Position numbers and translations under genes: made by a program. A DNA stretch of 64,000 nt, from contig CM051517.1 in NCBI GenBank assembly GCA_028015205.1, positions 57,225,455 through 57,289,454 of the forward strand. Reading direction: 5' to 3'. Below, one piece after another: positions 1 to 64,000 of the stretch. This DNA is from Mytilisepta virgata. Its lineage: Eukaryota; Mollusca; Bivalvia; Mytilida; Mytilidae. Below the pieces are notes generated by a model that was not told the origin of the DNA, made no database searches, and worked only from the letters and a program-made list of their open reading frames with translations. Numbering within the stretch: position 1 is the stretch's first letter; every line of letters begins with the position of its first letter.

Positions 1-24
1 AACAATGCAAGCTAAAGACAGTGA

Positions 25-184
25 TCCCTATATATCGACACCTATACACAAATGAAACAAGAAGTCCGATTGTGGTCCCCTAAGTTCAAATGAAGTATGA
101 GACATCCCTATATATCGACACCTATACACAAATGAAACAAGAAGTCCGATTGTGGTCCTCTAAGTTCAAATGAAGTATGAGACA
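25..184. repeat. Two tandem copies of an 80-bp unit
   Basis: The unit beginning TCCCTATATATCGACACC at 25 repeats at 105 almost without change (one C/T difference seen). It lies in an intron of the large minus-strand gene. Confidence 0.85.
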
Positions 185-242
185 TCAAAATTATGGTATT
201 TAATTTTTCCTCCGTTTCCATTTTTTTACATCTAATCTCTAC

Positions 243-2906
243 CTTAGACTTGTTTTCATCAATACGTCTTCGTCTTTCTGTGATATTATCCTTATACCTC
301 TCTACTGAAGATGCCTAAAAACAAAAGGACATTATCTTGAAAGGTACTATTCTTCTTTTACATATAACAGACTTCCCATTTATGAACAAGAGATAACCAT
401 GGCAACATATTGTTAGAAAAGTCAGACCTCTTCCAAACATTCATATTTGATTTCCCACCACAAGGTCCAACCAATGTACTGCCCATATAATTTGTCCTGA
501 ACGTCCAGGCTATATCCTTATTTAACATTTTATCCTGCCCATTCCAGATATGAAGCATAAAAGCTAGAAGCAAATGTTTCGTCCTGAATATTCAAAGAGG
601 TCAAATTTTACCATATATCAGAGCTTTCCGAGTCTGTTCTAGATAAAAAAATTATTTACTACAACCCATAGCTTTTCAAGACTTTTCTAGACAAAATTTT
701 ATTTACTATATCCAATAGTTTTTCAAGTCTGTTATAGATAAAACTTTATTGTGAAATATTTTGGTGGAGAAAGAACAATTTTACATAACCAAGACTTTGA
801 TAATTTTTTATCCATCTGGAAGGAAGCCAGTGATTGATTTGAATCTGATATCAGAACTTTATATATATACTGTTGCATTTTATGACTTTTTATAAGAAAA
901 TATACATGTATATTGGACAGATACATGTATCATGGGGAAAATATCATATCTCCAAAGTGAACTGAGCAAAAATCGGCAGACACTATTAGAAATTTGTTTG
1001 AGAGATATATAGATTCTACAACGATAACTAGTTGATTATGAAATTTATCAACTTGAGTTAAATTTTCATGAAAATGAAAATTTAATTATCCAGAGTAGAA
1101 AATTTCATAATAAATATGTCAAGAGTATTAGAATATCTTTCTCTAAGTACAATGTAAAACTCCAAGAGGTCTTCAGATCGTTTTTTTTTTTAGGGAAATT
1201 TCACGAGTATTTAACCAACGTGTGGTGTGATCAGATTTATCAAATGGGTCCTGAGATCTAAAAATACGCACAGAATTAGAGAAATACATGTATAATACAA
1301 ATAGTGAATACAAAAAGATTTGTCCCCCAATGGGATACTGGATAATTTCTCTGTGTATCCATTATACTATGTTATAAAATAAAGTTGGTTTTATACAAAT
1401 TTTGGCATAATTTTACAAATACATGAACACTGCTAATCTTAAATAATGCATGTAATGTTTAATGAAAACCAGCATTTTTCAATGAATTGTCAAACAAATG
1501 ATTATCAATGAATCAATCAATATGTTCTTAGCCAAAAGGTTACAATATATAGAGATAAAGTAAAATCTAAACTTTTAAAAGTGCAATAATACTAACATAA
1601 TTTTCCATTCTTTCATCAAAACATTCTATTTCACTCTCTAAGTCCTCAAATCTTTTTAAAAGTCTTGGCAAACGTAGTTCATCATTCTCTAATCTTCTTG
1701 GGTCTTTACGCTTCTGAAATTAAAATTTCAACAAAAATGAAAGTACATACATACATGTAGAGTATGTGTCAGTGAAACATAAAAATTTCAATGAGAATCT
1801 GAAAAGTTCAATGACTGTTAAGTGACTAACAGTATGTCCCATCTTTTGACATGTAGAATATGTAAAAGAAGTTACAATTACAGTTTATTCTGGACATTCT
1901 CAAACTCAGACTCTGGAGAAATTCAGTAAACTAAACAATCATGTCTTTCATACAGTTTGAAAACTAGACAAAGGACGTAGGAGTTGGTACAGACTTATGG
2001 ACAATAGAACAAACTGATTTCTACATGTACATGTATATACACCAAAGTACATGCAGCTACATGTATATACACTTCCATAAACTTTGTACGATAGGCATAC
2101 AAAAAAAAATAATTCTGCATGTTCAAAATTATAACATGCTTTTTGTAAATGTCATAAGTTGTAATGAATCATAGTTGAAGATCTTTAAGGATGCTCACTG
2201 GTCATGTTTTGGTCTTTTTGTCAGATTTTCGGAATTCTCAGGTTTTATCCATTTCTTAAACATGAATTTTTTTGCCCATGAACCCCCACTTTTTCTTTTA
2301 TAATTCAATCATATATACCTTAAAATGGTATTTGACAAAACTTTATGAGACTGAAGTTGTCAATGCAAAGACAATGACAAATCCAGAGAAAACCCATTTC
2401 CTGCTAATTTTCAAGGCCTTATAGCTCTAAAATGAGCACATGAACCTATATTTTTTTCTTGCTTATTTATTTACTATTCATATGTTCTCTCAAAATAAAA
2501 CACCCATTTCAAATCCTATTTATTTCCTATTAGACAAGTGATCACCCTTAATATTAATATCATTGGACAGCCAGATCTCCATGTATTTTTCAGAACAATA
2601 ACAACCCATGAAAAGATAACTGAAGTGACTTTTATTCTTTCAAGAGAATTTTTGGAACAGCACTTATAACTTTTGTCAAGGATTTCAAGGACAGTGGGAA
2701 CCCTGTCTGCTTTATCAAATTTGTGTTATACATACTCATCTTGCATTTTACCTTGGAATTTGACTGAACTATTTGGACTGTCTGATGACTGGCTGATTCT
2801 GACAACCTTGGTCTCTTTGCACAAGTTGGTCCATCTATTCCTGATGACAGAGTTGAATCTGTCAGTCTCGCTTTCTTAGCAGGTGGAGGAACATCTTCAT
2901 CTTCAA
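243..2906 (-). CDS. Exons 18-20: NLS-like basic stretch and coiled coil, continuing off the left edge
   Basis: Exon 18 (2906-2752) joins exon 17 in phase 1. It encodes an acidic patch and the basic motif PPPAKKARL, then AKRPRL, which look like nuclear localisation signals. Exon 19 (1713-1597) is highly charged with heptad-like spacing (LKRFEDLESEIECFDERMEN). Its donor is GTTAGT, less standard than the others. Exon 20 (314-243) continues the coiled coil (ERYKDNITERRRRIDENKSK). The coding sequence ends in phase 0 at 243 and must continue beyond position 1. I see no bromodomain or acetyltransferase motif in the part visible here. Confidence 0.65.
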
Positions 2907-5900
2907 CTGGAGTAATATATCACTAACTTTATAATCTAAATATTCTTTTGAGAGTCAAGTTGTTTTTTACTTTTAAGGGATATAATATCTTAATGGTGAA
3001 TGAATGAATTACTGTTTAACGTCCAGTGACAATTCTATATGCATATCAGGATGAGAGCACGTTGATTTATTACGAAGATAAACCCTGCTTTGTACTAAGC
3101 TGATCTGCTGAGCTGGATTTTTAATGTGCTAGTTCACGAGGTAACAGTCTGCAAGAAGACATACCACTTCACATGGAAACATTATACTGACTCCGAGCCA
3201 ACTAGTCCTTTGCTCTTGCTCCTTGATGCTGTGTTCTTGGTGAAGAAGCAGCAAATACAAATTTTAATGTCTTTGGTTTGACCAAGCTGGGGAACGAGCC
3301 CATGACCTACTGCACTCGAGCACATTATCAAAAGACCACAATATACATAAAAACGTTGTCATTAGATCAGATACATACATGTAACACCATAAGAATACAC
3401 ACTTTTAAGTGATCTCTAAACACAGTGATATGCGGCTACACGGGGGTATTCTCATTATGAACAAACCATGTCAGATGAGGTCAGACTAAAAAATTTCCAT
3501 GTAAATGACATGTATCAATTTATGCATCCGCATACTACGGAAAATCTGAATTATGCTCCTATCAAAGTCTGTTGAAACATGGCTTAAAAACTTCCATGGA
3601 AATTACATATCAATTCATGCAGCTTAACATCATATACCAGATTTTATCATCTAAACATTGTTTAGTAAAGACATCATGAAAAACATAAGTTTACTCCCTC
3701 AATCATGTTACCCAGGGGAGATAACACAATTATAGCCTCACTTTATTCCTTAAGACCAAAGGAAGAAAATTAGCATTATCTCCATTGGATAACTAAATTA
3801 CAAGTATACTATACATGTATATGGTGTTAAGCTATTGAAGACCACCATTATTTGTTTATAATTTTAATTTGAAACAAGCAATTGGTTAAGAAAGTTAGAA
3901 TATACTGTGTACTGCAATACCACAATTTTTGAACATACATGTATTATATATGTACATGTATAAACTACTTTGATCAGTTTATAGGAAACCATAAACCTCT
4001 GCCCCAACATAGGCTATATCATATAAATTATTGAACCGAAAACTATCCATAATATACCCTATAATTGCAGTCCTATTATCCTACTAGAATTATCTGTATA
4101 ACTTACCTTCAACAATACTTGTGTCAGTTCTTTTCTCCTGAATTTCTCTATGTACTTTGTACAATTTATCAACCACACAGTCTAAATACTCTTTCTATAA
4201 TGGTTAAAAAAGTCAAACAGTAACAAATAACTAACAGAAACTAATTTTTGTTCTTTCTTACGTCAAAGTAGAGCTGCTAATGAAATGACTTGCTCTGACA
4301 AATTCTGCATCAATTATATTGCTTTGTATTTGAATGAAATTTTACAGAAATTTGTAGAAGTTGTACTTTTAAGGTCAATTCCATATGATAAATCAAATAC
4401 ATGTAACTGATAAAGTCCAATTACCTCCCATTCAAGACTAAGGGAATTATTTACATTCATGCATATCTCTGTTCTACCTTTGGGACAGGGGAGCTAAAAA
4501 TGCCTATAAAAACAATGTTACCTTGCTAGAAGCTTTATCAAACAGATGTTGTTCTAGCCTACTGAAGTAGGCCACAGCATTAATCAACTTCATGTTCACA
4601 CCACCTGCCTCTAGAGCTCCTGGCATGATTGTTTCAACACTGAAAAAGAAGGTGTTTATAACTATTTGATAGCTGCATGTACTATGGTGAAGAATGGTTT
4701 TTAGTATTTAATGGCAATCCGTTGTTTTTTAGGCATAAGAAAGTCCGTTTTTTATAAAAAATACAGGTCAGAGTGAGGCATACAGTCAGATTTACTGAAA
4801 TGAAACATGGCAATGGCGACAGGAGAGGAATGTACTCCACTCTACTGTCAGTGTTTTCACTAAGGTGCAACATTTTTCAAATTCATGCGCCCCTGAGGCG
4901 TGTGTAGATTTCACCTGCTGATACTGAAAACTGTAATTTTACTGAATAACTTTCCCCTGGCCATGAAAATCTAAGGGAAAGACGAAAGAAACACCGACAC
5001 CATAAGGTGGAAAATGAGAGGAATAAAAATTCTGGCAGTCTTCATCAGCCATAGTTTTTACCAACAAATCTTTCATATTTAAATAGATTTAATGCACTTT
5101 CACTTTTCAATGAAAGAACAATGGAAATCTTGTCAACATTGATTACATATGTCAATAAAATAAAAAAAACCAAAACAACATTGATAATAATTTGTTTTAC
5201 ATATCAAGTGCTAAGTTGTCCAATTCTTTGGTAATATCTGTAACAGAAATTTTCTACACCAAATGTTAAAATTTGATTGATTTTAAACCAGTCAGTATTC
5301 TGAGGCAACACAAGATGTTAGTTAAAACTTTATTTAAAGTGCAATAGACTTATATCAATATACTGAACATTAAAATCAAACAGGAATCAACAATCTAATC
5401 CAGCAAATTCCAGAAAACTTTCAGGCATGTATGGAAGGTTTTAACAAAATTCTTGGATGCATTACTCCATTTGACATAATATTGATACTATGGAATATCA
5501 GAAACAGTACATGTATACCAATTATATGGGCTTGATTTATGGAACAGCAGAACAGAAACAGTACATGTATACCAATTATATGGGCTTGATTTATGGAACA
5601 GCAGAACAGAAACAGTACATGTATACCAATTATATGGGCTTGATTTATGGAACAGTAGAACAGAAACAGTACATGTAAACCAATTATATGGGCTTGATTT
5701 ATGGAACAGCAGAACAGAAACAGTACATGTATACCAATTATATGGGCTTGATTTATGGAACAGCAGAACAGAAACAGTACATGTATACCAATTATATGGG
5801 CTTGATTTATGGAACAGTAGAACAGAAACAGTACATGTAAACCAATTATATGGGCTTGATTTATGGAACAGCAGAACAGAAACAGTACATGTATACCAAT

Positions 5901-8900
5901 TATATGGGCTTGATTTATGGAACAGCAGAACAGAAACAGTACATGTAAACCAATTATATGGGCTTGATTTATGGAACAGTAGAACAGAAACAGTATATGT
6001 ATACCAATTATATGGGCTTGATTTATGGAACAGCAGAACAGAAACAGTACATGTAAACCAATTATATGGGCTTGATTTATGGAACAGCAGAACAGAAACA
6101 GTACATGTATACCAATTATATGGGCTTGATTTATGAACAAGAGGCTCACCAGAGCCTGTATCGCTCACCTGGAGTCTGTTTTCATTGGACAATTAATCAA
6201 CTATTTGACCAAGTTTGTTGCAATTGGTTCAATTGTTCAGGGAAAATTTGTGGAAGATTTATTTTTCATAAGGTTTAATGTTAAAATATGTTCCCTGGTG
6301 GTGGTAGTCCTGGCAGGAAGTTGACAAAATTGACCAGGAATAAGGGTGAACCTTAAATAAATGTAACAGAACCCGACCTCAAATTACACAAACCAATAAC
6401 TCCTAAATAGAATTTGGGATTCCCTTCAAAATTTCAGGGTAGGTAGATCTCAACATGGCAAACATTTTTCAATTATATTTCACTTCTATCTCAAATAGTT
6501 TTGGAGATATTCAAAAATGTTAAAATTTTGAAAATTTGACAAAAAAAGGGCAATAACTCCTAAATGGGTTTTGGGATTTCCTTTAAAATTTCAGGGTATG
6601 TAGATCTCAACATGGCAAACATTTTTCAAATTTACATTTCACTTCTATCTCAAATAGTTTTGGAGATAAATGACGAAAAATGTTAAATTATGAAAATTTG
6701 ACGAAAAAAGGGCAATAACTCCTAAATGGGTTTTACGATTTCCTTTAAAATTTCAGGTTAGGTAGATCTTGTCATGCTGATCAATTTTACCCCATGTCAG
6801 ATTTTTGATATCTGTAACGGTTTTTAAGTTAAAAGCCCAAAACAACACATGCACCCCTATATTCTATTTTTAACTACGACGGCCATGTTTTACGTCAGAT
6901 CAAAATAAATTGAGGGTCGTTTGTAGAGGACATGTCATAGATCATTCCTATTAAGTTTCAAACCAATCGGCCCAGCAGTTTCAGAGAAGAAGATTTTTTA
7001 ATAAAAAAATTTTGAAAATTTGACAAAAAAAGGGCAACAACTCCTAAATGGGTTTTGGGATTTCCTTTAAAATTTCAGGGTAGGTAGATCTCAACATGGC
7101 AAACATTTTTCAAATTTACATTTCACTTCTATCTCAAATAGTTTTGGAGATAAATGACGAAAAATGTTAAAATTTTGAAAATTTGACAAAAAAAGGGCAA
7201 TAACTCCTAAATGGGTTTTGGAATTTCCTTCAAAATTTCAGGGCAGGTAGATCTTGTCATGCTGATCAATTTTACCCCTGTCAGATTTTCGATATCTGTA
7301 ATGGTTTTTGAGTTATTAGCAAAAAACAGCAATTTACCCCTATGTTCTATTTTTAGTAACAGTGGCCATGTTTTTCGACGAATCAAAAATCCCCACATCA
7401 GTTCTATGCAGGGTACCCCAAGGAACATTCATACCAAGTTTGGTTCTAATTAGTCAAGTAGTTTCAGAGGAGAAGATTTTTGAAATAATAACATAAAAAA
7501 AAGCCAAAAATGTCAAAAAAAGGGCAATAACTCTAACATCAGTTGACAGATTTTCACGAAAATCAGCATACAGGTAGCTCTCATCATGCTGAACACTTTC
7601 AACCTGCCAGAATTTGCCATAACCTAATGATTTTTGAGATATTTGCAAAAAACTGTTGTCTGACCCCTATGTTCTATTTTTAGTAACAGCGGCCATGTTT
7701 TTCGACGGATCAAAAATCCCCACATCAGTTCTATGCAGGATACCCCAAAGAACATTCATACCAAGTATGGTTCCAATTGGTCAAGTAGTTTCAGAGGAGA
7801 AGAGTTTTGAAAAATTGTTAACGACGACGACGGACGCCAAGTGATGGGAATAGCTCACATGGCCTTCGGCCAGGTGAGCTAAAAAGTAGAACAGAAACAG
7901 TACATGTATACCAATTATATGGGCTTGATTTATGGAACAGCAGAACAGAAACAGTACATGTATACCAATTATATGGGCTTGATTTATGGAACAGTAGAAC
8001 AGAAACAGTACATGTAAACCAATTATATGGGCTTGATTTATGGAACAGCAGAACAGAAACAGTACATGTATACCAATTATATGGGCTTGATTTATGGAAC
8101 AGCAGAACAGAAACAGTACATGTATATCAATTATATGGGCTTGATTTATGGAACAGTAGAACAGAAAAAGTACATGTAAACCAATTATATGGGCTTGATT
8201 TATGGAACAGCAGAACAGAAACAGTACATGTATACCAATTATATGGGCTTGATTTATGGAACAGCAGAACAGAAACAGTACATGTATACCAATTATATGG
8301 GCTTGATTTATGGAACAGAAGAACAGAAACAGTACATGTAAACCAATTATATGGGCTTGATTTATGGAATAGCAGAACAGAAACAGTACATGTATACCAA
8401 TTATATGGGCTTGATTTATGAAAAAGTAGAACAGAAAAAGTTTATTCTGATCATAACCGTGCATATACATGTACAATGTCATCTTACTAAAAGTTTTTTG
8501 AAAATTTCATACGAATTTTGAATAGTTTGTGCAATTTCATAGTGTTTAAAATACTGAGAAAATTTGACCAGCAATATTTAATACATTTTAATTTTGTAAC
8601 AATACAACAAAATGGTGGCCTGATGACATCTGCTAGTTCAAAATCCACTTGTAATGTCTTTCTTATTATACCTACATGTATATAACATGATGTAAAACCA
8701 AAACCACAAAATACCTCCAACAAAAAAAAGTACCTGCTTGCCTGGTCTTCCACAAGATTCTCACCTTCAATGTTTTGAATTGTGGCCTTAAATCCAATTT
8801 TTATAGATCATATTTTGAAATTTTTAGCCACACATCAAGTCACTTTTGGCAATGACAAAAAATGTTATTGCATCATGTTATTTGTTCTTGGTAACACATT

Positions 8901-11900
8901 AGACATACAGTATAAATACATACATCTGAAAGAATTTACTTGATCTCAAGCAAATAAAATTTTAATTTGCAAATTCAATAAGATTTGACAAATTAACATA
9001 AACATGTAGATGTGAAATTTATGTGTCATATACAGCATAGTATAAATTTACTATATCTAATATTAGTATCTTTGGATTGTTATTTTGAAACTCCTGGGAC
9101 GATGCCTCTGCATGGTGGACCCTAGGTTCCCGAGAGTATTCGCCAACCCAGACGTCAGACTTGTCCGACATGATTATTCATTGATTTGTTATAGAAATTA
9201 CCAGTATTTAGCAAAATTCAAAAATAATAGAATTACTAAGGGTTCATTCCTTGTATTGCACGTAGTAGATCTCCTTAGCTGAAATTTGGCTTCCTATTTC
9301 GGTATTTTTGGTTATGAGTACTTCTTGTTTTAAAATAAGTTTGGTTTTTGGTCTTTCGGTTTTAATACTGCTGATGAGAGGTAACTCCTTGAAATGCGTC
9401 GTATACAGCAAAGTATAAATTTACTGTATCTAATATTAGTATCTTTGGATTGTTATTTTATAGTGGAAGTTAAATTCGACTGCACTTACAACTTGTTAAC
9501 AAGCCTATTTCTTTCTTCTAATGACACTTTTCCTTTCCACTTGTCTTTCTTTCCAAGTCTTTGTCCATTAGTGAATGACATATTGGCACTATCTTCTATA
9601 AAATTTAAGAACAAAAAAACAACTTAGTCTAAATTCCCAAAATACAATTAGCGTGATTTCATTACTATATGTGGTGGGTCTAGTGGAAAATAAAATTCCA
9701 GTGGGGATGTGGAAAGATTTCAGTTCTCTTTGGCTTAAATCTGAAACTCCCCTAGTGGTCAGTATATCCTTGTCCATAATCCTCTTGTTGGCAGTCAAGT
9801 TATACTAGATTTACAATGAGCAAAGATAATGCTATAGTCAAGGTATTACAACATAAACCATCAGTGTGTTTCCACCCCCCACCCCCCCCCCCCCCCCCCC
9901 CACCCCCGGTTCGGACCCTTCCTGTAGATGTGGAGCTAAAAGAGAAGACTCCTTCCATTTCTTCTTCGAATGTCCATTGTATAATGACTTACGCAACTCT
10001 TTATTTGATGGATTGGTCTGGTTACCCGATTGCCTAAAGCTTGATTTAAAATTATTAACAGCCGGAAATAGTTTACTTACAAATGAACAAAACGAGAATA
10101 TATTTAAAAAGACTTTTGACAATATAAAAAAATCAAACAGATTCCTGATAACTTAAAAATGAACAAACCCCGAGAGAATCCACACACACACACTTGCATT
10201 ACCATTATGTCTCAATACTTCCTTTCTATCAATTTATCTCTTGCTTCTTTCTTCTCTTATGTATCTTTATATTTTGATTCATTTTCTTCTAGTATGTATA
10301 AAGGCTTAAATTAATATTTATTATGTTTTGTACATGCTCTAAAATTGTAATGATATAAATCGTATATAGGGAGAAGACGATCTAAGTTTGTTTAACTTGT
10401 GTCTGATCCCTTTTACTTTATTGGAGTAAATAAAATATGTTTAAACTAAACTAAACCCCCCCACTAAAAAAAAAAATGTTTATGTTGGTAATTTTGCTGG
10501 AATCAAGTGAACCTTAACATACCTTCAAACTTTGTATATAAAAGGGCACCTTTTAATAAAAGGCACTTTGTACATGTATAAATTTCTTTGGACCAATGTC
10601 TGATTGTATGTAAATTACAAAAGGAGAGAGTTACCCTCATAATCATAGCTGTTTACATATGTGTGCATCTTCTTAAAAACATTATCATATTTCATCAGAA
10701 ATTCTCTTATGCTCTTCTTGTCTGAAATTAAACCAATAAATTGTAAAATAAATTTTGTTTCACATCTGATTTTGATGACAAATCTGTTCTATCAACTCAC
10801 TAAATGGACCTGCATGTTCCACAATTCAACTTTATTTTAATAGGTCTGAAAGGTTAAACTTTTTTCAGACAACTGTTTTTTTTTTCTCTTTTTTCTCAAA
10901 AACCTAAAGTAATCACTAAACTATGATTTTACTTCAGTTACATGAACATACATGTAGTCGTCCTGCTTTAAACAAATACTTGAGTGAAACAAATAAAATA
11001 AGTTCTTGCAAACTTCTTTTCTGATGATGCAAAGTCAAAATCTCTGATAAATGAGAGAAAGAATGCCAAGTTTTTATCTTTTAATGTTTGTTTAGGTTTA
11101 TAACAAGTCATACATGTGACAGACTGTCAAAGGCTGATCAGCGTCTCAAAACTGAGGTATTTTTATTGACCTATTTTTATGTTGTATTTAAGTTTTCCTA
11201 GCCTTTTACTGGAGTATATTTTTTTCTGTTACTAAGTGTTGCTCTTTGACTTTTTAACTCAATAAAACTTGAATCTGTTAAAAAAGGATTTTCGATTTAT
11301 CACAGACACAAAAATTGATCACGATGCTACAATGTTAGATTTTGGGGGAAAATCGATACTTTTGGTCAATGAAATTGCTAGTCCTACATATTTCTAAAAT
11401 CAATTTGATTTTCTGTAAAACTGAACGATTTTCAGATTTTTTTCATGTCCATTCCAGAAACCAAACTGAAACATGTTTGTTTTGTAAACTTCCTGTTGTA
11501 ATTTCTTGATGTTTGCAGTTTGAGTTCGAAAGTTTTCTGGCATAATAAATAAAAAAAATTGTAATAAAATACTATTATAACATTTATTTTATCATACAAA
11601 CATTGTGTTTGGAACTTCCTCTGCATCTAAAAAGGTAAATTTTTCAAAATATTTGACGAAAATGCGTCTTCTGAAAAATTTTTGGACAGTTTTTGATAAC
11701 AGGATTTTTAAATATCCAATGGGAAGACTGGAGGAGACCTCTAATATCACGATTTTTGTACTCCTGTCAGGGGAATCACATGTATGATAAGCAAACCAGT
11801 ATAATGAAATATACTTACCAACAAAGTTTATGCCTTTGGACTGTAGAAAAGGAGAAGAGCAGAGACGACAATTTTTAATTCTGCATGTTCCAGAAGGTGA

Positions 11901-14900
11901 TTTTTCAACAATGTTCCTTTTGAAAATATGCTGACAGAACTCACAATCCTTTTTGCACACTAGAATCCCAGACTCAATAACATGTAACGGCAGTGATCCA
12001 TCGGCAGGTTTTATAAACTTACACAATGTCTGCGTCTTGATTATCATACAAATTGGGCAGTTTGAATCTTTGCAATTTTTATTGCAGTATGAATTCCTTA
12101 AATCCTTGCACATATGACAGGAAGCTGAATCACAGTATAATCCTGTGGAATGCTCTTTCAAGGAGAAGCATATATGACACTTCCCCTTGCAGTCTAGCCA
12201 GTGTTGAACTAACATAGAAGTTTGGTAACATCCAGCATCTATAGAAAAAAAAATTAATTAAAACCTGAACAAGGAGAAAAGGATATGACTAAATGATAAA
12301 ATACTTTAATAACATTTCCACTAACAGTTCTTAGTACACAAGGGTCACTGAAGTTAATTCCAGCGTGACAAACTGACTTGGCTCTAGGGAAGTAGTACAG
12401 CTACAGCAAGTTATTCTCATTGATCCAATTTCCAGGGTTCTGTTCATATATTTTAATCAGTTATAAAATTTATTCCTGGATTAAACTAATTAGAAATGCA
12501 ATTAGTTTAAAATGTAATTAAATTTTGATCAGAGATTAAATCTGTTAAATATTTGACCCATGGATTTAATAAGGGACTGTAGATTTATTCTTGCAAGGAT
12601 GCTCCGAGCATTTTTAGGGCACCCTCAGAGCTTTTTCCAAAGGCTCTTCTCAGCAGTTAATGTAATATCAGTTCTCATATTTCACTGATAACAGCAGATA
12701 CTGTCAATCATTTTTTACAAGTGCAATTAAAATAAAAACAGAGCATATAAATTGACTAATGGAGCATAAACATCTGTTTAGCACATTGATTTGAGATGAA
12801 ATAATCACCATATCTGATTAAGGTTATCAGAGTTCATTAACACTAGAACACATCGGTTTTGAATATTTCTTCATTATATGCAGTCAGATAATTTATCTTC
12901 ATAATAAATGTGATGCAAGAACAATTATTCAAAGTGTTTCAAAATACACAAAAATAATGAAATAAAATCCAGTGTGTTCCGATTATATTAATTAAATATG
13001 TCAAGGATTAGAAGTATTAAAGATTGAATAAATACTGTAGGTTTAAAGTCTAAAAATAACTTATTAATTTAATAATTAATTATTCATTTATAAGCAGAAT
13101 ATAATATGATTCAGAAAAACAATTTTTCATCTTATTTTATTAATTACTTGTAATATATCTTAGTTTTTAATATTATTAATATATCCAAGATTGTTTTTCA
13201 TGATTGCCGAATGATTTGATACAAATATTCAGTTGAAAGATCAGTCCATTTAAATCTACAGGTGTCAAGAATCTCAGAGCATCCTCAGTAATATGCTCTA
13301 AATTTTGATATGAAAATCTTGAAGTACTGGTAATAATAAAGAAGATATTCTAGAATTTTGATTTTTTTTTGTCATTCTAGAAATATAAATAGAATATATA
13401 TTTAAATACTTGAATATTAAGAGCCTTTCACATATACGACAAGTGTGCATGTTATTTAAGGAAACAGTGCAAGATTTCCAAGTTATAGAAACAATTTTAT
13501 CACATTTTGTACAATCTGTACAATCTGTGAATTTGTTCATAGAAGTAAAGATTGAATAAATACTGTAGCTTTAAAATGTAAAAATATATTTTTCATTTAA
13601 TACTGGTAATTCATTTTAAATGTAAACAGAACATATCATGCAGGTTAAATTTATAAAATATGATTCATCTCTCCTTAAAACATTTGTACATGTAATTTTA
13701 ATAGTTTCAAATATTCACTTCTTATTATAAACATTTAGAGCATACACTTCCACAATAATTAAGGCAAAAAACATGCCAAAAAATATATTTATAATGCAGA
13801 TGAAATTATCAGTTTGGAGGTCATTCCATTTAAATTTAGAGGTGTGTAAATAAATCTTGGAGCATCCTCAGTTATGCTCGAATATTGAAAGAAAAATCTT
13901 TAAATAATAAGAAAAATATTATTATGATGCTTTTGTCATTCTATGAATATTTTTTTTCATGATATTGATTAATCAGATATCAGATATCTGTGCAAGTTTT
14001 AAAAAACTTTAATTCCAATATCAGTATTTACCCCTATAACACAAAAAACTTTTCTCAAAGCTGATGATTGTTTTTTTAATTCATAAACTAATTTATTGTA
14101 CATTTTTGCAGATCTTTTATGCTTTATTTTAATTTTATTTCTTTTTAATACTGTTTACTTTATGTATGCAACTAACAGTCAAACAAAATTTGATATTTTG
14201 TTTTAATGCAATTTCAAATTTCCTTCTTTCTATGTCAGTTTGTACCTTTTCCATTATGTGGATTTAAAATAGAAAAAATTTGGTTCATGGAATTCAAACA
14301 TTTCACATCCTATCTACCCCCCCCCCCCCTGCAATTTGATAGGTACTAGTAAATAATATTTTAGAATAAATTCCAGATGTAAAAGGAATAAGCTTTGGTG
14401 ACCTTTTTGAGGCTTTAATACATAGTTATGAGTATCCACATACTAATTGTAGCCAAGTTCTTTGACACAGAATCCACACATTTAACTAAAAGGAGATACA
14501 TATGTATGGGGTAAAGTATTATAGTATGGTAATTCTGATGATTGGTTGGTTCTGACTTAATTTCCTGGGGCCAGTTAGTCTTTGGGATGTGGTGTGGGCT
14601 GTTGCTGATTGTTGATGACCACACAATGACCAGTTTATTGCCATCTTCTGTTATATGTTGTCTCATTGACCCATACACCGTTTTATTTTCATATTTATAT
14701 AACTTAATCAAATTCTACAATCTATTGTTTATTTTATATTTTACAAATCATAATACATGTATTTAATCGAGTTGTTATGTTACAAATACATCTGATCTGT
14801 CTCAACTATCATTTTCAGGTCAATTTTGCATCTTAAAGGCATATTGTCTGCCAAAGTGGGGCTCAATAAAAATCACAAGAAATGCAGATATGTTACAAAT

Positions 14901-17900
14901 ACACAAAATAATACTGATTGAATCAAAGAATATAACAAACAATTACTTTTAATAAAGTTGAAATAAGTTTATATTTGTTTATAGTTACAATGTAGATTTG
15001 AAAATAATCTGGATTACAAAAATTCAGATGTGAAACAAATACAGACCAGATCTCGGTAATTTTAAAAATTAATTTAAAATATAAACTATTTTGAAGATTA
15101 TAATTAACCCCATTTTGGTAGACATTATTCTTTTATAAACCTCAATACTTCTTCTGACCTTATCATTTATTAATAAACATTCCAAGACCTTGGATTTCTT
15201 AAAGTTCTAAACATAATTAGTTCAAATTTTCACTGGGAATTCCCTGATGATCTCACATGTTAAGTTCAAATTTCTGTCCTGCATAAAAAATTCAAGAATT
15301 TTATTTCCAAGTTCTGATTTGAAAGATTTTTTTCCAAACTAAAAGATTTGAATTATTTTAAAAAAAAAGATAGTAAAATTTTATGAAACTTTTTCCAAAC
15401 TCTTCATGCAATAAAGTCATACCACTAGAAATATCTAATCTTTTTAGATTTTTGCAGTTTGTCACTATTTCTAATACAGTATCAAAAGAAATTGTTTGTT
15501 GAATAGATGAATTAATATGACCAATGCTGAGATCTTCCAATTCAGTAAGGCTGGAGATAATACTGGCTGATCTGTCTGTCAACTTTGGACAATTATGTAT
15601 GTGTAATAATCAAAGTTTTTTGGTAGTACTTAAAATCTCATGTAAGGAATTGTCACCAGTATTGGTAAAAGCCAAAATTAAGACTAGTTAAATCCAATAT
15701 TTTTTTCCTGAATGTTTTTGTAATTTATCAATGAACCATTGATAGCAGTACATTTAAATAAACTTAATACTTTGATTCTCTGAACAAATTCTTAGATTGT
15801 ACAAAATTCACTATCTGATAAATTTGTTTCTATAACTTGGAAATCTTGCAGTGTTTCCTGACAGAATGCAATTTGATAAAATAACTTGCACACTTGTCGT
15901 ATATGTGAAAGGCTCTTAATATTCAAGTATTTAAATATATGAAATAAAATTTCAGTCGGCAATGATAAAAGCATATTTCATCCATATATACATTGTATTA
16001 GAAATATACACCAAGGTATTAGCATTGAGAATAAACCATAATTGCAATAGGGGTCAAAAGTGGCATTGGTATTATTAAACATTGTGCTTCCATTTGCCAA
16101 ACAAAAAAAATAATGAAAAAGCCATGAAACTTCTATAATAGTTTTGATGGAATTCTTTATTTTTTGCACTAAATTAACTAGAACAGTGAGTGACATCACT
16201 GAGTGATACCCCCACTTCCAATACTAGGAGTTGCACTTCCAAGCTTTAAACATGTAAAACCGAAAAGTTGGATTATCTCCCTTTGCAAGCATCCAGCAAT
16301 AATTATCTTGCTCCATGCACATCTACATATAATGCCCAACCTTCCTATAGTTTCATCATAATCCATTCCGTCAGCGTCAGTAAACTGTGACTTGTCAGTG
16401 AAAGGGTTATGACTATCAATATGAAACAAAAATAAAGTGAAACTGTAATGCAGAATGACTTCTTTACAGAATGAGTAAAAATTTCAATGAAATGAATCTT
16501 TTATAAATGTAGGACTTCATTGCACCATTCCTATGCTGGAGTGATTTCCTCCTGGGACTCAATTACTTTTGCACCTGTATGTCAGGCTGCACTCACTAAA
16601 ATCAGCTATTATGGCCAACTTGGTAAGCAGTTATGGTTGTTGGATGTACTTTTGAAAGGACACTTCCTCCAAACTTTGATTACAAAATTAACTGCCCCTT
16701 TAGTTTTAAAGGAAAAGTTACTGAAATAATTTTTGGATAATTTTGCTATTGTTAGCAAAGCAGTCAAAATAATAGGATACCCCAAAATCTTATTTTTAAG
16801 GGTAATACCCAAGGAATATTTCATCTATTCCATAAGTTTTTTTATTGGCCAAGTAGTTTCAGATAAGATCTTTAAAGAATGGTTAACATCGGCAATGACA
16901 ACTGGAATTTCAGTTATGGCAATAGCTCACATGGCCATTTGGGTAAGTGACCAAAAAATCTTGAAGTTAAAATAAAACATGAAAACTGAAATATTTTTGA
17001 TGTGAACATTTAGTCCAGCAAGACATCATATTGGTGTAGCCTTGCAAATTCAGAGTGCCAATATTTTTTCACAAGTCTTACCCTTGCATAAAAGGCCTTT
17101 GTTACATGTGGGTATGTGATCAAGCAAGGTTTTCATTGTGGAACATCTGTGTACTTCACATTCGTCCCTTTTACACTGTCTGGCATGTAAAAACTGGATA
17201 ATATTATCTTGTATTTCTACAGCTGTTACTGGATCAAAACAATCATCTGTCCTTGAATTATCACATTCCATTTCCTGAAAAATTTTCTCAGTTCATCTTA
17301 TTCATTTTTCTCAATGTTAAGATATGTCTGGTGGTAAAATGTTCTGTATTCAAAATTAAAGGAAATAAATTTGTATTCTAAATCAGGAATCAATTTAACA
17401 AACACAAGTTGCATTATTTCTTAAACACAAAATTGCAACAAATAAATAACCTTTCTTCTATAACAAGAGTGGACACACTACATGTCTCGCCTGAGTACGC
17501 ATATGGACACAGCATAATGATTATCTGATACCCGACATTTTGCAAGTCAAAGGAAAATGCATTAAAATAAATTGAGGTCAAGGTCAAAGGGCAGGTGTCA
17601 TACCAAGAACTATATATTGACACAATATGGTGGGTATAGGTATTAAAGTTGCTGAGAAATGGACCTAATCTTGAAAATGTGACAAAGTCACTCAAGCATG
17701 AAATTGAGGTCAGGGTCCCAAACCACGTGTCAGACTGACATGTACCCAACAAAAACTATCTATAGACCAAATATGGTTGGCCTAGGTATTACAGTTTCTG
17801 AGAAATGGACTTAACCACAAAAAAGTTACAGAGTCACTGAAGCATGAAATTAAGGTCCAGGTCCCAAGCCAGGTTTCACTGACATGTACTCACCAAGAAC

Positions 17901-20900
17901 TATCTATTGACCAAATATGGCAGTTCTAGGTATTCTAGTTTCTAAGTAATGGACTTAACCACAAATATGTGATGCAGGTCACACCAGCATGAAAATGAGG
18001 TCAAGGTCAAAAGGCACGTGTCTGACTGAAATGTACCCACCAATATCTTTTGACCATATACAGTGGGTCTAGGTATTACAGTTTCTGAGAACTGGACTTA
18101 ACCACAAAAAAGTGACAAAGTCACTCTAGCATTAAATTGAGGTCAAGGTCCCAAGCCAGGTGTCAGACTGACATGTATCCACCAAGACCCATCTATTGAC
18201 CAAATATGGTGGGTCTAGGTATTCTAGTTTCTTAGTAATGGACTTAACCACGAAAATGTGACGCAGGTCACTCAAGCATGAAATTGAGGTCGAGGTCATA
18301 AGGCAGGTGTGAGACTGACATGTATCCACCAAGAACTATCCAGACCTGTTTACCCCATTTAAGCTAGTAGTGTAGTCTATACATTTAGAAAGTGTAGTTT
18401 TCAATATTTAGGTGGTTTTAGATTTTACAAGTCCTAAAAATTACTATCACCTAAATTCAATAGGATTAGTTATATTGAACACAATAATGATATATGTTTT
18501 CTCCTGCCTGAAACGCTGACATGGCTTCTTCAGCTTGTCAGTGTTATCTTCAACAACATTATTCTTTCGTTTCGGCATCGCGCCATGTGTCAAACTTGAC
18601 TGTCAACGATTACCAGAGCGTTTGTGATACATACTTATATATTATCAAGTGCGTAAAAGACAAAGACTCCGTTTTGCGTTCGGATAACTTCCTTTTGACA
18701 CAAAATTACATACTGCCGATTTTTTTTACTGTAACATCTTTGAAAGCGTAGAAATGACCTATTTGGGCATAGAGCGTAATTTGAGTACAAAAAATCGTAG
18801 AAACTACGCCAAAATCGTAGTGGTAAACAGGTCTGACTATCTATTGACCAAATACGGTGGTCTAGGTGTTACAGTTTCTGAGAAATGGACTTAACCACAA
18901 AAAAGTGACGCAGGTCACTCGAGCATGAAATTGACGTAAAGGTCCTAAGCCACGTGTCAGACTGGCATGTACCCTCTAAGAACTATCTATAGACCAAATG
19001 TGGTTGGCCTAGGTATTACAGTTGCTGAGAAATGGATTTAAACCACGAAACTTGGGACACAGATTTTAAATTCATGTTTATGAAGTCAGTGAACCATGAA
19101 AATGAGGTCAGTGTCACAGGACAAGCATACTGCGACAAACCTTATATAATAAGCTACCTTGTGGGCCATAAATCTTAATTGTAGGTATTACATGTGCAAA
19201 GTTATTAAAGTTTTAAAAAAGTTAACACTGCTGTCGCCACCGCAGCCGGAAAGTAATACTTATATCTCGCCTCCGCGACTATTCGTCGCAGCAGAGACAA
19301 AAATCATACCTCACAATTAAAATCATCATTTTGATGAGTATCAATGAGTCCTATTGGAATTTCCTTGCAAGGGAAGATTTCTGACATATCAACATCTGCA
19401 ATATATTAAATATATAAATTGACATCACATGCTGAAATACGTTAGTCACAGATTGCACAAAATACAAGAAAAAAAACCACTATAGCCATCTGAAGCGTGC
19501 TGGTAACAGTTATGAAAACACCGATCCAGTCCACTGAACACCTGGTCACATTCATATTGGCCAACGGTTGATACGGCATGTTATACAGATTTTGATATGT
19601 ATTGTTTACTTTATTTATATTTATATTTCAACTGAAGACTGACACAGGGCATGTGCTACAGGATATACAATAACTCTTCTCTGACATTGGATTTTAAATA
19701 AACCTGCAGTTTTCGACATACCCTTGAACTGCCAGTCTAAAGAAGTTTCACTATATATATACAAAAACAATTATGTTTTTTTAAAAGGTTGGAAGTATGT
19801 CCTAGCAACCTTCAATTAAGGTATCCAGACCATAAATGACAATGTGATATTTCAAAAGTTCCCGCATGTTCCATACAACGCAATTGAAATGACCTCGGTA
19901 ATTATCGGCAAACTTCGGAAATGCCAATATAACTAATTTATTTTTACAGACTCTGCATATCAGCAACAACATGTGTTTCAACTTGAGAAAAATATATGTA
20001 CAAAGTTCCAGCTTTAAATTGTTTGGTTCAGCCACTCATGGTCAAAAAGAGATATAATTTTCGATCATGATCTATTATGGTCTGGATACCTTAAAAGACT
20101 ATTGGGCCAACCATAAAATTTTGATCTTTATTTGATTTCATAAATATTGTTTAACATAACCCTCCTTACCAAGGCAGTCGTCCATGAAATCATCACTTTC
20201 GGAATAAATTTCTCTGGGCAATAAGGAGTACTACAAAAAAAAACATTTAAGATGTGATTATGTTTTATAGCTAAATTTCCGATTTCATTTAGATTTTTAT
20301 TCTCTATCACTAACCAATTAAATTTATCCATAAACAGTAACTATATAACACCAAATACCATAAAAAATGCTAGCATGTGTGTTCGTAAAGAATGTTTAAA
20401 TCATGTACATGAAAAAACAACAGAATTACAACTCTCAGTATAGAAATAGTGATGATGTCAATACAGATGACAAGTGCTTTCGAATTTTTATTGACCCTTT
20501 CAAACTTCTATGGACATATCTGATAGGGAATGACTTCTCTTTTTCTCTAGAACGATCTGTGATAAAAATTTCATGGTTCTGTTGGTATAAAAATGAAATG
20601 CTGTTATCGGTTTTTAACAATTATTGTTTATAAATGTTACATACATGTACATGACAAACTGCTCAGGAGATTTTAAAATTTTGATCAGGAATTTGGGTCC
20701 CAAAACTGGAGGATTTTTATCACCATATTTTGAAGTTGTGTTTAAAGATTGCTAGCCTTTTACTTTTTTTGGACTTTTCTCTACATCAACAATGAAGATG
20801 TTTCCAAACAATAGACAACAGTGTCTCTTTTGAAATTTGTTTTAGACACTATTTGATACCAAGTTTTAAATTTCCAGCAGAAGGACATCAGGTGACCTCT

Positions 20901-23900
20901 AATTACTGGGTCTTCGTATTCCCATCAGGGGAATCCCATGTATGTTGTTAGTTATATTCAGATTTATTTTATGACCTTGTAACATGAGATAAACAGATAA
21001 TCACATGTCTATTACCATATCTGCCCGGATGTCACCCCAAGACATATATCTGCCCTGAGCTGCCACCTCAGGGCAGATATGGAAGTCTTGGGATGATATC
21101 AGGATATGGAAAAAGGCATGTAATAATCTGTAAATATCCAACATTTAATACAGAATATTTTGTTGTAGTTGTTGTTCAAGTATATGAACAGTACAACAGT
21201 AAGTATCCACTAATATACCTTTGATGTTAAATGTAGCAATTTCTGTAGTATGACAGAACCTAGGGTACAAATCAGGTCCCCATGATCAGATGAGGAATTG
21301 TACAGACTATCAACATGTAACAGTTTCTCAAATCTGAAAAACATCACATCTAATGGTTCCTGGTAATAGCTACAAAAATAAAAATGCATATTTTAATATT
21401 ATTTACATTACATTAACAATTTAATTTGATTTGCTACAGACAATTTGATTGGTTGTTTATGGTCGGGCAAGTTACATTATATTCTATAATCAACTTTGGG
21501 TACTGTAACTTCACAAATGTATTTAGTTTAGTAAGTAATTCAAATAATCCTTTATGTGCCTGCAATTTTTGAAAAAAAAATTTTAAATCAAATTATAAGG
21601 ATTTTTTTAAATTTTGGAACAGATTATACTTATAAACCTACTTTGGTCAGTTTACTTTTAAACATAAAGTGCTTTGCGGTTTACAAAGTGTAAACTGGCT
21701 CAAAGTAGGTTATATTGTACATCTATAACATGTTCCAAAATTGAAAACAATGCTTAAATATAAAAAAAATACATCTTTTAAAAATTTAATAACATGGTAA
21801 CATGGTATTAAAGCAGTTGACTTTGATAAAGAGCATAAATATATGTATGTCTCAGAATTACGATAATTATTACATGTATTTTGTGTATTGAGATTTCTCC
21901 CATTGAATGTTTCTGGAAAACACTTTTATCTGTCCCACATTAAAATTATTTAGAAACAAAGGCAAGCACTGCTATAGCTTTATAATAGCATTACATCTGT
22001 CTTTTACTGCATATTGTGGACAAAATAAAAGGTCCTGAGATGAAAATACATAAAATCTAGATCATTCAATCTGAATTTAATCTATCAGGCCTAATTTGAG
22101 TATTCTTGAAGAAAAGTGAATAATACACAACTTCTTTTTAATAAACTGTGTGTAATGCATACCTCAAGCTTAAATCTGATTTACTGTCACATAAGATCTG
22201 CAATGATTCTGGTGTAGAGGGAAGAAAATTTGACACAATAGGTTCATAGAAAACTCCCATCTTATTTTCCCCCATAAAGTTATTGTTTTTGTCACTTAGT
22301 GAAGTTAACTTGACACATCTAATCTCTGCACCTTCTACTGGCTTGAATTTTGTGGACAGGTCACCATTCACAATGGATCTCCTGAAAGATTAAATTACAT
22401 GAATGAACATGGGTTGACCATCTCTAGATATAGTCAATCTTTCCCAGTATTCAATATTATATGAATTATATGGTATGATGTATTTTTGTGTTTCATACAC
22501 ATACATGTAATATGAAATCAATGCTTTTACTCACTACAATGAAACCAGATTAAAAGATTTGTTTGTTTAGTTGGGGTTTTACGCCGTATTCAGCACATTT
22601 GGCTATTTCGCGGCGGCCAGTTTTTATTGGTGGAGGAAGCCGGAGTACCCGGAGAGAACCACCGACCTTCGGTTGGAAAAATTGGCAATCCTTGTCAATT
22701 AAGATTGGAGTCGAACACACCCCACCACAGGTGAGATTCGAACTTACAACCTCAGCGTTGATAGGCTAGTGATCACATTAAAAGATCTTTCAATTACTAG
22801 ATGAATATACTGTACTTACTCTAATTATTTGACAATAAAATACACCTATTTTTTTTTTAGGAAAATTGGAAAATCATTGAAAAATTAGAGTTTTTGCCTC
22901 CTTGTCCACATCCTTGTCATTTTTTGACTCCATAAGATTGACCTGGTCAATGTACTTTAAGAATAGGCAATCGAAATAATGGGTCATACTTGCGGCATTG
23001 TTATTTCATTTTGCTTTCATCAATTTATCTTTTTGTACCTTCAAATTAATAGTTGTTTTAATGTTGAAGACGAAAACAACAGCAAACTTCGAACGACCCG
23101 CCATGTTGTTGACTAATATGCAACACGTGATCTGTATTCGGAGCACCCCACAAAAGATTTTTACGATCTGGATTACGAACATCTCACAAATGATTTTTAC
23201 AACACATGTTCAATGTTTGTTCTCGTTGTCTTATTAGAATATATTATAACTAAATGTCAAATAAACATTGATAAGAGGTTTTGTTTTGTAAAACCATCAT
23301 TCATTTCATAAGAAACACGAATACGTAATTCCGTTCCGAATTTGTTTAGGACTTCTTTTCAAAAGCAAACTTCCAGGTAGGAAAAATTCAATAAAATTTA
23401 CTTTAAAATCAATCTTGTTTCAATCAAATTTATTAAGATATATGGTTTAAATGGTTAAGAAAGATGAAATAAACACTCAATAAGGAATGAAATTAATTAA
23501 TTTATTTAAGAAGTTAAAATTACAGACTTTCACCACCGGATAACAACAATGGTAACTTTGACAATTTTGAAAGTGTCGAAAAATAAGAGTCATCAAAAAA
23601 TTCAATTTTCCTTGAATTTCAAAAATTAATCATTATACAGAAGACTTTATGAAATAGGTTTGAAATATGCCACAAGATAGGACACTACATGTATATGCAC
23701 ATAAAATATATAAAAATGAAATTAAATGCTGAATTTTGTCAGAATTGTTGTTTCTGTCTTATTGAATATCCTGGATAATGGGATATTTTTTGTTGAAAAA
23801 TTTTGATATCCAATTAGCAGGAGTTTACTGTAGTAAGAATATTTATGGAACAGGACCCTGTACTTCATCATCTGTGTTTATATATTCAACACAGAAAATG

Positions 23901-26900
23901 TATACAATATAAATTTATTTATTGACTAAAACTTTAATGTAGAATGTCATATTTCCTTAGTTGTATAACATTTCCATAAGAAGTGCAAGGCCTACCTGTT
24001 AAAATCAAGTGCTGCAGTTAACATGTCATGCCTGATTTGTCCAGTAAAGGATGAGATGAAAAAACTAAACCATCGTTCCACATCCAGAAAGTAGTTCAGA
24101 TTGAAATCCCCATGGGAACTGGATCGAATATCTGATTCTTTTAAATCTGAAAAAAAATCTGCCTGAGTCAATACAATGTATCTAAAAGCTACAAATACTG
24201 AATTTTGTTGATCATGACTTAATACTGCATTTCTCAGAGCAATAAAAGGATGCCGTTCTGTAGTGGTTAGAGCATCGAACTACGAAGCCAAAGGTCTCTG
24301 GTTCAATTCCCGTTCCGGATGAAAATTTTAGGGATAAAATTTGCAACACTCTATCGACACCATTTGAGGATGGTTTCAATAAACAATGCTAGTCCGTCAG
24401 ATGGGGACAAAAAATGGCTGTCCTGTGTTAAGGGAGATCAACACCCTTAGCAGGTTAAAGACTCCCCTGTAGATGTCAAAAAAGAGTAGGCTAAAATGCC
24501 GCTACAGGGGCCAGTCTCACACCCGCCAAGTGGAGAGGGATTGGTACAAGTTGGTATAACTTGTTTCCCAATACATTATAAATAAATAAGTTTAAACTAA
24601 ACTATAACGGGCCTTGTAGTCTATTAAATGCTACATCTGTACAAAAATTAAGCGTGACTTGCTCTTGTTAGCACAACTGAAGCATGGGGCTTAGTGCCTA
24701 CTTAGTACATGACATTCTTATTTACAAAATGTTACTAAATAAGGGCATTATTTAGTCGCCACCAAGCATGAAAAATAACAACAAAATTTCTATCAGATGT
24801 TTTAACAGTTCCATAAACCAGAAGAAAAATCAGAAAACAATCAAAACAGAATGTAAGTTATCTCCAATGCCTATGAAATTCTTATAAAGTCTCATAAAAC
24901 TCTAGACTTCCTACTAATGTTCTGTCTTACCCATTAAATATGCAAGGGTAAGATTATATAATGATTTGCCCAACAATGTCAAAATCAATTCCATCAAGTA
25001 AAACTAGAATTACTCTGCGTCGAGAAAAAAAAAATTGTTTATGTTTAATAGTTACTGTTGTTGTCTGTTAACTGTTATGACTGGATCAATATGCTTCAAT
25101 GATCCAATCAATCCAACACAATCATGTTATTCTACAGAATATTATAAGACAATAAATTGTCCACATCAAGCTTTCCATTCTATCAACAGTGAGTTGTAGA
25201 TGTTTTTTTTTCTTTAGTACATTTTCATCTGTTTTTTATCTTTTTTGTTTCACAACAGATTCTTGTATGATATTCCAGTTAGCAAGCTGAGTTAAACTTA
25301 TAAGTTAAGATCGTTTTAAAACTTTTTGGTCTGCTGAAAAACTTATGAAAAAAATTTATTGTGTATACTTTCAAATACTGATTGTGCTATTTGTATTAAA
25401 ACTCTTCCAGCCATATCTACATCCTTCTTCTTCATAAGCTGCAGTGCAGCTTTCAGGTAAATATCTTTTCTCTTCTGTTTTGTTGACATAAATGTCTTTT
25501 GATCTGTTAAACTGATGTTATCTGTATCTTCAGTGTAACCACTAAAATAATATACATGTACATGTATACAACATTATTTTATAAAAGTAATCTGAATAAG
25601 AGCTTTTAACAAGCACATGCAATAACTTCTTTTTTGCATTTATGGATTATTACAGGTTGGTGTCTAATGAAAATTTACCATACTTTCTAACCTTCTGAAA
25701 TGCTGTAACATGACATGACCCAATTTCTTGAATATTTCTTACCACTTTTGCAAAGAATAATTTTGAAACAATGTATTTGTACTTAATTTCGTAAACACAT
25801 TTATATAACTTAAATCATAATTTAATCAACTTTACAGCACATGTATCTTTCTTATGGTTACATTAATCAGTTTGATGAGAATTCTATAAACAATACATTT
25901 TTAATTTTTTTTCTCAAAAATGGACAAAACCAGACATGATCTGTAAATATGACCACTCTGGTACCACAGGATGGAAACTAAATTTAGGCCACCTAAAATA
26001 AATTTTCTTGTCTTCAGACAATCTATTTTACAAAAATGGTAAGGTACAGTACAGCCAGAAATTTTAACTTAAAATCCCTTTTCCCTTCAAGGTCACTTCT
26101 GACTAAATGTAGACAATTGCGGTGGGCAGATTGGTCGTTCGTGGACACAAAAATATATGGGTAAACTAAACAAGTGATAAAATTTGAATATCTCTTTAAA
26201 AGAAATTATTGTTTCAACAATAGTATATTTTTCTATTACAACAGAGATGTTTACCCCTATTTCAGTCTATCAGTAGTAATAACAATTTTCTCAGTATTTT
26301 TCAGTAGTATCACCGGTGATCAGCCGGAGTTGCCCGCTTTGTAGCTGACATATTTTGAGTTTTCATAATTTCTTCAAGCACATTTTAAATTATCTTTCGT
26401 TACATACTTTGAAAGATCGGTAAAACATACGATTAATAAGAGGTGTCCCGAAAACCGCAGAAATCTCTATCTCAGACGCGTTTACTTTAGTTTAATACAT
26501 AACCACCGCTCATTCAAGCACTTTGAGGAGAAAAAAAAATAATTTCTTGAAAAGAACCGGAAACCGTACTTCCGTGAATTAAATCCGTAGTCCGTATTTT
26601 GCATTTAAAATCCGTGTAAAATACGGAAAATCTGTAGTGGTAAACACCTCTGTTACAATCAGGTCATTGTTTATTCTGGTGTCTGAGGATTGTTACATTT
26701 AAGGTGCAAGACACACTCCAGTAAAAACATGTGTCCATTACGTCACCTGTATTAATTAAGATCAATTATTTATTTATTTATAATTTAGTGCACTGATTAG
26801 CTACATGCTAAATATTTTTCTTGTTCAGGTCAATTAAGTTTCTGAGAATGTCAGTTTCAATACATCTTTTCATTGTGTTGTGAATACATGATTGTATGCA

Positions 26901-27089
26901 ATTCATCTACGTATATTTTCTCATTTGCTATGTCCAATTACAGCTTAGATGCATTGAATGTTTATATAATTTTTTTGTTAACCTGTATTACTTTGGTATA
27001 ACATACCTGTTATTCCAAATTGAAGTTGTTAATTGTCAGCTTACGATAAAAGCATGGTTTCAGAGAATGACTGTTACCCGTAATTTGAT

Positions 27090-27129
<40 letters not shown>

Positions 27130-30100
27130 ATCTATGGAATACATTAGACATAGAAGGTCTACATTGGAGTTTGGGAATTTAGAATTTCAAAACATTGCCT
27201 ACCAATCAGAACTATAATTTCAAAATACAAACATCTGGAAAATATTTTGTTTATCCTAGTTTTTCTTTAATTGCGTAATTCTACAATCTTTGCATATGTT
27301 TGTATTAATGTAAAAACATTATGATTTTTAAATACGTATAATTACATGTATATTAAATTGTTAATATCCTTTGGATCATAAATTTTTTATACATTCTACA
27401 TGTATACATTAATTTATCCACCTGTTAATAAATTTTTCAACAAGTTGTTGTTTTAAACATAATAATGTAACACTTGCTTTAGGTGTTTACATTGGCAACA
27501 TGGAGCCAAGTCAAACTCACTGCCATGATTGTTATCGGCTGTTTATTTACTTTTGTTTTGACTTGATCACTGCCACACAACACTTGAAAACTGAGTAAAG
27601 GTCCACAGATGTTTGAATCATACTTTTGATGTCAAATTTCAAATTTTACTTTTACAGAAAAATTTTTATTTTTTTCAGGAAATCAAACGAACTTGTTCCA
27701 TTGGCAACTTTTACCTGAGAACCAGATATTTTAAGTTTTAGTTAGTCTTATGTATATTTTTCATACCTATAACAGACCCTATCTTCCATAAAAAATCTAT
27801 CCATATTGTTTCTCATTTTTTCTAGTGAAAGTTGGTCAGTTGACATGTCACTGCAGTGTACTCCAAATGTTGGATCAGGGTATCCTTGAACACTGTTATG
27901 TTCAGACATTGGATCTCTTATTCGATCTAAAACATAAAATTATGCATATTTATATCAAAATTTAATAATATCGATCAGTTTATAAAATTTTCTATATTAA
28001 GCCACATAAAAATTATGATTCTCATTTTAGCTGCCTCTTTGATCTCCAGGAAATTTTACTCAAATGTTCACTGTACCATGAAATTTAGGTCAAGACCTTA
28101 AAAAGGCACATATATCATAATGTAAATGTGTACCAAGTTTCATAATGATGTTTCCCCATCTTCATAGAAAAAAGCTTCAATGCAAACCTTAACCTGAGGA
28201 TTCTCCATATCATTTCCCATGTTCACAGAACCTGGAAGTTTAGTTCAAGACCTTAACTTTAGAAAGTTCATACCATGACTTACATGTATATCAAGTTTCA
28301 TAATGATGTGACCCAATCTTCATAGAAAAAAAGCTTCAACACAAACATTAACCTGAGGCTAGACGGACAAATGAACAAACAGAGAGACGTACAGACCGAA
28401 AATCTATTGTTGTAAATTACGCTAAAAGTAACGTCACCTTTGGCGGCGCGGCCGCTCAACATTGTGACGTAACGCTATTGTAACGTTAGTTGGTTATTAG
28501 AAGTTTGTAATGAAAGACGCATTCAATTTGTTGACAACTTGACCAACTCCCCTAAACACAACGCGAAGCCATTCTACGATATTGTGGTGCCGTGACCAAC
28601 AACAAAAGATGGATGTACAACGACTGAAATCTTTGAGAGCCGCAAACAAGGCAGCCGTGACAAAATTCCTAAAGAAACTGGAAGATATTACCAAAGAGGA
28701 ACTTGTTGATTCCGAGAATGTGAAAAACATTTTGAACAATATTCAAAAGAAGAAAGTGACACTTGAAGGTTTGGATGGACAGATTCTAGAGAAAACAGAG
28801 GAGGAGGATATGGCAGATGAAATCATGGAGTCAGATGAGTATTATTTAGAGTTAGACGATAAATTACGCAAATACAAGAAGTACTTGGACACAAACGCAA
28901 ACCCCGCATGTACTAGCAATTCAACACTCCGTGGTAATGCTCCTGAGTTCAATCCATTCACAAACCAAACTCAAACACAACGTGAAGCCACTCAAACATT
29001 TTCACAAATGAGTACCATGTCTAGCCAGAATCACCGTCTTCCGAAGTTGTCACTACCGAATTTTAGTGGAGAAATACTCGATTGGCAGTACTTTTGGGAC
29101 TCCTACGAGTCGACCGTGCACTTCAATCATACTCTTACTGATGTCCAGAAGTTTTCGTATTTAAAATCATTGCTTCAATATGATGCCGCAAATGTAATAT
29201 CAGGTTTGACAATGACAAATGCAAATTACCACACAGCAATTGAGTTACTGAGAAACCGCTACGGCCAGCCGCACAAGATAACGAATGCGTACATGAAATC
29301 GCTATTAGATTTGCCTGCACCGCTAGATAATATTGACAGTTTAAAAACATTTCATGACAAATCAGAAGCTTATATACGTGGTTTAGAGTCGTTAGGCCAG
29401 AGTCAGGAAATGTTTGGATCACTACTTATACCAGTTATTCTTAGTAAACTGCCGCCAGAATTTCGAAAAACAATCATGCGAGAAAATGGACATGACAATT
29501 GGAACATACAGACACTTCGTTGTGCAATTACACAAGAGATTTCTATTCAGGAATCGGGATATACAGACTATGCGCAAAAATACAATGGAGCAACTCCAAG
29601 TGCAAACTTCGTAACAGGAGTTAGACGTCAAAACAAGCGGAAAAAGTTCACAAAAAAGTCTTTTGAGAAAACACCAACATTGACAAAGAAGAGATGTGTT
29701 TATTGTAATGGAAACCACTGGACAAACGAGTGTAAAGAGGTAACCGATTATGAGGAAAGAATTTCAATTGTAAAAGAAAGGAGCCTTTGCTTCAACTGTC
29801 TTGGTACACATCGAGTAGCCGATTGTAACTCAAGAAATACATGTAAGTTTTGTCACCGCAAACATCACTCAACACTTTGTAAAAAGAAGGTAAGTACCAG
29901 TCACAAGTCACAAGATAAAACTCAGAGCAAGGAACAGGAATCGGCAACATCAGTAATGTATACCGCAAACAGCGAGGATAAATCTGCAGTTCTTTTGAAA
30001 ACCGCTATAAGCCCAGTAGTTTATGAAAATACTTTTATTGACGCAAATATTCTATTTGATGAAGGGTCGCAACGATCTTTCATAACTCAAGACTTAGCCA

Positions 30101-33100
30101 CAAAGCTCAATGTGAAAAAAGAAGATTCCGAAAGCCTCAGTATATCTACTTTTGGAAACGCCGACAAGAAAACAAGAAACTTAGATAAAACAACAATATA
30201 TTTGAAGTCAAACGAAGGAGACCTTATACCAATCAAAGTACTGATCGTACCCACTATAGCACCCGCACTCCAAAATCAGGACATTCCGTCATCACAGAGA
30301 TTTCCTTATTTACGAGGACTACAATTAGCCCATCCAGTAATGCATGGAGAACAATTTGAAATCAACTTATTAATTGGTGGAGACTTCTATTGGGATATAG
30401 TACAGGACAAGATAATACGTGGAAATGGACCTACCGCTGTAAGTTCAAAAATAGGTTATTTATTATCTGGACCCGTCCCTACTAAGAGCAACAACATGTC
30501 AACTTCAATGATGAACATTCTTGTATGCCGCAAACAGGAAGAAACCGATCTTGAGAAATTTTGGAAACTTGAATCGTTAGGAATCAACGCCAAAGAACAG
30601 AATGATCCGAAAATAAATGAAATTATCGCAGACTACATGGAAAACTCAATTATCAAACAGAACGAGAAATATGTTGCTAAATTACCATGGAAAGAAGATT
30701 CGCCCGAACTACCTACCAACAGAGAAACTGCTAAACGGAGAACCGGATCTGTAATTCGTCGTCTAGTGAAAGAACCCGAGATATTCCGAAAATATGGAGA
30801 AAATATTGCTGAACAAGAGAGGAGAGGTTTTATTGAAAGAATACCTATTGACAATGAACAACCAACACATACGATTCACTATATTCCGCATCACCCAGTG
30901 CGTAAAGATTCCACAACAACTCCTATCCGGATTGTATATAATTGCAGCTGTAAAGCCAACAAAGATAGTCCGTGTTTGAATGATTGTCTTGATTCTTACC
31001 CGCCTTTGTTACCAGATTTGACAGAAATACTTGTTCGATTCAGAATGTACAATTACGCAGTTACCGCCGATATAGAGAAGGCTTTTCTACAAATAGAACT
31101 CGACCCGACTGATCGAGATGCTACCAGATTTTTTTGGTTGGAAGACCCTACAGAACCGCAAAGCAAATTGATAACTTACCGTTTTAGAGTTGTACTTTTT
31201 GGTGCTACCTGCTCACCATTCATGTTAAGTGCTACGCTCATGAAACATTTTCGTAACAACCCATCTTCTACATCATCAGAACTTCAGAACAATTTGTACG
31301 TAGACAATGTGTTGACCAGCTTTATTGATGAAAATTCCGCTTTGAATTTTTATGCCGAGTCTAGAAAACTACTTTCAGAAGCAGGATTCAATCTTCGTTC
31401 GTGGAATTCGAATAGCAAAGATTTGCAAAATCTAGCCGCAAAAGATAATGTTGCCGAGAAGGAGAAAACTGTGAAAATCTTGGGTATGAAATGGAATACC
31501 GAAACAGACAAAATAGAATACCAACCAGTGAATATTACGGAAATCAACAAATTAGTGACAAAACGACAGGTGTTGAGCTCATCATCCAGAATTTTCGATC
31601 CTTTAGGACTGATCGCACCTGTAACAGTAAAAGCTAAACTATTTATGCAACAGTTATGGAAGTCAAAGCTCGACTGGGATGAAATTTTAAGTGAAGATTT
31701 GAGTAGACAATGGCATGATATAGCAGTGGAAATCGAAAACGCAACGAATATGACATTTCAAAGATCTTTACTAGACACAGACAAATTAGATGGATCGCTA
31801 CATATTTTCACCGATGCGTCACAGTTAGCGTACGGAGCTTGCGCTTATTTGGTAACTAAAAACTCATCGCTTATCATAATGGCAAAAAACAGAGTCGCAC
31901 CCATAAAGACAATTTCTTTACCACGCTTAGAGTTAATGGGAGCAGTGACTGGAGCAAGATTAGCCAATCATCTTCGAGAAATAGTGAAACCGCAAAATAT
32001 ATTTATGTGGAGTGACAGTCAAATCGTTCTAAGTTGGATTATATCAACAAAGAAATTGAAACCATTTATTGCAAATAGACTTTCGGAAATCAGAGAACTC
32101 ATAGGAAATTGTCATTAGGATTACTGTCCGACCGAGGATAACCCTGCCGATTATCTTACACGAGGGATAAGCGCTAAACAACTTCAGGAGAGTACTATTT
32201 GGATAAATGGACCGAACTGGATTTTGGAGAGAGAAAATTGGCCAACTTGGAATAAAACAGTGAACGAATGCAATGCACTTACAACTATCAGTGAAGAAGA
32301 AATAGTGATTAACCGTAGACCGGAAATAAGTGAGAAACCAAATCAAACACAACCAATTATAAACATTTCAAGGTACAGTTCACTACAGAAACTTGTCCGA
32401 GTAACTGGATACATCTTGAGATTCATTAGTAATATACGTGAACCAAAGGAGAAACGACTATATGGATCGTTAAGTTTAAAAGAACGAAATACCGCATTAA
32501 GAGTAATAGTGAAGTTAGTACAAAAAGAGACTTTCATCACCAAAATTCTAGTTTAGAGTCAACAATCAAAGGAACAACACTAATTCGACAACTTAAACTG
32601 TACATAGACGAAAACGAACTGCTACGCTGTGCAGGAAGAATACACAACGCACCCGTCAATGAAGATACCAAATATCCGATGTTATTGCCTACACATCATA
32701 GTTTTACCGCATTAGTTATAAACGAAGCACACGAGAAGACACATCACGGAGGACCTAATATTACAATCGCCAACATTCAACAGAAATATTGGATACCGAG
32801 AATTCGACAGACCGTAAGATCGCAACTTCGAAAATGTGTTACATGTAGGAAAATATTCGGGAAACTGTATAGTGCGCCAGATCCACCACCCCTACCTAAA
32901 CATAGAGTTAATTATGAATTTCCATTTTCCGTAACCGGGGTAGATTTCACAGGAGCTCTGGAAACCAAAGGACCGAACAACGAACATACGAAATCGTACA
33001 TACGCTTATTTACTTGCGCCGCAACGAGGGCCGTGCACTTAGAAATTGTTCCCGATTTGAGTGAGGAATCATTTATTTTGACATTTAGAAGATTTTGTGC

Positions 33101-36100
33101 AAGGAGATCCGTTCCAAGAATTATGATTTCGGACAATGGTTCAAATTTAAAGGATCAGCAGAGCGAATTACAAGATCTAATAGAGACAATAAAATCCAAG
33201 GACTATTAAACGAAAAGGGAACCGAGTGGAAATTTATTCCGAATCGTGCTCCGTGGTTTGGAGGTTATTGGGAAAGACTAATTGGAATCACGAAAAGAGC
33301 TATAAAGTGTACATTAGGGAAAACGTGCGTTAGTACAGAAATGCTAAGAACTATTGTGACTGAAATAGAAGCAACTATGAACAATCGTCCGATAACTTAT
33401 ATATCTACCGATATCACAGATCCCGAACCGCTGACACCAGCACATATGTTATATGGACGTAGAACAGACTGTGCACCAGATGAAATCGCATTAGAAAATA
33501 GTGTTTTGACCGAAAATTTACATTCGAAACTTAACAGAAACTTACAAAGACAGAACGAACTTTTACAACAGTTTCGAAAACGATGGACGCATGAATATTT
33601 AACGTCTTTGAGAGAGTATCATCGTATGACCGGTAAAAACGAACAATTAATTAAATCTGGAGATGTAGTACTTGTGCATAACGATTCCAATCGCATTACA
33701 TGGAAACTTGCCGTTGTGAAGGAACTGGTGCGTGGAAAAGATGGACTTATCCGATCTGCCGTAATTAAAACAGAAAATGGAATTACGAATCGTCCCATAG
33801 TGAAACTGTTTCCGTTGGAAGTAAGAGGAGCCATCGACGAATGAACCATTTTGCCCGACGGAGGATATGATGGGAAAAGAGACTGTGTTAATTATATCAT
33901 TAGAGACTGTGCTAATTTTATTTAGTTAGAGACAATTGAGTTTAATTTTAATTCATTTCTTCAGTGCAAGTTTTATTACTCATTCATTACTTATTGACAT
34001 TAGAATTGATATTGATCAGAGATATAGACATTTTATTCTAAAAATAATTTTATCATATTGTAATTTATTTTGGTAAAAAGTGATTTTCGGCGGCCCGAGA
34101 ATGTTGTAAATTACGCTAAAAGTAACGTCGCCTTTGGCGGCGCGGCCGCTCAACATTGTGACATAACGCTATTGTAACGTTAGTTGGTTATTAGAAGTTT
34201 GTAATGAAAGACGCATTCAATTTGTTGACGCCTTGACCAACTCCCCTAAACACAACGCGAAGCCATTCTACGATATCTATATGTCCTCAAGTTTCGTTGG
34301 CAGGACATGAAATTTTTTTAGATTTTAATGTCTAAAACTACAAATCTTTCAACTACATCCAGACTTTCTTATTAAAAATAAATCTGACCTAGATGCTGAA
34401 AAACTCTACACAATATATCTCCTGGACTTTCATTTATAGCATATTGTAATAGTTTCTGTAGCTGTTCTCTAGTCAATGATAGCAGGGTTTCTGTTAGCGG
34501 AGCATGAACTGGTACCTAGAAAATTACAAAACATAATTAGACCATGAACTGAAAGTTAAATGTGATGAAATAAAGACATGCACTGGTAACCTTTTTTTTT
34601 CTTTTTTTTTTAGTGTGGGGGGGGGATAGGGGAGGCGTCAGGTTTATGTAGAGTTAGATCTAATGAATCAAATATGGGAACTATGACAGTCGTGTTTATT
34701 ATCCAATATCAAATTTCACTGCAAAATTGGCTAAGGTTGTATAAAATATTAATGTTTATATAAAATAATCCCTTCTGTACGCACCTTTGATGGCTGTCGT
34801 ATTCTTTTTATTATAACAGCTATAATGTGACGGCACCATATCATATTACATGATGAACATGAAGTTGATGTGATTCTTTGCTTTTCAAATGTCAATGTAA
34901 CTCTTATATCGTTGACAAATCCAGACAGCATAAACCCTACAAATATGAAGTTTTAGATATAAAAAATTTGCACAAAGTCAGTCAAAAATGGATATAAAGT
35001 TTTGTAAATTTTGTGCAAATATTTGACTGAAGTGGCAAAATGTAAATTTATGAAATTCTCTTCCTCTCCGAGGTGAATTTTTATTCAAATATTGCATACA
35101 TTTAATATACTGGTACATGTAACTACCAAAGTTATATTTATTAGATACAATTCTCATATCAATTTCCAAAAATTCATTACTGTTCTATGACCCCCCTCCC
35201 CCACCACTTCCATTTTAACAAGAGGCTCACCAGAGCCTGTATCGCTCACCTGGAGTCCAGTTTTCATTGGACAATTAATCAACTATTTGACCAAGTTTGT
35301 TGCAATTGGTTCAATTGTTCAGGGAAAATTTGTTGAAGATTTATTTTTCATAAGGTTTAATGTTAAAATATGTTCCCTGATGGTGGTAGTCCTGGCAGGA
35401 AGTTGATAAAATTGACCAGGAATAAGGGTGAACCTTAAATAAATGTAACAGAACCCAACCTCAAATTACACAAACCAATAACTCCTAAATAGAATTTGGG
35501 AATCCCTTCAAAATTTCAGGGTATGTAGATCTCAACATGGCAAACATTTTTCAATTTACATTTCACTTATATCTCAAATAGTTTTGGAGATAAATGCAAA
35601 AATGTTAAAATTTTGAAAATTTGACAAAAAAGGGCAATAACTCCTAAATGGGTGTTGGGATTTCCTTTAAAATTTCAGGGTATGTAGATCTCAACATGGC
35701 AAACATTTTTCAAATTTACATTTCACTTCTATCTCAAATACTTTTGGAGATAAATGACGAAAAATGTTAAAATTTTGAAAATTTGATGAAAAGAGGGCAA
35801 TAACTTCTATACGGGTTGTGGAATTTCCTACAAAATTTCAGGGTAGGTAGATCTCGTCATGCTGATCAATTTTACCCCATGTCAGATTTTTGATATCTGT
35901 AACGGTTTTTAAGTTATAAGCCAAAAACAACACATCCACCCCTATATTCTATTTTTAGCTACGACAGCCATGTTTTACGTCAGATCAAAATAAATTGAGG
36001 ATCATTTGTAGAGGACATGTCATAGATCATTCCTATTAAGTTTCGAACCAATCGGCCCAGCGGTTTCAGAGGAGAAGATTTTTGAATGAAAAAATTTTGA

Positions 36101-39100
36101 AAATTTGACAACAAAAGGGCAACAACTCCTAAATGGGTTTTGGGATTTTCTTTAAAATTTCAGGGGAGGTAGATCTCAACATGGGAAACATTTTTCAAAT
36201 TTACATTTCACTTCTATCTCAAATAGTTTTGGAGATAAATGACGAAAAATTTTAAAATTTTGAAAATTTGACGAAAAAAGGGCAATAACTCCTAAACGGG
36301 TTGTGGAATTTCCTTCAAAATTTCATGGTAGGTAGATCTCGTCATGCTGATCACTTTTACCCCGTCAGATTTTCGATATCTGTAACGGTTTTTAAGTTAT
36401 AAGCCAAAAACAACACATCCACCCCTATATTCTATTTTTAGCTATGACAGCCATGTTTTACGTCAGATCAAAATAAATTGAGGATCATTTGTAGAGGACA
36501 TGTCATAGATCATTCCTATTAAGTTTCAAATCAATCGGCCCAGCAGTTTCAGAGGAGAAGATTTTTGAATGTTAAAAAAAAAGGCAATAACTCCTAAATG
36601 GGTTTTGGAATTTCCTTCAAAATTTCAGGGTAGGTAGATCTCATCATGCTGATCAATTTTACCACCTGTCAGATTTTCGATATCTGAAACGGTTTTTGAG
36701 TTATTAGCAAAAAACAGCAATTTACCCCTATGTTCTATTTTTAGCAACAGTTTTTCATCGGATCAATATAAAATGAGGATCGTTTGTGGAGGACATGTCA
36801 CAGATCATTCCTATTAAGTTTCAAACCAATCGGCCCAGCGGTTTCAGAGGAGAAGATTTTTGAATGAAAAGTTTACGACGGACGGACGGACGGACGACGG
36901 ACGAAAAGTGATGGCAAAAGCTCACATGGCCTTTGGCCAGGTGAGCTAAAAATGGAGACTTCTTTTGGGTCTATCAGCACAATGGCAAGTATTGAATTAA
37001 CCTTTCAAGGAAAAAAACAAACTGACCTATCAACCTTATTTTATTTTTTTGGCCCTATCAGACACTGCCCATTGATAGGAGATAACTGTTTATTTTAATC
37101 AAACTTGTAAGCTTACTATTGTTTTACTGATACTGACCTACTTGTCGGACATTGTCCACCTCTCCACTGTCGTAAAGTGTCGCTCCTGTTTCCCATTCTG
37201 TATTATTTTCATCACGAGCTGTCAACTGGCATATTAGTTTTATGTGTTCTTCATCATTTGGGAATGCATGTGATGAAATCTACTTGTACATAAACAAGAG
37301 TGGACACACTACATGCCTTGCCTGTGTATGCACATTGACACAGAATAATGATTATCTGATACTCGACATTTTGCAAGTCAAAGGAAAATGTGCTAAAAGA
37401 AATTGAGGTCAAGGTCAAAAGGCAGATGTCATACCAACATGTATCCACTAAGAACTATCTATTGACCAAATATGATGGGTCTAAGTATTAAAGTTGCTGA
37501 GAAATGGACCTAATCTCGAAAATGTGACAAAGTAACTCAAGCATGAAATTGAGGTCAAAGTCCAGAGACATGTGCCAGACTTGCATGTACCCACTAAGAA
37601 CTATCAATAGACCAAAAACGGATTAGTCTAAGTATTAAGAGTTGTTGAAAAATGAACTTAATCAAGAAACTTGGATGAAAGTCACTCAACCATGAAATTG
37701 AGGTCATAGTCCTGAGACAAGTGTCAGACTGGCATGTACAGTATGGTCAAAGTGATACTGTGATTTTCCACTTTTCACAAGTGGACACCACTCAAATTCA
37801 ACAACTTCCTGTCAACTAAAAATAGTTATGTCCACTCAAAATTTGGGTGGACATTTGTGGAAAGTCAGTAATTGCATACCATATATACATGTAAACTGTT
37901 TCTACAAAATATATATGAAATGAGAAATACTCATAATTAAATAATCATAATTTATTATTTTATATATATTTTTTCATTTCTTATTGCTTAGCAAATATTT
38001 AAGTGTTAAAACTACTGACTGTCCACAAATGTCCACCTCAATTTTGAGTGGGGTCCACTAATTTTAGTGGACTCCACTCAAAATTTGAATGGACTCCACC
38101 ATGCAGAATGCAGGGAAAATCACAGTTCCACCCTGACTGTACTGTACCCACCAAGAACTATCAACAGACCAAATACAGTGGGTCTAGGTATTGCAGTTTC
38201 TGAGAAACCACGAAAAAGTGACAAAGTCTAGCAGGTGTCAGACTGACATGTACCCACCAAGAACTATCTATTGACCAAGTATGGTGGGTCTAGGTATTCT
38301 ACTTTCTGAGTAATGGACTTAACCACGAAAATGTGACGCACGTCACTAAAGCATGAAATTGAGGTCAAGGTCAAAAGGCAGGTGTCAGACTGACATGTAC
38401 TCACCAAGAACTATTGATCAAATACGGTGGGTCTAGGTATAACAGTTTCTGAGAAATGGACTTAACCACAAAAAAATGACAAAGTCACCCAACCATGAAA
38501 TTGAGGTCAAGGTCCCAAGCCAGGTGTCAGACTGGCATGTACCCACTAAGATCTATCTATAGACCAAATATGGTTGGCCTAGGTATTAAAGTTGCTGAGA
38601 AATGGATTTAAATTCATGTTTATGAAGTCAGTGAACCAAGAAAATGAGGTTAGGGATACAAGACAAGTATACTGTGGCAAACCTTATATGATAAGCTACT
38701 TTGTAGACCATAAATCTTAATTGTAGGTAGTACATGTGCAAAGTTATTAAAGTTTTTAAAAAAGTTTATGCCTCCGGTGGGAAGTAATACCTATACCTCG
38801 CCTCTGCGACGTTTCGTTGCAGGCGAGACAAAAATATATGCACCTTATTTACAACATTTGCATATCAAGTTAATTTCTTGATATACATATATACTGAAGA
38901 AAAGAAACACAACAGTACTCTGACATAATATTTATTCTTTATGAGTCTTTATCATTTTCAAAATTTGAAAAGCTACACATCAACTGTTAACTTCTCAAAT
39001 TCAAAAAGGACTTTCAGTATGCTTGTTTGCAAAGACACTCAGCTACGGCCGTTCTGACAACTTCAGAAGTCGAAAAACATTTAAAATTAAATTTTTTGTT

Positions 39101-39901
39101 CAGGTAAATTAATCTAGGAGTGATGGATTTCTCTTAGAAGAAATTCAAAGGTCCCATTGAATAAACTCCACAGAGAACAATAGCTATTATATTTATTCAA
39201 CAGGACAGAAGAACTTACAGAAGTTTAAATTGACAGGTAACCTAAAAGAGAATCTGTAGAAAAATTTCATTTCTTTCGCAATAAGTTTTATTAAATATTG
39301 TAATTACTTGTTAAATTTTATCATCATTTATCTAGTTCAATACCACATCCAACTGGGGGCCTCGGTGGCTGAGTGGTCTAGGTAGTTCGTCATGACTACT
39401 AATGATCACTAGCCTGTCAACACTGAGGTTGTGAGTTCGAATCTCACCTATGGCGGGGTGTGTTCGACTCCAATCTTAATTGACAAGGACTGCCAATTTT
39501 CCTACCGAAGGTCGTGGTTCCCTCCGGGTATTCTGGCTTCCTCCTCCAATAAAAACTGGCCGCCACGAGATAGCCTAATGTGGTGAAAACGGTGTAAAAC
39601 CCCAACTAAACTAAACAAATCCAAAGTCAACCTTCCCTATCCATTTTTTTATTTTTCATTTAGTATTTAAGACAATAAGAATTTATAAAAATTAATTCCA
39701 TACTGCCAAATTGATAAAAAAGATTGAAAAGTACTCTAAAAAAAGCTTTACCTTTTTGAGAGTTGCCTCATCAAATGGTGGGTTTGCAGCCTCAATTGAT
39801 GTACATCCAACATGATATCCCACTTTGACAATTGCCAAATCATATAAAGAGCAAACACCTTGCTGAGGCAGTTTTGAAGGCATTGCAACCCTTTCAATCA
39901 T
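243..39901 (-). CDS. Large spliced gene: ZSWIM-type SWIM protein with TAZ zinc finger and KIX-like domain (3' end beyond window)
   Basis: Exons were read by hand, all on the minus strand, high to low: 39901-39752, 37279-37138, 34936-34785, 34515-34389, 27926-27767, 25541-25369, 24146-23996, 22381-22163, 21369-21219, 20230-20170, 19395-19310, 17274-17082, 12238-11819, 10721-10635, 8764-8734 (weak), 4639-4522, 4194-4107, 2906-2752, 1713-1597, 314-243. Each has an AG acceptor and GT donor, and every junction keeps frame, giving 2853 nt (951 residues) without a stop. The order is BC-box-like N-terminus, SWIM finger, ZSWIM-like helical region, TAZ finger, Cys-rich modules, KIX-like domain, basic NLS-like segment, coiled coil. 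ZSWIM proteins are known substrate receptors of cullin-RING ubiquitin ligases, and TAZ and KIX are the activator-binding domains of CBP/p300, so a nuclear protein coupling activator binding to ubiquitination is an inference. Two fused gene models remain possible, with a start at Met526. No transcript evidence was available. Confidence 0.72.
1003..1290 (+). repeat. Dispersed repeat, copy 1 (related copy at 58021-58327)
   Basis: This segment shares order and sequence with 58021-58327, including the starts ATATAGATTCTACAACGAT / ATATAGATTTTACAACGAT and the shared end AATACGCACAGAATTAGAGA. No coding potential or clear target duplication was seen. Part of it folds back on itself around an AATTTTCAT/ATGAAAATT core. 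Confidence 0.7.
3001..3330 (-). mobile_element. tRNA-derived SINE, family B, degraded copy
   Basis: Reverse-oriented relative of the copy at 50807-51166. It shares the tail (TTAACGTCCAGTGAC here, inverted), the stretch ATTTTTAATGTGCTAG and the segment TTTTAATGTCTTTGGTTTGA. The tRNA-like head is eroded. It lies in an intron of the large gene. Confidence 0.75.
4107..10721 (-). CDS. Exons 14-17: KIX-like domain
   Basis: Exon 14 (10721-10635) encodes a charged helix (DKKSIREFLMKYDNVFKKMH). Exon 15 (8764-8734) is a proposed 31-nt microexon that restores phase but has a poor polypyrimidine tract, so it is the weakest link. Exon 16 (4639-4522) and exon 17 (4194-4107) carry the recognisable KIX part at about residues 765-836: KLINAVAYFSRLEQHLFDKA then KKEYLDCVVDKLYKVHREIQ. 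These align with CBP KIX '[43 protein letters not shown]'. KIX is a three-helix domain that binds activators such as CREB and MLL. Its position after a TAZ finger copies the CBP/p300 order. The first KIX helix is poorly conserved or mis-modelled. Confidence 0.72.
5491..6135. repeat. 54-bp minisatellite, array 1 (about 12 units)
   Basis: Units carry the core ACCAATTATATGGGCTTGAT in a 54-bp period. Variant sites (GTATACC versus GTAAACC, and AACAGCAG versus AACAGTAG) recur with a three-unit rhythm. The right end is cut at TTATG by the element at 6136-7884, beyond which the same repeat resumes. Because 54 is divisible by 3, long ORFs run through the array on both strands; I regard them as artefacts. 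Confidence 0.95.
6136..7884 (+). mobile_element. Pearl/Helitron-like non-autonomous element, family 1, inserted in the minisatellite
   Basis: It starts AACAAGAGGCTCACCAGAGC and ends in an imperfect hairpin, AGCTCACATGGCC...GGCCAGGTGAGCT, followed by AAAAA. The interior is a set of diverged ~170-330 bp tandem units carrying GGGCAATAACTCCTAAATGG and GGTAGATCTCAACATGGCAA. A second full copy lies at 35218-36951, and reversed relatives at 55251-56513 and 56756-58011. No transposase ORF and no clear target duplication were seen. The architecture resembles bivalve 'pearl' or helentron-derived repeats (family knowledge, not tested). Confidence 0.75.
7885..8437. repeat. 54-bp minisatellite, array 2 (about 10 units)
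   Basis: Continuation of the array at 5491-6135, beginning in mid-unit (GTAGAACAGAAACAG) directly after the inserted element. Variant units repeat with period three: TATACC/CAG, TATACC/TAG, TAAACC/CAG. Confidence 0.95.
9029..9459. repeat. 58-bp direct repeats bounding about 315 bp
   Basis: 9029-9086 and 9402-9459 are near-identical (two differences seen) and share ATCTAATATTAGTATCTTTG. The segment between them has no convincing ORF. It could be a local duplication or the trace of an element. Confidence 0.75.
9912..10456 (+). mobile_element. 5'-truncated non-LTR retrotransposon (LINE) 3' end
   Basis: An ORF to the stop at 10156 encodes CRCGAKREDSFHFFFECPLY, a C-x-C...H-x4-C pattern typical of the C-terminal Cys/His motif after the reverse transcriptase of some LINEs. 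About 300 bp of 3' UTR follows, ending ATGTTTAAACTAAACTAAA. The 5' junction is a long C-rich tract (about 9876-9907), and nothing of the upstream polymerase remains. The tail resembles that of the SINE at 24250-24603. Confidence 0.65.
11819..17274 (-). CDS. Exons 12-13: complete TAZ zinc finger plus Cys-rich modules
   Basis: Exon 12 (17274-17082) and exon 13 (12238-11819) join in phase 1 and together give a full TAZ domain at about residues 545-615. All three HCCC ligand sets are present: His554/Cys558/Cys563/Cys568, His577/Cys581/Cys587/Cys592 and His601/Cys605/Cys609/Cys612. Landmarks such as STMKTLLDH and QHWLDC match the CBP/p300 signature 'RTMKNVLNH...SHWKNC'. The first module has the short spacing of TAZ2 rather than the long TAZ1 loop. 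Downstream of the finger, exon 13 continues with four more C-x(3,4)-C-x2-C clusters to about residue 728. TAZ domains bind transactivation domains of transcription factors, which is the likely role here. Exon 12 has a Met as its second codon. Confidence 0.88.
13020..13990. repeat. Diverged ~527-bp tandem duplication
   Basis: AGATTGAATAAATACTGTAG occurs at about 13022 and 13549, and both copies later contain GAGCATCCTCAGT followed by a TATGCTC motif and a GTCATTCTA motif. The first copy includes the inverted F-box fragment at 13401-13515. It is intronic. Confidence 0.6.
13401..13515 (+). pseudogene. F-box exon fragment, inverted partial copy
   Basis: The forward sequence matches the reverse complement of 15784-15938 (shared TTAAGAGCCTTTCACATATA and CAAGATTTCCAAGTTATAGA). 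It encodes the F-box helix KYLNIKSLSHIRQVC but has lost about 30 bp of the middle present in the other copy. No start or gene context. Confidence 0.6.
15358..15974 (-). pseudogene. F-box/leucine-rich-repeat (FBXL-like) pseudogene
   Basis: 15974-15792 encodes an F-box start: ATG, then LPTEILFHIFKYLNIKSLSH and IRQVCKLFYQIA, as in substrate receptors of SCF ubiquitin ligases. Further 3' the strand encodes FBXL-type leucine-rich repeats (NCPKLTD..., LTELEDLSIGHI, CKNLKRLDIS). The pieces lie in different frames, with a stop just after the F-box at about 15791 and more disruptions around 15615-15690, and no splice sites rescue them. It sits inside a 4.8-kb intron of the large gene on the same strand. 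A rapidly decaying duplicate is the simplest reading. Confidence 0.65.
16600..16946 (+). mobile_element. Decayed fragment of family 1 element
   Basis: TTGGCCAAGTAGTTTCAGA and AATAGCTCACATGGCCATTT match the 3' part of the element at 6136-7884 (GGTCAAGTAGTTTCAGAGG, AATAGCTCACATGGCC). The terminal hairpin is broken. Confidence 0.45.
17462..19301 (+). mobile_element. Pearl/Helitron-like element, family 2, copy 1
   Basis: It starts AACAAGAGTGGACACACTAC and ends in a TCTCGCCTCCGCGAC...GTCGCAGCAGAGA hairpin-like terminus. The interior holds about eight diverged ~140-150 bp units with ACCAAGAACTATCTATTGACC and ATGAAATTGAGGTCAAGGTC. A second copy is at 37293-38835. A MITE (18341-18835) is inserted into one unit. 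The right end lies 9 bp from coding exon 11 of the large gene (19395-19310). Confidence 0.75.
18341..18835 (+). mobile_element. MITE with CAGACCTGTTTACC inverted ends and 6-bp target duplication
   Basis: The ends are CAGACCTGTTTACC and GGTAAACAGGTCTG. The flanks are ACTATC at 18335-18340 and at 18836-18841, and the uninterrupted host unit (AAGAACTATCTATTGACC) is known from neighbouring repeats, so the duplication is direct. A related element lies at 26242-26652. No transposase. Confidence 0.85.
19310..27926 (-). CDS. Exons 5-11: ZSWIM-like helical middle and acidic linker
   Basis: Exons 27926-27767, 25541-25369, 24146-23996, 22381-22163, 21369-21219, 20230-20170 and 19395-19310 follow the SWIM exons without a frame break. 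Exon 5 contains GYPDPTFGVHCSD, resembling the ZSWIM segment 'GAPDPTAG..SD' that follows the SWIM domain. Exon 6 has the helical KKKDVDMAGRVLIQIAQSVF, comparable to the family's 'KRRDSNAAPLLEILTEQ'. Exons 7-9 are helical and lack motifs I can name. Exons 10-11 are short, acidic and probably disordered (ESDDFMDDCLDVD). The intron between exons 4 and 5 holds the BEL element. If the model were really two genes, the most plausible break is after exon 11. Confidence 0.7.
21015..21109. repeat. Near-perfect 95-bp foldback
   Basis: The left arm (CCATATCTGCCCGGATGTCA..., 21015-21059) is complementary to the right arm (CTCAGGGCAGATATGGAAGT..., 21067-21109) with small gaps and a 7-nt loop. It is intronic. 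Confidence 0.8.
21610..21742. repeat. Foldback/MITE-like inverted repeat
   Basis: Arms AATTTTGGAACA...AACCTACTTTGGTCAGTTTAC and GTAAACTGGCTCAAAGTAGGTT...TGTTCCAAAATT pair over about 50 bp each. Confidence 0.7.
22562..22778 (-). mobile_element. tRNA-derived SINE, family A, 5'-truncated
   Basis: Reverse-oriented relative of 39355-39617, sharing TGAGATTCGAACT (inverted B box), GGAGTCGAACACACCCC and ATTTGGCTATTTCG. The first part of the tRNA-like head is missing. Confidence 0.8.
24250..24603 (+). mobile_element. tRNA-derived SINE, family C
   Basis: The head contains an A-box-like TAGTGGTTAGAGCATCG and a B-box-like GGTTCAATTCCCG at tRNA spacing, then a ~270-bp body ending AAATAAATAAGTTTAAACTA. 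That tail resembles the LINE tail at about 10430-10456, suggesting mobilisation by that LINE type. Located in an intron of the large gene. Confidence 0.75.
26242..26652 (+). mobile_element. MITE related to 18341-18835, 6-bp target duplication
   Basis: The ends are CAGAGATGTTTACC and GGTAAACACCTCTG, flanked by TTACAA at 26236-26241 and 26653-26658. The right side shares GTAGTGGTAAAC with the first copy. Confidence 0.8.
27092..27127. repeat. (TA)n microsatellite
   Basis: Uninterrupted alternating AT of about 36 bp inside an intron. Confidence 0.95.
28408..28582 (+). repeat. 5' LTR of BEL element
   Basis: Starts TGTTGTAAATTACGC and ends near CTACGAT(AT). It matches 34102-34276 apart from about four substitutions. 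It includes a GC-rich GGCGGCGCGGCCGC stretch. Confidence 0.9.
28585..28597 (+). other. Primer-binding site, probably tRNA-His
   Basis: TGGTGCCGTGAC lies 2-4 nt after the LTR and is complementary to the 3' end of animal tRNA-His (GTCACGGCACCA), the presumed primer for minus-strand synthesis. Confidence 0.7.
28609..32118 (+). CDS. BEL/Pao gag-protease-RT-RNase H polyprotein, prematurely stopped
   Basis: I start at the ATG at 28609, just past the primer site; the frame is open slightly upstream but only with a TTG. The 1169 residues comprise an N-terminal gag region with charged helices, then three Cys/His knuckles near residues 362-425 (for example CVYCNGNHWTNEC, CFNCLGTHRVADC). The aspartic protease motif LFDEGSQRSF is near residue 480 (DEG where DSG or DTG is usual). 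RT has ADIEKAFLQIEL near 820 and a YVDN box near 895, where BEL elements normally have YVDD. RNase H begins with FTDASQLAYGACAYL near 1065. A TAG at 32116-32118 interrupts the frame, which then continues with recognisable sequence. Confidence 0.93.
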   Translation: MDVQRLKSLRAANKAAVTKFLKKLEDITKEELVDSENVKNILNNIQKKKVTLEGLDGQILEKTEEEDMADEIMESDEYYLELDDKLRKYKKYLDTNANPACTSNSTLRGNAPEFNPFTNQTQTQREATQTFSQMSTMSSQNHRLPKLSLPNFSGEILDWQYFWDSYESTVHFNHTLTDVQKFSYLKSLLQYDAANVISGLTMTNANYHTAIELLRNRYGQPHKITNAYMKSLLDLPAPLDNIDSLKTFHDKSEAYIRGLESLGQSQEMFGSLLIPVILSKLPPEFRKTIMRENGHDNWNIQTLRCAITQEISIQESGYTDYAQKYNGATPSANFVTGVRRQNKRKKFTKKSFEKTPTLTKKRCVYCNGNHWTNECKEVTDYEERISIVKERSLCFNCLGTHRVADCNSRNTCKFCHRKHHSTLCKKKVSTSHKSQDKTQSKEQESATSVMYTANSEDKSAVLLKTAISPVVYENTFIDANILFDEGSQRSFITQDLATKLNVKKEDSESLSISTFGNADKKTRNLDKTTIYLKSNEGDLIPIKVLIVPTIAPALQNQDIPSSQRFPYLRGLQLAHPVMHGEQFEINLLIGGDFYWDIVQDKIIRGNGPTAVSSKIGYLLSGPVPTKSNNMSTSMMNILVCRKQEETDLEKFWKLESLGINAKEQNDPKINEIIADYMENSIIKQNEKYVAKLPWKEDSPELPTNRETAKRRTGSVIRRLVKEPEIFRKYGENIAEQERRGFIERIPIDNEQPTHTIHYIPHHPVRKDSTTTPIRIVYNCSCKANKDSPCLNDCLDSYPPLLPDLTEILVRFRMYNYAVTADIEKAFLQIELDPTDRDATRFFWLEDPTEPQSKLITYRFRVVLFGATCSPFMLSATLMKHFRNNPSSTSSELQNNLYVDNVLTSFIDENSALNFYAESRKLLSEAGFNLRSWNSNSKDLQNLAAKDNVAEKEKTVKILGMKWNTETDKIEYQPVNITEINKLVTKRQVLSSSSRIFDPLGLIAPVTVKAKLFMQQLWKSKLDWDEILSEDLSRQWHDIAVEIENATNMTFQRSLLDTDKLDGSLHIFTDASQLAYGACAYLVTKNSSLIIMAKNRVAPIKTISLPRLELMGAVTGARLANHLREIVKPQNIFMWSDSQIVLSWIISTKKLKPFIANRLSEIRELIGNCH
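32119..32556 (+). pseudogene. BEL pol continuation after the stop (RNase H to integrase linker)
   Basis: Same frame as the upstream ORF. It starts with the conserved PTEDNPADYLTRG segment of BEL pol, so the preceding TAG is a late mutation or a read-through site. The frame ends at TAG 32554-32556, with continuity passing to another frame near 32535. Confidence 0.85.
32536..33209 (+). pseudogene. BEL integrase, N-terminal and catalytic part (frameshifted)
   Basis: The frame contains the integrase HHCC zinc-binding region (HEKTH...CVTC), then VTGVDFTGAL and ISDNGSN, carrying the first two acidic residues of the catalytic triad. It stops at 33209. Continuity passes to a third frame at about 33180-33200. 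Confidence 0.88.
33185..33844 (+). pseudogene. BEL integrase C-terminal part and DUF5641-like tail
   Basis: Includes PWFGGYWERLI, supplying the third catalytic acidic residue, the MNNRPITY block, and a C-terminal GDVVLVHND...RPIVKLFPLEV segment typical of the DUF5641 tail of BEL integrases. Stops at 33844, about 260 bp before the 3' LTR. Confidence 0.88.
34102..34276 (+). repeat. 3' LTR of BEL element
   Basis: Matches 28408-28582 with about four substitutions. The last one or two bases overlap the target duplication ambiguously. Confidence 0.9.
34389..39901 (-). CDS. Exons 1-4: ZSWIM N-terminal region with SWIM zinc finger
   Basis: Exon 1 (39901-39752) opens with ATG. It contains an SL-x3-A-x3-V stretch at residues 18-27 that fits an elongin BC-box, as in ZSWIM proteins, with Ala in place of the usual Cys. 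Exon 2 (37279-37138) encodes the motif YDSGEVDNVRQVGFMLSG together with the start of exon 3, matching the ZSWIM 'VDNVLQVGFHLSG' region. Exon 3 (34936-34785) carries the SWIM finger: Cys124, Cys127, Cys132 and His134, followed by an RIRQPSK tail like the family's RIRKPDQ. Exon 4 (34515-34389) begins VPVHAPLTETLLSLTREQLQ, matching the family signature after the finger. The first Cys pair is C-x2-C, not the canonical C-x-C. An acceptor-like TTAG directly precedes the ATG, so an upstream 5' UTR exon is possible. Confidence 0.8.
35218..36951 (+). mobile_element. Pearl/Helitron-like element, family 1, second full copy
   Basis: Same ends (AACAAGAGGCTCACCAGAGC ... GGCCAGGTGAGCTAAAA) and internal units as 6136-7884. 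A GACGGACGGACGG run precedes the terminal hairpin. It lies in the intron between exons 3 and 2 of the large gene. Confidence 0.8.
37293..38835 (+). mobile_element. Pearl/Helitron-like element, family 2, copy 2
   Basis: Same start (AACAAGAGTGGACACACTAC) and end (CCTCGCCTCTGCGACGTTTC...CAGGCGAGACAAAAA) as 17462-19301, with ~150-bp internal units. It is interrupted by the MITE at 37739-38144. It starts only about 14 bp from the acceptor of exon 2 of the large gene. Confidence 0.8.
37739..38144 (+). mobile_element. Tc1/mariner-like MITE inserted at TA
   Basis: Ends CAGTATGGTCA... and ...TGACTGTACTG are imperfect inverted repeats of about 30 bp (both include CTGTGATTTTCC or its complement) and sit between duplicated TA inside a family 2 unit. 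The interior has nested palindromes built on TCCACTCAAAATTTG. Confidence 0.75.
39355..39617 (+). mobile_element. tRNA-derived SINE, family A, full length
   Basis: The head GCCTCGGTGGCTGAGTGGTC and the B-box-like GAGTTCGAATCTC are tRNA-like. The body includes GTGTTCGACTCCAATCTTAA and the tail is CCCCAACTAAACTAAAC. Lies in intron 1 of the large gene. Confidence 0.85.
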
Positions 39902-40099
39902 CTAATTATTGTGTAACAATCATGATCTTCTCAGTTCTTGATGTCTCTTGTGTATGAATCTGTACTGAATTAAAATAAGACAGTATTACAAGATATCTAA
40001 CTTTGGTACATATTATAATATATCAGATAGTATTCTGATTTTTCAATTTAAAATACAACTATTTTTGAGTAAAATTGAACTAGAACTGTCCTGAAAGGG

Positions 40100-40712
40100 A
40101 TTAATACCCCCCCCCCCTCCCCCCAGCAACATGTCTGTTTTGAAGCCTACACAAAGTTCAAATCATCATATTTTTCAAAGTACTCGCCCAAACAGAAAAT
40201 CCTGACAATGTGCACATCTCCATAAAGTGATCTAACACTCCAGAAATTTTCATGAGAATCATGCAAGTAATGTAGGATGAGAGATGTGAACAATACATAG
40301 AATGAAGTTTTGTTAAAAAAAATGCCTAAGTCCAAACAGCCATATCTTTTACATTTCTTGTCTGAACAGAAAATCCTGATCATATGCACATCTCCATAAT
40401 GTGATCTAAGATTTCATAAAGTTTCTTGAGAATCCTGCAAAAAATGTAGGAGGAGTTGCAGACAACACATGGAACTAACAAAACGCCTAAGTCCAAACAG
40501 CCATACAATGTATCTTTTACATTTCTTGTCCAAACAGAAAATCCTGATAATATGCAGATCTCCATAATGTGATCTAACATTCCATAAAGTTTCATGACAA
40601 TCCTGCGAGAAATGTAGGAGGACTTGTGGACAACGTTATTTCGGCTAGATAGACAGACAGACTGAAACCTATATACCACCCCCTAAACTTAGTTTGCGGG
40701 GGGTTTAATTAT
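40100..40712. mobile_element. Element with inverted C/G-rich ends and three ~170-bp tandem units
   Basis: Ends ATTAATACCCCCC and GGGGGGTTTAATTA are inverted repeats. Inside, AAAATCCTGA followed by a TGCACATCTCCAT-type motif recurs three times at about 40196, 40371 and 40540. It is another tandem-core element lying outside the three genes. Confidence 0.65.
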
Positions 40713-41217
40713 GGTAATATACATGTACATGTAATATAGACAGGTGCCTCCTTCATCCCTTATCTGGATTAAATTTTCTGATCAAGTTCAATAAAGCAAG
40801 AACACAGTAAGGCAACCTCTGTTCAGTGGGAGATGCGGTGATATGATTTAATCACATAAGGTTAACTGCTGCCAACAGTGATTAAATTCGAATTCACTCA
40901 GGCCAAATCAACAAATATGTCAGGCTCCTTTTATCCTACCTATCCTTTTTGGCGGTTACCTTTAAGACATTAGGGCATTTTTCAATAAGGCCTGCTAAAT
41001 TCAGAATGTCTCTGCCCTAGATCCAATACATGTAATAAAAAAATGTAAAATAAAAAAAAAGCCTTCCAATCATGTGTTTATAAATTACTGTTGGTCCGAA
41101 TTTGTTATGGTCCGATTTGGTTATGGGCCTATTCATCTAGGAATCATAAATTCAAATTATTAATTATTTGAAATTTTCAAGTGCATTAATTTTTTTATTG
41201 GAAATTTAATTCCCATT

Positions 41218-44049
41218 TCAGTCGGACCGCCAAGTGCCATTTTGACCGTTACGCTAGTGCATTCTATTTACAGAGAAACAAGTGGAGATAATATCAGAAT
41301 TTTTTACACTAGATGGCGCTTTTAGTCCTGCCTTGAATTTTTAATTGGCACGACGTGTGTGAAATGTGTAAATATTGTTGTCCTAGTTTTTGACTTTCAA
41401 ATAACATGGATGGAAGTATGTGTCAAAATTATTTCGTTAACACCCTGGCCTATTGGATTCACCTGACACTGAAAATTATGAACGTATGAGACATCAAAAG
41501 TGAGTATTTTTGCGCACCTCAAAATGGCCAGCGACGCACGTTGCCACTTTTTAGCCAATGAACAGATCTCGCTCGTTTACCGTTTCACTGGGAGGAGCCT
41601 ATAATGTTTTGTTTTGCAAATAGATATAGTATAGGGTCTTTCATTTGCATGTTAAAAAGGCTGTCCCGAGACTCCGTTACATAGTTCTTACTCAATATCC
41701 AGGGGTATCAAAATATGCAAAGAAATGAAGTGTGTTTTTTCTTTGTTTTCACAAAATGACACGTTTGAAGTATCTGTTTGATGTTGGATATTCAATTTTC
41801 TGCATCAAATTTTAAAGGATTGTCTATGTTCAAAAATCAGTCACCTGGAAAGTCCCCTTCCCATTTTTGTGGTAGATGATACAGGTTTTTTTTTTAACTT
41901 TTACTCAGGTTCATCTAATAGGTTACATTATGGACAGAAGAAAATCCATGATGAGATGATTTTTTTTTTAAATAAGATAAAAAATTTAAAAACAAACAGA
42001 TTCACTGACAACATTTGAATAAATAGTATTGGAACACTTATAGTCTTTACAATATTGTGAAATCAGGCATAAATACTCAACCTATTATGAGCTACCAGTT
42101 TTATTTATTATCATTGGCAATGTACAGGAAAACTATTAGTAAATAAATTGTATATCAAAACATATATTTTAGGTGTATTTGTTTTACTTTGGATGGAAAA
42201 TATTGAATGATTTTCATATGTGTCTTAATGTGTATAATTTCCTAAATTTTTGTCAAAATAGTAATCTTGTAATATCTACAAATCAAGTTCAAATTTTATA
42301 ACCACTTGTAAGTAAGGTTATCTAATTTCTTTTCATTTATGATTTTAATTTTTTTACCCTCTGGTTTCATGTGGGACTATTTAGTTAGAATAGTCTATGA
42401 TTCAATCAAGGTATAGTTTTCAGTTTTATTATATTTTGGTTGTGTTCTCTTATTCAAAGAATATTCATTATATTCACCTGAATTTCACCATTTTATGTAC
42501 ATATATACAGCATTAATAGACCTATTAACTTAAGTTCTGTTGAAAATTTCTATTTTTTTGTGCTTTGCCTTTAATTTCAAAATCCAGGATCTTGGGTTAG
42601 ACTGCCATATTAAGGTTTTTCTTATACATTTGATTTTATTTTGTTATTTCATGATTTTTAATTCATGTTCATGTTTAGATTTTTACTTTTTACTTGGAAA
42701 GTCAGCAAATTTTTCAATAATGAGCATGAGAAATTGGTCTATAAAATCACATGTATATATTTTTTTTAACAATTTTTGCACTACAGGGAGTGAAATAGGT
42801 CAAATACACAAAAAGCAATAATAATTTTTCTTCATCAATACAATAAATATTAATTCATGAAAAACAAGATTGAGAAGGCATAAATTAATGTACAAATGTA
42901 AAATTTCCTTTAGTTGAAAAGAATATATATGCATATGAGTCATGTGATTTGTTGGCAAAAATAAATCTGTCCATGTCAGATCCTTACAGTTTTTCACAAC
43001 TGAGTAATGGATAAGCATAATTTTAATAAATTTTCTTTTTTTTCCACTGCTTTTTTTTATTTGTTTCTTTTTAACCAAAAACTCACAATTTAGGTCCTGA
43101 TAAAGATAAAAATCCGTTATTTAATAGTTTCCACATTGCAAAATGCACAAACCATTTAAGTAGAAATTGGAGCAAGTAATTTTAAAAATTAAAGTGAAAA
43201 AATTTATTCAGACCTGTTTTTGAAAAAAAAAAAAAATATAAACATTTGTCATTACTCAAATAAACCTACAGCAGTACTTCATCTTCTCCACAGGCTTTCA
43301 TGTGTTAATTTCTATGGAAAATAATTTTAAATTTATTTGTGCACATTCTACCATTCAACAGAAAATTTATGAACCCCTCAACAAGAAAATGATGGAAGTA
43401 AGTGGAAGCACCTGCCTGACCACCCCCCTTTTTTCCCTGGTTCATTATTTATTCCTAAATATGGATTGTTTAATGTTTATTGATACATATTTATTATATC
43501 ATTTGACAACCAAGCTGGAAACTTATTTATATTTCCTTTTCTGATCGATCGTTACCTTCATACCTTCTTTGTTTACATTTTATTGATAACGTCAACGTTG
43601 ATTATCCCCCTTTATCACGTAATTTTCACAGAAAAAGCTCGCTCGAATTGCGTTTCACTCGGTTTTGCGGAGAAATATTTGAACCGTACGTCAGAAAAGT
43701 AACAGCACACCTTTTCCGATATAAAAATCCCCGTCCCGAGATCTGTCAATGAAGAAATTGTCCTTTTTCTGACCAACGGTGACAAAATCGTCGGCATCAT
43801 TGCCAACTTTGATTGTAAAATTTTTGTAGGAAAAGTACGCTAAAAATATCTGTTTTAAAGTAATATGAAAAGAAAATATTCTCAGAATCCGTTTAATACC
43901 ACCCCCTAGACCCAACTCAAACTATACGTCATGTATGGCCAAAAACCGGCAGGTGATTGACGTTACAAAAAATGACCCATTTTCAAATGAAAAGTCACGT
44001 GACTCTGTAAATAAAAACGATGCCATTATTGACTTGGCGGTCCGACTGA
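41218..44049. mobile_element. Candidate DNA transposon with 18-bp inverted ends
   Basis: TCAGTCGGACCGCCAAGT at 41218-41235 is repeated exactly inverted at 44032-44049. Similarity continues inwards imperfectly (CTATTTACAGAG / its complement). A 4-bp ATTT duplication is possible. No transposase recognised, so it is probably non-autonomous. Confidence 0.55.
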
Positions 44050-45668
44050 TTTAGAATAGGGAGGTCACTGGCTAACTTTAACGATATTCTCGCGCATGTA
44101 AAAAAAGCCAAAATTCCTAATTTTCAAATCGGTCATAAAACGTAAAAAATGGGTTTAGATAATAAAAAAAAACATATTCTGTTCAAGTTCAGAACTTAAT
44201 CTTTCTAAATGTATACTTCTTTAAGTTTATCGACTGTCCTGACTGACCTAGGTGATCGTTTGAAGTGGTGTCGTTACAGTGAAAATGTCCGCCATGAGAA
44301 TCCTGTGTCAAAAAACTTGCCAACTTTAAACACAAATCCGGGAGCGGCTATCCGACGGATTTTTTTCATCTATGGCTCAAAAATTCGAAAAATATCTGAA
44401 TTTTTTAAATCCGATTGTGATGAGTTGAAAAAAAATTATCTTCACCAAATGAAAAATTAAATAATCAAAAATGACGTTCGAAAACAATGTTTTAACATCG
44501 TTCCGATCTCATCACAATCGGATAATAAACATTTGGTCCTATCTCTACAAATCTGTAAATTCAACTTTTTGTAATAGTGTACTCCCGCCCCCGGAATTGG
44601 AAGTAAATTTCTGTGGTTACAGCGTGTTTTGAACAATTTTAGCCATCTTGAAATGGGCGGAGCTTATTATTCAAATCCCCGGATGTGATTGTGCTGTAGC
44701 ACGATTTACGTATGTAAACTCATTTTTTCTCTCACATTAACTGACGAACAATGTGACTTACAGCGATGGAATACGGCCATGGAGGCCAAACTATGAAGGT
44801 AAGACCGTTTTGTTATTTATTCTTCAATCTCAATACTAAATTTCTATACTGGGACAACGTCAAGAACGTAGCAAATTCTCTTTCCTCAAATGGTTTTTGC
44901 AAAATAAGTTCGTTAAGGTTTATTTTGTAAATATAATTAATTTAGATTGTGTAAATGTTCATCTGTTAATATACATAAAGTGTCATTCACCAAAAAGACT
45001 TTTACTATGAATATTTCATTCATTATTTGCGTTTTATAATTATCAAATTCTTCTAACCCCTGAGCTATGATTGGTCAGTTATATTTAGCTTGCGTTCAGA
45101 TTTCTCGGATTTCTTCCCAGTTCTCATAGCATTCCGTCCTTCGGATTTTTCGAGAGTTTTCATTCATTTGACGTTTTATGTTGGAAGAAAATGAGTAATT
45201 CTCTTTTCGCCGCACTAAAAAGCGAACCGCTGGTTGTTTGTAGGCTTATATTTATTTATCGAAATGAAAATGTATGTATTTGCAACTAGTTCATGACAAA
45301 TAGAATAATTATTTCCCTCTTGACAGAAAAATCATGTTACTGATTAGGAGAATTTACCTTACAACCCTGTTTTTGTTTACAACAATCTTGAGAAGTTTAT
45401 TGTCATAAACTATATATTTATATTCTATGGCAAGGTACAAATTTACCTATACAAACCCTTTCTGTAAAACTTTGTGTTACAGTACTAAAATGATAGATGT
45501 GATAGAAGAGAATACATTGAATATGAAACTGGTATTCTTAAAAAAAAAACAAAAAACACTTCAAATTTTTAGTCCATGGATATTTTATATTTACGTAAAT
45601 ATAGTAATTTTTTAACTATGGTATGTTAAAGCATATTGATAAAACAAATACATAATATAGTGTTATTA

Positions 45669-45782
45669 ACTGGCTGTTTCTGTATTGGCACTGGTATAGA
45701 TTCAAGGTTTGCTGTATTGGCCTCGAGACCCGTAGGGTCAAGGGCCAATATAGCTGACAGTGCCAATACAGAAACAGTCAGT
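45669..45782. repeat. Foldback with nested stems
   Basis: ACTGGCTGTTTCTGTATTGG (45669 on) pairs with CCAATACAGAAACAGTCAGT at the other end. Inner stems CTGTATTGGCC/GGCCAATATAG and GACCC/GGGTC are also present, giving a long cruciform. Confidence 0.85.
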
Positions 45783-45855
45783 TCATACCACTTTTATTAA
45801 ATAATCCAACTTTTTAAATACAGATTGTTCTGAATGCTGTATTACATACATCAAA

Positions 45856-45939
45856 TGTGAATATAGGGCCAATATTTCCAATACGGACTGGCAATGATGT
45901 GAATATAGGGACAATATTTCCAATACGGACTGGCAATGA
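45856..45939. repeat. Two tandem copies of a 42-bp unit
   Basis: TGTGAATATAGGGCCAATAT... repeats once, differing at one site (GGGCC/GGGAC). It shares CAATA/TATTGG motifs with the adjacent foldback. Confidence 0.85.
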
Positions 45940-48654
45940 ATCCTGGCAACGACCAGAAGTGAAAAGGCTGTATTAGCCCTAGGGCTCATACGGCCTTTTT
46001 CAGTATTGGACTGGGCCGAAAAGCAATATAGATCACGTGATTTATATGACCAGGACGACGTCACCAGTATGACACATGCCGTTTTGGTAGTATTAGGGCT
46101 GTTTTAATCGTATTATTTAATAATATACAGAAACATCTTTATTTGAAATGTATAAATATTTATTGACAAACAATCTGTTCTCCTGATAAATGTATCTTCA
46201 TTCATATTAGTATATTCTTTAAGCTAATGACTGAAAGAGAAGAACTATGCAATTAGTCAAGCATATTTAATGAAGAAAAAGTAACATTTTTGTTTAACCT
46301 TATGCCATTTATTGCTGGGAAAGTTTTGATATCTTGATCATTTACTTTTAACTTATACAAATTTGAGCTTTGTAAAGGGAATGGTCACATCTTTTTTTTT
46401 ATGCCTTTATGTGCATCCAAGAGCTGGAGTCATGAGTGAATATGTCTATATGTCTGTCGGTTTTTTTGTCAGTATATATCCTTTCAGATGATCATCTGCA
46501 AGATTAATGGGTACATTATTTGATAATAATGGTTTAAACAATATTCAAAATAGTAACAATATATACATATACATGTATGTTCTATTCAGGCATAAGATTT
46601 CTAGATTATCATATTCGAAATATTCACCAAGAGGCCCCCCAGGGGAATTTCAATGTTGTAGAACCCCAAAATCACTAAAGAGTTGAGGATATTTTGAACC
46701 TGATAACAAGTACTGTACAAAATAAGGTCTCAATTAATACTTTATGTTAAGCAATACGTTTCATACTTCATCCTATGGTCTGTGCGATATATAATGCAAA
46801 AAAAGTGGAAAATAGATGGATTGACTGAATTTTTTTTTAAGGTAAAGGGGTGATAAATTTCTCTCTTACATCTATGTAATAGCACAAATCTATTATATAA
46901 ACAGTTTGTGTAAAAGAGAAATATCTAAGGATTAAAATGATACCAAACAAGTATATATTTTTCAGAGAGAAATAATTTTTAGGTACGAATTAAGGAAATA
47001 TTTTTAAAAATTCTTGAAATTGTGGAAATTGTAAAAAAAATTCAATATTAATTATAAAAAAATATAATTTGACCTTATATATTGTTTAAATATATGAATT
47101 ATCAAGGCTTTATACATACTTCAGTAAAACAATAACAAATAGTATCTCTTTGCTTTGTAGATTTTTCACAAAATGAGTTTTTTTAAAAAATCATATGCCA
47201 AAATACTGGTATTTTTCTCTCAATTTTTAACAAGAAATTTGCAAATCTAATAGGCAAAAGTATTTTTTAAAAATCTCTTCATGTTGTTTTTATCTGCAGG
47301 AAGACAGTTGCAGAAAGAAAATTAATAATAAAATAGTGTGGAATTTTTTTCTTTATTTTTTTATCCAAGAATTCCAAAATTTCTTTAAAAAATGCGTACA
47401 ATTTTGTCGAGGCCTTCGATGACAATTTTATTAGCAAATATTTTTTAAAATACTAGAGATACCATTGTTTTTTGCATCATTTCTGGTACACAGCACTGGT
47501 ATCTGTATGAAAATAAGATTGCACCTATCTGGAAGCATTAATTATGAAGATATTGTGTCTTGAACATTGGTGTCCAAGTTAGGGCTTCATCGGCACATTG
47601 CAAAATAAGACTAAGACGAAACCCATTTTTTTAACATTTTGGACTTGCATAATTTTTTTAAATCAGTATCAATCATATAACATTTTGGCCTCAATTTAAA
47701 GCTCAAATAGAGCTCTATGCATTACAATAGTAATATTCTGCTTAGATTATACTGTACAACCTGTATTTGGCCTTAGAAATGGCCCAAATTTGACAAAATT
47801 TACCCCCGCAAGAAAATCAGCCAAAATTACTAATTTTAAATGGTCATAACTTTTGAACCCCTTGACCGATTTTCAAAATTTTTGCACCAAAATGTTTCTC
47901 TTTTTTTTTGTGTACTTTGATTTAAAAGCAAAATCTTTTGATTTCCAGATACTTCATTTTTAGGCTGACCTCCCTATTTAGAACCATTTGTGAGGAATAC
48001 AAACATAACCTTTATAAACAACTTTTCATTGTTTTATGTTTTCTTGGTTGACTCAATAAGGTTAATTAACCAACAAAAGATTGCCTAATAATTCTTACCT
48101 TTAGATCTAGACTTTCAAAATGCCAAAAATCAATTTTATGAACTGAGGTTTCCAGAAAGTAGTTCTCATAATCAGAAGAAGGAAGTAAGATATGGTGCCT
48201 TTTAAAAAAGGAAGTAAATTTATGAGTTATTTTGGATGTTTTAAAGAAATAATTTACTCTTTTGTCAGACGATGACCCTACAAATGGTGAGGATTTTTGG
48301 CGGGAAACGTGAAAAAGGTGAATTTCTTTCTTAACCTTAAAGAGGGTAAGATTTTCAGTTCATTTGTATCTTATTGCTCTTTTTTTACCTTTGGTGTACT
48401 TTCTAACTTTCCCTTCTTCAAATATATTATATTCTTCAACATTTATTCCTTGCTCTCAATTTCTTCCCCCCGCAGCATCTGCAACAACATTGTTAATAAA
48501 ATCTTAACTCTTACCGGCACAGAATTGTTTTATTTCCGTAAACGGATCGTCACCGACGTCCGTTTACCTGTTTACGATTCGACCAAAGTCCAAAAAGTAT
48601 CTACTGCAAAATTTCAGGTGCTGAAAAGGGGTAAAATATCAGAATACTAAATAC

Positions 48655-48785
48655 CTTAATTAATTCATAGACAATGAAACACCACTGAGTCTTTCGTTTC
48701 CCATCTTCTGTATAAAAAACATGCCTAGAGTTTTCGTTTGGATACTTTTTCCTGCACCGGGCAGTAGAGCTGACAGTAAATTAAT
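48655..48785 (-). other. Isolated exon-like ORF
   Basis: Between an acceptor-like TTATTTGCAG or GTCAG and a donor-like AAG|GTATTT, one frame reads KYPNENSRHVFYTEDGKRKT then QWCFIVYELIK, with unusually coding-like composition. I do not recognise the family and cannot find partner exons. It may be part of a transposon or a relic. Confidence 0.25.
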
Positions 48786-49750
48786 CTGCAAATAAAAAAA
48801 ATCATTTTGAAGAGGGAGGTACAACTTTAATTATTTATTTGTGCTATATTTATTTCGTGGATTTTGTGCTAGAAGGTCGTTATTTGTGCTTTCATGCAGG
48901 GTAAATGTTAATAATTTGAAAATAACATTTTTATTTCTTGTTCACTCATATTCATTTCACCATGATCAGCAATGACACCATCACGTTGCCGACTAGAATT
49001 TGTATTTTATTTTAATTTTATCTTGATAATTGGACAGGACTTTTTGCTGATTATTATTTGACTCTTGGGAAATATTTGGCATAAAAGGCCTACCTCGGTA
49101 AAATCAGGATATTTTGAAGCAACCGTGAATTATTTCTCAATCATAATTTTGCATGGGATATGTTCATACTGCCTTTCAGTACTGTTGGTGTGTTAAGTTC
49201 TTTTCTAATCAGTCCATAAATGTATGTGAAATGATCTGGATAAAAAGCGCTATAAATAGTTATTAAGTCTGTAGACATTATAATGTAAGCTTGTTTTATT
49301 TTAGGAAACAATTAGACAGGATAAAAATATGGTCCAAAAATAGGATCAAAGTTTTCTTTCAATGAAAAAAAGTAGTATATTAAGAAGAAAAAAATTAGTG
49401 CTCAATTTGAGAAAAGAAATCATTTGTGGATGCTGAAAAAATTCCTGGATCCAAAACCACAAAAACTAAAAAGACAATTATTTAACTAATATCTTTGCTA
49501 AAACAAATCTTATAATGCCACATAACACAGTGGTTTGTAACTGCAAAATTAGCCTTCTTTTCTTTTTTATTTGATCACTCACAGTAGATGGTAGGATCAG
49601 AAGTAAGCATTTTTTACTTTTCAAATATTAATATGAAAAAGGTTGAGAAGTAGCAAAAACAAATAGGATTTATGATTTAGACTTTGTTCTTACATTCTTC
49701 TGTGGTATATTTCATTAAAACATGTTTAATTTTATTGTGTTTTCTTAAGG

Positions 49751-52700
49751 ATGGCATTAAAAGGTATTAGGGTGATAGAGTTTGCTGGACTGGCACCAGT
49801 ACCTTTCTGTGGGATGATTCTGTCAGATTTTGGAGCCAATGTCATAAGAGTGGACAGGGTATATTTGTCAAGACAATAACTTTAACTGATTTGGTTGTAC
49901 ATATTCTTTATTTACTACCATAATTTTGTGGATTTTTGTCTAGGAATCGTTCATGCAAGAAATGTTTTTATATAGTTACATTTGGAAGTGAAATAATTAA
50001 GCTAAAACCATCCTTTTAGTAACATCAAATATTTTCATTTGAAAAATCTTTATATATGTACTAAATAGGGAAAATAAGAATCCATTTTTTATTTAAGTTT
50101 TGAATCAATAAAATAAGTTTGATACATTGGATGTGAGCCATTAAGTGAAGACTTTTCTGTTCAAGTTTTAAAAATATTTTAATTTCTTGAGCACAGAAAC
50201 AATAAAAGGTATATTTTAATTTTTACACTTTACATATTTAATAAATAAATTATAGAGTGTTACATTTCTTTAATAGTTATGCAAATATTGATGTAATTCT
50301 TATTTGGCTGTGATATATGCTTCTAGACAAAGACGTTTGTTGATGCAGATTGTATGGGCAGAGGTAAGAAGTCCATTGCTGTAGACCTGAAACACAGAGA
50401 AGGATTGAATATTGTACGAAAAATGTGTTCAAAAGCTGATGTACTTATTGAACCATTTAGACCAGGTAATAATTGAAATATGCTATAAAAATGTTTACCA
50501 TGTTTGATGGATAGCTGTAGCTTTTTAATGCAATAACGAATAGGTGTTTTAAATTACATACAAAGATTTTTTTTTTTTAAAGATAAAAAAAAAGTTGAGA
50601 AGTTGTAACATGACAGTTGTGATCTTTTTTAAGAAATGAAGGGAGATTTAATTTAAAGATCGTGGTCTGTTGGCCACTACAGAAGGCTAAATTATATGAC
50701 TCTACCCAACCATTTTCTTTATACAGTGGCAGTCAAAATTGGTTCCCCTTTGTGTTCTATCCCATCCCTATTTTAGTTGTGATTGATAAATTGTTGAACG
50801 GGTTCTAGACCGTCTCGGTGGTCTCGTGGTAGCCTGCTCGCCCGGAGTGCGGAAGGTCGCGGGTTTGATCCCCGGCCGAGTCAAACCAAAGACATTAAAA
50901 TTGGTATTTGCTGCTTCTCTGCCAAACACTCGGCATCTAGGAGTAAGAGCAAAGACTGGTCGGCTCGGAGTCAGTATAATGTGTACGAGTGAGGTGATAT
51001 GTCTTCCTGCGGACAGTTACCTCGTGAGCTAGCACATTAAAAATCCGACTTAGAGTGTCGGTCTAGTACAAAGCAGTATCATATTCATTATCATATCAAC
51101 ATGTTCTTGTCCTGATGTGCACCTGGTTGCCACTGGATGTTAAACAACAATTCATCCATCCATCCATTGAACGGGTTCTCATCCTGAAGAAGCATGAAAT
51201 ATTTGCCACTGGACGTTAAGCAAGCAACAATCAACCAATCATACAAAGATCAAAGACGGCTATGTTACTATTCTAATAAATTCACATTGTCATGGGATGC
51301 TGAGCTTATGGACTTTTCCATTGTCTTATTGCCATAGTATTCTTTTGCCTGTATATATATTAAAAAAACATTTTGTAAATAACAAAAGGGATAAAAGGGA
51401 AGGTTAACAATGACATACCAATTAATTACTGCTGTCCAATCGACGGACCCTCAGAAAAATCTTTTTAAGAGCCATGCAAAACAAAGTTGATATCAGAATC
51501 ATTACTGTGTAATTTTGAACTGCTGTTTTCATCATTCTGGAATAATTCCTGAGTTGGAGATCATAAAGTTTTCTCCTGTTGCAAAGAAATTTTTCTTTAT
51601 TACCATTTTATTTCTTTGTAGGAATTATGGAAAAACTTGGTCTTGGACCTGAGCGTCTTTTAGTAGAAAATCCTAGACTTGTATATGCCAGAATAAATGG
51701 CTTTGGACAAAATGGACCACTAGCTAAAAAAGCAGGACATGATATCAATTATATATCTATGTCAGGTAAAATTTGTAATAGAAATGAAAGGAGATATTAG
51801 ACAATATCATTGTGACAAAAAATCCTGAAATGGAACTAAACATTCAAAAAGACGTCGCTATAGCCTTGAATACAGGGAATGTGTAACGGTTTATTTTTTC
51901 CGGTGTGAAATTATTTCCGAACTCGTATATTAATACACTTCTGACGGAATAAAGTTGGAAAATATTTCATTATATAAAAATTAAGATTGCTATAAAATAT
52001 TATCTGATTCATATTTTACACAAGATCATCATTTGACGGTCGGAAAATATTTCACAGATATATGAATATCACAGCCGGAATAAATTATCTCTTACAAATG
52101 TGCCCACACTGTACTACAAACTCTTAGTAATTGCGTATTAATAAGTGAAAAAATCAACCAAAACTCAAGTTACATGTTTAATACATTTCTAATATACATG
52201 TAAGAATATTATTTCTGTTGGTTTTTTTTATTAGGGTAGCATTTCACAATTCACAATGCTTTTGGCAATAAATAATTACTCATGTGATATACATAATATA
52301 TTTTGCAGCAGGTGAATTGGTGATTGTAAAAAGGTTATGTGACCATAAGCTTTTTACAGTAGTTAGTATTGACCTCCAACAGTAATAAGATATGTCACTA
52401 AGATAGACATTTGCAGAAAATTATAAAATTGCTCTTTATGTTTAAAACAAAACAACCTTTTGTCAGGAAAGATAACACATGCATATGGGAGACAACTCCA
52501 ATATCCACAGTAGGGAATAGATTGTATATACTTGTATCTTAGAAATTCATACTTTTTACCTCTTGTTATAATTTCTTTTCTGTCAGAAAGAAGTATTATT
52601 TACGGTCATAAACTATTATATGGCCCAGTGTCATATGGTATTTTGACTTGGGTACCTTAAATACTATACACTACAATTTATAGGCTTACTGTCATATCTT

Positions 52701-55042
52701 GGCAAGAAAGGAGAACCACCTCTACAGCCAGTCAATTTACTGGCAGATTTTGCCGGGGGAGGCTTAACTTGTGCTTTAGGTATTATGATGGCATTGTATG
52801 AGAGAAGCATTTCAGGAAAGGGACAAGTTGTTGATAACAGCATGGTTGATGGTTCTGCTTATGTAGGTTAGTATGAGTAAAAAAGAACATCAAATAACTC
52901 AAAGATCATGGGGTTATCAAATTACTTTTTTGGTCCTTTCACATAGACTCAATCTCATGTGTTTTTATTGTCATATGCATGGGATATTGGGGCAAGGGTT
53001 AAATTCTCCTCATAGGATTTTGAACTCTATCGTGCAAGAGTGACTCCCCCATATAGGAAGCCATTGTTACATACATCCATGGGGTGGTCAATGAGGGGTC
53101 AGTATGCTTTGGCTGAAAATTGACCTTGGGGCAATTTCCCCTGGATGTCTATATATGAGTTTAAATGTAAATACTAGTGTCAAAACAAAGCATCACCACA
53201 ATAAAAGATGAAGTAATTCAAAAGATAAAAACCAATTGAAAAGATGAATATGTGTGAAGAAGGAAACATATCATAGAAAACAATTACTATTTAAGTAAAA
53301 CTAAGTGATCAACAATTTTGATCCCTTTGGGTGTAGGGTGAACAAGGAAGCTATCTTAGATATCGGACTTAATTATTCTATTTTTCCTTTGAATGAGAAA
53401 CAAACTATTTTACAGTGTAAATTTTCCTTAAATTACTGAATTGTGTGAAAAAAAAATCATTTATTTCAATGGCATTGGCAAACAGAAAACTTTATTCTAA
53501 GATTGTAAACTACACTTAAATAGAGTTTCTTTTTGCATACTTGTTTTTATAACCATTGAAGTCAAGCAAAATTATAAAAAAATTACAATATTCAACATCT
53601 TTTCAAGTTTTATTGAAGTGAAAATTGCACTTTACAGGAAGTTGGTTGTGGAAATCTCAGAACTTACCTCTTGTATGGGGAAATGAAAGGGGAGATAATA
53701 CACTTGATGGGGGAAGAGCATTTTATGGTACTTATGAAACTAAAGATAGAAAATATGTATCAGTTGGAGCATTAGAGCCACAGTTTTTTAAAGACTTGAT
53801 AAAAGGTATGGTTGATTCATTGTGATGATGAAAATTCAGGAGATAATTGCATTGTGTTTAAGCATTGTGGATATCAATCTTGAATTAATTGTTGCAAATT
53901 TTCTTTAACCATGCAGCCTTGCTATGCTTAACTAGGTAAATTTGGTTTATGACAATTAAATCTTTAATCCACAAACTTAAAATACCAAACAGCTTTTGCC
54001 TTATGTTATTTGAAGGTTTCTAATTCAAAGTTCAATCTTATGTAATAAAAGCTATTTTCCTTTAGTTTTCACCAAATGCAAAGCATTGTGGATGCTCAGA
54101 CTTCTGCTATTAATATTCCTGAAAGCCATTTTTATGTCAGAAAAAAACTTAATACAATTATTATTCTCTTAGGTAGGCTTTCTGGACTATGGAAATCAGA
54201 CATGCAAGATGATAAAGTTTGTCTGTCTTTCTCGGAAAGGTTCATACTAATATTACATCAATATGAATTGGATGATGGATGATGGAACATTAGGTGCATA
54301 TCAGGACATGTTGAAATGATATGAATATGATCCCTGCTTTTTACTAGACCAAATGAACTGAGCCGGATTTTTAATATCCTAGCTCATGAAGTAAATGTCC
54401 GCAGGAAGACATATCATCCCACTCGGACACATTATACTGACCAGTCCTTTGCTCTTACTCCTATATGCTGCATACTTGGGGGAGAAGTAGCAAATACCAG
54501 TTTTAATGTCTTTGGTTTGACCATGCCAGGGATCGAACCAACAACCTTCTGTACTCGATACGAGCACACTAGCATGAGATCACCGAGGCGGTTAAATATG
54601 AATTGAAAAATTGTAAATGGTAGTAATAATCCTTTCATCTTTTTCAGGCCTTGGTTTACAAAATGTAGGACAAACAGATGATCCAGAGGAAATGAAGAAG
54701 ACATTTAAAGACCTTTTTATAACTAAAACTCGGGATGAATGGACACATATATTTAAAGAACTAGACGCTTGTTTTAGTCCGATTTTAGAACCAAATGAGG
54801 CACCACAACATCTGCACAATTTACAAAATAAGACATTTTTAAAAAATGAAAAAGGAAGCTACGAGCCCGGCCCAGCTCCAAAGTTGTCAAGAACCCCAGG
54901 TGTTGATAAAGTTCTACCACAACCTTTCATTGGACAACACACAAAAGATGTCATGAAACAAATTGGATATAGTGATGAAGAAATAGAAAAAATGTTAGAA
55001 TTGGGTGTGATAGAACAAAAGAATAGTGATTCTAAATTATAA
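49751..55042 (+). CDS. AMACR: Alpha-methylacyl-CoA racemase
   Basis: Six coding exons: 49751-49858, 50327-50465, 51622-51765, 52684-52866, 53638-53805, 54648-55042. They total 1137 nt (378 residues), close to vertebrate AMACR. The enzyme interconverts (R)- and (S)-2-methylacyl-CoA esters, needed for peroxisomal beta-oxidation of branched fatty acids and bile-type sterol chains. It is a class III CoA-transferase-fold protein. The N-terminus [20 protein letters not shown] matches the family. Catalytic residues are present: His122 in AGHDINY, Asp152 in LLADFAGGG and Glu238 in ALEPQF. The protein ends SKL, a canonical PTS1. The first intron is phase 0 and the rest phase 1. The ATG exon is preceded by an acceptor-like TTTTCTTAAG, so a 5' UTR exon is likely. 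No broken exon was found. Confidence 0.96.
50807..51166 (+). mobile_element. tRNA-derived SINE, family B, full length with 13-bp target duplication
   Basis: The head has TGGTAGCCTGCTCG and GGGTTTGATCCCC boxes. The body contains AAACCAAAGACATTAAAATT and the tail is TGTTAAACAACAATTCATCC. TTGAACGGGTTCT occurs at 50794-50806 and 51167-51179. The right flank is the tail of another repeat (CCACTGGACGTTAAGCAA), so it is nested. Lies in AMACR intron 2. Confidence 0.9.
54262..54595 (-). mobile_element. tRNA-derived SINE, family B, reverse copy
   Basis: Inverted version of the 50807-51166 sequence, from the head (ACCGAGGCGG at the right end) to the tail near 54270, sharing TTTTAATGTCTTTGGTTTGA and GATCGAACC. 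It ends about 50 bp before AMACR exon 6. Confidence 0.85.
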
Positions 55043-55250
55043 TAGTGACTGAAAGATTAATTGAGTCCAAATTTTAGATGAATTATTGATGATCAATATA
55101 CATATAGTATTTATATAGTTTTTTAATGATTGTTTAAATCCCTGTTTATTTACTCAGAGTTCGGGAAACATGCTACACCAAAATGTGATCATAATCCACT
55201 TCCACTTGTTGATTGTGAGAATTCCCCTGTATCTATTTTTTCACCACACT

Positions 55251-56513
55251 TTTTTAGCTCACCCGGCCAAAGGCCATGTGAGCTATTTTCATCACTTGGC
55301 GTCTGTCATCTTTCACATTTTAATCTTCTCATCTGAAACCACTGGGCCAAATAAAATTAAATTTGGCAGGAAGCATCTATGTAAGGTCCTGAATAAAGTT
55401 TGCTCATTTCGTCCCGATTGGACAACAAATATGGCTGAGTTTTCAAAAATCTTCTCCTCTGAAACTGATAGGCCAAATGGAACAAAACTTGATGGGAAGC
55501 ATATATGGGAGGTCCTTTATAAAGTTTCCTCATTTCATCCCAATCGGACTACAAATATGTCCGCCATGGTCAGTTCTTGTTTCTGATTGGCTGATATAAT
55601 AAATCTTCTCCTCAAATTTCTTGGCCAAACGGAACTAAATTTGACAGGAAGCATATACGGGAGGTTGTTTACAAAGTTTCCTCATTTCGTCCCGATCATG
55701 CAACAAACATGGCCATCATGGGCAATTCTTGTTTCTCATTGGTTGATTAAAAAAACTTTTTTTTTCTGGAACTTTGTGGGCAAATGGAATGAAACCTGAC
55801 AGGAAGCATCTATGGAAGGTTCTGTACAAAGTCTCCTCATTTTGTCCTGATCGGACTACAAATAGGGCCACCATGGGCAGTTCTTGTTTCTGATTGGCTG
55901 ATGTAAAAAAATATTCTCCTCTGAAATCACTTGCCCAAATGGAACGAAACTTGACAAGAAGCATATATGGGAGGTCCTTTATTAAATTTCCTAATTTTGT
56001 CCCGATTGGACTACAAATATGGACACCATGGGCAGTTCTTTTTTGGATTTGCTGATATAAAACAATATTCTCCTTTGCAGCTGCTTGTCCAAATGGTATG
56101 AAACTTAACCGGAAACATCTATGGGAGGTTCTTTACAATGTTTCCTCATTTCATCCTGATCGGGCACCATGGGCAATTCTTGATTCTCATTGGTTGATGT
56201 TTAAAAAAAAAAAATTCTGGGACTACTTGGCCAAAACTGTCAGCCAAACTTGACAGGAAGCATCTATGGAAAGTCTTTTATGAAATAAATTTTTTCATCC
56301 TGATTGGATGACAAGTATGGCTACTATGGGCAATTCTTGTTTCTGATAGGCTGATATAAAGAAATCTTCGTCTTGGCCAAATGAAATGATACTTGACAAG
56401 AAGCATCTGTGGGAGGTTTTTTATGTTTTCTCATGTGACAAACATGGCCGTCATGAGCAATTCTTGTTTCTGCCAGGTAAGCGATAAAGGCTCAGCCCTC
56501 TGAGCCTCTAGTT
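55251..56513 (-). mobile_element. Family 1-type tandem-core element, reverse, variant core A
   Basis: Starts TTTTTAGCTCACCCGGCCAAAGGCCATGTGAGCT (the inverted hairpin end) and ends AAAGGCTCAGCCCTCTGAGCCTCTAGTTT. The core is about seven ~160-bp units with GACAGGAAGCATCTATGG and CATGGGCAATTCTTGTTTCT, unlike the core of 6136-7884. Confidence 0.8.
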
Positions 56514-56755
56514 TAAACATTTACCCGCAAGTCATGGACATGCAAAATGTGTTACTCTCCTTAAACAATGAACAATCACTTTTGTCCTCATCCAACGAAC
56601 TAGCATTGTTTATCAAGATCATTCATGCCAAAGGTGAGGAAAAAGCATTGCAAATTTCAATAAAATATTCACCCAGGACAAGATTCAAACCATAGACTCT
56701 TGACTAAGCAATCCAATGTTCTAATCTGACACTATATCAGATATCACTTACTTTT

Positions 56756-58011
56756 TAGCACCACTGGCCTATAGGCCATGTGAGCTTATGTCATCACTTT
56801 GCGTCTGTCGTCAAATTTTGATCTTCTCAGAAACTACTGGGCAGATTGTAACTGAACTTGGTAGGAATGATGTATGGAAGGACCTCTAGTAACAATCCAC
56901 TATTGGTTCCAGTTGGGTAAATAACATAGCTGCCAGAACCCATCTTTGATTTTTATTGGACATTTTTTTAAAAATTTCTCCACTGAAACTACATTATGAA
57001 ATGTTTTAAAACTTTGAAGGATTGATGACAACAATTCCCTCTACAAACGATCCACTTTTGATTGAGATTCATATGCTCATCCGACGGCTAAGGCTGTTCA
57101 AAATTTCCATTGAATCCATATGGGAAAAGACTTTTTTGTCAATTGCCTAAAGGAACTAATGGGCAGATTGTAACCAAAGTTGACAGGAATGATGTATGGA
57201 AGAACCTCTACCAACTTTTGACCTTTGGTTCTGGATGAACAACATGGCTACCAGAGGCTATCTTTGATTTATATTGGCAAATTTTCGAAATTTTTCTCCT
57301 GTTAAATTACATTATAAAATGTTTTGAAACTTTGCAGGATTGATGAAAAATATACCCTCTACAAAAGATCCTCTTGTTGTTGAGATTTATCAACTCAACA
57401 TATGGCTGCGGATCTTTAAAGTTTCTGTTGAATCCAAATGGGAAATCGTTTGTTTTGTCATTTGCTTAGGAACTAATTGGCAGGTTGTAACCAAAGTTGT
57501 CAGGAATGATTTATGGAAGGACCTCTACCAACTGTTTACCTTTAATTCCAGTTGGATGAACAACAAGGCTGCCAGAGCCCATCTTTGGTTTTGATTGGCC
57601 AATTTTCAAAAATCTTCTCCTCTGAAACTACATTATAAAATGTTTTGAAACTTTGCAGGATTGATGACGACAGTATCCTCTACAAACAGTCCACTTTTGG
57701 TTGAGATACATCTGATCAACTGACACAGCAGGCTGTGTCTGTTCAAAGTTTCCATTGAAATCACATGGGAAAAGACTTTTTTTGTCATTTGATCAGGAAC
57801 TAATGGGCAGACTTTAACCAAAGTTGGCAAGTATCTCATATGAAAGGACAGATGCAAATTATCCACTTTTTTTAGGTCAAAGATCAAATATCAAGGTTAC
57901 TTTGGCATTTTGTGTTTCTTTAAAAGCTACGTGGATACAAAAGAACTTACATTTTATGAAGGCCTAATAAAAGCCAGGCGAGCAATACAGGCTCAAGTGA
58001 GCCTCTAGTTT
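56756..58011 (-). mobile_element. Family 1-type tandem-core element, reverse, variant core B
   Basis: Same ends (GGCCTATAGGCCATGTGAGC ... CAGGCTCAAGTGAGCCTCTAG) as the neighbour at 55251-56513, but with ~325-bp units containing CTTTGCAGGATTGATGA and GGAACTAATGGGCAGA. Confidence 0.8.
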
Positions 58012-58020
58012 TAATATTAA

Positions 58021-58327
58021 CAGAAATATAGATTTTACAACGATGACTAGTTGATTATGACATTTACGTATCTACTCAAGATAATTAAATTTTCATTTTT
58101 AAACTGAGGCCTTTCCCAGGAGTTGAAAAAAAATGAAAGTTTAATTATCGAGAGTGGATAAATTTCATAATTAATGTGTCAAGAATTTTAGAATCTGTTT
58201 CTCTAATAACAATGTAAAATTCATTTTTGGCTGGAAATTTCGCGAGCATTTAACCAACATGTGGTGATATCAGAATTTATCAAACCGGTAAAGAGATTTA
58301 TAAATACGCACAGAATTAGAGAAATAT
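58021..58327 (+). repeat. Dispersed repeat, copy 2
   Basis: Relative of 1003-1290 in the same orientation, immediately right of the tandem-core element. Confidence 0.7.
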
Positions 58328-58786
58328 GTTTATGCATCTTTTAATGAATCTACATAAAATATTGAATGTCAAAATGCCTGATTAAGATTGTGATACATTA
58401 AAAGCTTAATACCAGTAACTATTATTACTGAAAATTATACAAATATGTTTTATTGATTTCAGTTGATTATTTATGTATTTGTAATATATTTTGTAATTAA
58501 AAATGAATTGTTAGACAAATATTTTGTAATTTACAAGAGTGTACTTAAACTACAGGAATGCAATACAAGGTTTATAGAAGTACATGAATGTACATGAAGT
58601 TTTGGCATCAGTTTTCCACTCCTTCCCATTGCAATGTAGACAAATACGATTCAGTGAGTTCCATAAAAGCCACTTCTTTGTACTAATCAAATTCATTTTC
58701 TTAAATTACAACTGCTTTTTATTTTGTTCATCTACATGTAGCCTTCATATAGAAAATGAATTCAGATACATTGTTCTAAATTTAGT

Positions 58787-59046
58787 GGGGCCTCGGTGGC
58801 CGAGTAGTCTAGGTAGTACATCGTGACTACTAATGATCACTAGCCAGTCAACACTGGGGCTGCGAGTTCGAATCTCACCTGTGTTAGGTGTGTTTAACTC
58901 CGATCTAAATTGACAAGGATTGCCAATTTTCCTGCCAAAGGTCGGTGGTTCTCTCCAGGTACACCGGCTTCCTCCACCAATAAAAATGCCTTGAAATAGC
59001 CAAATGTGGTGAAAACTGCATAAAAACACAACTAAACAAACAAACA
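58787..59046 (+). mobile_element. tRNA-derived SINE, family A
   Basis: GGGGCCTCGGTGGCCGAGTA head, GAGTTCGAATCTCACC B box, tail CACAACTAAACAAACAAAC. Relative of 39355-39617. Confidence 0.85.
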
Positions 59047-60151
59047 ATCTAAATTTAGTAAATTCCTAGTGTATAATGAACATTTGAGAAATAAATCATG
59101 GTGGCTTCAAAATATCCAGATTTTACCATGGGTAGGCAATTTATGCCAAATACCGAGTGCTAAAATATCTGCATAAAGGGCCTACCCATAGAAAAATCAT
59201 AAAATTCTCAATCCACCGTTAATTATTTCTATTCTAATAGCACAGTTTCTACGACATTTTGAAACGCTGCCACATAGGTATTCAGACACAAAGACACCAT
59301 TACACAATGCAAGATATACATGTACTATGACATTGATAAAGCTTGTGGCAAACTTAACTATGACATTGCCAAACATGGTATCTGAAGTCTGTGATGTCTG
59401 AATCAAAATATTCATATTTTACCACTGAAAGCATTTGAAGCAGGTAATATTAAAATTCCGGATTAGCTTTTATCAGGTACAATCATAACCAAACAGGATT
59501 AAAACCAAAAATTATCCTCAAAACATTGTGAGGAATAGAATCAAACAGGCCAAGATAGCCAAAAACGAGGAAAGGTCAACTTAGCCTGAAGGAAATGAAA
59601 CTCTTATTTTAAAAAAATTTTTAAATTTTATAAACTTAAAATGTATCTAATTAATTAATTATGACACAAATTAAGATGGACAACATTTGCATATTTTGTA
59701 GATTTGTCATTTAGTTGTGAAGGCCAAAATTCTGAAATCAAAAACAATAACCCGTTAAAGATCAACTTTGACTGAAGAATCTGAATCTATATTGCTAACA
59801 CAATTTCAAAATTTATCAAATGAAAAAATCAATACTGTGTTTAGAAATTTAAATTCCAATTTCTTTCCTTGTGCTTCTTCATGACTAGAGCAATATGTTA
59901 TCTTATGGTTCCTCAATTTTTATTTCTGATGATTTTCGAAAAAGGTATCTATATTTAATGATACTATAGATTGAATTAGTCCAAGATTCCTCTGGAATTA
60001 AAAGGTTTTTTTTCAAACTAGCTTAAGCTGTAGGATATCAGGGCAAGCCCCATACACAGAACTGGAAATATTTCTCTTTGATGTCAGAAGAATCTTGTAC
60101 ATACTCCTTTTATTTGCCTTTTTTTTGTGTGTTGTTTTATTTTTCTTATCC

Positions 60152-60520
60152 CATTCAACTGCCTCTGTGGTTTCACAGTAGCAAGATCACCTTGGGTACA
60201 GGATCCAAAGATTGTGAGTTCAGTCATGTACCAGACCAAATCAAAGACATTAAAAAAGGTACTTGCTACTTCTCTGCCTGTCAATCATCATTTAGAAATA
60301 AAAGCACAGACTAGTCCACTTGGGAGCCAAAAAATATTTGGGTTTGGGGCGACGTTTTCATGCAGTGTCTTACTTTGTGATCTAGCCCATTGAAATCCTG
60401 CTTACCATGTCAGTCTAGTCTAAAACAAATCATGTATAAATTTATATCACATCAACATGTTCTAGTCCTGAATATGCATGTAATAACTGGAGGTAGATGG
60501 TAAACAACAATCAATCAATC
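60152..60520 (+). mobile_element. tRNA-derived SINE, family B, diverged
   Basis: Retains CAAATCAAAGACATTAAAA, TACTTGCTACTTCTCTGCC and the tail GGTAAACAACAATCAATCAA. The tRNA-like head is eroded. Confidence 0.7.
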
Positions 60521-60535
60521 ACATTTTAGTATCTA

Positions 60536-61203
60536 CAGTCAACTCACGTTATCTCAAACTTGCTTGAGTCAAATTTTCGGATGAGAAATTTTTTATGTGA
60601 TCTCGAAAGTTTTAATGTATTTTGAATCATTTTTAAAGTTGAAGTAGTTTTGAAAATTTGTCAGCTCCCTTTAGTCGAATTTCGTTTATCTCGAATTTTT
60701 TTTGGAATCCGAAGGACTTAGTTAAATTTACATGAGTCGAATTTTATTTTATCTCAAACTAAATTTTTTTAATTCCAAAATAATAAATACAACAACGAAA
60801 ATTTTATTCGTTTTGTCGAATAATCTTCATCAAAACATCACTTTGCGGAACAATTCGTAATTTTGATCTATTTTAATCATTTTTTTTTTACCAGATCTCG
60901 CCGTGATATGGCTTAAATGTTGCCCACATGGCGTTAAGATTTATTCAATCAACCAATTAATCAATTTTTCTTCAACTCTTTATTATTTTTATAAATATAA
61001 AATGTTACAAATTATCTGAACATGGATAAAGTGATGTGTCGATAGTACACGTACTTACAAACTAACCTTTTACTCAGGCACCTACAAAGATTTTAGATTC
61101 ACCGAAAGTAGTTTTGAAAATTTGTCCGTTCCCTTTAGTCGAATTTCGTCTATCTCGATTTTTTATCGGGAATCCAATTGACTTTGAGATAATGAGAGTT
61201 GAC
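60536..61203. mobile_element. Pogo/Tigger-like terminal-inverted-repeat element
   Basis: Left end (TA)CAGTCAACTCACGTTATCTC and right end GAGATAATGAGAGTTGAC are inverted, with subterminal repeats of CCCTTTAGTCGAATTTCGT. This style of end is typical of pogo/Tigger elements. The interior includes a 3' SINE tail near 60897-60955. No transposase. Confidence 0.6.
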
Positions 61204-61875
61204 CAACTTAAATTTGATAAAACAAAACAACATGTAAAATTAGTCAAACTTAGCCACTGGAACATGAACGCCACAGTTATTACAAACTACTTTTTCTGCA
61301 CCTTCACAAAGATTTCAATTCTTCCGTATAATAAACAAAACCTTGTAGAAGAATTTCAAATAAAAAATGTTAAATTATGTTTCATCACGACATACATCTT
61401 GAACTTCCAATCCATATAAAAACTGCAACTGGTTACTTGGAGAAAAAATTGAATTATCATTATTATTTTACAGTAAGATGTCCAAAATTTGTAAATCAAA
61501 AAGTTCATGTCTATAAAATATCAAATATATTTTTGGATCATCAGGTAAATTGAACCATCATAAATGGGTGGACAACAGAGTAGATTGACAATGGCTACAA
61601 TTGCTAAAACAGAATCCAAGTCAAGGCTATTAAAACAAACTACTTGTTTATCAAATATTTATTTATCTCTATAATACTGTTCACTTCACATTAAGTTACA
61701 TTAGATAAATGTTAGAATAGCCCTGTCTTTTTGGTTAAACTAGATCCTGAGATGGCTTAGATCTTGATACAACTGTTGGCAGGACTATCTAGTACCAGTA
61801 AATGCCTTCATAATTACAGGTGGGTGAAAATGAAGACAAGCTTTTGTCTGCCCAATACAATGAAAAATAATGTTG

Positions 61876-63761
61876 TCATGGCCCTTGTCTCCAGGATGGT
61901 ACTGCTCTACAACACAAAATGACAATTATTATCTTTTTTGCTAAAAATCTAAATTTAATAAACGTACATTGTAAATGAATTTGATGTGGCAAAAATTAGA
62001 TTTGCAGTGAAGTTTAACAGAGTTGAGCTGTTTTCTGCCATTTGGTTGGGTTGTTGTCTCTTTGACACATTCCCTGTTTCATTCTCTATTCTATTAATTG
62101 CATTTTTCATATGACCAATCTTGCAATACTCTGTTAATTTGACACACACCTGTTACTCTTGGAAAAGAATGAAAATAAACAAATACAATTTTTATCAACA
62201 GACAATCCAAAACAAGGGCCCACCCAAAAAAACTATTGGAAATTGGATAATATTTGTGCGGTACAAATTCTGGAGTTCTATCTCTATCTTTGTATAGCTC
62301 AATCCATGTATTTTTTTAACAGGACAAATTTTCAATTCTTTATTGATGAAAGAATTTGAATTTATGAATGAGGAAACTAGCAAACAAATAAAAAGTTTCC
62401 AAAATCCAAAATATCAGAGTGCATTATAGTAGCATAATTTTTCCTACTCCGGTAAATCATTTTAAAATACTGTACATACATGTGTCCATATACAGTAGAA
62501 AGTTTGTCACTTGAACTCAAATAATTTAAACACTGAAAGTATCCAAAATTGTGCATGGATGAGTGCCATAATCAAACTTCCTTTTCTGTGGAACTTTAAT
62601 TATTTGAATTACCCTATGGTCGATCTGTTTTCTTACAGTCACTTGAGCGTTTGAACAACTGAAGTTCTACTGTATGTAATGTACCTGTGTGGTATGTGTA
62701 GCAGTGGTCCATTCCCTGTTGGACCTTTCTCTTTGGTCCGCTCCTTCCATCCAGCTGTTGGTTGTAAAAGTCGACTAGGATCCCTACTTACTTCTACTTC
62801 AACCTGTTATTAAAACAATAGCATCAAGATTGTTACTGTTGTCCCAACTAGGTGGATAAAAGCCATCTCAAGGTTTATAACGTTGTTCTGTCAAGTTACA
62901 TTGGGGAACAATTAATCAAGGATGTTTTGTATCAAGTGAATAGCCTAATTATGAAAATCTTAGATGGAATATCTAACAACAATTTCAAAAGCAGATATGA
63001 TTGTATTTATCTAAAGTTTTACTTGGTGTTTATCACAAACTTGTTTCATAAAGTAACTATTTTATGAGATTTCACAAAATTTTGTAGACACCTTTCAAAT
63101 CAAACAAACTTTGGATTATTTGGTTGACTGCCTATTATAAAGTAATGTTTAAACATGGCACATATTAATACACTCTCATCATATTTTAATGAAAAAAGTC
63201 ACATAACCCATTTTGAACCTCAAATTCTTCTAATATTTGTATCAATTATGTTTTGAATCTTATATACACTATACTACTCCATGACCAGAGTTCAAACAAA
63301 TTTATTTTCATGTTTTACAGAATAAACAAATTATTTAACTCAATTCAATTTTCTCCACTCATAAAAAGACTAAAATTTCAAGACTCGTGAAAGATACCCA
63401 AATCATTAATATCAACTTGTTCATGTACCTCTCCTTTTAACTTTTCAAGTCTTTTTTCTTTCTCCTTTTTTTCTTCCTCTTTAGCTTTCTGAATGGCAAG
63501 TCTTTGAATTACTGTCTTTTTATCCTGTTTAATAAATAAAAATTGAATACGGTAACATCCAAAATATTTTAATATTAATATCTGTAAAACTCAGTCCATG
63601 GAACAGGATTTTTCATAATTCTACCGGTAATATCTTAATCATTTAGAATCATCTTAGTACTTGACTCACAGATGCAATTAGTGGAGTCAATTGATCTTAC
63701 CTGATTTTGTTCGATCATATCTTCCAGACAAAGAAAAAGTATTCTGTCTATGGAATTTTCA
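61876..63761 (-). CDS. CCDC112: CCDC112-like coiled-coil protein, C-terminal four exons (5' part beyond window)
   Basis: Exons high to low: 63761-63701, 63524-63429, 62803-62685, 61906-61876, with phases 0, 0 and 2 and stop TGA at 61878-61876. About 102 residues are visible. A lysine/glutamate-rich coiled coil (AKEEEKKEKEKRLEKLKGE) is followed by the conserved tail: SRDPSRLLQPTAGWKERTK, GPTGNGPLLHIPHR and AVPSWRQGP at the very end. This tail is what I recall of CCDC112, reported as a centriolar-satellite/centrosome-associated protein; related CCDC proteins cannot be excluded. The gene enters from the right edge. Confidence 0.7.
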
Positions 63762-64000
63762 CTGTAAAGGGAGATAACTCTTCCTGTGAGATTTTATTAA
63801 ATTAAATATATACCCAGGATACACCAAATAAGCACAAAGTGCATGAAAAATATTAAAAATAATTTGTGAGTGCATTTATTTTGCTATTGGAAACTTCCCA
63901 TTCAAAATAATTTTTGCAGCTTAAAATATAACCTTTACAAAGAATGGTAAAACTTTTAAGTTTTCTTAGACGACTCATTTATTTTCTACTATGACTTCAC

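Follow-up and report, generated by a model that had tools for sequence, protein, structure and literature searches.

Does a single minus-strand gene at this Mytilisepta virgata locus encode both a ZSWIM-type ubiquitin-ligase receptor and CBP/p300-type TAZ and KIX domains, and what might such a protein do? The window analysed here is the whole 64,000-nucleotide stretch of DNA, and all positions refer to it. We rebuilt the 20-exon minus-strand chain that the first-pass annotation had proposed between 39901 and 243 and confirmed that it is in frame: it comprises 2928 nt, or 976 codons, without a stop, and all 19 of its introns are GT-AG. The codon directly before the first ATG of the chain is a TAG stop, and the Mytilus proteins described below begin ~14 residues inside the start of our model. 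The exons are as follows.

Exon 1, 39752..39901, minus strand: start Met, BC-box and CUL3-box region (SLYDLAIVKV ... NPPFDE); ZSWIM8 alignment from residue 73.
Exon 2, 37138..37279, minus strand: E3 superdomain, chiefly the CUL3-box-to-SWIM region, from the model and the ZSWIM8 profile match.
Exon 3, 34785..34936, minus strand: SWIM-like zinc motif CSSCNMIWCRH, aligned to ZSWIM8 172-208.
Exon 4, 34389..34515, minus strand: D-domain (dimerisation helices), 35/42 identical to M. trossulus P0001, aligned to ZSWIM8 225-268.
Exon 5, 27767..27926, minus strand: SWIM belt and start of the sensor region, from the model and the ZSWIM8 alignment.
Exon 6, 25369..25541, minus strand: N-terminal half, 28/58 identical to P0001.
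Exon 7, 23996..24146, minus strand: N-terminal half, 26/42 aligned residues identical to P0001.
Exon 8, 22163..22381, minus strand: N-terminal half, 26/73 identical to P0001.
Exon 9, 21219..21369, minus strand: end of the conserved N-terminal half, 26/50 aligned residues identical to P0001.
Exon 10, 20170..20230, minus strand: acidic linker, opening part of DCLDVDMS.
Exon 11, 19310..19395, minus strand: acidic linker, closing part of DCLDVDMS.
Exon 12, 17082..17274, minus strand: TAZ1 zinc sites one and two; Pfam zf-TAZ E 3e-9 on ORF 17271-17053.
Exon 13, 11819..12238, minus strand: third TAZ1 zinc site and Cys-rich region; spliced zf-TAZ E 9.7e-11, profile 2-72 of 72.
Exon 14, 10635..10721, minus strand: KIX-ward linker, weakly alignable, 6/29 identical to P0001.
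Exon 15, 9490..9595, minus strand: KIX start; Pfam KIX E 5.5e-10 spans exons 15-17.
Exon 16, 4522..4639, minus strand: KIX middle, Pfam and p300 KIX matches.
Exon 17, 4107..4194, minus strand: KIX end, Pfam and p300 KIX matches.
Exon 18, 2752..2906, minus strand: linker containing PAKKARL and AKRPRL, which by eye resemble nuclear signals; alignment with EPAAKRPRLSD of M. edulis P0006.
Exon 19 (tentative), 1597..1713, minus strand: charged stretch, open with splice sites.
Exon 20 (tentative), 243..314, minus strand: the chain runs on past the window edge.

A tblastn search of the window with two Mytilus queries gave 21 matches at E ≤ 0.01 versus none on the reversed window, indicating support for the chain beyond chance. 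The matches of the M. trossulus prediction P0001 (P numbers denote the 15 proteins found in three homology searches) correspond to exons 1-9, 12 and 13, that is 11 of the 20 exons, in order and on a single strand. BLASTP of the model against P0001 returned one alignment, from model residue 16 to 886, which reaches exon 18. Exon by exon, identity to Mytilus is low in exons 10, 14, 17 and 18, and support for the KIX exons 15-17 comes from Pfam and PDB matches. Open frames and splice sites are present in exons 19 and 20, which have no clear counterpart in the compared Mytilus proteins; we treat them as tentative. Judged on these sequence comparisons, the gene and its architecture are almost certainly real.

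Other features lie in the introns and elsewhere in the window. Intron 4 holds a BEL/Pao-type retrotransposon ORF on the plus strand (28408-34276; Peptidase_A17, DUF1759 and RVT_1), flanked by 175-nt direct repeats whose similarity of 98% points to a recent insertion. Within intron 12, on the gene's strand (15977-15072, minus), we found an F-box ORF (Pfam F-box-like, E 1.5e-12) and, in separate frames, ORF pieces of LRR type that score below the cut-off; this resembles an intronless F-box/LRR copy that has decayed. Two 54-bp tandem-repeat arrays with 95-97% matches occupy 5499-6139 and 7888-8441 in intron 15. An 84-nt open segment with splice sites at 21559-21476 (minus strand) is incompatible in phase with the chain, and we rejected it as an extra exon since a stop is met when it is read in phase after exon 8; it is possibly an alternative or decayed exon. 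When ten window segments were scanned by Pfam, the sole match at E ≤ 0.01 was CoA-transferase family III, the C-terminal part of such a gene lying at 54617-55042 on the plus strand (E 1.8e-8).

ZSWIM landmarks had been recognized earlier in exons 1-4, and this holds: the N-terminal part of the protein aligned to the human ZSWIM8 E3 superdomain over 73-299 with an E of 2e-32 (PDB profile match), by which sequence criterion the window protein is ZSWIM8-type. Pfam profiles run on the translation placed zf-TAZ and KIX above their curated cut-offs, whereas SWIM fell below, both in the spliced half-protein (E 0.027) and in the ORF 34952-34755 around exon 3 (E 0.0019; 18.1 bits versus a cut-off of 19.6). 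We therefore dropped the sub-cut-off SWIM score as proof of ZSWIM kinship and used the ZSWIM8 profile match instead. The SWIM region is in place relative to ZSWIM8 and its four Cys/His residues are kept, with a spacing of CxxC...CxH instead of CxC...CxH, which probably accounts for the low score. The BC-box pattern, which we take to be SLxxLAxxxV, appears intact as SLYDLAIVKV, aligned to PLVELSAKQV of ZSWIM8, and the BC-cullin-box has just 10 of 39 residues identical to the human protein. In the CUL3-box, P98, P99, E102 and E94 are kept, E91 is T, and three of the seven residues 96-102 are identical to ZSWIM8. The profile match spans both the D-domain (17/43 identical to human ZSWIM8) and the SWIM belt (12/22), and exon 4, which encodes the D-domain, is the best conserved exon in comparison with Mytilus paralog A.

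ZSWIM8 is described in PMC13083262 as an ELOB/C and CUL3 receptor; the same paper reports that its E91 and E94 contact the CUL3 tail, that mutating them diminished AGO2 ubiquitylation and abolished TDMD, and that the D-domain also contributes to the CUL3-tail groove. With this ELOB/C-CUL3 receptor of target-directed microRNA degradation (PDB 9rwz) the window protein has the E3 superdomain in common. The predicted fold of P0008, a relative without TAZ and KIX, matches ZSWIM8, and at the C-terminal end there is weak similarity in sequence; between ZSWIM8 residues 304 and 1758 no sequence match was found. The mussel protein differs from ZSWIM8 in its TAZ1-Cys-rich-KIX insert, in CxxC for CxC, in the replaced E91 and in a short N-terminus. 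The Pfam families ZSWIM4-8_C and TPR_ZSWIM8 scored above cut-off in the ZSWIM5-like P0014 (Xenia sp.) but did not match the six bivalve-type proteins that were scanned.

The TAZ and KIX domains proposed across exons 12-17 are likewise borne out, zf-TAZ being matched over almost its whole profile and KIX over exons 15-17. Searched alone, the window insert matched CBP/p300 TAZ1 at an E of about 1e-9 versus 0.01 for TAZ2, and CBP/p300 KIX at 8e-11 versus 0.03 for MED15, the p300 match being gapless over 89 residues. All 12 of what we presume to be the TAZ1 zinc-site residues are present. In KIX, on our assumed human residue numbering and site roles, L603, K606 and Y658 are kept, K662 is replaced by Arg, Tyr650 by Leu and Leu628 by Ala. 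In CBP, TAZ1 is followed by KIX. The window protein thus has TAZ1 and KIX of CBP type in common with CBP/p300 (CREBBP, EP300), from which it differs in that a Cys-rich stretch lies between the two domains and that they are set in a ubiquitin-ligase receptor. Exon 13 (12238-11819, minus strand) also encodes a second Cys/His-rich stretch after TAZ1, kept in Mytilus and giving no Pfam match above cut-off, which could be a further zinc fold. In the predicted structure of the relative P0015 the KIX fold was matched at a pLDDT of about 41-66, and TAZ1 and the Cys-rich region are mostly at pLDDT <50, so the TAZ1 call is one made from sequence.

The homology searches scored just those candidates that share exact words with the query (in one search, the 7992 with the most shared words). 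Three Mytilus proteins, each uncharacterized and 1441-1443 aa long, align over 88-91% of the model (38-40% identity) and have TAZ and KIX annotated. Two Mytilus paralogs, mutually about 38% identical, can be told apart. Paralog A (LOC134714359, LOC127734425 and LOC143071322) has the architecture of the window gene, and paralog B comprises P0006 (M. edulis), P0007 (M. galloprovincialis) and P0015 (M. trossulus, LOC134714454), the last a 1007-aa prediction with TAZ and KIX and without the E3 part. Among the 15 proteins, precomputed Pfam annotation gives both domains in P0001, P0002, P0003, P0006 and P0015, and TAZ in P0007. The Mytilus TAZ/KIX proteins are about 40% identical to the window protein and differ from it in having the C-terminal half and in lacking a clear exon 19-20 counterpart. 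The order SWIM, TAZ, KIX, sought in other bivalves, was present in predictions from M. trossulus, M. californianus, M. galloprovincialis and M. edulis; these same-architecture proteins, together with the exon 10-11 linker discussed below, support the earlier claim that one gene carries all three domains in the CBP order.

Other relatives carry the backbone without the insert. P0008, P0009 (scallop Ylistrum balloti LOC132552440), P0010 and P0013 have a ZSWIM8-like backbone with a short linker at the insert position, basic in P0008 and P0009, and they can be aligned with the Mytilus proteins on either side of it, ahead of TAZ as well as beyond KIX, indicating that TAZ1-Cys-rich-KIX sits within a single homologous protein. 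Pfam found no TAZ or KIX in P0008-P0010, and the precomputed Pfam column is blank for P0011-P0013. What had been proposed as a join of a ZSWIM protein to CBP domains therefore stands as one gene with both, not as a head-to-tail fusion; TAZ1-KIX is instead inserted within a ZSWIM8-like protein. In a tree of the N-terminal half with 14 rows, a branch supported at 100/100 separates the seven rows labelled TAZ/KIX, including the window, from the others, which makes a single insertion likely. The simplest reading of these sequences is one insertion before the window species and Mytilus paralogs A and B separated. The window branches outside both paralogs at 87/85, which is under the tree tool's own mark; the data do not settle where the root lies, and the tool flagged P0009 and P0014 as long branches that meet. 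P0011, P0005 and P0015 are omitted from the tree, the last two being without much of the N-terminal half. P0004 bears the TAZ/KIX label by near identity to paralog A, its own model having neither domain, and P0007 entered by its ZSWIM part. These two M. galloprovincialis predictions carry the names of CC2D1, as which P0004 continues, and of PINK1 kinase, to which P0007 is joined, and both joins are probably annotation errors.

In the Mytilus proteins a C-terminal half follows the insert, and in the window gene it would follow exon 20, beyond the window. A tblastn search of window positions 1-5000 with five relatives, at E up to 10, gave chance-level pieces for this half (best E 0.24). The predicted folds of P0015 and P0008 show this half, which in ZSWIM8-type receptors is built of HEAT repeats, as a helical solenoid. 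Foldseek with P0015 by itself returned generic solenoids (best E 1.7e-3), and an NCBIfam scan gave no useful match.

Taken together, we propose that the protein is probably a ZSWIM8-type cullin-RING substrate receptor whose inserted CBP/p300 TAZ1-KIX would recruit activation-domain proteins for ubiquitylation. By analogy with ZSWIM8, the BC-box would bind ELOB/ELOC, the D-domain would dimerise the receptor and CUL3 would be recruited; by analogy with CBP, TAZ1 and KIX would capture activation domains, either of transcription factors or of proteins mimicking them, and the captured protein or its partners would be ubiquitylated. Membership in the ELOB/C-CUL3 ligases is a fairly likely part of this proposal, and that activation-domain proteins are the substrates is, by the same analogies, a tentative one. 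The NLS-like motifs of exon 18 suggest a nuclear site of action. Counting against this proposal are the replaced E91, the low identity of the BC-cullin-box, the KIX changes Tyr650 to Leu and Leu628 to Ala, and the low model confidence of the insert in P0015.

The loss of E91 is general among the TAZ/KIX proteins compared: all five (the window, P0001-P0003 and P0006) have T, A or S at this position, and P0006 in addition has Q for E94, whereas P0008-P0013, six rows in all, keep both residues. Judged from the alignment, these replacements could weaken or alter CUL3 binding, and they raise a rival reading in which the architecture is real and the E3 activity is lost. The CUL3 contact would have decayed, and a dimeric scaffold would display TAZ1-KIX as a competitor of CBP/p300, making the protein a coactivator antagonist that is not a ligase. 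Consistent with this, Pfam found no CBP bromodomain, HAT or TAZ2 in P0001, P0003 and P0006. However, the exon whose ZSWIM8 counterpart forms part of the CUL3-tail groove is the best conserved one, the BC-box pattern is retained, and E94 is kept in both the window and paralog A, and we consider loss of ligase activity unlikely.

A further reading makes the protein an integrated decoy: pathogen proteins directed against CBP/p300 would be lured by the CBP-like docking domains and then destroyed through the E3 part. Viral proteins do target the TAZ1 and KIX domains of CBP. Between the window and Mytilus paralog A, identity is lower in TAZ1 (32-35%) and KIX (26-32%) than in the N-terminal half (52-53%), and the two divergent Mytilus paralogs and the absence of the insert from relatives would also fit a decoy. 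With paralog B, however, the contrast is gone for KIX (45% versus 46% in the N-terminal half; TAZ1, 39%), so that the insert does not change faster in every comparison, and quicker divergence would equally fit relaxed constraint. We regard a decoy as quite improbable. Returning to the ligase reading in its broader form, that this is a natural E3 receptor choosing its targets by activation domain, be it a CUL3 ligase removing active transcription factors or a pathogen decoy, and that it arose when coactivator docking domains were placed in a ZSWIM8-type clamp, is a possibility that we put forward with reserve.

The first-pass annotation had also left room for a split between exons 11 and 12, which homology makes unlikely. 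Two adjacent genes, one for ZSWIM with its end near 19.3 kb and one for TAZ-KIX that begins at Met 17271, would account for the stop that is the second codon beyond the exon 11 donor on read-through, for the in-frame ATG one codon past the exon 12 acceptor, and for two predictions, P0004, with the ZSWIM half and neither TAZ nor KIX, and P0015, with TAZ-KIX and no E3 part; we take both to be incomplete predictions. Against two genes, all parts are joined in P0001-P0003 and P0006, and in Mytilus the regions before and after the insert correspond to the two halves of what is a single protein in the insert-free relatives. The linker of exons 10 and 11 argues in the same direction. Its motif DCxDVDxS (DCLDVDMS in the window) is absent from the six unspliced frames and arises only by splicing exon 10 to exon 11. 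In a check of 12 of the 15 proteins (all except P0011, P0012 and P0014), it precedes TAZ in P0001-P0003, P0006, P0007 and P0015, which are six of the seven Mytilus models containing TAZ sequence, versus none of the four insert-free relatives P0008, P0009, P0010 and P0013; it is also lacking in P0005, whose incomplete model has a TAZ fragment, and in P0004, which is without TAZ. Finally, the minus strand of intron 11 (2,035 nt, partly tandem repeat) has no AATAAA or ATTAAA, versus 7 per 2 kb on average across the window. Given the homologs, the linker motif and the polyadenylation-signal scan, a two-gene model is very improbable, and by sequence the region of exons 1-20 is most likely one gene, as the span of the TAZ- and KIX-annotated Mytilus proteins across most of the model indicates.

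No described protein had been known to the first-pass annotation with SWIM, TAZ and KIX together. This stands for the literature, in that an open-access full-text search found no paper on the combination, but not for the databases, where the Mytilus relatives are already public as uncharacterized predictions. One paper that mentions both ZSWIM and bivalves has ZSWIM7 in a gene list. If the protein works as we infer, the ZSWIM8 class, whose structure with AGO2 was published in 2026, would be retargetable by domain insertion, with the insert-free relatives as controls, and the mussel protein would provide a test case for CBP docking domains outside a histone acetyltransferase. Evolution would then have built an E3 that reads activation domains, which is an aim of targeted-degradation chemistry.
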